A stretch of 64,000 nucleotides of DNA. Origin: Lepidostoma basale. Lineage: Eukaryota > Arthropoda > Insecta > Trichoptera > Lepidostomatidae. Positions within the stretch are counted from its first letter, which is position 1. Every line of letters starts with the position of its first letter. Below are positions 1 through 64,000 of this stretch, piece after piece. The DNA lies in assembly GCA_022606425.2 (NCBI GenBank), contig JAHDVF020000174.1, forward strand, positions 1 to 64,000, in the 5' to 3' direction. The notes below the pieces were generated by a model, which made no database searches, was not told the origin of the DNA, and saw nothing but the letters and a program-made list of their open reading frames with translations. The translations under genes were made by a program, and so were the position numbers.

Positions 1-402
1 TAATTTAGAAATGAGATCTCTTAGACGAATGTGTGGAAACTCTGTGTATGATAAAGTGTCGAATGAAAATATAATAAGTGAATGCGTTGCGAATGATGGT
101 GTTATGAACAAAATAATGAAACGATCATTAAGATGGTTTGGACATATGGAAAGAATGAATGAAGAAAGAATGGTTAAAAAAAGTACATGTTAACGATGTA
201 AATGAAACCAGAAATAGAGGAAGACCGAGGAAAACGTGGCACGATCAAATCAATCAAATATTGATGACACGTTCATAGACACGATGTATGAATGTTGAGG
301 AAGCGAGAGAAATATGTCAGGAAAGAAAAGTGTGGCAGTCCATTCTTTATGCCTACCCCTTCGGGGAGACGGCGTGATGGTTAGTTAGTTAGTTAGTTAG
401 TA
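1..402 (+). mobile_element. RTE-type LINE 3' fragment with TTAG tail
   Basis: Codes for the C-terminal tail typical of this RTE family: EMRSLRRMCG, SLRWFGHMERM, then RNRGRPRKTWHDQIN after a frameshift near 183. It ends in GGAGACGGCGTGATGG and a (TTAG)n tail at 381-401. It may continue left of the window. Confidence 0.78.
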
Positions 403-439
403 ATTAACTATACGAACTTGAAGAACTGATTAACCATGA

Positions 440-700
440 AACAGTAGTGAGATTCTGTAAGTCTCAACGCCTACTGTGGGCTGGCCATGTGGAAAGAATG
501 CCAGAGGGTAGAACACCATAAATTATATCCAGATGCGTGTCTCGTGAAAAGAGACCGAGGAAAAAATGGGCGAATTGCGTGGAAGAATATTGGGAGAAAA
601 TGGAAGGAGCTGGGGAATGGAGAGAGATGGCCAGAGACAGGAGTCAGTGGAGGACCGTTGTGGAGGAGGCCAAGTCCCACACCGGGATGTAGCGCCGAGA
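440..700 (+). mobile_element. LINE C-terminal remnant (WAGHVERMPEGR type)
   Basis: Reading with frameshifts: LLWAGHVERMPEGRTP, then a Glu/Lys/Arg segment, then a Trp-rich DR..WR..V.EAK tail. This tail is common at the end of non-LTR retrotransposon proteins. Pseudogenic. Confidence 0.6.
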
Positions 701-836
701 AATGAATTAACTATACGAAATAAAGTGAAACATGCTAATAACTCATAAGCATAAGAACGAAAATTAATATTAATTTTAGTAAAATAATATTTAAGAAATA
801 AAAACTGTCTACAATAAAAATACATTATTCGCACAC

Positions 837-982
837 ATGAAAACGTTTGTTCTTAAGAATTTTTAAGATATTTCTAAAAGAAATGACAAGTTTTGTCCTG
901 CCACGGCATTATCAAATGTCATTTGATATTCTTATAAACTAAAATAAAACATCTAGAAAACAAACGTTTTCATTAATTATTC
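837..982. mobile_element. Family C palindromic element
   Basis: Inverted arms begin with GAAAACGT(C/T)TGTT and contain the hairpin region TTTGCC...GGC next to GACATGTTTC-like sequence. Family C hairpins resemble hammerheads, but the core position reads TTGATAA. Confidence 0.6.
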
Positions 983-1034
983 AATTTAATTATCTAATTG
1001 TTAAATAAATAATAAATAAATATCACATATTTTA

Positions 1035-1220
1035 TCACATTGTTCGATGGAGTAGGGAGAGATGATGATTTTGGAGAGACATCCATCAGCGAGGAATCCC
1101 AAGATCGTGATGCTCTCCAGAGGCCCTCGACCACCAGGACAATCACCAAATAGACGAAGAAACATCAAGATCAACATATATACCCTGTCTGAATTGATCG
1201 CAAGATCTGTAAAAAGGAAA
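1035..1220 (+). mobile_element. LINE C-terminal remnant (RRPPGRPPKRW type)
   Basis: Plus frame reads RHPSARNPKIVMLSRGPRPP then GQSPNRRR, a decayed form of a tail also seen at 7.0, 16.6, 27.8 and 48.6 kb. Confidence 0.5.
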
Positions 1221-1330
1221 TGAAGCAATTCATGTTGTGTTCATTAAGTGTTTATATCTTCAAATTCAAACATATAATCCTAGAAAATGTGGAAGAAATT
1301 ATTCTTATAAGGTCATCATGAATATATCAT

Positions 1331-1528
1331 ATGTTAGCAGACAGCAGCTACAAATTAACCAAAAATTTAGTCGTACACAGACACTGGACCAGGAACTGTG
1401 ACAGATATTACATACCGAATGCACGAACTAAGACAGGACAATCAATGATATTTTACAATGGACTGAAACATTACAATGAACTACCAAAAGACACAAGGAG
1501 TCTCACTACAAATCAATTTAAAATATAA
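1331..1528 (+). other. Unassigned 65-codon ORF
   Basis: Frame reads TNRCYIPNARTK-like text with GQSMIFYNGLKHYNELPKDT; the FYNGLKHYNELP pattern is of a kind found near the end of some non-LTR retrotransposon proteins. It directly precedes the family B tandem. Possibly a LINE remnant; not a convincing gene. Confidence 0.3.
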
Positions 1529-1591
1529 CCTGAAACATTATATAGTCAGATCATGTAAACAATTTTATATAATAATATTTTAAATCTGTAT

Positions 1592-1636
1592 GTATCACTG
1601 AAGAAGGACTGGTTATCCGAAACATGTCTATGTAAC
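1592..1636 (+). ncRNA. Hammerhead ribozyme motif, family B1
   Basis: CTGAAGA 1598-1604; stem II GGAC/ATCC, one pair mutated; GAAAC 1619-1623; GTC 1626-1628. Stem III is ACAUGU. Confidence 0.62.
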
Positions 1637-1753
1637 TTTTTTTTTTAAATGTAAGTGCTGTATAAACAAAGTGTATAAAAAAAGAAAAATAGAAATAAAC
1701 TTAATAACATCTGTCAAAATTGACCATATTTGTAAACAATTTTATAATATTTT

Positions 1754-1802
1754 AAATATCTTGAGGAAACTCTGGGTAGTCAGAAACATGTTTGATATTT
1801 AA
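1754..1802 (+). ncRNA. Decayed hammerhead motif, family B2
   Basis: Core TTGAGGA, stem II damaged, GAAAC 1783-1787, GTT. Stem I AAATATC/GATATTT is still perfect. Confidence 0.5.
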
Positions 1803-1862
1803 TTTTAATTTGTTTAAAAATTGAGTGTTGTATAAAAAGTACATAAAAAATAAAAAAATATA

Positions 1863-2741
1863 AAATATTGACAATCGTTTAAATATTTAAAATGTGGACT
1901 TACTGTTCTTTACCCGCGATGTAGACAATTATTATTTTATATTCACCGATTGTTTACACTGGTGGCTGCCATGCCGCACCTATTAACCAATTCAAACGTT
2001 TCACCTGCAATTATAAGGAAATTAGAAAGAGACAACTTTTAATTGGAACCCATTGTCTATCGCCTCTGCCCGATTATTTTAGTTAGTTAGGGGTGCGTCA
2101 TATTCGACGCGTACTGGGTACGGTACCGGGAACCTGAGCGATAAATCTTCCCTTATCCGAATTGTTAATCATTTGAATTATAATTTTCTAATTATTCAAT
2201 ACAATGCTATCATTAAATGTTTTATTGTATACCGCAAAACCTGATATGAACCATCACAATTCCTAGAACAATTTATTCACAAGTTTTAGCAATTATAAAT
2301 AATTGTACAGGAAGTTAAAATCCTTGTTTACATAAAAGAATAATAAAAATATACGTTAAAATAAATAATTGCGTATAATCGTTGTTTACTTACTTATTAT
2401 TTAGTATCTTGAAAATGTTATTATTAACCACCCTACGTCTGTACCATTCTGCGCTATTCCGTATCACGTACGCGCTTGAGAAAAAGTAATGTACATAAAA
2501 TGTACAAACTGTTAGGGATACGCGCGTGTGCCAACAACACTCGAGTACAAGTCTTCATAAATATGATAGTTTTACAAGGGGCAGGCGAAGTGTGCGGTGG
2601 AGTATTTGACGTTTCGTAATTTAAAAAAAAGAAATTAAAATTTAATTATATTTCATTAAAACCTGTTTTTTTTTCACGTTTCTCGGAAAATAACCCAAAG
2701 GTAGGGCGGTTAATCAAAAATTATAAAACACGAATTATTTC
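1863..2741. other. No gene seen
   Basis: AT-rich non-coding sequence. A short TTAGTTAGTTAG at 2081 may be a LINE tail trace. CG-rich spots at 2100-2150 and 2450-2540 are not recognised. Confidence 0.6.
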
Positions 2742-2955
2742 ACAGTCCATTGTTTCGGCCGAAACACTATGATACTTTAACATTGTTTTTTGTATCACAA
2801 TTGTATTTTATTTTACACGACAGCAGTTTCATCAACCTATGTTGATGAAACATCCTTCACTGGATAATAAAGATATTATTTTAAAAAATAAATAATGAAA
2901 TGAGTATATTATTGTAACACCTGATGATGCCAACATGGGTTGGCAAAAAACACTC
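2742..2955. mobile_element. Family A ribozyme unit (inverted arms, decayed)
   Basis: Family A hallmarks: a start near AGTCCATTGTTTCGGCC, an internal TGTATCACAATTGTATTTTA block, and a hammerhead arm. The minus arm (about 2742-2860) keeps stem II, GAAAC and the GTCGTG cleavage region; the plus arm has CTGATGA at 2921-2927 and stem II, but GAAAC has become AAAAC. Confidence 0.6.
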
Positions 2956-3655
2956 TCATTGAATAAAAAATAAATTGTGATATTTTACCAGTGTTTTCAA
3001 TTTTAACAATAATAGTATTAATGATTTTCTATGAAATAATTCAACTTGTGAAATCTATGAAATGTTAGACATATGTGTTGTCCTTCCAAATATGAAAACG
3101 TAATTATATCAACTTAATTATAACAAAATGTGAAAACGCTGTAATTAATATTATGCGCGGAAAGCGAATGTCCGAAAAGCACGATGTTTTTGTTTTCATT
3201 TAACTCAAAGCCTCTGTATAAAAATTATTTTCAAAATATAATGTTTAATAACCATTAGAAAGTTATTAGCTACAAAACGTGAATATGCTTACTTTATACT
3301 AATTCATAACAAATACTTGAAAATAATGCAAACTTACAAATTATAAACTTCTTCTTCGTTGTGTCAATGGCAACTCGCTCTTATAAAGTCGGTCCAGAAG
3401 CCAACTTGACCATATTCTATGAATGCAGAGTGTCGTACCCCTTTGAAGGATACCCCATCTCGCCATGATGTTCACCGACGATCTACCTAGAAGATGAATA
3501 TGGTTTCACAATTGTCAATACTCCTCATAATATGTTTATAATCTAAATATTCTAGATATTTTACTAGTCAATATTAGTCACATTCTCGATCATACATGCA
3601 TAGTTTTATTTTTTTTATTTTGTGCCATAAAATACTATAGTACTTAATTATTACA
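2956..3655. other. No gene seen
   Basis: Non-coding; 3345-3500 is less AT-rich (ACTTCTTCTTCGTTGTGTC...GGATACCCCATCTCGCC) and may be a retroelement tail. Confidence 0.5.
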
Positions 3656-3745
3656 AAAGAAAACGTCTGTTTTCTAGAAGTTTTATTAAATTTTATAGGA
3701 ATGAAATGTTTCACTTTTCTAAGGCATTATCAAATATTTATTATA
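3656..3745 (+). mobile_element. Family C single arm
   Basis: AAACGTCTGTTTTCTAGAAG followed by the ATGAAATGTTTCACTTTTCT and AAGGCATTATCAAAT segments. Confidence 0.55.
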
Positions 3746-4777
3746 TTAACAGTTTATTTAATACACTTGTTGAAGTGCAGTTATTATCCGACATTAAGAC
3801 CATTCACATTTGAAAAAAATTCACGTTCTCAGTATTAATTCTATTGTCTAAAAAGTGATCATAGAAAAAGTTATTTAACATACCAGTATATAAAAATCAT
3901 AGACACATCATTGTAACACAAAACAAAGCAATATAAGAAAATAGATAAATTCACATCACAAAACCATCAAGACATTGTTTTTGGCGCCTTTTAATGCAAT
4001 TGAAAATATTCTATTTTCAAATTAATTTTTGTATTTTCTGCCTCTAATTGCTTTCAACGTCAATTCAAGTGAGTGCATTCTACATGCTTTTGAATACTAA
4101 ATGATTGCCTAGAGTCCGAAAGTATGCGATAAGAGTTGATGATCATTACTCCAACACATACGTCTAGATATATGTATGTGCTATATATAGTAGCTAAAAG
4201 AGTGGAACCTAATTGAGGATACGTTGATCATTTGTTTTATCAACTCCGACACAAAATGTGAGCAGCGAGTTGCCTAACCAGTGCTAACCACACTGTATTT
4301 ATTAGTTGGTTGTCAATGAGAGGAGCGACTTTATTGGAAGTAATCATCGGTATATAAGAGACAGAATGTCTAGAACAGAGGTTCACAACTTTTTTTATCA
4401 ATTCAGGTTTTGTTTCTCAATACCCAAATTAATTGTATTCAATTCTACAATTTGGAATTAACTTATTCAAAAATGCCTTCGTTTTAGAATCGCAGTAATA
4501 ATTATTTATATAAATTAGAATTTTTATTTATATAGATATTAAGCTACTAAAAACATATGAAAATCGAATAAATGACGGAAGTGACATCCATTAAATAATA
4601 TTTTTACAAATAATTCATTATTTACATATATTTTCCTTTCGTCCACTGCTATTCACGAAGTGATATGATACTTATATGTATTTTTTGCAAATAATGGTAT
4701 TTAAGCTGCCCCATACAACTGGGATTTGCAATCCATGGAATCATAGATTTAACGTTATTGTATTTGTTGTTTATTGA
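3746..4777. other. No gene seen
   Basis: AT-rich non-coding DNA without recognisable features. Confidence 0.6.
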
Positions 4778-4900
4778 AAGATAATGTAAAACTCCATAGT
4801 GAATAATTAATATGAATGAAAACGTCTGTTTTCTGGAAGTTTTATTATAGTTTATTGGAATGACATGTTTCACCTTTCTACAGCATTATCAAATATTAAA
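4778..4900 (+). mobile_element. Family C single arm
   Basis: From the ATGTAAAACTCCATAGTGAA terminus through GAAAACGTCTGTTTTC to GCATTATCAAAT. Confidence 0.58.
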
Positions 4901-4989
4901 CGTTTGACAATTTGATGTTTGAAATATCTATAATATGAGTCAAGGATTATGATTTGAACTTAATTAATACAAAATACATATTATTATAC

Positions 4990-5130
4990 TTTATGAGAAT
5001 GAAAAGTTTTGCCTTTCTAAGACATTATCAAATAAATGTGTATGCCTTAGGAAGACGAAACATGTCAATCACATAAGCTATAATAAAACATTTAGAAAAC
5101 AGACGTTTTCATTCGTATTAATTATTCTAA
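4990..5130. mobile_element. Family C element, mostly right arm
   Basis: Contains TGCCTTAGGAAGACGAAAC then AAACAGACGTTTTCATTCG; a shortened left hairpin precedes it. Confidence 0.58.
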
Positions 5131-5742
5131 TTTTATTCTTGAACACCCACGTTGGGAATTATTGGTCTAATATATCTAAGACGTTTTTTAGTCCGAATAA
5201 TGCCATATTAACATAAGACATTTTATAAAATTTCGTAAATTTCAATTTTATATAAGTTAAATATGAAATTATACAAATTTAAAACAAAAACGTTTCACTA
5301 AGTGCATACATACATTTTTCAAAACTTTTTGTTGTAATTTAATTTGAATATTTTTTTAAAATTAAAATTGCCTTTTTTGTTTTACAATTAAATTTTTGTA
5401 GATAGTCTTCAACACAAATCTATCATATTATAGTTTGATTATAATCCGCAGACGAATTTAAATAAAGAACATATTTTCTATTTAAAAATATTAAGTAAAA
5501 TACAATTATATATATTTAAGTATCTTTAAAATATGGAAAACTTCCATTTTATTAATATTTATTTTTGAAAGCTCGTGGTTGTATTTTTATTTGACATACT
5601 AAATAAATTATTTATGTTTTTTTTTTTTTTATATTTCAACACAAATTTACAATCATGTGGTCATGACTATCAAACTAACTTATATGTAAATCATTTTTAT
5701 ATACATGTAAGTAAAAATTGTACAATTATTATCCTAATATAA
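5131..5742. other. No gene seen
   Basis: Very AT-rich; poly-T at 5614-5630. Nothing recognised. Confidence 0.6.
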
Positions 5743-5891
5743 TATGGCGATGAGGTTCGCAACCCATCAAACTGCGTCTCCCGCGGGGTGAAAAGAGAAG
5801 GATGGAGTGCTGCATCGGTTAAAGTGTGACAGTCCATTATTTCTGCCTACCCTTTCGGAGAGACGGCGTGATCGTAAGTTAGTTAGTTATG
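5743..5891 (+). mobile_element. TTAG-tail RTE 3' fragment (variant)
   Basis: GGTTCGCAACCCATCAAAC...CTCCCGCGGGG, then AGTGTGACAGTCC and GAGACGGCGTGATCG with a short TTAG tail. Confidence 0.6.
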
Positions 5892-6345
5892 TATTATGTA
5901 ACAAAATGAATACATTAAGAAATATCGTGTTTGTTCAGGAATAAAAATATAGTATGTACTCGTATGTCCATCGTGGTTATTTTTCTTTAGTGCAAAATGT
6001 TACAAGTTTGATTTTTTTTTCTCTCAAAATTTAACCTAATTGCATTTCCAACATACATTTTAAGTTGGCTGAAATTCTTGGAATATAACGGCTAATCGAT
6101 TATTTCTTTGCTTTCTAATTCAACGGGAAATTCGAACAATTGTATCACTTCTTCACATAAAATGAACGAAACTAATCGAATTAAAATCTAATATAACTTA
6201 CCTACTTTTAAAGAAGGTTAGCTTCAGTTGTGTTTTATGCTGGGTATTTTTGTCTCACATTTACATACCACCAATGGCGAAACATTCGTGTTTGCAATAA
6301 AAACATTTTACTTTGATACTGAAAAAAATATGTAATTAGTAATAA
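5892..6345. other. No gene seen
   Basis: Non-coding AT-rich sequence. Confidence 0.6.
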
Positions 6346-6404
6346 TGAAGTTATATTTTACGGGAATAATATGTTTCGCCTTACAAAGGCAATATCAACA
6401 GTTG
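6346..6404 (+). mobile_element. Family C hairpin fragment
   Basis: GGGAATAATATGTTTCGCC...GGCAATATCAAC, only the central part of an arm. Confidence 0.45.
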
Positions 6405-6439
6405 AAAATGCCGTAGTAAGGGGAAAAATTTCATTACCA

Positions 6440-6585
6440 TAAAATTAAATAGTCCATTTTGCCGAAACACTACTTAATTTTTTTTTAAAACTAGTTGTTG
6501 TTTTATGTATCACAATTGTATTTTGAACCTGATGATGTCAACATAGGTTGACGAAACAGCTGTCGCGAAAAATAGAAAACGAAAA
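6440..6585 (+). mobile_element. Family A ribozyme unit
   Basis: Starts at the family A end (AATAGTCCATTTTGCCG) and runs through the TATCACAATTGTATTTT block to an intact hammerhead at its 3' side. Confidence 0.65.
6525..6568 (+). ncRNA. Hammerhead ribozyme motif, family A, intact core
   Basis: CTGATGA 6529-6535; stem II GTCAAC/GTTGAC with a short loop; GAAAC 6553-6557; AGCTGTC 6558-6564. Stem III is the palindrome ACAGCUGU, so it could pair between two molecules. Confidence 0.75.
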
Positions 6586-6588
6586 TGA

Positions 6589-6652
6589 AAACGTCAGTTT
6601 TATAGAAGTTTTATTATATTTTATGGGAATGACATGTTTCGCCCTCCTTTTT
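6589..6652 (+). mobile_element. Family C left-arm fragment
   Basis: GAAAACGTCAGTTTTATAG to GACATGTTTCGCCC, cut off before the loop. Confidence 0.5.
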
Positions 6653-7009
6653 TTGGAGGTTGTCGTTTACATGAAGTAAACAGTTCCTTACTGCAATTAC
6701 AGCGACCCAAATATATACTACAATTTAAAAAATATACTAAAGTTAAAAAAAAAAAAAAAAGGATTTAGTAAAGCTTTGGAAGGGTCCCCTGAATAGAGTG
6801 CCAAGCGATCTTTAAGTAGGCTTTTAAATGATGTAATATTATTTATAAAATAAAGAAACATATTGTGTAGTATAAAGATATTAAAATTATTTGAATTTCG
6901 TCATTATTTTTAAAGATATTTAAATGGACATCTATTCTAAATAAATGTACCAATTATATATTTCTTCGTCTTATTTTAATAGATCTGACAATCTGTGACA
7001 CAGAAATCA

Positions 7010-7300
7010 TCATGTCTCGTCGGATGCTGAGGTCCAGCTGTCCTTCCATCTCTTAAGCGGTCGTCCAGGTGGGTAGTGTCCGGAGGCGATTTCATAAACG
7101 GCAGTATACGAGTATGCAAGTCTGTCACCATCCAGTAGGGCAACATGGTCCCTCCAGTATCTTATTTTAGATCTACTCCACTGAACGATATCCTCTATTT
7201 AGCAAGTTTTTCTTATGTCTGCGTTGCGGACATGATCTCGGAGAGTTTTTCCAGTAATTGATCTTAGGACCTTCTTCTTAGCCCTTGGTTTGCACAGTGT
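7010..7300 (-). mobile_element. LINE C-terminal remnant (GRPLKRWKDSW type)
   Basis: Minus strand gives YWRDHVALLDGDRLAY, then YPPGRPLKRWKDSW, broken by stops; upstream part resembles LRDRVRNADIRK. Confidence 0.55.
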
Positions 7301-7874
7301 CATATATTTATTTTTGTATTAATTAATTCTTAAAGAATTTTAATTGAAAATAAATCAGAATTTCTATTGGTTGTTATGAATACATTATTTAAAGATAATA
7401 TATTTTTCAAGGATGCGTCACCGGAAATAGTCGCGTTTTTTTTTTACAAGTTATTAAGCTGATGAATAAATCGATAAAGCCTCCATGAAAGTCAAGTAAC
7501 ATGATCTGGTAGCTCATGTTTCAGTCAATATTTCGTATAATGTAGTTGCACGAAATATTAAAACGGGTATTAAATCAAGCTGCCATAAACTACATTATAA
7601 AACCATAGAGAAATTTGTAACAAACCGGCAAAATTATGTGATATATTCATAGGATGGATTTTTATTTCATTTTAAGTATATATTTCGGATGTATATTACA
7701 AACGAATTTATCTACGTCATAAAAAATATTAACTGTTTTATTTATTTTATATAATTTTAAACTCCATTAAAATACTTAAATTTATCTACATACTATATAC
7801 AAATGCGGAAAGGAACAGGTATTTCTATCTCACAACTACCACATTAAAGGGTCAAATGACACCCCAATACCTAA
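7301..7874. other. No gene seen
   Basis: AT-rich; nothing recognised before the SINE-like head. Confidence 0.6.
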
Positions 7875-7965
7875 AAAACCTTCGTGGTAGAGTGGCAAGC
7901 GTTAAGACTGTCACACCGAAGGTCCCGGGTTAGATTCCCGACGATGGCAGTGTGTCACACTGCCT
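7875..7965 (+). mobile_element. tRNA-derived SINE head
   Basis: GGTAGAGTGGCAAGCG resembles the tRNA A box, and GGGTTAGATTCCC the B box (GGTTCRANNCC with one change), 40-50 nt apart with anticodon-arm-like sequence between. No aminoacyl stem closes, so it is a SINE rather than a tRNA gene. The SINE body may run to about 8160. Confidence 0.5.
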
Positions 7966-8164
7966 TTGGTCTGGTGAAGAAATCAAGTGACAGTAAAATG
8001 GCGATAGATTAGCTACCTATGACATGTCATGAGAAACAATAGCTTAAACGTTGAATACTGTAATTGGGGTCAAATAACCTGCTGTACACCAATGTGGAGA
8101 GTAACGGGAAACTACTATATTACAGGGCCAAGTGGCATCTCAAGAACCAGCAAAATACTTTGCT

Positions 8165-8350
8165 GCAAACCTTAAGGATTGAAACTTAAAAAAATATGAG
8201 ATGCAGTAGACAGAGTGACGATTCTGGAGGGACAACATCGAGATAATGGATACAGCAAGAATTCCTGGTTGAGAGAGGTGGCCAAGGACACGAGCCAGTG
8301 ATAAGGCCAAATGCCGCACCGGGATATACTCCCGAAAAGAAGAAGAAGAA
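8165..8350 (+). mobile_element. LINE C-terminal remnant with GAAGAAG tail
   Basis: GAGGTGGCCAAGGACACGAG...AATGCCGCACCGGGATATAC resembles the 650-700 remnant, then a purine-rich (GAA)n tail. Confidence 0.45.
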
Positions 8351-8458
8351 AAATAATAATAATTACTTCTATGTTCGTCATACTTTGTGCTGTAGATGTT
8401 TTATATTTTTTATATACTTTGTATACAACACTAACATTTAAAAAAAAAATAATTAAAT

Positions 8459-8502
8459 ATCAGACATGTTTCGGAAAACCCGGTCCTTCCTCAGTTATAT
8501 TA
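8459..8502 (-). ncRNA. Hammerhead ribozyme motif, family B2
   Basis: CTGAGGA (8494-8488), stem II GGA/TCC with weakened third and fourth pairs, GAAAC (8472-8468), GTC (8465-8463). Stem I pairs ATAT with ATAT after one mismatch. Confidence 0.65.
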
Positions 8503-8835
8503 TAAAGATATTTAAGAAATCGATCCTCCTTCAGAGGAACACTCCGGGCTACACAAATCATGCCCCCTCATAAACTAACAACCCACCAAATCACCTTCCA
8601 ACAATGTTCCCATCAGACGTAAGAGGAATAGCCACATCAGCTGAACCTCTGTAAGCTAGAATATCCAAGTCCAATTCCAAGTCCATTACAGATGTTATAA
8701 AGATATTATATCATTATAACATCTGTCAAAACTGATCATATTTGTAAACAATTTTATAATAATTGCGTAGATTTTCACGGTTGGCAGCAATATGTTTGAA
8801 GTGTTTTTGGGTAACACCGTGTGATAACTCCTTCT

Positions 8836-8880
8836 CGACCGACGTTTCGAAGATCGTTGCAGTCTCAATCTTCAAGGTAA
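8836..8880 (-). ncRNA. Decayed hammerhead motif, mini-PLE left arm
   Basis: Inverted partner. The core is TTGAAGA (C3 changed to T) and stem II has lost pairs; GAAAC and GTC remain. Probably inactive. Confidence 0.55.
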
Positions 8881-8885
8881 TGTCA

Positions 8886-8935
8886 TTACCCTGAAGATGG
8901 AGATTGCAACGATCTCCGAAACGTCGGTCGAGAAG
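8886..8935 (+). ncRNA. Hammerhead ribozyme motif, mini-PLE right arm
   Basis: Core CTGAAGA 8891-8897, stem II GGAGA/TCTCC, GAAAC 8918-8922, GTC 8923-8925. Same architecture as the PLE hammerhead. Confidence 0.72.
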
Positions 8936-9000
8936 GAGTTATCACACGGTGTTACCCAAAAACACATCAAACAATTTTATAATATTGTAAATAGCTTTAT

Positions 9001-9048
9001 AATATACCCTGAGGAAGGACCGGTTTGTCCGAAACATGTCTGATATAT
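9001..9048 (+). ncRNA. Hammerhead ribozyme motif, family B2, intact core
   Basis: CTGAGGA 9009-9015; stem II GGAC/GTCC; GAAAC 9031-9035; ATGTC 9036-9040. All core positions fit the consensus. Confidence 0.74.
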
Positions 9049-9110
9049 AATTAAATTATTTTTTTTATGTTTGTGTTATATACAAAGTATATAAAAAAGA
9101 AAAAATAATA

Positions 9111-9495
9111 ATAATAATTAGACAACTTTTTTCTACGGGAAATGTATTTAGTATACAAATAATTCCAAACACAAAATATCGATCTAAAAATCAACGAGCT
9201 CATTCACGCTGCATTATGCAGTACACCCGACTGTTTTGGGAGGCGCGAAGGACAAAGGATGATGAGACGAATCGGAATTATTCGCGCTGTATTGTCCAGA
9301 ACACAATGAAACAATGCTTGATGCTCGCAGACCTTACACAATAATGCGCGGAGCGAGATATACGAGTATTTTTGTTCTTGTAATAAATTTTAGTAAGCGC
9401 GCCTAAATCCTTAACGGACAGTACCGCTGCTTACTTACTCATTTATGCTCGTACATACATTTACAACACGCATGCGTATACTTGTCCCTTAACAC
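9111..9495. other. No gene seen
   Basis: Unassigned; moderately GC (9190-9440). Confidence 0.5.
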
Positions 9496-9900
9496 GAGGG
9501 TATTAGTTGCAAACCTGGCGAACTCCATCATCAGATGTTTTGAGTAAATCGCAAAAAACTGATACGTTAATAAAATGCGCTTTTTTACGATATTTATTTT
9601 TTTCATCTCAACCAGTTAGTATTTTAAAAGTAATGAGCCATGAAATAATCATCATTATGTTGATAATTAAAGTAAAATAATGAATTTCATTTTGGAGTTT
9701 GCCAGCTTTGCAACACTCAAGTGGAGGTTGCCATGTATGCAACAAACCCTATATTTTAATAGCGAAATTCTTCAGAATGAAGCCGAATTTGAAACTGAAA
9801 ATCAATAAAAATTGTGTGCAAATGTATTATGAATAAGACCCAATTCATATCTCACTTTTGATTGTTGGTGGAGTTTGCCGGGTTTACAAATAATACCCTC
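9496..9900. mobile_element. 405-bp inverted-repeat element (MITE)
   Basis: Ends GAGGGTATTA and TAATACCCTC; about 35 bp of imperfect inverted repeat (9496-9530 and 9867-9900), including the GGCGAACTCCA / GGAGTTTGCC segments, with another copy of the GGAGTTTGCC motif inside (9696). No coding. Superfamily not determined. Confidence 0.55.
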
Positions 9901-9949
9901 ACATTTCTTATACGTATAGTGGGTAGGTACGTGTAGTGGGTAGATACCC

Positions 9950-10100
9950 GGTAGAAGACAAATGTCCTGGCTGCGAAATGTGAGGGAGTGGACCGGCATC
10001 CGAAGTGTGTAGGAGCTGTTCCGAGCGGCGCAGAACAGGGACAGGTTCGCCGAGGTGATCGCCAACGTTGGGGGGATCCGACAGGGCACTTGAAGAAGAA
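9950..10100 (+). mobile_element. BovB-like RTE 3' fragment
   Basis: Encodes MSWLRNVREWTGIRS and AEVIANVGG, nearly the same as the end of the 14.2-kb copy, with a GAAGAAGAAAAA tail. Confidence 0.7.
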
Positions 10101-10597
10101 AAAGATACGTATAAACTTAAGGCGTTAACATTTTGGAATATCAAAATTAATATTTTTTTTAACCGACATAAAACTTAACATAAAAACTTTTTTCGTTCCA
10201 TTTCGTTATCCCGATTATGAAGGTCGATTTATCTAAGAAAATCGAAAGTGGATAAACAATGATTTAATTAATTAAAAATTTATATACATTTAAATCTTGA
10301 AAACTGATGTAAAAAACTAACTTTACAATAACTAACCATCACGCCGTCTCTCTGAAGCGGTAGGCTGAAAAAATAAACTGCCACACTTTTTTTTCCTGAC
10401 ATACCTCTTGCTTCCTCAATATTCATACATCGTGTCATGCACACACGTCGATTTCTCCGACTCCTCCCTTGGCTAACATTCAATATTTGATTTAATAGTC
10501 CATTGTTTTGCCCGAAACACTATGAAACTTTAACATTATACACTGTTAAATTTTAAGAAATGTTTTATGTATCACATCATGTATTGTATTTTTGTTT

Positions 10598-10650
10598 TTC
10601 GCGTTTCGCTTTAGCTGTTTCGTCAACCTATGTTGACATCATCAGGTGTT
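10598..10650 (-). ncRNA. Hammerhead motif, family A, cleavage site lost
   Basis: CTGATGA (10645-10639), stem II and GAAAC (10621-10617) are intact, but the GTC triplet is replaced. Confidence 0.55.
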
Positions 10651-10665
10651 ACAATAATATTATTG

Positions 10666-10722
10666 TAACACCTGATGATGTCAACATAGGTGTTAACATA
10701 GGTTGACGAAACAGCTGTCGCG
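10666..10722 (+). ncRNA. Hammerhead ribozyme motif, family A, with duplicated stem-II loop
   Basis: CTGATGA 10672-10678; stem II GTCAAC/GTTGAC closed over a loop enlarged by a ~12-nt duplication; GAAAC 10708-10712; AGCTGTC 10713-10719. The core is intact. Confidence 0.7.
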
Positions 10723-10837
10723 TAAAACAAAAATAGAAATGTGATACATAAAACTTTTTTTTTTTATTATTTAACAGTGTATAATTTTTATTTTATTTTA
10801 TCATGCCACGTTTCCTCGGTCTTCCTCTATGATGTAA

Positions 10838-11004
10838 AACTCAATATTGAATAATTAATACGAATGAAAACGTCACTTTTAAAAAATATGTATTATAGAT
10901 TATGGGAATGACATGTTTCGCCTTTCTAAGGCATTATCATATTATAACATTTGAAAGTCTTAGAAGGCGAGACATACCATTGTAATATAGCTGATGATTT
11001 AAAT
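10838..11004. mobile_element. Family C element next to the nested RTE/family A block
   Basis: The left arm has the ATGTAAAACTCAATATTGAA terminus, GAAAACGTCACTTTT and GACATGTTTCGCC; the right arm is short and decayed. Confidence 0.55.
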
Positions 11005-11165
11005 CGTAATCATTTATTTTTATTTTACAATTTTACCAGTTTATTATTCTCTACGTGTTTCTATGGTTGTATATTTTCATCATTGGCAGAACGATATAAA
11101 CCTCAAAATTATGGAATTTTGTAAGATTATGAAAGATGAATGAAAGTCTAAAAAAAATTTTATCG
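11005..11165 (-). mobile_element. Family E remnant
   Basis: Contains CTACGTGTTTCTATGG and CATCATTGGCAGAACGATAT, decayed versions of the family E hammerhead and its ACGATATAAAC centre. Confidence 0.4.
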
Positions 11166-11274
11166 AAGAGAAGTTCCTCCTATGTTCCCCATTATTTATG
11201 TTGTAGATGTTTTATATATTTCTTTTTTACTTTGTATACAACACAAACTTTTTTTTTTAATTAAAATTAAATAT

Positions 11275-11322
11275 CAAACATGTTTCGGACTACCCAATCC
11301 TTCCTCATAAATATTATATAGA
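11275..11322 (-). ncRNA. Hammerhead motif, family B2, one core change
   Basis: Core ATGAGGA (C3 changed to A), stem II GGA/TCC, GAAAC, GTT. Partner of 11481-11527. Confidence 0.55.
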
Positions 11323-11480
11323 TATTTGAATTATTATAAAATTGTTTACAAATATGGTCAGTTTTATAACATAAATATTAAACAGAAACAGTTTTATAAT
11401 TTTTTATACTTAAATCTTTATAACATATGTCAAAACTGACCGTATTTGTAAACATTTTATAATATTTCAAATATCTTTAT

Positions 11481-11527
11481 AATATCACTGAGGAAGGACT
11501 GGGTAGTCGAAACACGTTTGATATTTA
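11481..11527 (+). ncRNA. Hammerhead ribozyme motif, family B2, best-formed example
   Basis: Stem I AATATCA/TGATATT is seven perfect pairs; CTGAGGA 11488-11494; stem II GACT/AGTC; GAAAC 11509-11513; cleavable GTT before TGATATT. All three helices and the core are present. Confidence 0.78.
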
Positions 11528-11545
11528 ATTTTTATTTTTGTTTAA

Positions 11546-11655
11546 AAAGTAAGAAAGAAAGAATGGTAAAAAAATTATATGTTAAAGATGTAAATGGAAC
11601 CAGAAATAGAGGAAGACCGAGGAAAACGTGATTAGTTAGTTAGTTAGTTTAGTTT
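11546..11655 (+). mobile_element. TTAG-tail RTE fragment with internal deletion
   Basis: KEWXKKLYVKDVNGTRNRGR-like coding then RKT, jumping directly to a TTAG tail. Confidence 0.6.
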
Positions 11656-12850
11656 GTTAGTTTTTGAAAAGTTAGTTTGTTTATAAAGTGGAAAATAACA
11701 ACACGACTATAAGTAAATTTACATTATTTTTATGCAAAATTATGCGCACGAGTATACACAGTTACAACCGAATGAGCAGGTAATGTATACGCTATATTTC
11801 GGGATTATATAAAACAACAAGGCAGTTAACTATTACAATACCGTGGTACAAGTGAGTTCCTTGATGGTGCGAGATTATAGAAAACAGCCTACAGGGCCGA
11901 AGCTCCTATTAAAACATGTAGATGGTTCATGCAATTTTCATAAATTACCAAGCGGGGCACCTCCACTGTGCTTATTCTAAAGTTTTATTAAATCATTGGT
12001 TTACAACGTTGCTGTAGATTATTATAATACATCTAAATAACAAAATAGCTTTATTATTTCTAGGTTAAAAATGTTTTTTTTTTAATAATTCGTTGAAACC
12101 TAAAATTTCAGTTCGAGAGGAATATTATAATATATATACCAGGGCTGTCCAAATCACGGACCATGTATGTTTGTGCGGCCCGCGACGTATTTTTGATCTA
12201 CCGCAAATATGAAAATTTTCCTTTTACAGAATTAATTTCGTAGAATATTATTTTATTTTTTGGCATTCCAAATAAATGAATGAAATGTTTATTCATATGG
12301 CAACAATTTTTTTGTCACTATTAATTACGGGAATTCCCGAACTAAAATGTAGAATATAAGTCAATTTAAAGATATTAAGAGTTTCCTGGGTTCTTCAGTT
12401 TTGAATAGATATTTAAGAAATAATTTACTTAAAATGACAACAATAAAATTAAGAAATTGGGATTATTGTAGGTAGTTATATTGATAAACACCAATTTTTG
12501 TAACCGAAATAAAGGCAGAGAGAGGGAACTAATAATACTTATGTATAAACAAATATTGGAATAATGTTAAAAATATATACTATTATACAAATATATTGAA
12601 TCCTGCAAGTTATGGAAAATAAAATGTAATAAATGGAATGAAAAGAAAAGATTAAATTTTTAGTCTTCAGCGTGGGATTTTATTAAGAGAATCGTCTAAT
12701 CTTAAGGATGCGGTCTCCAAATAATGAATAATAATCAACACTGAAATGAAAGTGCGAAAATTAGAAATAGTCTCTGAAAATAAAATACTCATGTAAAACA
12801 ATTTATTGAATGTATGTATAACTTTTAAAAAAACGTAATCAGTTCAGACA
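11656..12850. other. No gene seen apart from a possible hAT end
   Basis: AT-rich; only the 12138-12215 transposon-end-like sequence stands out. Confidence 0.5.
12138..12215 (+). mobile_element. Possible hAT-type transposon end
   Basis: CCAGGGCTGTCCAAATCACG and GTGCGGCCCGCGACG resemble the CAGGG(G/C)TGTCCAA...CGGCCCGCG ends of some hAT elements. No second end found. Confidence 0.3.
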
Positions 12851-13015
12851 AATTTAAAGCGATAACACTGTGGAATTCCATAATAACTATTTTTTAATCA
12901 ATTAAGACACTGTTTATATCGTATTCCCTATGATAAAGATTTAAAAACATTGAAACATGTCGAGAAAAATAAACTCGCAAGTGGAAAAAACAGTCTTTTG
13001 ATCCATAAAAATTCG
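12850..13015 (+). mobile_element. Family E remnant
   Basis: GAAACATGTCGAGAAAAATA at 12952-12971, followed by AAACTCGCAAGTGGAAAAAA, matches the family E 3' side; the core is lost. The upstream end has the recurrent TGTGGAATTCCAT terminus. Confidence 0.45.
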
Positions 13016-13034
13016 TCCCCCACACTAAATACTA

Positions 13035-13385
13035 GAACATGTCTTCATGCTACCCCATTGTCAAACAGTGTCAAATGCCTTTCTCTGGACCATAGCAGGC
13101 GAAAAGCCAATTAGAGAACAAGTCGCTAGACGCAAATGGCTGTGGATCGGTCACACTCTGAGACTCAGGGGCGCACTAGACTGGTCCCCTTTGGGGAGAA
13201 AGAGAAGGCAGACCTAGAGCCACCTGGAGAAGAGCCCTGTAGGACGAAGTTAAGGCAGCAGGCCTCATTTGGGATGATGTTAGGCATCAGGCATGCGATA
13301 GTCGGGTTGAGAAGGTTCCTTGAGGCCCTTTGCACCACGGAGGTGTGACAGGACAAAAAGAAGAAGAAGAGACTAGGCAATTTAT
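13035..13385 (+). mobile_element. LINE C-terminal remnant (RRKWLWIGHTLR type)
   Basis: Plus frame: AGEKPIREQVARRKWLWIGH, then a tail with Trp-containing TWRRAL-like and SG.EGS segments with stops. Ends in AAAGAAGAAGAAGAG. Confidence 0.6.
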
Positions 13386-13799
13386 CAATAATTATTATTT
13401 TCATTATATTATTATATATAGTGGACTTGCTGTATATACCAAAAAGTACAATATGTGGTATTGTCCGTTAAGGTCACCTCCGGGAATGATTAGCAGAAAG
13501 CTCCTAACTGTTTTTCGCCGTCCAATAGAATCGTGACGTTACGCAGTGAATGTTCGCCTTTGTTCATGTATCATCTTATTAAAAACATTAATCAATGGAC
13601 CTACTCAGAGATGATGATAATAGTTCTATGCTATCTTACACATCCAAAATAATACGACCAACTTACAATAGATACATTTCAGATCAGTTCTTATCCATCG
13701 GATTATCAGTACTTAATAACCGCTACTTTATCAGTAAATATCTCGTTGAAAATAAATAAAACTCTTTAAGAATATTATACTTTCATTTAATAACTCTTT
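13386..13799. other. No gene seen
   Basis: Non-coding, with moderate composition at 13460-13570. Confidence 0.5.
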
Positions 13800-14040
13800 C
13801 TCTTCGGCGTGGTGGTAAGTCAGTTATCACTTGAGAGTAGGCGTCTCTGTCTATGGCTGCTTGAAACAACTCTTTAGCGTTTTAAAAGCAAGTCCAGTAC
13901 CCCGAAGGGCTAGACAAAAGAATTGAGCTTCACACTGTTCTTTCCTGACATACTTCTCTTGCTTGCTCAACATTCGCACATTAAGTCATGCTCGCACGTC
14001 GATTTCTCCGACTCCTCTATTTCTAGTTCCGTTTACAAAA
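13800..14040 (-). mobile_element. LINE-like remnant, mixed
   Basis: Minus-oriented: 13915-14035 matches the TTAG-tail RTE (cysteine/arginine-rich tail region), and 13805-13890 matches segments also seen at 43530 and 50315 (GTTATCACTTGAGAGTAGGC). Confidence 0.45.
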
Positions 14041-14151
14041 AACTTTCTTTACTATTATATAAAAATAAAGGAAGAAACAAAAACATCTAATGCGATATGT
14101 TTACATATTTAATTAATGAATTAAGAATAATTGCGTGAAGCTATTCTAGAA

Positions 14152-14750
14152 ACTATATACTCGTATAATATACTAATGCAATCTCTTGACCCAGATGTAG
14201 AGATAAAATGCAGAATTGAGGCAGCAAGAACTACGTTTAATAAAATGAAATCACTCTTCTGCAATGATAACGTAAACTTGAAACTCCGCCAGAAAATGAT
14301 CAAATGCTATGTGTGGTCTGTTTTATTGTACGGGTGTGAAACTTGGACCCTGAAAGTTAACTCAATGAACAGACTGGAAGCATTTGAAATGTGGCTCCAT
14401 CGCCGAATGCTCAGAATTCCCTGGACAGACATGGTTACCAATACCGAAGTCCTGAGGCGAGCTAGAGTTGACAGGAAATTGTTATCAACTATCAAGGTTC
14501 GAAAGATCTCATATCTGGGTCATATACTGCGTGGGAAAAAGTACCACCTTCTCCAACTTATATTGGAGGGAAAAATTGAGGGACGCCGAGGGCCCGGAAG
14601 GAGACAAATGTCCTGGCTGCAAAACGTGAGGGAGTGGACCGGCATCCGAAGTGTTGAGGAGCTGTTCCGAGCGGCGCAGGACAGGGACAGGTTCGCCGAG
14701 GTGATCGCCAACGTGGGGGGGACCCGACAGGGCACTTGAAGAAGAAGAAG
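14152..14750 (+). mobile_element. BovB-like RTE 3' fragment with target duplication
   Basis: Nearly 200 intact codons of the C-terminal domain: DVEIKCRIEAARTTF, VLLYGCETWTL, RLEAFEMWLHRRMLRIPW, KISYLGHILRG, GKIEGRRGPGRRQMSWL. 5' truncated; 3' tail (GAA)n. Flanked by the 9-bp repeat ATTCTAGAA (14143-14151, 14751-14759), a probable target duplication. The open frame without stops points to a fairly recent insertion. Not functional: RT core and endonuclease are absent. Confidence 0.8.
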
Positions 14751-14759
14751 ATTCTAGAA

Positions 14760-15414
14760 TAGTATTCCTTGTCTACGCGTTTACAAATCAAGTTTGACGA
14801 TATGAGATAACAGTAACGCACACTGTGTTGTAATTGTGTACACATTATTATGATGATCATATTATTGGGTTGTTCTAAATATTTAAATATTCACCTAGTT
14901 AGATAACATTATGCATTTACTATACCCACTTGCCACGGTCAAAGCGATAGTTCTAGAGGCCGGCTAGGTGACGAGTAGGGACCTTCCCGTACCTCAGTAC
15001 TATTTATTACATTGAACGGAGTGACCTAATAACACTTAATTTAAGGGTTGAACTACAATCCTTTACTTCAGCCAACAGTTGTTAGGCAGGTGTCATTTTG
15101 ATTTGCGCATATGTCTATACGTAATACGTAATTTATTATCTAATTACTAGATCCCCATTATATGTTACATGTCCCTTACAAAAAATGAATGATGCAATAT
15201 TAATATTATATAAAAGTTATTTATACCATAATAGAATGATTTAAAATTAATGAAAATACAATTTTCTAAATAAATACGTTGGGAGTCCACAGTATTATTG
15301 CTTTAAGTTAATAATAAAAACATGCTAGGACGATTTCTTAAGAATTAAAACACTTTTGTATGAAGCACTTAGTTTGTGGTGTGGCATTATCAAACATAAT
15401 TTTAAAACTCTTTT
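14760..15414. other. No gene seen
   Basis: Includes a GC-richer stretch at 14920-15000 of unknown nature. Confidence 0.5.
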
Positions 15415-15500
15415 ACTTGTTTTTACACCACCTTATTTTTGTCAGACCAACCAATTTTGCTCCATCCAGATCTTCATCAGGGTTTCAAAACTGACTGAAT
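15415..15500 (-). mobile_element. Hammerhead-like remnant, separate family
   Basis: Minus strand: CTGATGA (15480-15474) with outer stem I GTCAG/CTGAC and inner ACC/GGT. Stem II is mostly lost and GAAAC has become AAAAT. Confidence 0.45.
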
Positions 15501-15600
15501 TTATATTGATTCTTTTTCAAAAATAATAGATAATAAAAATATCATAGAAATTATTCAAATTGACATAGGAAAAAATATACTTGAAGGTTCGAAACATCAC

Positions 15601-15760
15601 AAAAATTTAACAGTTGATATAGGTATTATGGTAACACCTAATGATATAAACATAGGTTGACCAAACAGCTGTCGGGAAAAATAAACATACAATTGTGATA
15701 CGTAAAACAAAGTTTTTTTTAAATTAACAGTTTAAAATGTTTAGGCAGAACAATGGACTA
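15601..15760 (+). mobile_element. Family A ribozyme unit, decayed
   Basis: The hammerhead region 15634-15675 reads CTAATGA, stem II partly lost, CAAAC, then AGCTGTCG. It ends with the family A end, ACAATGGACTATTTAA. Confidence 0.55.
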
Positions 15761-16089
15761 TTTAAAAATAAGGTGGTATAAAAACATGTTAAACACTTTT
15801 TAATTGATTTTTAAATCAAATATTGTTTTTTAAGAGGAAAAAAAACGTCAAAATGGAGTTCCACGGTATAAACGCCTTACATTTATTAAAAACAATGCTA
15901 GAACATCATCAAAATAACGATAAATGGCTTTGTTTTTTTAAGAGGTATACGAGTACAATACATATTCAAAATGAAAAAAAAAATACATTAAAATAATGTT
16001 AATGTCAATGATATTGGCTTTATTTAATAGATATTTTTTGTCATTATTGTTTAAATATGATTTCGGGCATATGAGAGCCACAGCTAGCT
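15761..16089. other. No gene; repeat terminus only
   Basis: Contains the recurrent GGAGTTCCACGGTATAAACG terminus near 15853. Confidence 0.45.
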
Positions 16090-16310
16090 CGAATGAAGCG
16101 CAATCGTGAAATCAAATTTTCGACAATTGTCGTCTTTGTGGATGCGTATTATCCACTAGAGTGTACATGGTGCGAAAACGATCCATGATCTTCCGATAAA
16201 CTTGTTCGAATGGACGTTTATGTCGACCGTAAAATGGACGTAGTTGGCGAACCAAACCATGGTTTTCAACATAAATTTGCACAATTTGCAAGCGTTGTTC
16301 TAACATTAGT
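16090..16310 (-). pseudogene. Transposase helix-turn-helix fragment (DUF4817-like)
   Basis: Minus frame: LEQRLQIVQIYVENHGLVRQ then LRPFYGRHKRPFEQVYRKIM and FRTMYTLVDNTHPQRR. This matches my memory of the DUF4817 helix-turn-helix found in insect Tc1/mariner-like (IS630) transposases. No catalytic domain follows. Confidence 0.55.
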
Positions 16311-16629
16311 CTATTTATGGTAAAATGGCAAAACGTAATGACTACAAATCAACTGTCAACTGTTAAATTAACAGTCTGTAAAAACAATGTTGCTAGTTTG
16401 AAAACCAAACCTCTAAATAAAAAATTCCTATACTTATAAACAAATACAGTATATCCCTGTTGAGATAAAATTTATACCAAATAAAAATATACGAAGAGAT
16501 CGCAACAGTTTCGAAACTAGCACAGGAGCTATCCGGTAGAAAAATGGTTTTAAAACTTTGACAAATGTTTCCATTAGATAGTTTTGAATTTTGTATTTAT
16601 TTCCTTATTTTTCTTCCTCTGGGTCTATG

Positions 16630-16910
16630 AATTATTTTATGACAGTGGACTGTCCTGGGATTATGACGTCCAGCTATCTTGCGGCAATCCAAATAATCTC
16701 TTGCTGCTGTGGTTTTCAATTTTAGCAATTTTCGGATAATGCGGTCTTCATCATCCGTCCAGAAGTTCCTTCTATCTTTCTCACCTCACTTTATGTCTTC
16801 AACACTTCAAACTGACCTTACCGTCTTATTTCTGATCCGATCACCAAGAGTTATATCTGTGATGGAACGTAGGATTCTTATATCTGCCATTCTCAAAAGG
16901 TTTTAATTTA
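16630..16910 (-). mobile_element. LINE C-terminal remnant
   Basis: Minus strand: MADIRILRSITDITLGDRIR, then KTVRSVCSVEDIKWGERRNF; the same layout as the 27.8-kb copy (TLRDRVRNIRIREICEVEDI). Confidence 0.5.
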
Positions 16911-16989
16911 ACCAATTCTTTACAGCTTCGAAGAGATGGGCATCTCATTAACCATTTCATTAAATTAATCAGGGGATATTTATAGAGAT

Positions 16990-17425
16990 ATTAAAGTCGT
17001 TTATTTTTGTATCATCATCATCAGCCGTCTGCCATCCACTGCTGAATGTAGGCCTCTCCCAAAGCACGCCACCGCCCCCTATCCATTGCCGCTGCCATCC
17101 ATCCATGTCCAGCAATCCTCTTCAGATCGTCAGTCCAGCGGGCAGGGGGACATCCAACTCTGCGGAATTCTGTACGCGGTCTCCACTCTAGAACCCGTCT
17201 CCCCCATCGGCCGTCGGTTCTCCCACAGACATGGCCAGCCCATCGCCACTTCAGCCCGCCCATCCTCAGAGCCACCTCAGTCACCTTGGTTTGTTTTAGA
17301 ATAAATTCGTTTCTCTTTCCATGACGCGTTGGGCGACTTTGAATCTATAGACTAGACCTTTTATCAGTGTCCACGTCTCGGCTCCGTACGTCATGACTGG
17401 CAAGACGCACTGGTTGTTTGGATGA
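16990..17425 (-). mobile_element. LINE C-terminal remnant (KWRWAGHVCGRTDGRW type)
   Basis: Minus frame intact for 87 codons: MTEVALRMGGLKWRWAGHV, RTDGRWGRRVLEWRPRTEF, ARWTDDLKRIAGHGWM, DRGRWRALGEAYIQQW. This tail is widespread in insect RTE/CR1-like LINEs, including Lepidoptera. Confidence 0.75.
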
Positions 17426-17533
17426 TCCTAAATAACTAATTTCATATATTTTTCTTGCCATTGTTGTAGAAGGTTTTTAGCGACAGTGTGTCATTAAAAC
17501 ACGCGTGGAAGCATTAAAATTATAAGAAGCAAT

Positions 17534-17773
17534 GTGTACTGGCTACACAGTACCGATAAAGGAAGGTTATGTAATATACATTATTTGATCTTGCCTCATC
17601 AAACATGTAATTATCGTGTAGATAAAATTGGAGGTTATCCAGCATTAAACGTTAATTTACATACTAGTGTTACTCTTATTATGAAAGAAGTTAGTAACCC
17701 TATTAAATTGTACCAATTATTGGTTCCCGTTTTTGATTATTTGTACAAATTGCCAATGTCTCGTGATGCATGA
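17534..17773 (+). other. Unassigned 79-codon ORF
   Basis: Frame with ordinary composition (HQTCNYRVDKIGGYPALNVN ... VFDYLYKLPMSRDA). I do not recognise it. No promoter, splice or homologous copy in the window. Possibly an exon remnant or a degraded transposon protein. Confidence 0.2.
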
Positions 17774-18230
17774 AGCAATTTGTTATAAGCTATTAAACAA
17801 AGGGTTTGTAATGAAATCGTGAATCACCCGCCGTCAATATTCTAATTTAGATACAACGGAAGTATTGACATGTTGTGACACATCAGACTCGAACAATGCA
17901 CATTTCGCTACAATTATGATATTTATTACACCGGTGCTAGTCTGTTATTTAAACGTTACACAATTTAGAATCAGTAAATCGAGATGGCTATAAGTGATAA
18001 GAAAACAGTATTCACCAATATCCTTTCTGGTGCAATGTTGTATATATACGCACTTACACGTGGCATTTTAATATGTTAATTTCAAATATGAGGGGATGTT
18101 AAAATTTCGAATGTCAGAAAGGAGTGATTATATTGCTGAAACTGAATAAGATATATGTTATTGAAAACTAGAGCATTCACACTGTGAAATTCCAATTCCA
18201 TACACTTTGGAAATTAAAAATAACGTTCTT
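17774..18230. other. No gene seen
   Basis: AT-rich non-coding DNA. Confidence 0.6.
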
Positions 18231-18348
18231 TACAATCCACAATATATTAAAAATCACAACATGTCTCGGAAGATACCTCCATCTTTTACACCTAAGATGG
18301 AGGTATTCTCCGAAACATGTCGTGATTTTTTATATTTTGCGGATTGTG
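18231..18348. mobile_element. Family D ribozyme unit, near-perfect palindrome
   Basis: Arms 18231-18282 and 18290-18348 are inverted copies ending at ATCCACAATATAT-like sequence. The plus arm has CTAAGA (one base short of CTGAAGA), stem II GGAG/CTCC, GAAAC 18312-18316, GTC 18319-18321, and stem I CAC/GTG. The minus arm has GAGAC and a damaged core. Confidence 0.6.
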
Positions 18349-18427
18349 TATTAGTAGATGCTTTATTTCTCTTTTAATTTTTTATGTACTTTGTATATAC
18401 AACACTTACATTAAAAAAAAAATAATT

Positions 18428-18475
18428 ACATAGACATGTTTCGGACAACCAGTCCTTCTTCAGTGATACATATTA
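18428..18475 (-). ncRNA. Hammerhead ribozyme motif, family B1, intact core
   Basis: CTGAAGA (18463-18457); stem II GGAC/GTCC with a 5-nt loop; GAAAC (18442-18438); ATGTC. Stem I is poorly formed in this subfamily. Confidence 0.7.
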
Positions 18476-18554
18476 TAAATATACATAATGTTAATTTATG
18501 TTATTATAATACATGCTAATTTTTATTTTGTTCTCGTGTACAAAATCTTTGAAA

Positions 18555-18660
18555 AGACCAAGGGGATCAATATAGAAGAAAGAATGAAAAACACAAATAT
18601 AACAGCCAAAACAGGAGTGTCGGACATCATCGGAAGAGTTGCAGAGCTAATATTTTAAAT
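18555..18660 (+). repeat. Dispersed repeat with GTGTCGGACATCATCGGAAG
   Basis: GGGGATCAATATAGAAGAAA...AACAGCCAAAACAGGAGTGT, then the named motif. Further copies at 18835-18960 and (inverted) 22610-22715. Confidence 0.5.
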
Positions 18661-18680
18661 GTGTATCTTTATAATATGTA

Positions 18681-18722
18681 TCAGTGAAGAAGGACTGGTT
18701 GTCCAAAACATGTCTATGTAAT
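18681..18722 (+). ncRNA. Decayed hammerhead motif, family B1
   Basis: Core GTGAAGA, stem II GGAC/GTCC intact, AAAAC instead of GAAAC, GTC present. Confidence 0.5.
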
Positions 18723-18834
18723 TTTAAAAAAATGAATGTAAGTGTTGTATACACAAAGTACCTATATAAAAAAGAAAAAGAGAAAATTATTTTTTATTTC
18801 CAAATTGTAAGATATATGTTAATTTTTATTTTGT

Positions 18835-18960
18835 ACACATGTACAAAAGCTATGGAAAGATCATGGGGATCAATATAGAAGAAATAATGAACAACACTAC
18901 TATTACAGCCAAAATAGAAGTGTCGGACATCATCGGAAGAGTGGCAGCGGTTGGGGGTGT
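18835..18960 (+). repeat. Dispersed repeat, second copy
   Basis: Same order of motifs as at 18555, longer at its 3' side (GGCAGCGGTTGGGGGTGTTA). Confidence 0.5.
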
Positions 18961-19049
18961 TACAGAAACTAAGGCTCCATTTTTGGAGGGTTTTTACAAA
19001 TTTTCATTCAAAAATTAAGAATATTTTGATTGTGCTACATACAAAATGT

Positions 19050-19240
19050 CTTCTTCTTTTTCTTCTCGGCGCTACATCCTGGTATGGGTTTTCACCTCCT
19101 CCACAAAAGTCATCCACTGACTCCTGTTGCTCCCTCTCCATTCTCCAAGTGTTTCCAGCCTCCTCCGGTCCTCTTCTACGCAATCCGCTTATTTTTTTTC
19201 AACAATCTTCCATTGTGCCAGCCTGTAACATTTCCAAATT
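19050..19240 (-). mobile_element. LINE C-terminal remnant
   Basis: Minus-strand relative of the 440-700 remnant: (GAA)n tail at 19050-19062, then GGAGAGGGAGCAACAGGAGT. Confidence 0.45.
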
Positions 19241-19479
19241 CCACACTTCAATAATAGTCATTGGTTCTTCTGTTTTTGCGTAAATCGTTGTTCACTGGGG
19301 AGACCGAATTCCAAGGCGATTATGTTGGTATTTGTTGTCATGTGTTCATACAGCATGTGATATTTCTTTAACTTGCGACATAAAAATACATCTGAACCTA
19401 CATTTTTATACATTCTTAGCATCCTTCATTTGCGTTTTCAAATGGGATATAAAAGTACATACTTAGGAAATTGAAAATA

Positions 19480-19690
19480 ACTTTGTTTAATCCACAAAAT
19501 ATTTTTAAAAAAGTATTAAAAAACACTCCATGTTTTGGAGGATACCTTCATCTTCAGGTGTAAAAATATAATAAAAACTAAACAAAGGAAGAACAATGTA
19601 AAAAAGCATTTAAAATTGTCATGTTTTTTTATCTTTTTTAAATATTTTATGGATTAAACAAAGTTATTTTCTTAATAGAGACGAAGATGT
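19480..19690. mobile_element. Family D ribozyme unit, decayed
   Basis: The minus hammerhead region 19526-19570 has CTGAAGA (19557-19551), stem II GGT/TCC-like, AAAAC, and GGAG in place of GUC. Both ends carry the ATCCACAAAATATTT / AAATATTTTATGGAT terminal sequence. Confidence 0.55.
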
Positions 19691-19860
19691 AAATTGTTTT
19701 GGAAACAGAATATGGTGATCGAGGCGTTTACAGGACTTATGACCTCTCGTTGGTTGGGTTAAGCGATCGCTTTATGTAATTCAATATTCCCCATTCCGCC
19801 CTTCTTACAACCACCACGTCTAACAAATTTTTGGAAGATATATGTATGCTACTATGATGA
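19676..19860. repeat. Dispersed repeat (family G)
   Basis: GAGACGAAGATGTAAATTG, GACTTATGACCTCTCGTTGG and AAGCGATCGCTTTATGTAAT match, inverted, a stretch inside the 51.9-kb element; a further piece is at 34743. Confidence 0.45.
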
Positions 19861-20548
19861 GAAACACTTCACATATTTTTGTTCAATTTACACTAGTGCC
19901 ATCTATTTAAATTAGATACAATTAATCCTTAAATGATTAATATTAATCCGCAATGGGTAAAATCCAGTATTTATATACATTCAAAAGAAAAAGTTTTTTT
20001 CAATTTCCTAAGTATATTACTATGGAATTCCACAGTGTTAATGCCTTAGCGTTCAATAAGTTGGGATATAAAAGTATTTACAAATAAAATTGTTTGCAAA
20101 AATATTAAGGGATAGGGTCATTGTATAATAACAAATGAAACATGGGCGGGACATTTCCTTGGCGCAATGGAATACGTTACTACAAAGGCTGACAGAGCCA
20201 CGAGTTAGCTAGATATTCAGATACCCATATTATATTATATTATTATTTGTTCCTACTTGCGTCATGTCATATCCTGACGGACATTCACAAACCGCAGAGG
20301 AAGTGGGAAGGAAGCATTGTGAAAAAATGTCTTTCTTCATCAATAATAGCCCAGTATCGGCATATACGTTATACATACGTACCCGACATATTCACAACTG
20401 CATTCGATTATGTAAGGTAGATAACAGGCGAATTAGGTTAGCCATTATTTTATTTATATATTAAGGATATCATACAGCGATTGTATCTAATACATACGAT
20501 ATATTACATAGAAATAATAAAATATAACCAATTACATCCTACCATATC
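19861..20548. other. No gene seen
   Basis: Recurrent terminus GGAATTCCACAGTGTTAATG at 20032. A 66-codon open frame at 20264 is unrecognised and probably chance. Confidence 0.5.
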
Positions 20549-21188
20549 TTGTCTCTTACAAGAGACAGAAAAATGGAGAAAGACATCGAAAGAAGGGTTG
20601 GTGCTGGGAATAAAATTAATGGCGCACTCAAAGTCATTACTCCAAATAGAAATAAATCCACAGAAGCAAAGATGGCAGTACACAATGGAGTTCTAGTGCC
20701 AACCCTCATGTATGGAAGTGAAGCTTGGAGCTGGCAAAAGAAGGATGAAAGCACGATGAATGCTGTAGAAATGAGATCACTAAGAAGAATATGCGGGAAA
20801 ATATTGTATGATAGAATACCGAACGATGAAATAAGAAAGAAATGTAAGGCAGATGACTGCATCATGGATAAAATTAAAAAATGATCCCTGAGATGGTTTG
20901 GACATATGGAACGAATGGATGAGAGTAGAATGGTGTAAAAGTTGTACACAAACAGCATGAGTGGAAAAAGAAGCCGGGGACGACCGAGGAAAACATGGCA
21001 TGACCAAATTAATCAATTACTAAAAGACATTCAAAGTCGGAATAATCGACGTGCTTGCATGGTACGATGTTTGAATGTAGAGGAAGCCCGAGAGGTATGT
21101 CAGGACACAACATTGTGGCGATCCATCCTCTCTGCCTACCCCTCCGGAAAAAGGCGTGATGGTTAGTTAGTTAGTTAGTTAGTTAGTT
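20549..21188 (+). mobile_element. TTAG-tail RTE 3' fragment, longest copy
   Basis: About 210 codons with two stops (near 20882 and 20936): LMYGSEAWSWQKKDESTMNA, EMRSLRRICG, SLRWFGHMERMDESRM, SRGRPRKTWHDQIN, ACMVRCLNVEEAREVCQ. Tail (TTAG)n at 21163-21187. Confidence 0.85.
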
Positions 21189-21189
21189 A

Positions 21190-22289
21190 CACCCTACCAC
21201 AGTATAAATGAATAGAAGAATTAACAGTTCAAAAAAATTAATCGTAATTTTAAAAAATAATAATAATAATTAGAAGAAGAAAGTGAGAAATAACCTTATA
21301 GTCAAGGGACTGCACGACATGTCACTTCATTCACTGCTTAAGATTGATCCGACCATTTTTTTTTAAATAGCATTCGTTCATATAAAAAAACATCGATGTT
21401 ACTTAAATACTTATTGTAATTGTCGCAATTCCAACAGTCGCGCTCTGAGCGTAGTTATTGCGATTTGACTGTGCAATAATTTTACAAAATTATTGCACAA
21501 TCAAAGTATATAACATTTCTACTAATTGATTTATGTAGGATTCAAATAAAATAAAATAAAAATGTATTATATAACTCTTAATTTATAATAATACAACACT
21601 TATCCGCCATGGACATGATCCAAACAAAAATGTTGGTTACCAAAACATGTATGATGTCATAAATAAAATATTGTATTATCACAAAATGAAAAAAAAAACA
21701 TGTCATAATAAAATTATTTTAATATATACAACATTTCACTCACCATTATATTACGAAATATACTGTGGTTGATTGATTTTCATTCCGAAATATTTATATT
21801 ATTCTTGAGAAATACACATTCGGATGTCATGTTTTTATAAACATTATATTCTGCGTTACCAAAGTCTAGGAATAATTGTTGATTCTACAGAACGCACTAC
21901 CATATCATTAAAATTTTAGCCAACTTCATGTATTCCTTAATTCACTTGTTTTTTTTGAACACGTAGTCTTTCAATATGGTCACGCATAATATTTATTAGG
22001 AAACCAAGACATATCAAACATATCACAGCACAAAATTAACACCATGAAACCGTCAGAAAAATTGTACGAGTAGTTTTTGTGTGAATAATACCGCTTGTAT
22101 GAACGCACTGATTAAAATGTTGCCATGCTAAGCGAGTAGTGAATTTGTTGTTACCCGTATTATTTATAACTCGAATACAATCGATATTTGGATTTTTTTT
22201 GTTGTCTTATAGTATGTTTAATACGGTACTTTATTAATATTTCCATGTTTAATATATATTTTGGCAAAGCTCGATAAAGGAACAGAATG
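21190..22289. other. No gene seen
   Basis: AT-rich. A small inverted repeat with TGCACAATCAAAG / TTGACTGTGCAATAAT lies around 21465-21505. Confidence 0.5.
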
Positions 22290-22408
22290 CAAAGCGGACG
22301 AAAACGTTATGAATTAAAAAATAGTTTTAACTTAAAAATGACGATTTTTTATGAATTAAAACACTGTTTTTTCAACTTTTGTGTTTATTTTTCTCGACAT
22401 TTGATATA
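22290..22408 (-). mobile_element. Family E remnant joined to family A
   Basis: AATTAAAACACTGTTTTTTC...TTTATTTTTCTCGACATTTG is the family E 3' side on the minus strand, truncated just after the cleavage site and abutting the family A unit. Confidence 0.45.
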
Positions 22409-22575
22409 CTCGTATTATTTTAACACCTGATGATGTCAACATTGGTTGATGAAACAGCTGTCGCGCAAAATAAAACACAATTGTGATACAAAAAACAAAG
22501 TTTATTCATTAAGAATTTTAAAATGTTAAGGTATCATAGTGTTTCGGCTAAAACAATGAACCATTTAGTTTAGTT
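22405..22575 (+). mobile_element. Family A ribozyme unit
   Basis: Hammerhead arm followed by the ACAATTGTGATAC block and the terminal ATAGTGTTTCGGC...ACAATGAACC end. Confidence 0.6.
22421..22468 (+). ncRNA. Hammerhead ribozyme motif, family A, intact core
   Basis: CTGATGA 22427-22433; stem II GTCAAC/GGTTGAT (one G-U pair); GAAAC 22451-22455; AGCTGTC 22456-22462. Confidence 0.73.
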
Positions 22576-22609
22576 TAGTTTAAAGGTAAGAGGAAGAACT
22601 TAAACGAAT

Positions 22610-22718
22610 CATAACATTGTTATTGCATCCCTGAGGCAACCCCCACTATTGGCCTCCCCAGTGCCATTTTAGTGATGCCACTCTTCCGATGAGTCCGACA
22701 CTCCTGTTCTAGCCGACA
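22610..22718 (-). repeat. Dispersed repeat, inverted copy
   Basis: Reverse complement of the 18835 repeat: CACTCTTCCGATGAGTCCGA and CAACCCCCACTATTGG. Confidence 0.45.
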
Positions 22719-22730
22719 ATGAGATAGTTA

Positions 22731-23136
22731 AGGCCGTGCCACACTATTTGAAACAAGCTCTCCACAGGGGAGAGCTGTGGAGCCCACGGTTGATGAAGCG
22801 TCCACATACTGTTGTAAACAAGCTCTCCACAGGGGTCACCTTTGTGGAGCCCACGGTTTGTGTGGCATCCACAGTAGACACCATTTTCGTTCAATACGTC
22901 CGCACTCCACCGATCGCGATGCCGCTATGCAACTGATCCTGACTGGTAGAATGTGAAGCCCCCACAATGTGGAATGCATGTTTACAACGGCGGGATCCAC
23001 ACGCTGCTATGCGCGTCCGTCCACAAAGGTTGTTGAAGGTCAAACGAATTTTTGTTTCAAACAAGTGTCTACACAGTTTTAAACCGCCGGTGGAGACCGA
23101 TGTGGAGAGCTTGTTTAAAACAGTGTGGCACGGCTT
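22731..23136. mobile_element. 406-bp inverted-repeat element (MITE), TA-flanked
   Basis: About 35 bp terminal inverted repeats (22731-22767 and 23101-23136): AGGCCGTGCCACACT against AGTGTGGCACGGCTT. TA lies on both sides, as for Tc1/mariner-type elements. Inside, a ~40-bp unit with CAAGCTCTCCACAGGGG is duplicated (22755 and 22819). No coding. Confidence 0.65.
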
Positions 23137-23664
23137 TAGTTTTGATTTTAACAGTGTTTTTTATTTCATTTTAACATTAACATTGCATTCAACCTTTTTT
23201 CATTTTAATGGGTAAGTACATTGTCTTGTGCATTGTAGAGTTGCACAATACGCATTAAGTAGAAACAACAAATCAATTAGGCACGTACCGAATAATATTG
23301 TCAGTCCTTCTGTAAACAGGCCCGGGAACGATAGACTAATGTAAAGTCAACAAGGCCGAGCCAGATGGACCGCGCCGTGTTTATCTGTAACTCGATACTG
23401 TGTACCATGCCGTATAGCAATTCACCTACATCTCTTGGTTGCGCTTCCTCGCGAAGTCTACTGCATTGTTTCAGCTATGAAGACTGCCAGACTTTTCAAA
23501 CGTATTACTTTGTACATAAAAAAAAACATATTCATTCTTCGAACTAGTAGAATTTTCAAAAATCCTAACAAAACTAACCATCAAACCGTTTCGCGTTCGT
23601 TTTTAACTCTCACACAACTTCTAGATTCATTCATTATTCTGACTTTGAAAATGACTCCCTTTTA
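23137..23664. other. No gene seen
   Basis: Unassigned; two overlapping short open frames at 23365-23665 are not recognised. Confidence 0.45.
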
Positions 23665-23900
23665 GTAATTGATTGATTTGGGCATGCCTTCCTTGACATT
23701 CCTTGACTTCTTTTTCCAATCACACTACTTGTATATATCTTTTTAACCATTCTTCGGTCATCCATTCGTTCCATGTATCCAAATAATTTTAGTGACCGTT
23801 TCTTAATTTTGTTTAAGGCGCATTCGTCAACTATACATTATTTTCTCACTTCTACGATCGGTCTCAATATTACTATTATTTTGATGACTTATATTTTAAG
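23665..23900 (-). mobile_element. TTAG-type RTE fragment, diverged
   Basis: Minus strand codes for RTE tail pieces (WLDTWNEWMTEEWLKRYIQ-like, then EVSGEKGM...). Many changes. Confidence 0.45.
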
Positions 23901-24104
23901 TGCGTCGTTTTGTAAAATCAATTACTCCAATGGCGCATTAGGAAAAGACTGACCGAACTATCATCATACTTAATACTAACATGGAGGCTATTCCACACCA
24001 ACGGACCCGCAACGCTGAAAGTACGCTGAAATACAAAATGTAATCAAAACTGCCATTGAGCAATGAGTTGAAAAGAATTTGGTGGATTATTTATTGTTTC
24101 TCTA

Positions 24105-24325
24105 ACAATGGTGTAAAACTCAAAATAAAATAATTAATATGATAAAAACGTTTGTCTTCTAGTTTTATTATATTTTAGATGGAATGACATGTTTCGCCCT
24201 TCTAAGGCATTGTGATATGACCATGACATTTGGTAATGCCTTAGAAAGGCGAAATATGTCATTCCATCTAAAATAAAATAAAACTCCTAGAAGACACAAG
24301 TTTTCATTCATATTAATTATTTGCT
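24105..24325. mobile_element. Family C element, full palindrome
   Basis: Best example: both arms present with the hairpin GCCTTAGAAAGGC, GAAAC or GAAAT, ATGTCATTCC and TTTTATT-rich arms, centred near 24222. Confidence 0.68.
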
Positions 24326-25062
24326 GGATATTGAGCATGAGACTGCGAAATAAGTTTCAAGATCTTCAGAGCAAGGATATATCCTCTCTTGATGTGATAA
24401 TTTATAGTCTTGTTTGTGATATGAGTAGATAAGTGAGTATATACATATGGTACATTCCCAATATCGTTAATGATCAATCTATATATTATATTTCAAACTC
24501 GTAGTAACTAATGTGTAGATATGAGAATTATGAAAATATCAAGTGTGGGCACGTACAAGGGATGGGAGAGTATTATTTACTAAGGGGAAGTATAACAAAT
24601 TGAGAATTCGGAGGAACTGTATCAACAATGTGTTATCAGCTGTCGGCTAGAGATATGTTCGGAATACACAATATAAAGGTACGCTCCCACATCCGTCTAA
24701 AGTCTCCACCAAAAGAACATTTTCGGAGAGGGCGAATATTGTATTTGATACAATATATTATATGTACGTACCTACGCCATACTTCACAATAAGATACGAA
24801 GAGATATCTACACCTACATCCAACCTATTATTTACGTTAGATACAATTATGTATAATATATTTTCATAGATTAAATGGATGTAGAAGATGGAGAGTAAAT
24901 AAAGCTGAAGTTATTATAGAATTATGAAAATCTTTTACTAATCTTGATTTGAAGTAAATCTACACAAGCTTAAAGCTTCTAACGATTATTTATATATACT
25001 CGTATATTGAAATCTAACGGTGTCGATCATAATTTGTATGTTATTTAATTTATGATTTTCAA
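24326..25062. other. No gene seen
   Basis: Unique-looking non-coding DNA. Confidence 0.55.
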
Positions 25063-25390
25063 CTAACTAACTGAATTAACTTACCATTAAAGGGGTAGGC
25101 AAAGAGGAAGGACCGCCACACTGCTCTGTCCTGACACACCTCTCGAGCATCCTCTAGATTCATACATCGTAACACGTATGCTCGCCGATTTTTCCGACTT
25201 TAATTACATTAATTCGTATTTGGTTAATTTGGTCATGCCATGCTTTCCTTGGTCTTCCGCGGCTTCTCTTTCCACTCACACTGCTTATATACTACATTTT
25301 AACCATTCTTCTCCAAACAATCTCAGAGGTCCTTTTTTTAATTTTACTTATGATGCAATTATATTTTCTCTTCTCATTTCTGGCTAGGTT
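25063..25390 (-). mobile_element. TTAG-tail RTE fragment, diverged
   Basis: Starts with AACTAACTAACTG, then CCGCCACACTGCTCTGTCC and CATGCCATGCTTTCCTTGG, the inverted RTE tail. Confidence 0.6.
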
Positions 25391-25518
25391 GGGCGAATCG
25401 GACTGCTGGGAACAAAAGGCGCAGGCTCGAGGAGCTTGGCGAAAAATCATCAAGGAGGCTAAAACTCTTCACAAGTTGTATTGCCATAAGAAGTACGTAA
25501 GTAAGTAAGTAAGTATAT
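25390..25518 (+). mobile_element. LINE C-terminal remnant with GTAA tail
   Basis: Plus frame: AQARGAWRKIIKEAKTLHKL then stop and (GTAA)n. Abuts the preceding RTE fragment in inverse orientation. Confidence 0.5.
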
Positions 25519-26474
25519 CTACAATATTTCTCCTACTTTCATCATTCATTTTATCAGTTTCTAACATCTCGTCCATTTTATAAGGTTTGTCACTAGAACT
25601 CAATTATTTATAGCCATCTTTGTTATATCGATGTGTACCTAATGATTTCTTTCTATATGAAGTTGGTAAGCGTAACTAGCGAGCTTTATATAATACTTAT
25701 TAGATTGCCGCGTGATGACATCAATTGCTCTCTCGTAACAGGCTTTTATAACTGCTGATTAGTTTGAAAGAAAAAAAAAACTAAAAGTCGTTCTGGAAAA
25801 AAGCAGACAGTTCGGTATGAATACGCTTTATAATATGAATTATATCAAATGTGGGTGGTTTAATGCAAGTACCTACCCGCCTAATATCAATCCACGCAAC
25901 CTTCCGAGAAATATTGACACAATAGCAATCAAATAGAATTTAGCGTCGAAAGCATCCTTTGCCGTGTTACAACAGAAATTTAGTCAAATGACAAGGCACA
26001 AAACCTCTTCTTGCTCAAAAATGACCGACATGACGAGCATATACCAACGCAAACATAAAAAAACACAAGAAAAACAGACACTTAGCAGATACCTATCTTG
26101 GTAGATACGAGCATCTCGATTCCCAAGGTCCGAACTACAACACAAATCATATTGTGAAGCGAAGAAACCACACCGCATTAGTAAAAAAATGCTAATCGTA
26201 AATCGTAACAGGTATTCACAAAAGAAACTTTTTTTTTTCAAAGTAAATTTGATGTTTCCTATCGCAAAGTGTCAAGTCACCCCCAAAAGTGACAGCTCAA
26301 AAAGAGACGAAGGCAACTTCCAAGCAATCGTCAACGTGCCAATAACTGATTTGATGTAAAATAAGAGAGGTTTTTGAGACAAAAACGAGTGTAAATCGCG
26401 TTAGAAGATTTATATTTGTTTTTTTATAAATATTGGATCAAAAAATATATTTAAATGATTTGAGTTTAATCAAT
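25519..26474. other. No gene seen
   Basis: Unique-looking; the 85-codon minus frame at 25984 is not recognised. Confidence 0.5.
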
Positions 26475-26687
26475 ACGACTGAAAACGTCCGTTTTCTTGA
26501 ATATTTATTTAATTTTGTAGGAACGGCATATTTCGCCTTACTAAGTCATTAATAAACGATTTTATTGTTTCTTGAACAATAAATACGTTTGATTAATAAG
26601 TGTCATATATTTAAATAGTCCGTTGTTTTTGCCGAAACACTATGATACGAGTACTTTAACATTATAAACTGCCAAATAAAAAAACTT

Positions 26688-26730
26688 TGAAGATGTCAAC
26701 ATAGGTTGATGAAACAGCTGTCGCGTAAAA
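26688..26730 (+). ncRNA. Hammerhead motif, family A dimer, first copy
   Basis: Core TTGAAGA (C3 changed to T), stem II GTCAAC/GTTGAT, GAAAC 26711-26715, AGCTGTC to 26722. One core change. Confidence 0.6.
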
Positions 26731-26812
26731 TAAAAAATACAATTGTGATACAAAAACAAAAGTTATTTAATTTAACAGTTTAAAAAAAAACTTATGTGTA
26801 TTTAATTGTACC

Positions 26813-26860
26813 TAACACCTGATGATGTCAACATAGGTTGACGAAACAGCTGTTGCGAAA
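26813..26860 (+). ncRNA. Hammerhead ribozyme motif, family A dimer, second copy
   Basis: CTGATGA 26819-26825; stem II GTCAAC/GTTGAC; GAAAC 26843-26847; AGCTGTT to 26854. GUU is an allowed NUH triplet. Confidence 0.72.
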
Positions 26861-27025
26861 AATAAAAATATAATTGTGATATTGTACATTAAACAAAGTA
26901 TTTTAATTTAACAGTTTATGACATATATTTGATAATGCCACTTCAAACTCAAGAAAAAACTTCAAGAAAACAGACGTTTTCATTAGTATTAATTATTTAA
27001 TATGGAGATTTACATCATTGTTCAA

Positions 27026-27581
27026 GAAACAATAAATATTATGACCGACCTATTAAAATCGTTTAATTAATATGAAATTTTACAAATCATAGACATTCTT
27101 TATAATTTTTGTTTAAAATACTGACCCCATATTAGAAAATTTATATAAAATCAATGGACATTTGCATCTTAAAAATACGAAAACAAATTATAATTTTCTC
27201 GATTTTTTTTTGTTCTTAGAAAGGCTCATTATGACAGAAGAATTTCTTGATCAAACAAGAGTGACGCACTAAAAGAGAACCACCGCAGTCCCTTTCCCCT
27301 CGTCACATCTGACACGATCCTTCTTGCCTCCTTCACACTTCATGCTTCGCGCCGAGAGATGCAGTCATTCCGTCTTCACTAGCTTTTCAACATCACTCGT
27401 TTGTGTTTGGTTTACTCATCTGTGGACTTAATGCAGTCTAAATGTTAAGGATACAAAAAGATTATCAAAATTTGAAATATGTTTTTAAATTATTTTTAGT
27501 ATTTTAAATATAATAATAATATAATAAATTGGATAATTTATAAAGCGCCATTTTTATGAATTACTCATCTCAAGAGCCATT
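27026..27581. other. No gene seen
   Basis: AT-rich with a more balanced stretch (27240-27400); nothing recognised. Confidence 0.5.
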
Positions 27582-27780
27582 GTTTTAGCCGAAACACTAT
27601 GAATCTCCAACATTATAAACTGTTAAATTATAAAACTCTGTTTTTATGTATCACAAGTTTAATTTTTATTTCACGACAGCTGTTTCGTCAACCTCTGTTT
27701 ACATCATCAAGTGTCACAAAAATACTGTGACACATACGGAGATGTCAACATAGGTTGACGAAACAGCTGTCACGAAAAAT
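27582..27780. mobile_element. Family A ribozyme unit, inverted pair
   Basis: The minus hammerhead (27670-27725) has core TTGATGA, GAAAC and GTC; the plus hammerhead (27735-27775) keeps stem II, GAAAC and GTC but has a damaged core (ACGGAGA). The left end is the family A CCATTGTTTTAGCCGAAAC start. Confidence 0.6.
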
Positions 27781-27789
27781 CTTCTTATT

Positions 27790-28085
27790 ATTCTTTTTCC
27801 TTGTTGTAGACCTATGTGGTCTGTTCTCCAGAGTGTCGCTCCAACTGTGAGGTAGATTCCCAGCTGTCCTTCCATCTTTTATGAGGTCTTCCACGAGGTC
27901 GAGTCCCATGAGGCTGATTATGCAATGCAATAAAGGGGAGTCTGGTGGTGTCCATTCTTTGTTCATGACCGTACCAGTACCTTTTTCGCTGTCTGCTCCA
28001 TCTTATAATATCCTCAACCTCACATATCTCTCTTATTCTGATGTTCCTCACGCGATCTCTCAGTGTCTTGGCTGCAAAATATAAG
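27790..28085 (-). mobile_element. LINE C-terminal remnant (GRPHKRWKDSW type)
   Basis: Minus frame: AKTLRDRVRNIRIREICEVE, RQRKRYWYGHEQRMDTTRLP, RPRGRPHKRWKDSW. Intact for about 95 codons. Confidence 0.68.
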
Positions 28086-28330
28086 CTGTAAATTCTACCA
28101 ACTCCCCGACGTCCCTCTATTTTACCCATTATATCAGCTGAAGGAGGTGGTATTTTTCTCCCCTTACCACATGACCCAAATATGAGACCTTTCTCATTTT
28201 CAAACTCAAAAACATCTCTCTATTGGCTCTGGCTCTTTGTAGTACGTCTGCATTACTGACCCAATCGGTCCACGGTATACGTAGCATTCTGCGTTATATC
28301 CACTTCTCACATCTATCCACATCTAAGCGT
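28085..28330 (-). mobile_element. BovB-like RTE remnant
   Basis: Minus strand with one frameshift: RMLRIPWTDWVSNADV-like, REMFLSLKMRKVSYLG, GKIEGRRGVGR. Directly joined to the 27.8-kb remnant. Confidence 0.58.
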
Positions 28331-28675
28331 CGCCGACATTTAATATTTGATTGATTTGTTGGTGTTACGATTTCCTTGGTCTTCGTTTATTCCTAAAAGA
28401 ATGTATCAATAGTACCCAATATTAAGTAACAAGTAATGATTGCCGACTACGTACATGCGGTAACGGTAAATATCTAATTCATTGATAACAACGTCGCATT
28501 GATGGATGGAAGAAATGACGAGAATTGTATTCGAACGTTATCTTGCTCTAATGCACCGACATTGTTTGCTTGTCGTCTAATGACAGTCACGGGGTCAATG
28601 TTCTCTTGCTTGAGTCTCCCATTATAATAATCTGCCTAAAACATTGTTTCATATTTAGCGACTAAATAAAAAAAA

Positions 28676-28865
28676 CATCATGCCGTTTCCCCGAAAGAAC
28701 CGACTCATTTCGCGATCCTGACACACCTCTCTAGATTCTTTCACATTCATTCAACGAGTGATACACGCACGTCGATTATTTCGACTTTTAACATGACCGA
28801 TATTTATTATTTAATTAATTAGTCTCCCACGACTCCCTACTCCATTCACACCATTACGGTAAATA
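28676..28865 (-). mobile_element. TTAG-type RTE fragment, diverged
   Basis: CATGCCGTTTCCCCGAAAG, CACACCTCTCTAGATTC, GCACGTCGATTATTTCG; inverted tail without the TTAG repeat. Confidence 0.5.
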
Positions 28866-29067
28866 CACGTACCATAACACGTAATTCAATTAAGATCCAT
28901 AAAAATAGGTAAAAAATAAATTATTTTGCTCAATTATAATTAAATACACATACCTAGTGAAGCAAAAATAAAATATTAGATATCTAAACTATAATAATAA
29001 TAAAAATTAGAGATATTCCTACACTTCCAATAGTTGCCAACGTATGATTTGGCAACTTTTATAATAT

Positions 29068-29180
29068 TTAATAAACCGTTAAATTAAAAAAAAACTTTAT
29101 TTTATGTATCACAATCGTATTTTATTTTACGCGACAGCTGTTTCGTCAACCTATGTTGACAACATCAGATGTTCAATAAT
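29068..29180 (-). mobile_element. Family A single arm with near-intact hammerhead
   Basis: Minus strand: core CTGATGT (29168-29162; A9 changed to T), stem II GTCAAC/GTTGAC, GAAAC (29144-29140), GTC. It lies just upstream of the PLE insertion. Confidence 0.6.
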
Positions 29181-29532
29181 TTATCAAATGACAAATTTTC
29201 GTGATTTTCCAACCTTTATGTGTATTTGTTCCTATGTCAATTTGAATAATTTATTTGATACAATATAATTTTGGAATTCTTGCTGGAGTTGAGTTAGGTA
29301 CCTAATTATTTTAATTAAAAGAACGGTTAGTTTCTATTTATAGGAAAAAATATTAAAGTTGGAAAATATAATAATACAAAAAAATAATAATAATCATAAT
29401 AATAAAAAAAACATTAATTGGAAGGAACAATTACACATAATATAGAGTCAAAAACAATGAAATATAATAAATTTAATTTGTTTTATGTTCGTTGTGTTTT
29501 TGGGTAACACCGTGTGATTTGGTAAACTCCTT

Positions 29533-29580
29533 CTCGACCGACGTTTCGGAGATCGTTGCAGTCTCCATCTTCAGGGTAAT
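29533..29580 (-). ncRNA. Hammerhead ribozyme motif in the PLE 3' region (inverted left copy)
   Basis: Same motif as in the right copy: core CTGAAGA (29574-29568), stem II GGAGA/TCTCC, GAAAC (29547-29543), then GTC. All core bases are present. Confidence 0.75.
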
Positions 29581-29730
29581 GAATGTGATATGTGTTGTGT
29601 CTGCTAAGGTACTTCACCGTTGTACCGTGTCGCCGGCAGTGTGTACGTGTGAGACAAAGGTTCCCAGAAATAGCTTGGCACAGGGGGCATTCCGAACCGG
29701 TATGTCGCCGGCAGTGGGTTATTCCCCGAA

Positions 29731-30748
29731 TTAGCTAATTACAAGGGGCCCATTCCCGGGTGGTGTGTCACCGGGCGGCGCGCGCCTCAGTCGGGCGGGT
29801 TGTATATTTTGTAGTACCGGATACCACGCGGGTTTAAGGCGGAGGCCGTCGTCTCTGTTGATGTTTTGCGGGTGTTGATAAATTTCAATTGCCTCGCTGA
29901 TGAGACGTGCACGTTGGCTCCTCGGTCTGTCTAGTACCGAGGGCTCAAAATTGAAACGATGACCGGTGTCCACGAAGTGTTCGGCGAGAGCAGATTTGTC
30001 GGGATAGCCGAGTCTGCAAGCACTTTCGTGTTCACTGGTTCGCTTTTTTATCGTGCGGGCTGTTTGTCCCACGTATACTTTGTCACAGCCGAGGCAATCC
30101 AATTTATACACTCCGTCCGTCTCTAGAGGGTATTTGTCTTTTGCAGAGCGGATAACATGTCCGACCTTAGTTGTTGCCCCGTATACAGTTTTAATCTCGT
30201 GCCTCCGCAGGATCTTGGATATCTTGTCCGTGACTCCTTTTATGTATGGCAAAAAGGCCAAGGATTTTGTTGGTATCTCCTCTTTGTCTCCGCGTGGGGC
30301 CTGTGCTCTTTTAATAACACGTTGGATATTAAGATTGCTATATCCGTTGCACTGCAGAGCCTCAGTGAGGGTTCGCAGTTCACCCTTCACCGAGGACTCC
30401 TCGCTAATGCGGATAGCTCTAGTTACCAACGTGTTAATCAGGCCCCTCTTCTGTGCGGGATGATGGTTGGAGTCAGCGTGCAAGTATCGCTGCGTGTGAG
30501 AAGGTTTCCTGTATACGGTGTGCCCCAGCCTCCCATCTTTCTTCCTCCTTACTTCTACATCAAGGAATGGCAGGATGCCGCTCTTTTCAATTTCGACGGT
30601 AAAATTAATGAGAGGGTGCAAATTATTTAAGTGCGCCAAGAAGACGTCCAACTCGTTCCTCCCGTGTGGCCAGATAGCAAAGACATCATCAACGTATCTA
30701 AGCCACACTTTGGGAGTTAGGGACGCCGTGTCTAGTGCCGTCTCTTCA
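29731..30748 (-). pseudogene. Inverted, 5'-truncated copy of the PLE reverse transcriptase/GIY-YIG gene
   Basis: This minus-strand frame repeats the last 337 or so residues of the neighbouring plus-strand PLE protein, from just before the YVDD motif through the GIY-YIG domain to the same stop. The first residues of the open frame (MSNFA) come from across the junction. It lacks RT motifs A and B and cannot encode a working transcriptase. It is part of the same insertion. Confidence 0.92.
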
Positions 30749-33049
30749 GCGAAGTTACTCACCAGTTTGGCCTTTCTCCTCAGATGTAGAGATCATTCGA
30801 TTACCCCCAACTTCATTCGCATCAAGCACCACATCAAAACGTTCAAGGCAACAAAGGTTTTGAAAAATGCCGAAGGAGCCTTGCTACGGGAGAGGATTCA
30901 CGACACAAGAAGACAAATCAACGATCTCAGCACACAGCTCTACAAATTACACCTTCGTCTAAGCGCGACCCTATCGCGAGATGATTGGAACAAGGTTGAC
31001 CGAATAACCGCCAATCAAGCTGCCCGGAGTAAATCAGCTTTTGAGATCACTCATATAAGAAAATTTGACAGCTTATATAAGACCCAAACACATGTCAAAA
31101 AGGGGCTTGAGACTTCGAAAGTTGTTATCAACTTATCAAGCCATACATTGAGTGAAGAGGCTACGTCCATCCTCGCTAAAGGGCTCAACTATGCGATTGC
31201 TCCGAAAAAGATTCCTGTGAAAAATATTATATGTGGAGTAGAAACAGCCATATGGAAGTGTCCGGTAGCTACTGCCGAGGAAATAAGGCAAGATACCAGT
31301 ATCATTCTAAGGAAAGCAAAGCCGCCACCCGCAAATACAACATACAAAGAACGCGCCGCACTTCGCGAACTCCGAAATAATGACAAAATAGTGGTTCTCC
31401 CGGCAGACAAAGGCAACGCCACTGTCATTCTCGATATGACTAAATATGTTGACAAGATGCGTTCTCTGCTTGACACTTCTACATACAAGAGGCTTAAACA
31501 TAACCCCACTAACAAGATCGATAGGAAGACACGTGAGCTGGTAAAGGCCTCTAGCATCGACAAGGAATTTCACTACAAACTTTTTGTGCGAGCAGCGAGA
31601 ACACCGGCTATTTACGGCCTGCCGAAAATTCACAAAAACGACGTACCTCTGCGCCCAATTGTCAGTACAATCGGTTCACCTACTTATCATCTCGCTCAGC
31701 ACTTATCTACTCTACTCCAGCGCCACATCGGGAAGACAAGCTCATTCGTCAGAGACTCCGTACATTTCATTGAAATGATAAACGAAATCAATGTTAGCAG
31801 TGATGACATTTTAGTCAGTTTTGACGTGGAGTCTCTCTTTACAAACGTGCCGATGGATGACTCGCTGTCGATGGTTGCGGAGATCTTTGACGACGACATA
31901 TGTGAGCTATTTAGGCACTGCCTTAAAAGCGGCTACTTCTCCTTCATGGGAGAGATTTATGAGCAGGTGGAGGGCGTCGCCATGGGATCCCCACTATCTC
32001 CAGTAATAGCCAATTTTTTCATGGAGAAATTTGAAGAGACGGCACTAGACACGGCGTCCCTAACTCCCAAAGTGTGGCTTAGATACGTTGATGATGTCTT
32101 TGCTATCTGGCCACACGGGAGGAACGAGTTGGACGTCTTCTTGGCGCACTTAAATAATTTGCACCCTCTCATTAATTTTACCGTCGAAATTGAAAAGAGC
32201 GGCATCCTGCCATTCCTTGATGTAGAAGTAAGGAGGAAGAAAGATGGGAGGCTGGGGCACACCGTATACAGGAAACCTTCTCACACGCAGCGATACTTGC
32301 ACGCTGACTCCAACCATCATCCCGCGCAGAAGAGGGGCCTGATTAACACGTTGGTAACTAGAGCTATCCGCATTAGCGAGGAGTCCTCCGTGAAGGGTGA
32401 ACTGCGAACCCTCACTGAGGCTCTGCAGTGCAACGGATATAGCAATCTTAATATCCAACGTGTTATTAAAAGAGCACAGGCCCCACGCGGAGACAAAGAG
32501 GAGATACCAACAAAATCCTTGGCCTTTTTGCCATACATAAAAGGAGTCACGGACAAGATATCCAAGATCCTGCGGAGGCACGAGATTAAAACTGTATACG
32601 GAGCAACAACTAAGGTCGGACATGTTATCCGCTCTGCAAAAGACAAATACCCTCTAGAGACGGACGGAGTGTATAAATTGGATTGCCTCGGCTGTGACAA
32701 AGTATACGTGGGACAAACAGCCCGCACGATAAAAAAGCGAACCAGTGAACACGAAAGTGCTTGCAGACTCGGCTATCCCGACAAATCTGCTCTCGCCGAA
32801 CACTTCGTGGACACCGGTCATCGTTTCAATTTTGAGCCCTCGGTACTAGACAGACCGAGGAGCCAACGTGCACGTCTCATCAGCGAGGCAATTGAAATTT
32901 ATCAACACCCGCAAAACATCAACAGAGACGACGGCCTCCGCCTTAAACCCGCGTGGTATCCGGTACTACAAAATATACAACCCGCCCGACTGAGGCGCGC
33001 GCCGCCCGGTGACACACCACCCGGGAATGGGCCCCTTGTAATTAGCTAA
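30749..33049 (+). CDS. Penelope-like polyprotein: reverse transcriptase + GIY-YIG endonuclease, 5' end missing
   Basis: The open frame gives 766 codons of genuine PLE protein to the stop. N-terminal PLE region: the CRD-x-ITPNF motif near the start, then helices with several basic residues. RT domain: motif A has SFDVESLFTNVP with Asp at about 31823; motif B is GVAMGSPLSPVIANFF; motif C is LRYVDDVFAIW (Asp-Asp at about 32090-32095); then the FLDVEV and YRKPSHTQRYLHADSNHH blocks typical of PLEs. C-terminal GIY-YIG nuclease: GVYKLDC, two paired Cys, KVYVGQTART, then KKRTSEHE. The RT copies RNA into DNA at a nick presumably made by the GIY-YIG domain. No in-frame ATG remains near the 5' end: upstream of 30749 the frame runs for 77 codons into antisense of the inverted copy, so those residues are not part of the protein and the native start is lost. 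Otherwise intact, with no stops. Belongs to the Penelope type of arthropods. Confidence 0.93.
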   Translation, partial: AKLLTSLAFLLRCRDHSITPNFIRIKHHIKTFKATKVLKNAEGALLRERIHDTRRQINDLSTQLYKLHLRLSATLSRDDWNKVDRITANQAARSKSAFEITHIRKFDSLYKTQTHVKKGLETSKVVINLSSHTLSEEATSILAKGLNYAIAPKKIPVKNIICGVETAIWKCPVATAEEIRQDTSIILRKAKPPPANTTYKERAALRELRNNDKIVVLPADKGNATVILDMTKYVDKMRSLLDTSTYKRLKHNPTNKIDRKTRELVKASSIDKEFHYKLFVRAARTPAIYGLPKIHKNDVPLRPIVSTIGSPTYHLAQHLSTLLQRHIGKTSSFVRDSVHFIEMINEINVSSDDILVSFDVESLFTNVPMDDSLSMVAEIFDDDICELFRHCLKSGYFSFMGEIYEQVEGVAMGSPLSPVIANFFMEKFEETALDTASLTPKVWLRYVDDVFAIWPHGRNELDVFLAHLNNLHPLINFTVEIEKSGILPFLDVEVRRKKDGRLGHTVYRKPSHTQRYLHADSNHHPAQKRGLINTLVTRAIRISEESSVKGELRTLTEALQCNGYSNLNIQRVIKRAQAPRGDKEEIPTKSLAFLPYIKGVTDKISKILRRHEIKTVYGATTKVGHVIRSAKDKYPLETDGVYKLDCLGCDKVYVGQTARTIKKRTSEHESACRLGYPDKSALAEHFVDTGHRFNFEPSVLDRPRSQRARLISEAIEIYQHPQNINRDDGLRLKPAWYPVLQNIQPARLRRAPPGDTPPGNGPLVIS

Positions 33050-33199
33050 TTCGGGGAATAACCCACTGCCGGCGACATACCGCTCCGGAATGCCCCCTGT
33101 GCCAAGCTATTTCTGGGAACCTTTGTCTCACACGTACACACTGCCGGCGACACGGTACAACGGTGAAGTACCTTAGCAGACACAACACATATCACATTC

Positions 33200-33250
33200 A
33201 TTACCCTGAAGATGGAGACTGCAACGATCTCCGAAACGTCGGTCGAGAAG
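33200..33250 (+). ncRNA. Hammerhead ribozyme motif in the PLE 3' region (right copy)
   Basis: Core CTGAAGA 33206-33212; stem II GGAGA/TCTCC with a 9-nt loop; GAAAC 33233-33237; cleavage triplet GTC 33238-33240. Stem III is the palindrome ACGU. Stem I begins ACC/GGU. PLEs are known to carry type I hammerheads with minimal stem III. Confidence 0.75.
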
Positions 33251-33527
33251 GAGTTTACCAAATCACACCGTGTTACCCAAAAACACAACGAACATATTGC
33301 TGCCAACCGTGAAAATCTACGCAATTACTTAATTTGTTTTTATTTTATTTAGCGTTTAAATAAAAGACTTTACCTGCATTTTGTGTTATGGATTCACATT
33401 TAAATAACATTGTATTTTCTTTCAACTTTTTTTATTGCTGTATGAATAAATTGTTTTTCAAAAGTTATTCAAATTTTCATCTCAAAGGCGTTATCAAAAT
33501 GGAATTTCATAATTACAATGTACATTT

Positions 33528-33575
33528 TCTCTGCCTACCTCTCCGGATAAACGACGTGATGGTTTGTTGTTGGTG
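33528..33575 (+). mobile_element. Minimal RTE 3' end
   Basis: CTCTGCCTACCTCTCCGG then AACGACGTGATGGTTTGTTG, a short tail-only copy. Confidence 0.4.
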
Positions 33576-34162
33576 TTGTTGGGATTTAAAATTGATGTTT
33601 ATAAAACAACAATTATAAATACTTAATAATCTTTAGTAGTTGATTATTCAATCGGAAATGGAACAATTTGTATCAATGATATGGAGTGTGTATAATGGCG
33701 CTCTTCCAAGCTAAACTTACGAATATGATCAAAGGTCTGTGTTATGAATATCGAATCCAAACCAAATCGTTGAACATTTCCATTCTATGTCCGCGGGCTC
33801 CATTAAAGAGCGATGACGCAGCGTTCGCTGAAAGCTTTTTAGATCTTCGTATCGGAATTGATTTGCTGAAGAGAACGCTAATGGGGGATTTAATTTGTCA
33901 TTTGTGAAACATTAACCCCCTCGGCGCAATTAGTCAATTATGAATAATTTGTTTGAAAGGGTTAAAATATTATGCAACGTATAAAATTATAACATTTTAT
34001 AAATGTCTAAATATTGATAATGATAACATTCGAGAAACAAAATAATTATTTACAAATCATTTTCCAAGATCATAGTTTGCAGACATTTAAAGTGGGTAAC
34101 CCTTTCCACATAGGTAATATCATTGTAAAATGTATTGTTTTGACGGAAGCTCTTTAATATTT
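33576..34162. other. No gene beyond one small ORF
   Basis: Holds the unassigned ORF at 33686; otherwise AT-rich. Confidence 0.45.
33686..33907 (+). other. Unassigned 73-codon ORF
   Basis: Less AT-rich than its surroundings (CTTCCAAGCTAAACTTACG start region; PRAPLKSDDAAFAESFLDLR). Not recognised. A single open frame of this size is compatible with chance or with an exon fragment. Confidence 0.2.
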
Positions 34163-34265
34163 TAGCCTATTTAATATGAATGAAAACGGCTGTTTTCTAG
34201 AAGTTTTATTATATTTTATGTGAATGACTTGTTTCGCCTGCCTAAGGTTCTATCAAACATTTATA
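34163..34265 (+). mobile_element. Family C left arm
   Basis: GAAAACGGCTGTTTTCTAG through TGACTTGTTTCGCCTGCC to TCTATCAAAC. Confidence 0.52.
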
Positions 34266-34559
34266 AAAAATTTGTGTGTACAAAAATCTGACTATAGGAT
34301 AGGGATATAAATTGTATCACGCAAACAGCTCATCTTAAAAGACACAAAATATGCAAAAAGTACATAAAACCAATATATTAATAATTTAATAGAAATATAT
34401 TTGTATTTAAAATAAGTGCAGAATAAAGGCAAATAGTCATATGATTATCGTTAGAGTTTATCAAAAATATGTTGATCAAAAATCATGAATAATGGTGAAA
34501 ACGCTATAATAATAATAAAAACGTATTTCAAAACCATTCAATCCTTAAAGATATCTTTA

Positions 34560-34905
34560 TATTTTAATTCTCATTTTCTTTTTTATATACTTTGTAGATA
34601 CAACACTTATATTAAAAAAATAATATAATATTATTATATTATACATTGACATGTTTCGGACAACCGTAATATGTAATAATATGTATCACTGAAGAAGGAC
34701 AGGTTGTCCGGAACATGTCTATGTATTTTTATTTATTTAATTATGATCAACCATATTCAGTTTCCAGTTTGCATCTTCGTCTCTATTGAGATACAATTTA
34801 ATTTTTTTAAATTTTTTTTTTTAAGTGTTGTATATATAATACAAAGTGTATAAAAAAGAAAAAGATAAATAAATCATCATAACAACACAAAGTATAGGCG
34901 AATAT
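34560..34905. mobile_element. Family B1 unit, inverted pair, broken by other repeats
   Basis: The minus arm 34575-34670 is truncated in its hammerhead. The plus arm has CTGAAGA 34689-34695, stem II GGAC/GTCC, GGAAC (one change) and GTC. A 52-bp piece of another repeat (34743-34794) interrupts the plus arm. Confidence 0.6.
34743..34794. repeat. Dispersed repeat (family G) piece
   Basis: GATCAACCATATTCAGTTTC through TCTATTGAGATACAATT is the same as 52313-52364. Confidence 0.5.
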
Positions 34906-34964
34906 AGAAGAAATAAATATTTCATTAATTATTACAGTAAATAAAAATTAAATTCTAAAAGTTT

Positions 34965-35135
34965 TTATTAAATAGTCCATTGTTTTAGACGAAACATTAG
35001 GATACTTCAACATTATAAAATGTAAAATTATAAAACATTGTTTTTATGTATCACAATTTTACTATATTCAACATAGGTTGACGAAACAGCTGTCGCGAAA
35101 AATTAAAATAAAATTGTGATACACAAAAACAAAGT
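34965..35135 (+). mobile_element. Family A unit with core deleted, nested in family C
   Basis: Complete outer family A sequence, but CTGATGA is missing; stem II, GAAAC and AGCTGTC remain at 35070-35095. Both sides resemble arms of a family C element. Confidence 0.5.
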
Positions 35136-35285
35136 TTCATAATTTATGTGAATGTGAATGACACGTTTCGCCTGTCTAAGGCATTATTAAATGTCAAACT
35201 AAAAATTCTAGAAAATAGACGTTTTCATTCGTATTAATAAATTAATATGAAATTTTACATCATTGTTCAAGAAACAATGAAAAAA
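35136..35285. mobile_element. Family C right part
   Basis: GACACGTTTCGCC...GGCATTATTAAAT then AAATAGACGTTTTCATTCG and the ACATCATTGTTCAAGAAAC terminus. Its left portion appears before 34965, across the family A unit. Confidence 0.52.
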
Positions 35286-35399
35286 TGTTTATATAAAAAA
35301 TCGTAGAACATTCGAGACAACGTTCGTAAAATCATTACCATAACAGGAAGCCAAAGAATAAATATTTTCATTCGGTAAATGAATCTGTAACACATCGGA

Positions 35400-35585
35400 T
35401 TAAACAAGATGGCTAAACAAGTTACTTACCCGTGTACCTACAACATTATAATGGGTCGTTCGAGTAACATTGTAATAAGAACGCGGTACTCCGATTATCC
35501 GCCTTACCCCGGTACGAGAACGTTTCACGATCTCCAGACGTGACAACTTGTGGAATTCTATTTCACAGGACTCAAATTGTAACAC
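35400..35585 (-). other. Unassigned 61-codon ORF ending at a splice-donor-like site
   Basis: Minus frame FESCEIEFHKLSRLEIVKRS...; the minus strand also shows ACGG/GTAAGT near 35425. Unique sequence, not recognised; could be an exon fragment. Confidence 0.2.
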
Positions 35586-35949
35586 AATTTAACGGAATGA
35601 GAAGATAAGAATGGAGGATTCACTACCCAGGAATGTTCCTGCCCGCTTCCCTCCGGACTGGGACCTCCGGTGATAATTATTTGAAGTTTTACCACCTACG
35701 TGTAAAATGGTCCATTCATTCTTTCCTCTATTAGCTTATTGCCGCTACTTCGATTGCCTTCAACAGGTAGATGCACTCTTGGTCATGCACCTGTGCCTCA
35801 ATACCTACCGACTTATAATGCAGTGTTCGTATATACTACCATCTTTAAGCTTTGTACTAATCTATTGTAAGATTTAGAAAACAAAAATATTCTTATCATT
35901 TCTCCTTTTCTTTTTTATATATTTTGTATATACAACACTTTTTTTTTTA

Positions 35950-35998
35950 ATTACATAGACATGTTTCGGACAAACAGTCCTTCTTCAGTAAAGATATA
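35950..35998 (-). ncRNA. Hammerhead ribozyme motif, family B1, intact core
   Basis: CTGAAGA (35988-35982); stem II GGAC/GTCC; GAAAC (35967-35963); ATGTC. Consensus in all core positions. Confidence 0.72.
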
Positions 35999-36282
35999 TA
36001 TATTTAAAAAATAATATAAAATTGTTTTTTAATAAAGATATTGGAGTTGAAATTGTGCATGTTAATAATAAAAATATAACTTTGTGCAATTTCGAAATTT
36101 TATAAATTAAAAAAGCAATTTAAAATAAAGAAAATATTAAAAATAATCAAATAAATTGAACGTCAAGTCCAATCTTTGATTTATTTCCTTTGTTGTAAGT
36201 AATTACCTGAATATCTTTATGAACATTAAAATATCATTTTAAATTTTAAATTGAATAATAATATTTGGTAAAAACAAACAAA

Positions 36283-36755
36283 CAAACTATCACGTCGTTT
36301 CCCCGCAGGGGTAGGCAGAGAGAATGGACCGCCAAACTACTCTGTCCTGGCAAAACTCTCTAGATTCCTAGTCATACACGCACGTCGATTCCTTCGACTT
36401 CTAACATGACCAACCTTTAAAATTTTATTAATTTGGTCATGCCATGTTTTCCTTGGTCTGCCTCGACTCCGTACCCCATTTACACCATTAACGTATACTT
36501 TCTTAACCATTCTTTCTCCATCAATGCGTTCCATTTGTCCGAACCAACGCAGCGATCCTTTCAGAATTTTGTTCATAATACCTTCTTCCGCTGTACAATC
36601 CTTTCTTATATCAGCATTTGAGATTCTGTCGTATATCGTTCTACCACACATACGTCTTAGGGACCTCATCTCTGCCGCATTTATTCTGCTTTCATCCTTC
36701 TTCTGCCAGTTCCATGCTTTGCTTCCATACATTAGTAATGAGACCAGAACTCCAT
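36283..36755 (-). mobile_element. TTAG-type RTE 3' fragment, well preserved
   Basis: Minus frame open for 131 codons: MYGSKAWNWQKKDESRINAA, EMRSLRRMCG, GSLRWFGQMERIDGERMVKK, SRGRPRKTWHDQINKIL. Sits inside the 35.9-37.0-kb family B unit. Confidence 0.8.
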
Positions 36756-37045
36756 TGTGAATATTTGTTATAACGAAAGCATAAACGTCCCAAAATAAAT
36801 CGTTTTAACATCTGTCAGATCATGTAAACAATTTACTATAATATATTTTATCAAATGTATCTTTACTGAAGGAGGACTGTTTGTCCGAAAATGTAATTAA
36901 AATTAATTTAATTTAATTAATAAAAAAATTGTAATTAAAAAATTGTTATATAAGGGTTGTACGAGTATATACAAACTATAATATATAAAAAAGAAAAAGA
37001 GAAATAAACCATCATAACAACACAAAGTATGGCGTATATAGAAGA

Positions 37046-37913
37046 TATTCTTATTAATTTATCTAATACATATTAATTACATTATTATAACCAACAAAAG
37101 AAATCCAATTTAATCCATTTATTTTTCTCAAAAAACAGTATAAACATATTTACAGTATAAGGCAACTATTTAAGAGCAGGTAAAATACTAGGAACGCATT
37201 AGAGATGGTTCGACTTTAGGAAGACAAGATACCCTCTAAAGTCAAGAATATTTATTTGTCTTATGAATGTGTACTTTCACTAATATGAAAGTTGTCGATC
37301 TCCGAGGAAATCGTGTTCAGCAGACTGGTGCACTTCCCACCGGTGCGGTGTCAACAAAGTCAGGTCTCTGGCGGCCGATGGGTAAAACAATAATCTTATG
37401 TTGATTTAACAGGAAGAAAATCATAAAGGAACTAAGTTGTAACCCAAAAAATTTTCGAGCCCTTTGAAAAATTCCATGAAACGACACTTTATAAATCATT
37501 GAATTTATTGTTGTTGTGATATACCTGGAAAAAATCTTTATATCGTTCTTTCGATGATGGTGGCATAATACCTTCGAAACAATTGGGGAAAAATAAAAAC
37601 AAAAGTAAAAAAACTGTTTGAGTGAAATAAAAATTCATAACAGAAAATACGTCGTCCACGACGTCACCCTTTTCAGAATACTTAATTTGAACGGATACTA
37701 AATTGTTCAACTCAACATCCGAATTCATCTCCCTACTGGCTCCACCCAGAGTCAGGTTGATTGAATTTAGAATAATTGAATCAGGTAACCGCTAGAAACA
37801 AATGTGAATACAATCAACAATAAAATCCTTGTTGAAGCTTCAATCCTCCTGCATTCTATCAAAATACTAAAAATATATTTTATATGGTATAAATACAATG
37901 CTTTATTACAACA
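37046..37913. other. No gene seen
   Basis: Unique-looking; short minus frames (79, 72 codons) not recognised. Confidence 0.5.
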
Positions 37914-38065
37914 ACAAACCATCACGCCGTTACTCCAGAAGGGTAAGCAGATATACTGAGCCACCACGCTACTATATCCTGACACACCTCTTCAGACTAC
38001 TCCATATTAATACAGCGAGTCATAAATACACGTCGATTCTTTTAACTACTGACAAGACCGATCAA
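37914..38065 (-). mobile_element. TTAG-type RTE fragment, short
   Basis: ACCATCACGCCGTTACTCC, GAGCCACCACGCTAC, CACACCTCTTCAGAC. Confidence 0.5.
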
Positions 38066-38147
38066 TTTTGATATTTTACCATATATTTATTGTATTTTTA
38101 ATATTTATTGTATTTATTTTATTGTATTTATTATATTTATATATTTT

Positions 38148-38342
38148 AAACTGTTAAATCAAATAACATTGTTTATTTTACGCGACAGCTGTTTCATCAA
38201 CCTATGTCAACATAGGTTGATGAAACAGCTGTCGCGTAAAATAAAATACAATTGTGATACAAAAAACAATGTTATTTAATTTAACAGTTTAAAATATTAA
38301 GGTATCATAGTGTTTCGGCCAAAACAATGAACTATTTAATTT
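38148..38342. mobile_element. Family A palindrome without catalytic core
   Basis: Near-perfect palindrome centred near 38209: each arm has GAAAC, stem II and ACAGCTGTCGCG, but the CTGATGA segments between the arms are lost. It sits inside the AT-rich satellite 38090-38545. Confidence 0.65.
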
Positions 38343-38344
38343 AT

Positions 38345-38540
38345 TGTATATATTAAATTTATTATATGTATTGTATTTATTATAATTATTGTATTATTAT
38401 GTATTACATTTATTAAGCTTATTATATTTAGTATATTTATTATATTTATTATATTCATTATATTTATTATATTTATTGTATTTATTATATTTATTATATT
38501 TATATATTTATTATATTTATTATATTTATTATATTTATTC
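38345..38540 (+). repeat. AT-rich tandem repeat, ~9-bp period (TTATTATAT-like)
   Basis: Irregular units of ATTTATTAT / ATTTATTGT; related sequence at 38090-38145 on the other side of the family A palindrome. Confidence 0.85.
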
Positions 38541-38545
38541 CATAT

Positions 38546-39164
38546 TCATAAAAGAGATCTCGTTTCTACCCCATGTGTTCTTCTTTAATCCTTCCTCTAG
38601 TAGTTCGATGTTTTTATTTTAAAAAGTTCAAATTTAAAATGAGAATTGTAAATGTAATTCGAACTACAGCCAATTCGAGATCGTACAATTCAATTGCTGA
38701 TGTACCTACCCGCTGTACCAATCACAATTCCAACGATTTTTCAATATCCCACCGTTTTGTCCGTGAGACAGATTCGTGTCACGGATGATGAATGGAGACC
38801 GCTCGTGTAATCCTTATAATCCGACACGGCCGGAACAGGGCCGAGTGACTCGGCTCGATCCTCGTGGACCGCGCTGGGGAGGAAGTGGTTATCAGCAGGC
38901 GAGCAGTACATCGTGCTGCGGAGATTAGCGGAGGCGTGGGTAGGACGGGACCCACCAATCTGTTGATCATTCCTAGCCAGGTACCCGATTCAATATAAAC
39001 AATTTCAATGATGGCTTCATATAATAAAACACACCATCGACCATCTAGTGTAGGTACTATAATACAATCCACGTTTTCGTGATAAATAATTTGGAGTTTT
39101 GGAATTTTTAACAATATACGATTATAATCCACTTTTTCACAATTGATTTTTTTTACAAAATAAA
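38546..39164. other. No gene; GC-rich island at 38770-38970
   Basis: 38770-38970 is markedly GC-rich against its surroundings (GACACGGCCGGAACAGGGCC, GGACCGCGCTGGGGAGG). No long frame that I recognise. Could be a non-coding exon, promoter or foreign fragment. Confidence 0.4.
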
Positions 39165-39425
39165 AATATTTTAAACTTTGTTTTATGTATCACAACTGCC
39201 TACCCTTTCGGGGAGACGGCGTGATGATTAGTTAGTTAGTTAATTATCACAATTGTATTTTATTTTACGCACCAGCTGTTTCATCAACCAATGTTGACAT
39301 CATCAGGTGTTATGTCAAATATCAATATGTCAAATGTCAAATTTACGTGATATTTCGAATCTTTATGTGTATTTGTAAAATGTTAAGGTATCATAGTGTT
39401 TCGGCCAAAACAATGGACTATTTAA
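39165..39425 (-). mobile_element. Family A unit interrupted by a 49-bp RTE insertion
   Basis: The minus hammerhead (39266-39308) has CTGATGA (39306-39300), stem II and GAAAC (39282-39278), but the cleavage region reads GCTGGTG instead of GCTGTCG. The unit is split at 39196-39244 by an RTE tail. Confidence 0.6.
39196..39244 (+). mobile_element. 49-bp RTE 3' tail insertion with target duplication
   Basis: Starts CTGCCTACCCTTTCGGGG and ends in the TTAG tail; flanked by the 8-bp repeat TATCACAA (39188-39195 and 39245-39252), which is one copy of the family A sequence duplicated. Confidence 0.75.
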
Positions 39426-39480
39426 AAATATTTTACACTACTCGTTTCAGAGGTGACTTTCTCCATACTCGAGAGTGAAT

Positions 39481-39592
39481 ATTATGTTATATTATGTTAT
39501 ATTATGTTATATTATGTTATATTATGTTATATTATGTTATATTATGTTATATTATGTTATATTAGGTTATATTATGTTATATTATGTTATAT
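39481..39592 (+). repeat. 10-bp tandem repeat (ATTATGTTAT)n
   Basis: About eleven units with one substitution (AGGTT near 39565). Confidence 0.9.
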
Positions 39593-39740
39593 AACTAACT
39601 AACTAACTAACCATCACGCCGTCTCCCCGAAAGGGTAGGCTGAAAGAATGGACTGCCACACTTTAACCGATGCGGCACTCCATCCTTCTCTTTTCGCCCC
39701 GCGGGAGACGCGGTGTGATGGGTTTTTTTTTTTTACTTTA
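39593..39740 (-). mobile_element. TTAG-tail RTE fragment (GCGGGAGACGCGG variant)
   Basis: (CTAA)n at the left, CCATCACGCCGTCTCCCCG, then CACACTTTAACCGATGC and CGGGAGACGCGGTGTGATG. It abuts the decamer satellite. Confidence 0.65.
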
Positions 39741-40059
39741 GTTGTTCTATTTTTGTTGCCCTGCATTTTATTTGTCAGGGCGGTGTGGACTTGTTTAATT
39801 GGCATTTCTGCGAAGTAATGTATCTTTGGGGTGGCAGAGATTTGCCGAGAAAAAGAAAGAAAGAGTTTAGAGGGGAGAGAAGAAAAATTATAGAAGTGGA
39901 GTTCCTATCTATGGGATTCCATGGACTAGCTAATAAGCATCCCGACATTTGCCTTAACTGAGGGAACCATGGAAAACCTCAGTCGGGACGCGACGTACCT
40001 GTAAAAAAATACATGTGTTAGTTATTACTGACCCGCAACCGATCCACCACCGTGGTTGC

Positions 40060-40140
40060 GATCCACCACCGTGGTGTGATGGGTTGCGAACCTCATCGCC
40101 ACCGACAGGCATCTCCCGCGCACACTTCGATCGTTCAACA
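40060..40140 (+). repeat. RTE-variant piece (inverse of the 39.7-kb segment)
   Basis: TGTGATGGGTTGCGAACCTC and TCGCCACCGACAGGCATC; the same sequence is at 44580-44610 and 44940-44980. Confidence 0.4.
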
Positions 40141-40141
40141 T

Positions 40142-40247
40142 CCCCTATTATGTTATATTATGTTATATTATGTTATATTATGGTATATTATGTTATATTA
40201 TATTATATTATGTTATATTATATTATATTATATTATGTTATATTATA
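40142..40247 (+). repeat. 10-bp tandem repeat, second array, interrupted by mariner
   Basis: Same decamer as at 39.5 kb with more variants; resumes for about 25 bp after the mariner insertion (41534-41560). Confidence 0.85.
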
Positions 40248-41533
40248 TTAGGTGTATAACTTTGCTTCCGCCGTTTTTTTCCGAAATTCGAGGCTTTATC
40301 GTAAAAAACTGGTTATACATTTATGATTCAAAGTATTGTCCATCGCTGGCCACTACTTTCTCCCATCTTTCGGGCAGCATACGAATCCCGCGTTGAAAAA
40401 ACTGGTCATCTTTTGAAGCGATCCACGAATCGATCCAATTTTTTACTTCTTCATAATACCGGAAGTGCTGGTCAGCTAGGCCGTGTGCCATTGATCGAAA
40501 CAAGTGATAGTCCGAAGGAGCAACATCTGGAGAATACGGCGGGTGGGGTAGGACTTCCCATTTCAAAGTTTCCAAGTATGTCTTGACCACTTTCGCAACA
40601 TGGGGTCGAGCATTGTCATGCTGTAAAATCACATTATCATGTCTCTCGTTGTATTGCGGCCGTTTGTCTTTCAATGCTCGGCTCAAACGCATTAATTGCG
40701 TTCGATAACGATCGCCTGTGATTGTTTCAGTCGGTTTTAACAACTCATAATACACTACGCCGGGCTGGTCCCACCAAATACTGAGCATAACCTTGGAACC
40801 GTGAATATTCGGTTTGGCCGTCGACGTGGAAGCATGGCCGGGATATCCCCATGATTTTCTGCGCTTGGGATTATCGTAATGAACCCATTTCTCGTCCCCA
40901 GTCACAATGCAATGCAGAAATCCCTTCCGTCATTGCCTTGCAAGCAGCTGTTCACAAACACACAAACGCCGTTCAACATCTCTCGGCTTCAACTCGTACG
41001 GCACCCAATTTCCTTGTTTCTGAATCATTCCCATGACTTTCAGGCGTTTTGAAATGGCTGGTTGCGTTACTCCCAATGATCCTGCCAATTCTTGTTGCGT
41101 TTGACACGAGTCTTGATCAAGTAATGCCTCCAATTCTGCATCTTCGAAAACCTTCTCTCTTCCACCGCCATGCTGGTCTTCGACGTTAAAATCACCGTTC
41201 TTGAAGCGTTGAAACCGCTCTCGGCATGTTCTTTCACTAATAGCGGCCTCACCATAGGTATTTGAGAGCATTCGATGAGCCTCAGCCGCAGATTTCTTCA
41301 TATTAAAGCATAAAATTAAAACCTCCCGCAAATGACGAGAATTTGCTCGTAAGCTGACATGTTTAATCGGGAATAACTTTATGATGCAGACACAAATCGA
41401 CTAATATTTCGATGGCGTTATGTTTACAAATACTTAAGCTTATTGTATGACATCTATGATCTATTTATTCCAACTACCACTTACCGCTACTGCCATCTAT
41501 TGCAAAACGGCGGAAGCAAAGTTATACACCTAA
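40248..41533 (-). mobile_element. mariner transposon, full length, inactivated
   Basis: 1286 bp with identical ~30-bp terminal inverted repeats (40248-40277 and 41504-41533; TTAGGTGTATAAC...GTTATACACCTAA), flanked by TA on both sides (40246-40247, 41534-41535). Full length is typical of mariner. Inserted in the decamer array. Confidence 0.92.
40321..41331 (-). pseudogene. mariner transposase, one internal stop
   Basis: The frame runs through helix-turn-helix region (KKSAAEAHRMLSNTYGE, CRERFQRFKNGDF), a second HTH (QELAGSLGVTQPAISKRL) and the catalytic domain: Asp in TGDEKWVHYDN, Asp in LQHDNARPH, and Asp in PSDYHLF, 34 residues after the second, i.e. DD34D. A single TGA at 40932-40930 interrupts it; both sides are in the same frame, and the stop sits just before the first catalytic block. 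No ATG is present at the expected N-terminus, so the start codon also appears lost. Otherwise no frameshift. Transposition would need a helper elsewhere. Confidence 0.92.
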
Positions 41534-41569
41534 TAATATTTTATATTATGTTATGTTATGAATATATAA

Positions 41570-41672
41570 TGTTATCACTGAAGAAGGACTGTTATTTATA
41601 TAAGTATTTTTTAATATAAGTGTTGTATACGAGTATAAAAAGTATATAAAAAAGAAAAAGAGAAATATTATG
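41570..41672 (+). mobile_element. Family B1 remnant, single arm
   Basis: CTGAAGAAGGACTG at 41578 keeps the core and half of stem II, then a deletion; the rest matches the GTGTTGTATA...AAAAAGAAAAAG end of family B. Confidence 0.5.
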
Positions 41673-41738
41673 TTATATTTCATTTGCATTCAATCACAAA
41701 TATCGAAAATCAAATATTTGAAGTAATCATAAATGATC

Positions 41739-41965
41739 TCCATATGATCAATCAAATGCAAATGTAAGAAATGGATGCAGTGCGAATGATAGTGTCATTA
41801 ACAAAATAATGAAATTACCAGATGGTTTGGACACGTGAAAAGAATGAATGAAGAAAGAACGATAAAAAAGTATGTATATGTAAAAGACGTAAACGGAACT
41901 AGAAACAAAGTAACACTGAGGAAAACATGGCACGATCCAATCAATCAAATATTAATTGTTGGTGA
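41739..41965 (+). mobile_element. TTAG-type RTE fragment
   Basis: Plus: WFGHVKRMNEERTIKKYVYV-like with changes, then GTRNKV, RKTWHDPINQIL. Confidence 0.6.
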
Positions 41966-42074
41966 CATGAGGAGTCGGATATATATATATTCAGAATAGA
42001 ACAGTGTGACAGTACATTATTTCTGCCTACCCCTTCGTGGGTAGGCAGAAATAATGCCATAAAATCCATAAAGT

Positions 42075-42240
42075 CCCCTAACTAACCATCACGCCGTCTC
42101 CCCGAAGGGGTAGGCAGAAAGAATGGACTGCCACACTTTTCTTTCCTGACATATTTCTCTCGCTTCCTCAACATTCATACATCGTGTCATGCACGCGCGT
42201 CGATTTCTCTGACTCCTCACATGGCCGACTTTCAATATTT
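42075..42240 (-). mobile_element. TTAG-type RTE fragment ending at the TTTA array
   Basis: CTAACTAACCATCACGCCG, GACTGCCACACTTTTC, GCGCGTCGATTTCTCTGAC; cut at the (TTTA)n array. Confidence 0.7.
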
Positions 42241-42490
<250 letters not shown>

Positions 42491-42829
42491 AAAGTCCCCT
42501 TCTGGCGCAAAATCATGTACCATGTTTTGCGTTGTTTTGTGTGATTGGGACATATAAATACCTGTATATAGGAATTAAACTAGATAAAATGTTGCCTGGA
42601 GACACTTTTGCCTTTATTTTTGGATTGTTGCATTCCTCAGTTAACGTATATCCCACATGGATGGGGAACGGGCCTAAAGATTGTATGAGCGAAGCTGACG
42701 AAAGGGCACCGCTGCGTCCTATAATAACTTCGAGTAAGCGGTGAGAAACCTTCTTTGTCTTTATTTAACTGTATCTTTGGTCATTTTTATTTGTATTAAC
42801 CGTCAAAATATGTTACCCTACAATGAATA

Positions 42830-42868
42830 CCTCTTCGTGGAGACCGCGTGATGGTTATTTAGTTAGTT
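42830..42868 (+). mobile_element. Minimal RTE 3' end
   Basis: CTCTTCGTGGAGACCGCGTG followed by a short TTAG tail. Confidence 0.45.
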
Positions 42869-43039
42869 ATTCTCAGTATTTACAACGAGCTTCTATTTAC
42901 CAAAAAACTTCCATCGCCAACATTGGTCCCGATAAGATTTATTATGTTTGAGAGCAGTGTGTTTTGTACTCGGAGGTAGCCACCCGTCTCTTTCCTCTGT
43001 CTCCAGGGGCCTGTCTGTGAGAAGCTGAGGAGGCGCCCT

Positions 43040-43381
43040 GTGTCCATTTATGACGAGGCACCTTTTGGAATTTGTATAGCGCGCAAGCACAACGGTGCGT
43101 ATAAAATCATTCGCGCGCTTCGAGTTAGACCGATTCAAAAGTGGATTCCAAACGACGCCCGAGGAAATGAAGTCAAATCGATCCAAGCCGTGGCAAATAC
43201 ACAATCAAATGGTATTCTGAGGTTAATTTTGCATTTCCAGGTCAGCAAATACAGACCTACGAATTTAGTTTATAAATTTGGAACAGCTTACGTAAGATCT
43301 TGGTCAACAGATCTATTAATATGCTGTCAACAACATGATCTTGGCTACAATCCATTGTCTTTCTTATTTATCTCCAGATAA
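43040..43381 (+). other. Unassigned 113-codon ORF
   Basis: Frame: MSIYDEAPFGICIARKHNG, ALRVRPIQKWIPNDARGNEV. I do not recognise it. GC content is higher at 42960-43200 than nearby. No splice or promoter argument. Confidence 0.2.
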
Positions 43382-43418
43382 ATTGTCAACGGTTCAAATT
43401 AGATTGTATTTTTTTTAT

Positions 43419-43485
43419 CATCACGCCGTCTATCCGTAGATGTAGGCAGAAAGAATGAACTGCCACACTTTAACCGACATTGTGC
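43419..43485 (-). mobile_element. RTE 3' end fragment
   Basis: TCATCACGCCGTCTATCCG and GAACTGCCACACTTTAACCG. Confidence 0.5.
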
Positions 43486-43519
43486 TAGATTAATACTTTA
43501 AATACCTTCTTATTCATTC

Positions 43520-43640
43520 AGTAGAGTGTCAGTTTCTCCCGACATTGACTATCACTCTACAGTATGCATCTTTATCACTGGCAGCTTGAATCAAATCCTG
43601 AACGCTTCTTAAACCAGTCCAGTACATTTTGTGATGGAGC
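43520..43640 (-). mobile_element. LINE-like remnant
   Basis: CATTGACTATCACTCTACAG and GGCAGCTTGAATCAAATCC match segments at 13805 and 50315. Confidence 0.35.
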
Positions 43641-43729
43641 CAGGACATTCGACATTCACACAAAAATATTATTAATTATTTTACAAAGAACCGAAGCTAT
43701 AATTTAATTTAAAACAAAATTAAATCTAG

Positions 43730-43960
43730 ATTTTTTTATGAATAATGACACTTTTCTCCATTTTAGAGATTATTTTTCTCGACATATTTCGAAGGCTTCA
43801 TCATCGGGAGAACGATATAAACAGTTTATATCGTTCTCCCGATGATGAAGGTGTAAAGCCTTCATACATGTCGAGAAAAATAAACTGAAAAGTGGAAAAA
43901 ACAGTATTTTAATTCATACAAATTTGTTACTATGGAATCCCACAGATTTAACGCATTAAG
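43730..43960. mobile_element. Family E ribozyme unit, inverted pair
   Basis: Two arms meet at the palindrome 43811-43836. The minus hammerhead has core CCGATGA (43807-43801), stem II GAAG/CTTC, GAAAT (43790-43786), GTC, and perfect stem I TTCTC/GAGAA. The plus arm has the same CCGATGA core (43839-43845), a longer stem II, lost GAAAC, GTC and the same stem I. The U4-to-C change in both arms suggests the family spread in this form. Confidence 0.6.
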
Positions 43961-43964
43961 TATG

Positions 43965-44814
43965 GTACATCTAAAATTTCAAAAAAATTAAATCTTTAAA
44001 ACTGTCTGTAAGTGCAGAGCTGTCATTGTGGCCACTCAAGCTTATTAAATGATATATACTATTTATACTTATTAAATGTATCTATACACATTTTATTGAT
44101 TTTAAAAAAATGATTTTTTTTTCGATAATAAATCATCCAAAGATATCGAATACTACGATCTATGGCGTAAAATTTGCTTTTGGGTCATAGACAAAATTTT
44201 CATTTATGTTTCGCTAAATTATTTATCTTTCATAAAATATAATCCACTGTGAATTTGCATTGAATGAATATTAATATATAATATGTGTGTAATGCCAAAA
44301 AAATATATATTAATCTTTAAAATAATGCTTATTTAACTGAAGATTCCAACATTGTTTAGTGAAATCCCTATTGTGTTGTATAAATAAAATAATCATGAAA
44401 AATATAAAGTGTTTTCTTTTATAATAGGTACCTACTTGTTAAAAATATACGAGTATACAGTAAACGAAATTTTATAAAATGCTTTATTGGATTTTGAATA
44501 CCGAGCGTACCCAATTATGTTAGCGAAGCGTGGAACTGTCAAACAGTCCACCTTTTTAAACTCTGTAGAGGCCGCAGTGTGATGAATTGCGCACCTCATC
44601 GCCACTAATTTAAAAATCTCAATGTTAACGCAATAATAATTATATAATTCTGATGAGAATGATGCCGAGCAAACGATAAAAATATCTTCAAATCGTAAAT
44701 AGTAATATGAATAAAATATTTGAAGCGTAAAAAATCGAAATATACATGGCACGCCTATATTAATACAAATATTATAAATTATCAATTATTAAAGTCTAAT
44801 AGAGGAAGACCAAG
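43965..44814. other. No gene seen
   Basis: AT-rich; a small RTE-variant piece near 44575-44610. Confidence 0.5.
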
Positions 44815-44985
44815 GCTAACTAGCTAACTAACTAACTAACCATCACGCCGTCTACCCGAAGGGGTAGACAGAAAGAATGGACCGCCACACTTTAAACGAT
44901 GCAGCACTACATCCTTCTCTTATCGCCCCCCCGGGAAACGCGGTGTGATGGGTTGCGAAACTCATCGCCACCAATAGGCACACTT
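44815..44985 (-). mobile_element. TTAG-tail RTE fragment (GCGGTGTGATGGG variant)
   Basis: (CTAA)n, CCATCACGCCGTCTACCCG, GGACCGCCACACTTTAAACG, then CGCGGTGTGATGGGTTGCG. Confidence 0.65.
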
Positions 44986-45049
44986 AGTAACTAAAGCGTC
45001 CACAAAATTAATCTAAAATAAATAATGTAAAAGACAAAGATATAAAATA

Positions 45050-45122
45050 AAATAACATTAAAACGTGGCACTATCAAATAAATCAAATATTAAATGTCGG
45101 CCTCGTGAGGAGTCGGAGAAAT
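45050..45122 (+). mobile_element. RTE internal fragment
   Basis: AAAACGTGGCACTATC, AATATTAAATGTCGGCC, GTGAGGAGTCGGAGAAAT. Confidence 0.5.
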
Positions 45123-45561
45123 TAAATAAAACGATGTTTTTTAACTACTTCCACTTTTGTCTTTATTTCGACAACGTCCTGTTTCCCCAGGCTCGGTGGC
45201 ATCGACAGACTGGTGACACTATTGCAAACCAAGTCCTTTATATACATGTAGATGAGGGGTGGTAAACATGATTCTGTACAAAAATAATCTTCAAGTATTT
45301 ATGGTATTACAGGTAGTCAAGAAGATTCGTATTCAGTACAATGGACTTTAAATTTTATTATAGCTTACATATTTATATATAACGTTTAAAAAAATGGTAG
45401 TTTTGCTTTTATTATCACTGAATTTAAATATAATATGTTATAGTTCTTGGTCCATAAGTTTGGCATCGCCTTATTCGGTTTTCTCTATCCATATAGCTGC
45501 CAAGGTCTGGAATCAAACAAAACAATTTTTCGGCAGTAATCGATTCCAGGAATATTTGTAC
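45123..45561. other. No gene seen
   Basis: Nothing recognised. Confidence 0.5.
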
Positions 45562-45674
45562 GATTTATGAATGTTGAGGAAGCGAGAGATGTATGCCAGG
45601 AAATAAAAGGGTGATAGTCCATTCTCCTCCTTCCCCTTCGGAGAGACGGCGTGATGGTTAGTTAGTTAGTTAGA
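45562..45674 (+). mobile_element. TTAG-tail RTE 3' fragment
   Basis: TTTATGAATGTTGAGGAAGC, GATAGTCCATTCTCC, GGAGAGACGGCGTGATGG and TTAG tail. Confidence 0.7.
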
Positions 45675-46204
45675 AGTCGAAAATAACCACAATATAATAT
45701 TAAAAATCTCAATTGAAATGGATTGTAGATTGCGGCGCTCCATCCTATTTAAATACCGCACCCAGAAATCAGCTTGTCACATATTTAATTTATTGTTTCA
45801 AACGATTTATAGTCAGTTTTGAAATTGTCAAAAGAATGTTCTTTAGTGTTATTTAAAAATCGAATGTGGAATTGACTATTACGAGTAAGCAGGTACTTAA
45901 TTTATTGTGAGTCTATCAATGCCAGTTGCTATTGTGAAACTATTCATGGTCACATTGAACTGTGCGGATTAAGTATTGCCTAATTATTATTTGATTACCG
46001 TATGTTTCTTATTCGGTGTTCACATTCATTGGGCAATAACTCAAGCCCCTTCAGTGTGTTTTTTTTGTATAATTAGTAAATCGGTAGCACACCAACGTAT
46101 GATTCAACACACTACAGAATACATTTTTTTAAATCGTTACAAAGTATGGAATGTTACCCGAAATTACCAAAAATCATGTCAGTAAATTGTATTTGTTTAG
46201 GTTT
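45675..46204. other. No gene seen
   Basis: Short frame at 45976 unrecognised. Confidence 0.5.
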
Positions 46205-46335
46205 TTGTTAACACTAGAAATACCCAAGCGGTCAAAACGACCAGTACGATACATTTTTTTGTTAATAATTTTGGTTTTTGTTAACACTAGATATAGGCGG
46301 TCAAAATGACTGGTACGATGAACTTTTTTGTCTTA
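46205..46335 (+). repeat. Tandem pair of piggyBac-end-like sequences
   Basis: Two copies (46208-46255 and 46268-46321) of GTTTTTGTTAACACTAGA... followed by GCGGTCAAAACGACC / GCGGTCAAAATGACT. TTAACACTAGA recalls a TTAA target plus a piggyBac-like terminus. No transposase. Confidence 0.4.
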
Positions 46336-46383
46336 GAAATAAAAAAATCTAAATTACTGGTTTACGCATTTGCTAAGAGTATA

Positions 46384-46628
46384 CTAACTAACTAAAGTAA
46401 CTAACCATCACGCCGTCTCCCGAAGAGGTAGGCAGAATGAGTGGACCGCCACACTGTTCTTTCCTGACGTACTTCTCTTGCTTCATTCATTCTAACATTC
46501 ATACATTACTTAAGTGACCGACATTCAATATTTGATTAATTTGATAGTGGCGTGTTTTCTTCTGCCTTCCTCTATTTCTTGTTTCGTTTACATCGTTAAC
46601 GTATACTTTTTACCATTCTTTTTGTTAG
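46384..46628 (-). mobile_element. TTAG-type RTE fragment
   Basis: CTAACCATCACGCCGTCTCC, GACCGCCACACTGTTC and, with a deletion, the CGTGTTTTCTTCTGCCTTCC segment. Confidence 0.65.
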
Positions 46629-46784
46629 TGTTATAATAAAAATGACTTTTAATGACTTGACATTTTATATATTTTTATTTTATTTATATTTAAAAAAATT
46701 ATAACAACGTTTACGTAACTAGGTAAAATACGAATTTTTAATTTTTAGTTATTGTTTTAAGTTACAATACTTTATAATTTAAAA

Positions 46785-47027
46785 AAATTATATGTTCACG
46801 ATGTAAATGGAACCAGAAATAGAGGAAGACCGAGGAAAACGTGGCACGATCAAATAAATCAAATATTGAATGTCAGCCATGTGAGGAGTCAAAGAAATCG
46901 ACGCGCGTGCATAACACGACGTATGAATGTTGAGGGACCAAGAGAAACATGTCAGGAAAGAAAAGTGTGGCAGTCCATTCTTTCTGCCTACCCCTTCGGG
47001 GAGACGGCGTGATGGTTAGTTAGTTTT
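46785..47027 (+). mobile_element. TTAG-tail RTE fragment, near-consensus
   Basis: KLYVHDVNGTRNRGRPRKTW then HDQINQILNVSHVRSQRNRR, EEAREVCQERKVWQ-like, GGGGAGACGGCGTGATGG, TTAG. It forms an inverted pair with 46384-46628. Confidence 0.78.
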
Positions 47028-47952
47028 TTTTAATTTGACAAAATCGGAAAATTTTAAATGTTAATTATTCGGTTGCCTTAACAATGTTTTAAAACTCCAT
47101 TTAATTTTACAAATAGCTTACAATTAATCAATAAGTTTTGATACAGATATTTTGCTTTATAAGAGAATAGGCAGCTGACTAATCCCTTCGCTCTCAACTA
47201 TTTTAGCTGCAAAATTAAATCATTCATCGCACATGGAGTGTATCAAATATATTTTTCATTTTACCAATTTATAATACACAGTACTGAAATAAATCCCTCC
47301 CTAAAATGGGTTACCCTTGGTGAGAGGCACGAAAGCTATTTACTTGGAAATAAATATTATAAATAAAATTTTAATACTTTATAAAGCCACAGAACCGGCA
47401 AAATTAATATTATTATAATAAACTTTGGCTGTTTAAATATTTACTAATAAACCTCTCGACAGGAGTTACAAAGCCAACTGTAAAATGTTTCCGACAAAGC
47501 GAAATGTTTATCCGAAGGACTCGCAGACAATCGCTTGAGGTTTCGCTGGCTCTCACAGATGCTGGCGGCAGCTTACCGAAACTTTCAAACAGATTTGGCT
47601 GTATAATTAAAATTGAACAAATACCTGTTCCCTTCGATTCGGGGATCCTTTCCCACAGAAAATCATAAAGTTAACTGCAGGAGCAAAAGTTTTATTCGAA
47701 TCGTCTACATTTAAAATCTAAATTCAGAAATCCTTATTACAAAACTGTACAGTACGTACGTATATGCCATATATTATATTATAACTTTAAACCAGGGAAA
47801 AAAAATATACATGATAAATTTAAAAGGAGAATCTGAACTAACATTTTAAAAATAAATTTTGTTACCTATATGAAATATTATGGTAGAAGTTCATTGTAAA
47901 TAATAAAAATAAAATTTAAAAAAGTTAAAAATCTTTTTTAAATGTATATTTA
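47028..47952. other. No gene seen
   Basis: 47440-47650 is less AT-rich and looks unique (CAGATGCTGGCGGCAGC); a conserved non-coding element is possible. Confidence 0.4.
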
Positions 47953-48085
47953 GTTCAAATCCGCTAATGTTTGTGTCTTCGACCGGTTTCACCAGCTCGC
48001 TGCTATCTTCTCATTCGCCATTATCAGAAGACGGCAGCGAGCTTCCGAAACCGGTCGAAAACACAAACATTTGTGGATTTTAACT
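47953..48085. mobile_element. Family F-like palindrome with two decayed hammerheads
   Basis: Inverted arms 47953-48015 and 48024-48085. Plus: CAGAAGA (U4 to A), stem II with one mismatch, GAAAC 48047-48051, CGGTC. Minus: GAGAAGA, GAAAC, CGGTC. Stem III is ACCGGU, as in the 53.7-kb copy. Confidence 0.6.
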
Positions 48086-48179
48086 AATTTTTTTTTAATA
48101 TTATACAAGATTTTTTTTAAATATACCTACATTTTTAAAAGATTTTTTTACCAAAAAAAGATTTTTTTTTCATTATTAA

Positions 48180-48560
48180 CTGACTAACCATCACGCCATG
48201 TCCCCGGCAGAAAGAATGGGATACCACATTGTTCTGTATTGACACACTTCTCTCGCTTCCTCTACATTTATACGTCGTGTCATGCACGCACTTCAATTTC
48301 TGCAAATCCTTACTTTGCCGACATTCTATATTTTATTGATTTGATCGTGCCACGTTGTCTTTGGTCTTCTTCTTTTTCTAGTTCCGTTTACGTCGATTAC
48401 ACAGATACATTCTTCACCATTCTGTCTTCATTCTTTCCTTCCATGTGTCCTTCCATGTTTTCTTTTCCCTTTCATCATTTTGTTCATAATACATTCATTC
48501 ACTTCTAATATTGTATTTGACACTCTATCATATACAGATTTACTACACATTCTCTAACAC
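48180..48560 (-). mobile_element. TTAG-type RTE fragment, long
   Basis: ACTAACCATCACGCCATGTC to the segments encoding the YDRV/NTILEVNEC and MNKMMKGKENMEGHMEG-like region; frameshifted. Confidence 0.65.
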
Positions 48561-48584
48561 TGTTAATATCGTCTTATTCTTCTT

Positions 48585-48890
48585 TTTGTAAGGCTTGCGA
48601 TCTGTTTGGACAGGATATCAAATTTGGGACTATGATAAAGACGTCCAGCTTTCTCTCCATCTCTTCGGTGGTCGTCCTGGTGGTCGACGGCCCTCTGGAG
48701 TCTCGTGCAATACGATCTTGGGAATCCTCGCTGGGTCCATCCTCTCGATATGGTCCCTCCAGAATCGTCTTCTCTGACTATTCCATCTCTCTAGGTCATA
48801 AATTTTGCAATGTTTTTATTTTTGCTATTCTTATGAGATGTTCGGTTCTGACAGTGTCTGTTCTTGCTTCGATTCCGTAAGTCATTATAA
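48585..48890 (-). mobile_element. LINE C-terminal remnant (RRPPGRPPKRW type)
   Basis: Minus strand: RPSRPPGRPPKRWRESW-like text with frameshift, LHETPEG, and upstream EARTDTVRTEHLIRIAKIKT. Confidence 0.62.
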
Positions 48891-48904
48891 GCCTGATACA
48901 TGTG

Positions 48905-49075
48905 TTAATATCCAATTTATTTATTACATATTTTTACATAAAAAAATTCAAAACATGTTCCGGATGTGACCTCCATCCTCAGTTGTAAAATTTAAATATT
49001 TGTTTTTCTCTATTGAAAAATTGGTAATTTTAAGGATTTGTCATAATATGTTGTTCACTTTATAAGGTTTTATAT
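48905..49075 (-). mobile_element. Family D ribozyme remnant
   Basis: Minus strand: CTGAGGA (48982-48976), stem II GGA/TCC, GGAAC, AUGUU. GAAAC has one change. Confidence 0.45.
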
Positions 49076-50284
49076 ATATTTGTGTTTAGTTTTATTTAGA
49101 CCTGAGAATTTTCCTTCCAAAGTCACAACGGAATTCCGTCGTGTAAACGCCTAAACCTCTAGTTTTTAAAAAAGTATTGTGTTTGTTTACAAATAAAATT
49201 TTCATAAAATAAATTTGACACCGACCATTTGATGAGTTTTTTCGCGGGTACTAGTTTCAATATATTTTTTTATACACATAAATTTTTTTTTTTTTCAAAA
49301 TTAGTACTAATAGATTCCAAACCAATAATAACAATTATGTAGATTTTATGTAGCTAAACACTATGGGGAAATAAGATTCACTATACATATTCACAAAACT
49401 TGTCCAGAACAGTTTTATATTTTACAATAATGTTGTATTAAATAAATAAAATAAAATAAAAACAACGCAGACTAATTTGGTTGTTACAATTTCAAAGTTT
49501 GTTAGTTCCACAAATATACACGTTATTGTAGGAGCCAAGGTCATTCCAAAAACCCATAAACGGTGAAATATGTATTTCCTACCCGCTCCATTTTTTGCAT
49601 CCTTTCAAATGCAATCTATTTTTGAAAGTTTTTGGATAGCCGGGCACCGCAGTGAAAATAATAAATGATGGCGTAGGACCGCTTCCTTGCTACCTGGAAG
49701 AAGTGCGGTCTTAAGTCGGGGATCATCAATGTCAGTCCCTTTGACTCCAGAACACAATCCCTCTGTGAAACTCGCGCTTTATGCTATAAAATGCACTCCG
49801 GAGTTTGTGGGAAATGATAAATGGATTTTTTTGTAAGAGCACATGTCAGAAATCATATTATTTATTTAACAGAACAGGATTGAAAGAAAATATATCGTTT
49901 TTAAAGATCCCTTTTAATAAAAAAATGATACTTTAAACATTATGTAGATACGTAGATAAATACTGTATAAAAACGTTAACCCTAATGAAAAAAAGAATGC
50001 GTTTTTAAATAGCCAGCTTTTGTTTGTTCTATAACAGCGAGGCGATAACATGTATTGTGCAGAACTGACGACCGTTAACAAGCTGTGTAAATTGGCTCTA
50101 AAATAGTTCCTAGAAACATTTAAAAAAATATGTACATGTTATGTTCCAATTAAGTTCCTAATTAATGGGGTATATGTTTGATCATATAAATGACTCACAT
50201 TCTTCCTCCCAATGCAATCTATGTTTTAACCTAAGGACATAATTTTTCATTCGAAATTATGATATCACGGAGCTCGGAATGTTT
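49076..50284. other. No gene seen
   Basis: Recurrent terminus GGAATTCCGTCGTGTAAACG at 49130; remainder unique-looking. Confidence 0.5.
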
Positions 50285-50580
50285 CTTCTTCTTCTTTCTG
50301 TGTCTTGTCAGGTCTCCCTAACGTTGACTATCACCCTTGAGTAGGCCTCATGGTGATGACCTGGGGAAAAATATCCAGAGTGGTATCCCCTTGCCTTCTC
50401 TGGAGGATTTTCTGTCGGGGTTACCTTCCCTTAGCTGGGTGTATCCAGTTTTATGGCGCTGGAAGCTCGCCATTCGTCCTCTCTCTATCTGCTTTGGCAC
50501 TAAGTAATATGTGCCACATTGCCCGGGGTTCGCGGGGTCTTTAAAAAGACCTCTCGTGGACGCTAGAGAGTTGGACTTGA
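50285..50580 (-). mobile_element. Probable retroelement remnant with (GAA)n tail
   Basis: Starts TTTCTTCTTCTTCTTTCTG; GACTATCACCCTTGAGTAGG matches 13.8 and 43.5 kb. GC-rich downstream text (GGAAGCTCGCCATTCG). Exact family unknown. Confidence 0.4.
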
Positions 50581-51720
50581 TAGTAGTGTTGCTATTGTAA
50601 ATGCAACATGGCGCCTTACGATATTTTGTAGAGGCTTATTTTGCAGCAAAACATAGCTCATCATAGCCCTACTACCTTTTTGAACCTCACAAAACCTCTC
50701 AGAATCTTTACGATATGAAAAAATAGTAAAACTGAATTTTAAAATTGTATTATAACTAAAATGATTTATTGATATGTATTTTTGGGTATGCATAACAAGT
50801 AAAATCTGAAGTGTTGTTTCTACAGTATATTCCATTATTGGGTAAAATTATTACTTTGTTTTATGTGTTTGAATGACTCAGATGCCAAAATGTATTTATG
50901 TATTTTTATTACCGTACTAAGCAATTCATAAACAATGATCGCAGTAAAGTCAGTGGGTACTTGTAATAAACACTTTTAACACACTGCTAATAACAATACC
51001 ACAAAATGTAAAAAGAACTTCTTGTTACATTAGACAATAATAAATATATAATAAATTCAAATATCATTTCAAAAGCTCTTGAAAATAATTGTTAAGACTT
51101 AAATTTGCGGTAGGTAAGAATACTGTTTCAACGAGAAATGGTTCGCGTTCATTGTTTTCGTCCGGAGCTTTCACAATTCTATTGATTTTATGGTGTCACA
51201 AATTAGTTAAAATCGCAACTGAAATACCCTCATTGAATAATGCATTACCTTCTGGTTTTATGGCACACCGAAAGCTGTCTTGTCGTTGTCACATTTACAA
51301 CAGGAAACCTGAAAAGATGAGCTTTGGGAAACCGCCGACATTGTCACGCTGTCAACTCGGTTTCAATTAATTTATTGGCCCTTCTACCGACCGAACGAGA
51401 TACGCATTCTTCATAGTATTAGGAGCTTCTCGAACGGAGAACGGTAATGACTCGTAAGAAGTAATATTTTATAAGTTACACATTTTTTATGGTTTTATTT
51501 CACTAGTAAATCATGTCTGTTCTAATATACTACAGAGATTTAATTTAAGATATTTTTAATGTCATACTAATGGTTTATTGTATATACACAATACAAATGA
51601 TATGTACATTTTTCATTGTACATTATACATCTGTACATTACTAGGAATGTTGAATACGCTTGGAATGTGTCTATAGGAACGAACCGTTATGGTTCATAAT
51701 AGGTAGAATATTTAAAAACG
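50581..51720. other. No gene seen
   Basis: Unrecognised 90- and 93-codon frames (50563 minus, 51089 plus) without supporting features. Confidence 0.45.
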
Positions 51721-52800
51721 AACTATCTAACTAACTAACCGATGAACTGCAACACTATTCTACCCTGACAGCTCTCGCGCCTCTTCTACATTCACACGTG
51801 ACATACACGCTCGTCGATTGTTCCTACTTCGGACATGGCCGCCTCTCAGTGATTAATTAATTTGGTCATGCCATGCCTTCCTTGGCCTTCATCGATTTCT
51901 TTTTCCATTCACACTAATTGTATATATTGTACCTTCGGTAAGACAAGGGCACAATTGTACGTTTTTTTAATTTTTCATTAGGTGAATTGAAGAATAATAT
52001 CGTTACAAATCTATGCCTAACTTCACATGTCAGTTTCAACATGCCATCTATGTAGATTTTGATTACATATGTTAATCTTTTTAAGGAAGGATTATTTAGA
52101 TTAATCTTAAAAAGATTAACATATGTAATCAAAATCTACATAGATGTTGAAACTGACATGTGAAGTAAGGCATAGATTTGTAACATATATACAACCTCCA
52201 AAAATTTGTCTTACATGGTCATAAAGAAATAGGTGGAATGGGGAATGTTGTAATTACATAAAGCGTGCGCTTAACCCAACCAATGATAGGTCATAAGTCC
52301 TGTAAACACCTTGATCAACCATATTCAGTTTCCAGTTTGCATCTTCGTCTCTATTGAGATACAATTAAGTTTCATGAATTAATCACCCACCGTGGGAGAA
52401 ATTTAGTATTCGTATACAAGTATAAGTATACATTCACAAAAAATAATATCGTGTTATTCTGGCTATATTGATCATACACTATCGCCCTCTGGTAAAATTA
52501 GACTGAACTTAATGAGCGATTTTGTTCCTCCAGATAAAGGGATGTTTTTTAAAATACATTGGCATACTTTACTCATTTTGAGAATTTTTAACAATTATGT
52601 CCTTGTCTTACCGAAGGAGCGATATCTGTTTAACCCTTCTTCCCTCGTCCATTAATTCCATATGCCCAAATCATAGTGACAATTTTTTTATTTTATTTAG
52701 GACGCATTCATCCGCCTAACATTATTTTCTTACTTCATCATTAAATATTCTGTGATGTATCATATTTCTGAACATTCTTCTAAGTGACTTTATTTCTAGG
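51721..52800 (-). mobile_element. TTAG-type RTE fragment split by a 686-bp element
   Basis: Left part 51721-51931 (CTAACTAACTAACCG, GCTCGTCGATTGTTCC, CATGCCATGCCTTCCTTGG); right part 52618-52800 (TTTAACCCTTCTTCC, GAACATTCTTCTAAGTGAC). Confidence 0.62.
51932..52617. mobile_element. 686-bp inverted-repeat element with internal foldback
   Basis: Terminal inverted repeats of about 27 bp (51932-51958; 52591-52617): CCTTCGGTAAGACAAGG ... CCTTGTCTTACCGAAGG. Inside, 52002-52090 and 52104-52185 form a second, near-perfect inverted repeat of 80 bp or more with a spacer of about 15 bp. A family G segment (52230-52370) follows. No coding. Confidence 0.75.
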
Positions 52801-53214
52801 GAAATGAAAAATATTTATTTAAAAAGAGCGATTTATCGTAAATTCTATGAAAAGCACTTACCTTTTTCATTCTTAGAAGTTTTTTACAAATAGACATGCC
52901 ATCAACGAAATTATGTAAAAATATATCAATATACAACAGAAACTATTTGATTTTAGATGGTTTAATAATGTAGAGAAATAGTGCTTTCCATAAAATACAT
53001 TTGAATGAACAAATGTGTGTAAAAAGCGTCTATACATGTAGGTATATTCAAATGAACTGTCGCACAAAAAATCTTTTACTAAAGATTTTTTCTTAGTATC
53101 CATCATACTTTGGTAATAACATCTAGATGTATGTAATGTGTGATCGTATAATTTACTTAAAGGGAAAGACATTTTTTAAGATATTTGTTTATAAATTAAA
53201 CAAAAGTAGAACAA

Positions 53215-53400
53215 TGTTTTTTTTTTACTTTGTACACAACACCTACTTTATTATAAAATAAAATTAAAAAAAAAAACAATCTGGTTTCGGACACAGAAGC
53301 TCTTCATCAGTGATATAAATAGATATGATATTATATAAATATTATAAATACATACTTTTTTAATTCATGGATGTGGTCAATTTTGACAGATATTTAAATG
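53215..53400 (-). mobile_element. Family B-like single arm with altered hammerhead
   Basis: Minus strand: CTGATGA (53310-53304) and GAAAC (53288-53284) are intact; the stem-II sequence is diverged and the cleavage triplet unclear. The flank TTTGTACACAACACC matches the family B end. Confidence 0.5.
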
Positions 53401-53746
53401 ATTTTTTTCGGAACGTTTATGCTTTTATTATGAAATATTTTGAATTACACAATTAAGTGTAAAAAGTAAAAAAATAAATGGTTCATTGAATCCGCAACAC
53501 AGAGAGAAAAAAAATAATAAACAAGTTTGTTAAAAATTAAAATTGTAGATAAGTTTTGATTTCAGGTATGGTGATTAAAAAAACCCCTCTAAGTTACCCA
53601 AATTGGAGATATTCTAAGCATGTACTAGGTAAATATTAAAATATATAATATTATATTATAATTACTATTATTATTATTTTATAATTTATTTAAATGTGGC
53701 TTTTTGTGAATAAATTATCTCAAGTGAAAATTGCTTTGTTATGGGA

Positions 53747-53797
53747 GTTGCATTGACTGACGAAGCTTCGGCAGGAGCGAAACCGGTTGGTTGTAAC
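53747..53797 (+). ncRNA. Hammerhead ribozyme motif, family F, single copy with intact core
   Basis: Outer stem I GTTGCA (53747-53752) pairs with TGTAAC (53792-53797) across an internal loop; core CTGACGA 53757-53763; stem II GCTTC/GGAGC with a 4-nt loop; GAAAC 53779-53783; stem III palindrome ACCGGU, then U as the cleavage base. No inverted partner nearby. Confidence 0.7.
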
Positions 53798-54834
53798 AAA
53801 ATAAAAAGGTAGAAAAATTAATAAAAGTGTATCGATATTTTTTTTCATAATAGGTTTCATCATTTTCTTACTTTTCTCATTTGATATTGCTCCTCGTTTG
53901 GGGTCGGCCTGCTTTGTTTAGTTTTGGATAATAAATATAGTAAAAATGAAGAACAAAAATGTATATTTTTAATTTGTCAGTTTATTCAATCAAACCGATA
54001 TATAACATAGTATTATTTTGATGTAGTTTTTGGTTTACACTCATATATTTTTACGAAACATATACTACACAGTTTAATGGTAAATCGTTCTGCTTTGACT
54101 AGTACTTATGATTAATTAAATACACTTTTTGGTACCGACACAAGAAAGTCATATTCAATCATAACATTATATACAATAATTAGGAAATTATATAACACAG
54201 AAATACATTAAGTAAATACATTTTTTAATATAGAAAAGCCCAATTTCTACACATAATATACACACACTTATTTACATAGATAATCTTAATTATTTACATT
54301 GGTACGTCATGGAAGTCTTTAATTTACAGTCTTAATAAAACGTACCATAGGCATATACTTCTTTCAAACACGTTTATTGGTAGATGGTTCCAAAAGTTTC
54401 ACAAGTTAAAACACGTAAACTGATAATTCCAGAATGGATGTATAGAAAGAAACATTATACTAAAATATATCAAATAACATGCATTGATTTGTATCTACAG
54501 ATTCAAGTTTTATGGCGAAATAATTTTTATGGTTGTATATTATAACATTATTACACTATTATTTATATCTTGTTTTAAACACCAATTAAAACTAGTGATT
54601 TTTATTAATTTTTAAAATAAGAATTTGATATTTTTGCACGTCAATTCAAAATCTATATATGTTAACCATTATATTATTAGTTGATGAAGTATTGAAATTG
54701 TTATCATGTATTTATATTTATTGATATTTACAAGTATTGAAACCAGTAAATGTTTATTCATAAAAATACATATTTCCGTAAATAAGTATTAAATATAGGC
54801 AGTTCCCTCGGTATTCGAATTTTAAAATCTTTTC
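53798..54834. other. No gene seen
   Basis: AT-rich, nearly repeat-free, 3' of the Toll gene. Confidence 0.55.
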
Positions 54835-55045
54835 TCGTACAATGATGTAAAACTCCATATCAAATAATTAATACAAATGAAAACGTCTGTTTTCTAGTAC
54901 TCGTATATTAATTTTAGTATATTCTATGGGAATGATATATTTCACTATTTGATAATGCCTTATCAAAGTGTCTTTCCCATAAAATAAAATATATGCATTA
55001 AAACTTACATAAAACAGATGTTTTCGTTTGTACTCATTAAAAACC
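54835..55045. mobile_element. Family C palindromic element
   Basis: The left terminus ATGATGTAAAACTCCATATC and GAAAACGTCTGTTTTC are mirrored by ACAGATGTTTTCGTTTG on the right. It is the nearest mobile element downstream of the Toll gene. Confidence 0.6.
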
Positions 55046-55049
55046 AACA

Positions 55050-55215
55050 TATGTCATCAATTTCTTCTATATTCGCCATGACTTTGTGTTTTGGATTCAC
55101 ATTTGAATAACTTATTCAAAACATTGTATTTTCACAACACTTTTTTGCACCTTTCACAAACATGTTTCGGGACACAGACTTCCCTTCTATAGTATGTGAA
55201 CTAATGAATTTCAAC
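55050..55215 (-). mobile_element. Family B-like remnant
   Basis: GAAAC with AUGUU, stem I TTCACA/TGTGAA preserved, core degraded to ATAGAAGG. The end next to 55050 matches the CTTCTATATTCGCC segment seen beside other family B units. Confidence 0.4.
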
Positions 55216-56661
55216 AGTACGTCCATGCGAAAATACAATGTTTTCAAAAAGTTTTTCTAAATTGTCATCAAGGTTTTTTTTAATCGTTATCAAATTTAAC
55301 TTTACGTGAAGATTCGTAAAATTGATATTTAATAACACACAATTGTTTAGAATTTTGCAAGAAGCATTCACAAGACGTGGAAATGTATTTTAGAACACTT
55401 TAATCCAAGAGGATAAGAATGATATCGTGACCTAAATACATTTTTTTCTATGTAGGCATACATAAAGTAATGGTTGATACATACAAAATGTAACTTAGAG
55501 TAATATCATAATATAAATAAACAAAAATCCGGATGTCATCAAAAAAGAGTACGAGAATATTTTGATTACCTGATTCAACCTCGATTCTCTCCGAAAGTAA
55601 TTCGGAATGCACACGATTTTTTTTTTAATTTTGTTCTGATTATTTTCGTATGATGAAAACACGAGGAAAAAATCGGTGTTAATAATTGTGAAATTTTGAA
55701 AGTGTGTGAAAAAAAATTACATTAAATATATGTAACTTATTACTGATTATGATTGTATAGTGAACCAAATTTTTGAAGGGTAGAAAATCTTTACTTCAGT
55801 GAATATTTCTCAGGTTGCAACTAGTACATATGTATTAAAGAATATTATACTCGTATGTAAATACAGACACCTTTACAGACTTTATTTTATTATATTTAAG
55901 TACAGATTCATATATTAAATAGGAATTAACATTAGCGTCTCATGCAAAACTGTTTAGCGGAAAAACGGGATTTCAAACAAATTACGTATAGAAAGTATTA
56001 CAAATACATTCTTTAAATTGCTTTTTTTTTAATAAAATATTTTAAATCGATTTAGAGCTGGAAGTATGTAAGCAGGTACCATGTAAATTAAAATAAATAT
56101 TAATTTGAATATACATATTTGATCAAAGTAATTTTAGCTGATATGCGTAGGTATTACAGGGTACCAATCTGTAGGCATATTTTATTAATACATGATACAT
56201 CAAGATATTCCAAGAAATGAAATGAAAATATTTTTCGTATATACTCGTATGTACATTAAAGGTATATATAATATTTTTCTGATATTTTAATTCTATTGCT
56301 GGATATGTTAACAATTTACTTTTTGGTATTATAATGGAGACAAAAATATTTTAAAATGTTGATTACGGTTTGTAAATTGTAACTACATAAGTTTGTGTAT
56401 TTGAATAAGATAATGTATAATGTAAACAAAATATGTTGATTGTGAAAATAAAAATTAATTGTTTTATAATCTGTAAATTATTATAAAATAGGTAATACAT
56501 AAAATGGTAAATACGGTATATATTTAATTATGTATGTACAAATAAATATAGTGATAACATACATATACAACTATTGGTCGATTCACAAAATACAACGAAG
56601 AAATAATAAATTAATTAAACAAGATATCAAGAGTACGAGATCATCATCAGATAGTGACGAG
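55216..56661. other. No gene; probable Toll 3' region
   Basis: Repeat-poor AT-rich DNA. The part next to 56661 is likely 3' untranslated sequence of the Toll gene. Confidence 0.5.
56181..56186 (-). terminator. Candidate polyadenylation signal of the Toll gene
   Basis: AATAAA on the minus strand about 475 nt after the stop codon. It is the first canonical hexamer I noticed downstream. AT-rich DNA yields this by chance, so the call is weak. Confidence 0.3.
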
Positions 56662-59600
56662 TCAACCGAGATGAATGTGATGAGAAGGGTGGGTGAGATG
56701 AGGAATATGCGGCAGATGCGAAGGGTGTGAGGGGTGCCCGAGGTGCGGGGGGTGCGGGCGGGGCTGGAGATATCCCTGCTCGTCCAGCGGTGCCCTCCCA
56801 GCACGCTCGTAGCAGTGAGTGTCTATGGACACGTAGCTGTGATTCAGGGCGTCCTCGTGAACCTGGCTTGCCTGAGTGGTGTGCGTGAGGAGAGATGAAT
56901 CATCTCCCGGCAGGGGCACGGGCTGAGGTAGAGCTGCATACTTGTACCACTGGTCCAAGGAAGTGGGCGAGGCCGTATAGCGAGTCACGCTCCTCCTACC
57001 GCCGGCAGCGGCCTGGTTATTAGCTTTACTGGGACTCTTGTTCCATTGCAGATTCGCTATGTCCGGCATAGCGAAACGAATCTTCTCCCAAAAACGTTTC
57101 TCCCCCCAGAATATCACAGTACACACTTTGAAGAATGATTGAAGATCCGCGTCCAAATTCAATGCGCTCACATCCGTTGTCAGCACAAAGACAACTTTGT
57201 GCCGGCGCAGAGACGGATTGATCGACTCAATCGCCGTCTTGATCGCTCTCTTAAAGTTAGGCTTAGACCACTCGTTTTGCAAAAAACTAAAAGACACTAC
57301 CAAAATTAGTCGTTTAGAGGCTTCACTGGCATTTATAAAAGTATCCGTCAGATAGTTTTCCGAAGAAATTTGAAGGTCTCTGTAATGTAGGCACATTGAA
57401 TAACCGGATTGCTCCAACTCCGGTGATATCACTCGCGACACGAAGTCATCGTCCAAAACGCTGTACACCATGTAGCCATCGTACATGCGATCTTTATCGA
57501 GTTCACAATCGTTCACGGAATTGTTTTTGAAAATCCTCACTCCGTATTTCGAGTGGGCCCACAAGCGCACATCTTGCCGAAAGGAAAATATTAAAGCACC
57601 CAATAAGCCCAACAATATCACAACTATGAGGATAATGGATAATAAAGGAACGTAACTTATACCCGTGTCACTCTCCTGATAGGCGAACGGTTGATTCTCC
57701 GATGACACCACACTTACTCGCATTTGCTCGGAGCACTTCTCGACGGCTTCCAGAATGGTCATATTACTCGGGTCCATTAAGTCACTGGCACAGAACATGT
57801 TCTCGAAGTTTTCTTGATTTTTCTTCAACCACTTTTCCAACTCGAAGATAGTTTCGCAATTGCAAGTCCACGCGTTTCCTTCGAGGTAAATGTGACTTAA
57901 ACTCGCCGAAGTCAAATATTTGGGATAAAAGTCCTTTATTTTATTATATTCTAAATGCAATGTCTTTAATGACGCCATGGATATAAATGTATTGTTGTCA
58001 ACATAAGTTATAGCATTATGGTTCAGATACAATTCTTTGAGATGCTTTGTTTGGTTAAATTCGTGTCCCTTTAACTCTGATATATGGTTATTTCCCAGAT
58101 GCAACGTTTTTAGTGAATAAAGCCCATTGAATGTTCCGTTCTCAATAGAAATAATATTACTATTGTTGAGGTGTAGGACACTGAGTTTCTTTTTCCCGAT
58201 AAATATGTGATTATTCAAAGTTCCTAGGTTATTACCATCTAAATATATTTCAGTAGCATCCATAGGTATTTTCTCTGGGATGGCGTTGTAATTAGCGTTG
58301 GAGCAATCTACCACGTTGGAACTCCAGCTGCTGTCGTGATAACAGGAACATCTGTTTGGGCAAGTCATTTTGCAGTCGCAAGCCTCATACTCACAGCAGG
58401 AACATTGGGACGAGCAGTGACTCTCGTACGGGCAGAGGAACTGAGAGGCCGGGAGATCCAAGAGCGGAACTATCTGCTTGCTCCCGTGGACCAGCTGACA
58501 CGTCACTTCCTCGAGGTCCATAAAAAGCGGCGAAGTGCGCAGGTGATTCCATTGGTTGATTTTCTGTAACCACCCCATAGTGCAATCGCAAGAAAATGTA
58601 TTTTCACTAATGTAAAATTGCGGTATATCTTTGTTTCTCGGAATTGGCGGTAGAGTAAAAGCGCTCAATTCGATTGTTTTCATTCTATTAGCATTCAAAA
58701 CGACTTTTTTCAATTTGTGTTTCCTCGAAAACGTATCAGACTTTAGCTTTGTAATTTTGTTGTTATTTAGAAAAAATATTTCGACATTATCGGGAACAGA
58801 CAGTTCATCAACTTCAGTTATTTCGTTGTAGCTCACGTCAAGCGTTTGAATGTTGGCAGAACTCACGTTAAAGTAGTTTTCAAGTTTAGAAATGTTATTC
58901 TTGTGCATATCTAACCACTCTAGGTTCTCGGGCAAGTGGCTGTAATCGAACCAAGCAATTCTATTATCGGAAATGTTCAACCATCCGAGCGTATGCAGAT
59001 TGTTAAAAACACCCCTTATGTCCGTCAATTTGTTTCCATCCAATCTTATAGCTTTCAACGTAGGATTAGTATCAAAAGCTCCTTTGTCGATATTCTGAAT
59101 ATTATTGGAAGCGAGATTCAATACTTGAAGTGATGGGAGTGTGACAAAGGCGTCCTTAGATATGTTCACTATACAATTATCGACTAGACGGAGACCGTAC
59201 AGCTCTTCCAGTCCCTCGAAGGAAGCATTGTCTACGCTAGTAATGTTGTTTTTACCAATATCGAGGGCTTTCAAAAATCGCAACTTCTTTATCGAATCCG
59301 GAATCCTTCTCAGGTAGTTATCGTTCAAAGCTAAATCTTGAAGGTGTGTTATATTTTCGAACGATCTAGAATGAATAGATTCGATTCTATTGTTGTCCAA
59401 GTACAGTTGAGCGAGCACGTAAAGACTGGAAAAGTGAAATTCATCGATGTACTTGAGTTTATTTTGCGACAAATTTAAGATGTGAAGATTTTTCAAGTCG
59501 ACTAGAGCCCCTGGGCTTATAATTTCGATCTGATTATTTTCCAAGTTTAATAATTGCAAGTGGCTCAGATCTTGAAAGATTTTCGGATCCAACCGGGTTA

Positions 59601-60660
59601 ATTTATTAAAAGAGAGGTTCAATAGCGACAGGCCCACTAGGCCGGCGAACGTGTCTCTGTTAACCCATTCATTGGAGAGTTTATTTCGGGACAAATCTAA
59701 AACTTGCAGCTGGTCCAATCCCTCCAGAAGGCCGGGCCCCAGTACGCCGAGAGAATTGTTCGAGAGCAGAATCTGCTTTATTTTTCGAGAGGACTGAAAC
59801 AGATCAGGCGGCAGGGCTACCAATCTGTTGCTCGACATATTCAACACTTTCAGGGCCGTCAATCCGACGAACGCCCTATCAGCAATTTCCACCACGGCGT
59901 TATCTTGCAAATTCAATACCTCTAAGGTCCTCAGGCTGGACAACCCGTTATCTGGTAAAGTCGCGATGCTGTTGTATGAGACATCCAGGACGTGAAGGCC
60001 CGTGTTACAAGACTTGCCGGGCGCGGTGGGTCCCTTTCCCCAGTCCGAAAATCCTATTTCAGAAATGTCTTGAAGGCGATTGTTAGTCAAGTTCAGCGAC
60101 TTCAAACTAAACAAAGGACAGAATACCTCGGCTGGAAGAGTCCAAATGTTATTGTCTCCGAGGTCTAGGTGTCTGAGTTCGGCGAGGCCCCTGAAGCTCT
60201 CGGCGTGCAGCTCCATCGTCATAGAAGACCAGTCGCCATTTTCACTGCGCAATGTGAGGCTGGTGAGGTCTCGCAGAGGAGAGAGAACCATGGCGGGCAC
60301 GTACCGGACCTTGCACGCGTCGAGGCGGAGCTCCTTCAGGCGGCGAAGCTGGCTCAGCGCGCCCAGCTGGAGAGAGCTCTCGAAGTGGAACACGTCGGTG
60401 CAGACCAATCTGAGGGAGTCCACGCGGCGTGCTTGCGAGGTGGCCAGCGCGCCCAGCACGGCGGGCAGGGAGGCGGCCGTGCGCGGGGAGCACGCCAGCT
60501 GCACGCTCACCTCCGCGGGGGCGGGCAGGGAGCGCTGCCAGCGGCACGAGGGCGGCGCCGGGCCCAAGCCGCCCACTCCGCCCTCCCCGCCCCCTCCGGG
60601 AGATCCGCAAACCGCTGAAGCCAATAACACCAGAACCAAACTAAACATTGCGACGCCCAT
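56662..60660 (-). CDS. Toll-family receptor, long type (Toll-2/6/7/8 group), complete single-exon gene
   Basis: An uninterrupted 1332-codon frame encodes a type I membrane receptor. Seen in order: signal peptide (about 1-19, hydrophobic core FSLVLVLLASAVCG); a Gly-rich and Cys-containing N-terminal cap; more than twenty leucine-rich repeats (about 75-680); a Cys-rich LRR C-cap starting at the C-D-C of residues 691-693; a Cys cluster forming an LRR N-cap (about 760-800); four or five more LRRs; a second Cys-rich C-cap; one transmembrane helix (about 1004-1028); a cytoplasmic TIR domain (about 1058-1200); and a 130-residue tail ending in a His/Pro/Ser-rich run. Two LRR blocks split by C-cap/N-cap modules, about 1330-1500 residues and no introns fit Drosophila 18w, Toll-6, Toll-7 and Tollo; classical Toll is shorter. 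Known roles of this group are epithelial patterning, neuronal development and some immune signalling. The TIR is somewhat divergent: box 1 is YDGYMVYS, and the BB loop reads YRDLQISSEN without the usual proline. I cannot choose between Toll-6, Tollo or a lineage paralogue by eye. The start has a good context (AAAATGG). Confidence 0.96.
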   Translation of the reverse strand: MGVAMFSLVLVLLASAVCGSPGGGGEGGVGGLGPAPPSCRWQRSLPAPAEVSVQLACSPRTAASLPAVLGALATSQARRVDSLRLVCTDVFHFESSLQLGALSQLRRLKELRLDACKVRYVPAMVLSPLRDLTSLTLRSENGDWSSMTMELHAESFRGLAELRHLDLGDNNIWTLPAEVFCPLFSLKSLNLTNNRLQDISEIGFSDWGKGPTAPGKSCNTGLHVLDVSYNSIATLPDNGLSSLRTLEVLNLQDNAVVEIADRAFVGLTALKVLNMSSNRLVALPPDLFQSSRKIKQILLSNNSLGVLGPGLLEGLDQLQVLDLSRNKLSNEWVNRDTFAGLVGLSLLNLSFNKLTRLDPKIFQDLSHLQLLNLENNQIEIISPGALVDLKNLHILNLSQNKLKYIDEFHFSSLYVLAQLYLDNNRIESIHSRSFENITHLQDLALNDNYLRRIPDSIKKLRFLKALDIGKNNITSVDNASFEGLEELYGLRLVDNCIVNISKDAFVTLPSLQVLNLASNNIQNIDKGAFDTNPTLKAIRLDGNKLTDIRGVFNNLHTLGWLNISDNRIAWFDYSHLPENLEWLDMHKNNISKLENYFNVSSANIQTLDVSYNEITEVDELSVPDNVEIFFLNNNKITKLKSDTFSRKHKLKKVVLNANRMKTIELSAFTLPPIPRNKDIPQFYISENTFSCDCTMGWLQKINQWNHLRTSPLFMDLEEVTCQLVHGSKQIVPLLDLPASQFLCPYESHCSSQCSCCEYEACDCKMTCPNRCSCYHDSSWSSNVVDCSNANYNAIPEKIPMDATEIYLDGNNLGTLNNHIFIGKKKLSVLHLNNSNIISIENGTFNGLYSLKTLHLGNNHISELKGHEFNQTKHLKELYLNHNAITYVDNNTFISMASLKTLHLEYNKIKDFYPKYLTSASLSHIYLEGNAWTCNCETIFELEKWLKKNQENFENMFCASDLMDPSNMTILEAVEKCSEQMRVSVVSSENQPFAYQESDTGISYVPLLSIILIVVILLGLLGALIFSFRQDVRLWAHSKYGVRIFKNNSVNDCELDKDRMYDGYMVYSVLDDDFVSRVISPELEQSGYSMCLHYRDLQISSENYLTDTFINASEASKRLILVVSFSFLQNEWSKPNFKRAIKTAIESINPSLRRHKVVFVLTTDVSALNLDADLQSFFKVCTVIFWGEKRFWEKIRFAMPDIANLQWNKSPSKANNQAAAGGRRSVTRYTASPTSLDQWYKYAALPQPVPLPGDDSSLLTHTTQASQVHEDALNHSYVSIDTHCYERAGRAPLDEQGYLQPRPHPPHLGHPSHPSHLPHIPHLTHPSHHIHLG

Positions 60661-61004
60661 TTTCGTTGACTTGATAAATTGCGCGCAAAAAAGTTCCTAT
60701 CATAAAAAAGCGCGCATCATTAACCAACAAACTTTTTTAAATGTGCACTCAATCAAACTGATTCCTTTGTATTAGCGATTCACTGTTCTAAAAACACCGG
60801 CAATAATAAACATTTCACATAACATCAGTTCACAGTGTACAATGATCTCAGTTTACATTATGAACAAAGTTTCCCGTCATGGGCACTAAAAGTTTCTAAA
60901 AGCGATTTCGCCTGGCGGCCGTTAGGCGCTAGTGTCGAGTCGCGAGAGCGGAGCACGAGATAACTGGCCGCGCAACCTCTCCCCAAGGCAACACAGCGAT
61001 AACT
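60661..61004 (-). other. Inferred 5' leader of the Toll gene with several short upstream ORFs
   Basis: Between the predicted start site and the Toll ATG the minus strand has several upstream ATGs, each followed by an early stop: a 10-codon frame starting at 60879, an ATG directly followed by TAA near 60857, a frame of about 17 codons near 60825, and a very short frame near 60722. Upstream ORFs usually lower translation of the main frame, so translational control is possible. The extent depends on the promoter call and on the absence of a leader intron. Confidence 0.35.
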
Positions 61005-61010
61005 GACCTG
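60969..61010 (-). promoter_or_regulatory. Predicted Inr + DPE core promoter of the Toll gene
   Basis: On the minus strand TCAGTT (61006-61001) matches the arthropod initiator TCAKTY, with A+1 at 61004. Exactly at +28 to +33 (60977-60972) the sequence is GGTTGC, which fits all six positions of the DPE consensus DSWYVY. It lies in a local GC-rich stretch (about 60900-61080) unlike the AT-rich surroundings and would give an unspliced leader of about 344 nt. A second weaker TCAGT is at 61022-61018. Motif matches only; no transcript evidence is available here. Confidence 0.5.
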
Positions 61011-61291
61011 GCGTAAGACTGAATGAGCCCGAGAGCCCCCACCGCCCCCCTCCACTACAGGCCCCCTCGCCCCTCCCCCCATAGATAATGCGGTTACCTC
61101 ATCCCTCACAGATGACACCCTATAATAATAGTTCATATTAGATACATGTATGCACATACACACATGCTATTCACATTTTGCTCCAAAAATAATAATTAAA
61201 ATTTTGTTTTTTTAGAAACCTAAAAATAGTTTTGTGATGTTAAGCAATCGATATAAGAAACAAACAAATATAATTAAATTAATTAAAGTAA

Positions 61292-61740
61292 CTAAACTAA
61301 CTAATTAACCATCACGCCGTCTCCCCGAAAGTATGAAGGAATGAACTGCCACACTTTTCTTTCATGACATATTTCTCTCGCTTCCTCAACATTCATACAT
61401 CGTGCCATGCACGCGCGTCGATTTCTCTGACTCTTCACATGGCCGACATTCAATATTTGATTTATTTGATCGTGCCACGTTTTCCTCGGTCTTCCTCTAT
61501 TTCTGGTTCTATTTACATCGTTAACATATAATTTTTTACCATTCTTTCCATATGTCCAAACCATCTTAATGATCCTTTCATTATTTTCTTCATGACACCA
61601 TCATTCGCACCGCATTCACTTCTTATATTTTCATTCGACACTATTATACACAGAGTATCCACACATTCGTCTAAGAGATCTCATGTCTACTGCATTTATT
61701 CTACTTTCATCCTTCTTTTGCCAGTTCCATGCTTCGTATG
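61292..61740 (-). mobile_element. TTAG-type RTE 3' fragment, near-consensus
   Basis: Minus: KKLYVNDVNRTRNRGRPRKT, WHDQINQILNVGHVKSQRNR, ACMARCMNVEEAREICHERK; upstream, after frameshifts, MRSLRRMCGYS and WQKKDESRINAVD. It lies about 290 bp upstream of the predicted Toll start site. Confidence 0.8.
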
Positions 61741-62096
61741 TTAATTAAAGTATGTTTTTTTATGTGTTATACAGTATGTATGTAAGGTATAGTATTGTTA
61801 ATGTGCAATGCAGAATGTAGAGAAAGGTGCCAAATATTAAAAATGTCAAAAATGAGTTATTGATCCCAATCGGTATTAAACATAGGAGAATAATTCTGCA
61901 AAGGTGCGAAGTGATTGAATAATATAGAGTGGTTCAAACTTCACCCTAAAGATGCCACATGACACAAAATCAGCCTTCAAGAATACAATTTAAAATAAAA
62001 CTTTAATAAATATGTGCGCAATAATAATTTTCATCAATTAATAAAATGTATGAGAAAATCATTACAAAATATTTTGATGTAAATTCATTTTTATGC

Positions 62097-62144
<48 letters not shown>

Positions 62145-62307
62145 TATGTTTGTTATCACAGACACACTTAAAAATTACGATAGAAAAAACACGCCTCAAA
62201 TTGTGGTAAGCGATAACAAACGTCAAAGAAATATGTTATTTTAAGTTGGGTATCTTCAGGCAGTAGTTGAAGTTATCTTCCATACTCATTTATGTTGTAT
62301 ATTATTG
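61741..62307. other. No gene; microsatellite only
   Basis: Contains the (CA)n run; otherwise unassigned. Confidence 0.55.
62101..62142 (+). repeat. (CA)n microsatellite
   Basis: About 21 uninterrupted CA units. Confidence 0.97.
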
Positions 62308-62535
62308 TAACTAACTAGCCATCACACCGTCTCTCCGAAGGGGTGGGCAGAAAGAATGGACTGCCACACATTTCTTTCCGGGGATACTTTCTCCGACTCC
62401 TAACGTGGCCGAGATTCAATATTTGATTTATTTGATCGTGCCACCATTTTCTCGGTATTTCTATATTTATAGTTTCACATACATCGTTAAAATATACTTT
62501 TTTTCACCGTTCTTTTCATATATCCAAACCACCAT
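62308..62535 (-). mobile_element. TTAG-type RTE fragment
   Basis: TAACTAGCCATCACACCGTC, GACTGCCACACATTTC, TGATCGTGCCACCATTTTC; decayed. Confidence 0.62.
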
Positions 62536-62564
62536 GATGATGCTTTGTCTCATAAAAATAATTA

Positions 62565-62770
62565 GAATGATGTCAAACTTTTATTCATTAGTATTTAATA
62601 CAAAGAAAAACATATTTCGCCATGAAAAGGTATTATGAAACATTTTATAATACCTTACCAAGGTGCAAGTTGACATTCCTCTAAAATATAATAAATCTTC
62701 TGCAAAAACAGACGTTTTCAAAATAATTAATTATTTAATATGGAGTTTTACATCATTGTTCAAGAAAGAA
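62565..62770. mobile_element. Family C element, diverged
   Basis: The right arm is well preserved (AAACAGACGTTTTCAAAAT; ACATCATTGTTCAAG terminus); the hairpin is altered. Confidence 0.52.
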
Positions 62771-63064
62771 ATATAATAATAAATTGGATTTTAAAGTAAT
62801 ATTTTATACCATCTTGCTCTATTCACAAAATGTATTATTTAATTATTAAATATAATAAATGCCTCATTTTGTTTTTTAAGACACTAAGAGAGGACAGCCC
62901 TCTTAAACAAATGGGCTGTTTAAGTAACTTAAGTGTCCAAATAGAAAAAATGTAATTATTAGAATTGGACGAGCATTTAGTAAAAATAGGTATATAAGAA
63001 GATATTCTATTAAAAAAAACAATCAGGGAAGGACAAGATTTTTGTGTGTATAAACAACTAATTA

Positions 63065-63400
63065 ATGATAACTCATCTACATTCACACATCGTGACATAC
63101 AAGCTCGTCGATTGTTCCTACTTTGAACATGGCAACCTTACGGTAATTGATTAAATTGGTCATGCCATGTCTTTCTTCCTCAATTTCTTGTTCCATTCAT
63201 ACTACAAGTTTAAACCATTTTCCCTCATCCATTCGATCCATATTTCCAAACCATCTAAGTGACCCTTCTTAATTTTATTTAGGACGCATTCAGCCGCCCA
63301 CATTAGTTTCTTACTCAATCATTACGAATTCTATCATACATTGTTTTTCCGCACATTCTTCTTGGTGACCTCATTTCTACGGCAATGAAAACTGTTTATT
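63065..63400 (-). mobile_element. TTAG-type RTE fragment, diverged
   Basis: CTACATTCACACATCGTGAC, AAGCTCGTCGATTGTTCC, GCACATTCTTCTTGGTGACC. Related to the 51.7-kb copy, which shares the following AAAGAGCGATTTAT text. Confidence 0.58.
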
Positions 63401-64000
63401 TAAAAAGAGCGATTTATTGTAAATTCTATGAAAAGCATTTACCTTTTTTGATATGAAAGGTGCTTCCACATGTGGTATTACTGAAGATATAATTCACAGC
63501 GCTCCTGAAAACGACTAAAATTCGCTCAAACATTCCACCACATATAAGTAGCAAGAGAAAAGTTAAGGTTTACCATTGAAAAAAAGAATAAGATTACTAT
63601 TTCAGCATTCAAATTTCTTCACACGGATATAAAATTCTCAAGTTTATCATATTAGTGAATCAAGTACATTACGAGTAATTTTAAAAATTCTCCATTTAAA
63701 ATGGTCATATGAAATTATCACTGTTTAAACCACCTAAGTTCAAACTTCAGGGGGGAGTAAGGGGGATCCTATTGACTCTTCGAGGGGTACATGGCCATCA
63801 CCGTGGTGATGACCATGCTACGCTGCAGGACTGATCTGATCCCAAGTACCTATCCACACCTCCTCGACTTTGGCCTTCCCTGGAAACTATGCGAAATGTT
63901 AGAGATCGAGTGTGAATAACCTCGGTGGATAATATTGATGCATAGGCTAACGTGGAAGGACACCTCGCCAACCCGTCTGGCAAGCGTGGCGTTGTAATGC
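63401..64000. other. No gene; unassigned GC-richer end
   Basis: From 63720 composition rises, with a short palindrome GGCCATCACCGTGGTGATGACC (63791-63812). It may be the edge of a repeat continuing beyond the window. Confidence 0.4.

Follow-up and report, generated by a model that had tools for sequence, protein, structure and literature searches.

Gene-less repeats with hammerhead motifs share the head-to-head insertion layout of a Penelope-like element in Lepidostoma basale DNA

Here we show that several families of short repeats with hammerhead motifs lie mostly in head-to-head pairs in the window, by which we mean the whole 64,000-nucleotide stretch of Lepidostoma basale DNA that was analysed, and that a coding Penelope-like element (PLE) in the same window is arranged alike. 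The motif, its families, the orientation bias, the one-sided tails and three target duplications can be read directly from the DNA. We consider it likely that the repeats are gene-less mini-elements of the Penelope (pLTR) type, carrying minimal, largely decayed type I hammerheads and spread by a Penelope protein that primes on both target strands. Head-to-head pairs of gene-less hammerhead copies point to one shared copying machinery. The elements are of a known kind, and they provide useful evidence for the suspected link between Penelope elements and retrozymes.

The initial annotation had listed 14 hammerhead sites. Our own descriptor (CUGANGA, zero or one spacer base, a stem II with 3 bp or more, GAAA, a stem III with 2 bp or more, U-H), run on both strands, found 13 strict sites in the window: 1598, 6529, 8891, 9009, 10672, 22427, 26819, 33206 and 53757 on the plus strand, and 8494, 18463, 29574 and 35988 on the minus strand. 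These are 13 of the 14; the remaining one, 11488, escaped the strict scan because its stem II is one base too short. As 200 order-3 Markov control sequences gave a mean of 0.21 sites and a maximum of 2, the number of hammerhead motifs is far above chance. The order of CUGANGA, GAAA and NUH with stem II, taken from RF00163 as the test for a type I hammerhead, was present at all 13 sites. The plus-strand coordinates of the annotation stand, and its minus-strand ones lie 3 below the first core base. It was also right that decayed members are numerous, that 53757 has U at the cleavage position (the descriptor recovered this core with its GUU triplet), and that stem pairings are kept by differing bases, since stems II and III vary among families with complementarity retained.

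An extra base (A or U) separates A9 from stem II in 13 of the 13 strict sites, and canonical spacing occurs in none; some natural hammerheads tolerate an additional base following A9. In all 13, stem III forms a palindrome without a loop (ACGU, ACAUGU, ACAGCUGU or ACCGGU), and as such it should be able to pair only between two RNA copies. Furthermore, in P, B, F and two X loci an ATG stands in frame with the GAA-AC codons, the distance from ATG to GAA being a multiple of three. Based on the common extra base, the palindromic stem III, the head-to-head layout of A, B, F and P, and this in-frame ATG, the families look like one Penelope-type class. Thus, several repeat families with hammerhead motifs are indeed present, but their shared spacer, stem III and layout do not fit the description "unrelated" that they had been given.

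Neighbouring pairs were defined as same-family matches at most 400 nt apart in families A, B, F and P (n=22). Sixteen of the 22 are head-to-head, a layout common to all four families, 4 are direct and 2 tail-to-tail. One of the 4 direct pairs is a single B copy split into two matches, and one of the two tail-to-tail pairs joins an X match to an A match. Among the short-spacer palindromes of the window, 13 of 18 belong to these families, as assigned by eye. In a search for tails, all 4 B pairs, the P pair and the PLE had one on a single arm, as did 2 of the 8 F pairs and 1 of the 3 A pairs; none of the 16 head-to-head pairs had tails on both arms. Each query was cut from an arm that it later matched, so that only the absence from the opposite arm is independent. 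For some A and F pairs (at 18.5, 24.2 and 35.2 kb) the tail was recognised by eye only. Target duplications could be read in three cases only, namely the P pair at 8.8 kb, the PLE and, imperfectly, the B pair at 10.5 kb, and a search with the flanks of 30 elements for empty sites returned counterparts for two, the P element at 8.8 kb (in A) and the B element at 26.6 kb (in F). Head-to-head pLTRs, a one-sided tail and a target duplication therefore occur together in P and the PLE. B has the layout and the one-sided tail, its one duplication being imperfect; the layout and, in part, the tail are present in A and F, and duplications were read in neither.

The PLE is a head-to-head insertion at 29484..33328. 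Its inverted arms, 29484-30748 (minus) and 32032-33296 (plus), measure 1265 nt each and are 100% complementary; the coding part, belonging to the plus copy, lies between the arms and within the right arm. An open frame with the Penelope reverse transcriptase runs from 30500 to 33049 on the plus strand, its first part inside the left inverted arm, and its last 749 aa share 49% identity with an Anolis Penelope protein. The RVT_1 match to a Penelope-type reverse transcriptase is confined to the 29.7-33.0 kb element. The GIY-YIG endonuclease was unreported by the Pfam scan, and GVYKL...YVGQT was seen by eye at the C-terminus of the frame. The tail search found a tail at the right end only (33297-33325), and the element is flanked by TTAATTTGTTT, an 11 bp repeat. 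Three weak bacterial RT matches (L001-L003) were not used.

P hammerhead motifs are located 3' of the frame (33198..33255, plus) and in the other PLE arm (29525..29582, minus). In this family the Penelope start codon lies within the hammerhead: the ATG at 33212 overlaps A9-U-G, the P frame reads METATISETSV, and 26 nt separate the ATG from C17, the cut site. According to the available part of PMC11167929, the hammerhead of Anolis PAc likewise overlaps the ORF start and cuts 26 bp past it. M-x6-ETS with the spacing of the P frame occurs in 5 among 120 listed relatives (of 1167), Anolis included, and a wider start pattern in 6 among these 120, one of them not N-terminal, versus 0.53 in shuffles (maximum 3 of 300). 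The P mini-element at 8762..8973 consists of two pLTR pieces placed head-to-head (arms 8793-8882 and 8884-8973) with a tail on the left arm only. It sits inside an A element and is flanked by AAACAATTTTATAATA, a 16-letter repeat whose first five letters may belong to the element (11-16 bp). Of the two A counterparts compared with it, one showed the long overlap and the second hardly any.

Family A has no ATG. A direct dimer at 1589..1804 (plus; start-to-start 163 nt) carries the motif at 1598 and a decayed second copy. The A2 form includes motifs at 8451..8500 (minus; core 8494) and 9000..9052 (plus; core 9009), and a head-to-head pair at 11265..11530 that holds 11488. A1 includes head-to-head pairs at 18424..18723, with motif 18463 (minus) and a mutated partner near 18684 (plus), and at 34642..34728, where the left arm begins within stem II and the right arm contains the 34689 copy, as well as a motif at 35949..36001 (minus; core 35988).

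Family B has a motif at 6527..6575 (plus; core 6529) and a copy with a tail at 22423..22558 (plus; core 22427). Its head-to-head pairs lie at 2747..2948 (decayed, left-arm tail), 10492..10790 (motif 10672, plus; left-arm tail; within a repeat, with an imperfect target duplication of about 9 bp seen by eye), 27577..27792 (left-arm tail) and 38171..38329 (joined within stem II, right-arm tail). The B element at 26620..26946, nested in an F pair, has its motif at 26819 and a minus-strand tail piece at 26620-26671, and contains direct B copies 132 nt start-to-start.

Head-to-head F pairs are found at 24088..24344, with the longest arms among the F pairs in the palindrome listing, at 54830..55039 (left-arm tail) and at 62604..62784 (right-arm tail, match E 0.019). 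C3 and G8 are missing in the F copies seen. We considered whether F copies start at the ribozyme cut and rejected this: 11 of the 20 F matches begin 4-8 nt upstream of the core, and none of the 20 begins within 5 nt of the cut site; the templates from which they were copied had thus not been cut at that site. Family E is represented by the motif at 53732..53813 (plus; core 53757), with a distal helix I only and zero pairs adjoining the core, and by a relative (E 0.015) at 15429..15482 (minus), in which ACC/GGU adjoins the core and G12 has become A.

In most copies the helix I that a type I hammerhead should have beside its core is absent or weak. In 23 copies tested, including the 13 strict sites, it adjoins the core with 0-3 contiguous pairs, except for 7 at 11488. 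At least 3 contiguous pairs were present in 8 of the 23 (four P, 11488, one E, one B and one X), against 5.3% of cross-family controls, and in 0 of 5 A1 copies; helix I is mismatched in 6 of 7 B copies. Duplex energies of helix I (A1, -1.4 to -3.1 kcal/mol; B, -0.8 to -6.2; P, -1.8 to -3.4) were abandoned as a discriminator, the families not being clearly separated from cross-family controls (mean -1.75 kcal/mol). When five segments were folded freely, P recovered helix I and stem II, B and A1 stem II alone, E stem II with the core paired away, and the A2 segment (11488) neither helix. Searches of the whole window with Rfam gave no matches at gathering score and, with E up to 10, 15 matches of which none was a hammerhead. 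On four short stretches they gave one, Hammerhead_1 at 11488 (15.5 bits versus a gathering score of 34), and with this sub-threshold match alone Rfam was dropped as proof of hammerheads. Within-family covariation was likewise given up as proof: in 16 F copies every measure was at or below shuffle level, even though 79% of cells pair in the right register versus 33-44% when slid. A cross-family alignment, in which stem II of F and X was mis-set, was left out, and a B alignment was kept out of the counts. The outcome that the initial annotation named as refuting it largely applies for the Rfam models, and inside family F the pair changes stay within shuffle level; active ribozymes in its landscape are putative. 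Many of the copies look incapable of self-cleavage.

How could such copies have spread? The mini-elements would consist of the pLTR region only, that is, the hammerhead and roughly 80-135 nt downstream of it. This hammerhead would be the minimal Penelope form, with type I order, a stem III that is palindromic and has no loop, and an additional base following A9, which in the coding element corresponds to the U of the ORF start codon. We infer a shared machinery, two-strand priming and pairing of RNA dimers: the Penelope protein would nick both target strands to copy mini-element RNAs, with priming from either of two internal sites, and the two antisense cDNAs would meet just upstream of the hammerhead. 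This would leave a target duplication and two head-to-head arms, of which at most one has a tail. In the available text of PMC11167929, both target strands are extended in Anolis PAc and its reverse transcriptase has two start sites.

It is possible, if doubtful, that A, B and F are instead solo pLTRs of several autonomous Penelope families with coding copies elsewhere. This overlaps our preferred reading, the machinery being shared and only the existence of coding masters differing, and the two likelihoods are not mutually exclusive. The P pair at 8.8 kb is exactly such an element with respect to the coding element of the window, and the in-frame ATG of P, B, F and two X loci would fit as well. 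However, the common B and F forms have early stops (MST* and MP*, respectively), the B copy at 22433 having a frame open for 17 codons, and A is without ATG. Moreover, tblastn with the PLE's own frame and 60 relatives (E 1e-3) gave no Penelope coding matches in the window outside 29.7-33.0 kb, and hence none near any A, B or F copy.

We regard it as improbable that the repeats are retrozymes of the metazoan non-LTR kind, in which transcripts of tandem 130-165 bp monomers would be cut by the hammerheads into units that are then circularised and retrotransposed. In favour of it are the direct dimers in A and B (163 and 132 nt, respectively), the AT-richness of the families and a unit size near the 150-450 bp repeats reported in the accessible part of PMC7229834. 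Yet direct pairs make up only 4 of the 22, one being the split copy, and neither the helix I of A1 and B nor the starts of F, of which none lies near the cut, agree with it. Palindromic DNA transposons of the MITE type, with hairpins that resemble hammerheads by chance, would also give AT-rich inverted repeats with short spacers, but they are very improbable: the core letters are retained across families with differing stems, a one-sided tail and unequal ends differ from terminal inverted repeats, and the coding Penelope element shares the layout.

Penelope elements reportedly carry minimal type I hammerheads, for which Cervera and de la Pena 2014 and Lunse 2017 are said to be the sources. In comparison with those of Penelope/Poseidon, C3 and G8 are missing from F and helix I from A1, and families A, B, F, X and G are without a coding part in the window. 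Compared with RF00163, core letters and strand order agree, whereas the extra base, the loopless stem III, the weak helix I and scores below gathering window-wide set the motifs apart. Anolis PAc resembles P in its hammerhead over the ORF start and shares AT-rich targets (PMC11167929, available part). The Penelope of Adineta has head-to-head pLTRs, one of them tailed, and duplications of 8-10 bp, as here; the word "hammerhead" is absent from the available text (PMC3846280). The short non-autonomous Penelope elements of Heliconius butterflies (Lepidoptera), compared by description only, are also short and gene-less, and the available text contains neither "hammerhead" nor "ribozyme" (PMC6685494). 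Like metazoan retrozymes in what is available of PMC7229834, the repeats are short, low in GC and gene-less, have type I hammerheads and some direct dimers, and form many families per genome (16 in Acropora); here, in contrast, neighbours are mostly head-to-head rather than tandem, helix I is weak or absent, and the repeats are known from DNA alone. The same source names PLEs as likely helpers of animal retrozymes, on the grounds that the two occur together and both have hammerheads and copies in tandem. To this the window adds evidence of another sort: gene-less hammerhead repeats inserted in a Penelope layout, beside a Penelope element arranged alike. A literature search, with most subscription papers outside its scope, found no printed statement of a head-to-head layout for gene-less hammerhead repeats.

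Since A1 is without helix I and F without C3 and G8, self-cleavage is probably not needed for the spread of these two families. This bears on the open question of the purpose of the Penelope hammerhead, and A1 and F are concrete families for testing spread without a complete ribozyme. In Anolis PAc, hammerhead mutants leave insertion unaffected (PMC11167929, in the part available). A speculative and rather unlikely extension is that in A1 and F the hammerhead has ceased to be a ribozyme, and that its hairpin, GAAAC and palindrome now serve the Penelope protein for recognition or RNA pairing, as a signal for packaging or dimerisation. If so, a former catalytic RNA would let gene-less mini-elements parasitise Penelope.

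Viral contigs searched with two DNA patterns and with the PLE profile yielded no matches. Two further head-to-head pairs, assigned to family by eye, are additional to the families described earlier: an X pair at 18232..18347 with hammerhead-like arms, matched by Rfam as a sub-threshold microRNA hairpin, and a G pair at 47950..48087 with GAAACCGGUC arms, also with a sub-threshold microRNA match. A single motif of the X type, CTGAGGA...GGAACATGTT, lies at 48947..48989 on the minus strand.

The initial annotation had reported 14 hammerhead sites, and 13 of them were recovered by a descriptor scan of both strands, which found 13 sites in the window; 200 order-3 Markov control sequences averaged 0.21 sites and never held more than 2. 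With an earlier descriptor, stricter on stem III (3 bp), the count was 10 sites versus 0.27 in 60 control sequences. The annotated site at 11488 falls outside the descriptor set because its stem II is one base short. All 13 descriptor sites require a single unpaired base after A9, before stem II begins. Stem III is a perfect, loopless palindrome at each of them, reading ACGU in P (the terminal repeat, or pLTR, family of the coding Penelope element), ACAUGU in family A, ACAGCUGU in family B and ACCGGU in family E. The claim that stem pairings are kept by different bases was borne out as well: stem II varies between families, with complementarity retained. Profile searches at E-values up to 0.01 yielded 17 A, 17 B, 21 F and 4 P matches, the B count including copy 10672 twice owing to an internal duplication. 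This duplication in the 10672 (+) motif is partial and lies within loop II. Two E matches were found, one of them at an E-value of 0.015; the A profile also matches 18294, 19564, 48989 and 53317, which by eye were treated as type X or strays, and a pair of a further type, G, lies at 47950-48087.

The view that these sites are active ribozymes fared less well. Helix I adjoining the core, inspected in 23 copies, is mostly weak: the five subfamily A1 copies have 1-2 contiguous pairs there, six of the seven B copies have 1 (the seventh has 3), and the four copies not otherwise listed have 0-1. Three pairs are present in all four P copies (ACC/GGU) and in one copy each of E and X; 11488 has 7. In the control, 5.3% of 378 cross-family pairs reach 3 contiguous pairs. 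A search of the whole window with Rfam, the check proposed in the initial annotation, returned no hammerhead at the gathering score, nor was there one among the 15 matches at E-values up to 10; when four short stretches were searched, only 11488 matched RF00163, with 15.5 bits versus a gathering score of 34. Furthermore, pair changes within F are no better than in shuffles, and free folding of five segments gave the hammerhead layout for P only. Based on the weak helix I, the Rfam scores, the F shuffles and the folding, we call the sites hammerhead-derived and only putatively active. The core of F reads UUGAUAA instead of CUGANGA. Among the 19 F copies with letters at these positions (two further copies are gapped), all 19 have U or A at position 3 and 18 have A at position 8; examples of the C3/G8 exchange are the copies at 3734 (-) and 54948 (+). 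The predominant combination, U3-A8, would be a natural exchange of the core pair that retains pairing in principle.

What the families have in common is their insertion layout. Neighbouring matches of the same family within 400 nt, counted for families A, B, F and P but not for the arms of the coding Penelope-like element or for X and G, are arranged head-to-head in 16 of 22 cases, directly in 4 (one being the B copy 10672, split into two matches), and tail-to-tail in 2, one of which is an X match joined to an A match. Assuming independence, the chance of at least 16 of 18 inverted pairs sharing one orientation is about 0.0007. The head-to-head F pair 26467/26937 is separated by a nested B element. 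Of 18 short-spacer palindromes, detected independently of the families, 13 were assigned by eye to motif families; the other five, at 19.5, 42.0, 43.8, 52.0 and 55.1 kb, lie outside them. A tail, that is, sequence beyond the 3' end common to both arms, is present on one arm only in P (8762-8790 and 33297-33325), in four of four head-to-head B pairs, in two of eight F pairs (E-values 0.0017 and 0.019) and in one of three A pairs, as well as on four other B copies and, again on a single arm, on the interrupted A element at about 8.4-9.1 kb. Each tail query was cut out of an arm that it then matches, and the search within the window found no pair with tails on both arms.

Flanking repeats accompany some of these elements. 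The P pair at 8.8 kb, whose target was an A element, is flanked by the 16 letters AAACAATTTTATAATA; because AAACA doubles as the end of the element, the flanking repeat measures 11-16 bp. Of the two A counterparts of this target, 1702-1804 reveals a long overlap between the two flanks and 11412-11530 one of only a base or two. The 11-bp repeat TTAATTTGTTT flanks the coding Penelope-like element (29484..33328), one side carrying three additional bases. At the B pair at 10.5 kb the repeat is imperfect and about 9 bp long, as read by eye from a comparison with another copy of the target repeat close to 61446. When the flanks of 30 elements were searched, counterparts were obtained for two only, the P pair at 8.8 kb and the B element at 26.6 kb within an F pair.

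The same layout has been described for rotifer Penelope elements, for which PMC3846280 reports head-to-head pLTRs, one of them with a tail, palindromes at the junction, and duplications of 8-10 bp that are absent from some copies. For the Anolis Penelope protein, PMC11167929 reports that both target strands are cut and extended, that copying of the RNA starts at two adjacent internal sites, that AT-rich DNA is preferred, and that hammerhead mutants insert equally well in vitro. If two cDNAs were primed on opposite strands and met at their templates' 5' ends, the layout observed here would result. In 11 of 20 F matches, the most frequent case, the start lies 4-8 nt upstream of the core; since none of the 20 starts lies 5 nt or less from the cut site, the RNAs copied into F were presumably uncut at their own 5' hammerhead.

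A further link to Penelope is provided by the coding frame. The P hammerhead reads CTGAAG-ATG-GAG...TCC-GAA-ACG-TC, and the ATG inside it starts a frame (METATISETSVEKEF...), with the predicted cut site 26 nt downstream. The Anolis element is alike: according to PMC11167929, its ORF begins at the start of stem II, C3 and G8 precede the start codon, and the cut lies 26 bp downstream of that codon. Given this overlap, the extra U after A9 in P is the middle base of the start codon. M-x6-ETS, spaced as in the frame of this window, is present near the N-terminus in 5 of the 120 listed relatives (1167 were found), the Anolis protein among them; the wider pattern M-x(4-8)-ET[SALVC] occurs in 6 of the 120, the sixth not N-terminal, versus 0.53 in 300 shuffles (maximum 3). 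The ATG-to-GAA distance is divisible by three (15, 18 or 21) in families P, B and F and at two X loci. In A1 it is also 15, but AAG replaces ATG, and in subfamily A2 and in E the corresponding distance is 16. The common forms of B and F have early stops in the ATG frame, and one B copy stays open for 17 codons.

The observation is sound, and its kind is already known. Minimal type I hammerheads are reported in PMC7761336 from Penelope-like elements and, by the thousand, dispersed through animal genomes; likewise, PMC7229834 lists >6000 hammerheads in 16 families in Acropora and proposes Penelope-like elements as retrozyme helpers from hammerheads in common, tandem copies and co-existence, and PMC6685494 notes "short, nonautonomous Penelope elements" in Heliconius. 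A shared insertion layout for gene-less hammerhead families was not found in the literature searched. The at least five families, initially taken as unrelated, fit the description of Penelope-type pLTR mini-elements better than that of unrelated active ribozymes.

The window is insect nuclear DNA, and its protein matches were taken to suggest a moth. Besides one Penelope element, it contains an uninterrupted Toll-type receptor frame of 1344 aa (56662-60696, minus strand); toll-like receptor 6 of Plutella xylostella is its closest named relative (60%), and another protein reaches 86%. A mariner-type transposase lies at 40321-40929 (minus strand; Pfam scan of the first frame); a second frame, recognised by eye, extends to 41400, and repeat fragments, taken by eye as LINE pieces, are abundant. 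In the perfect palindromes at 43796-43850 and 52045-52146 (27- and 41-nt arms) no hammerhead was visible by eye; Rfam gave sub-threshold rox1 and mir-582 matches there. Sub-threshold Rfam microRNA matches at 10623-10694, 18248-18329, 38169-38251 and 47936-48098 correspond to head-to-head palindromes of the hammerhead families and are a trap for small-RNA annotation.
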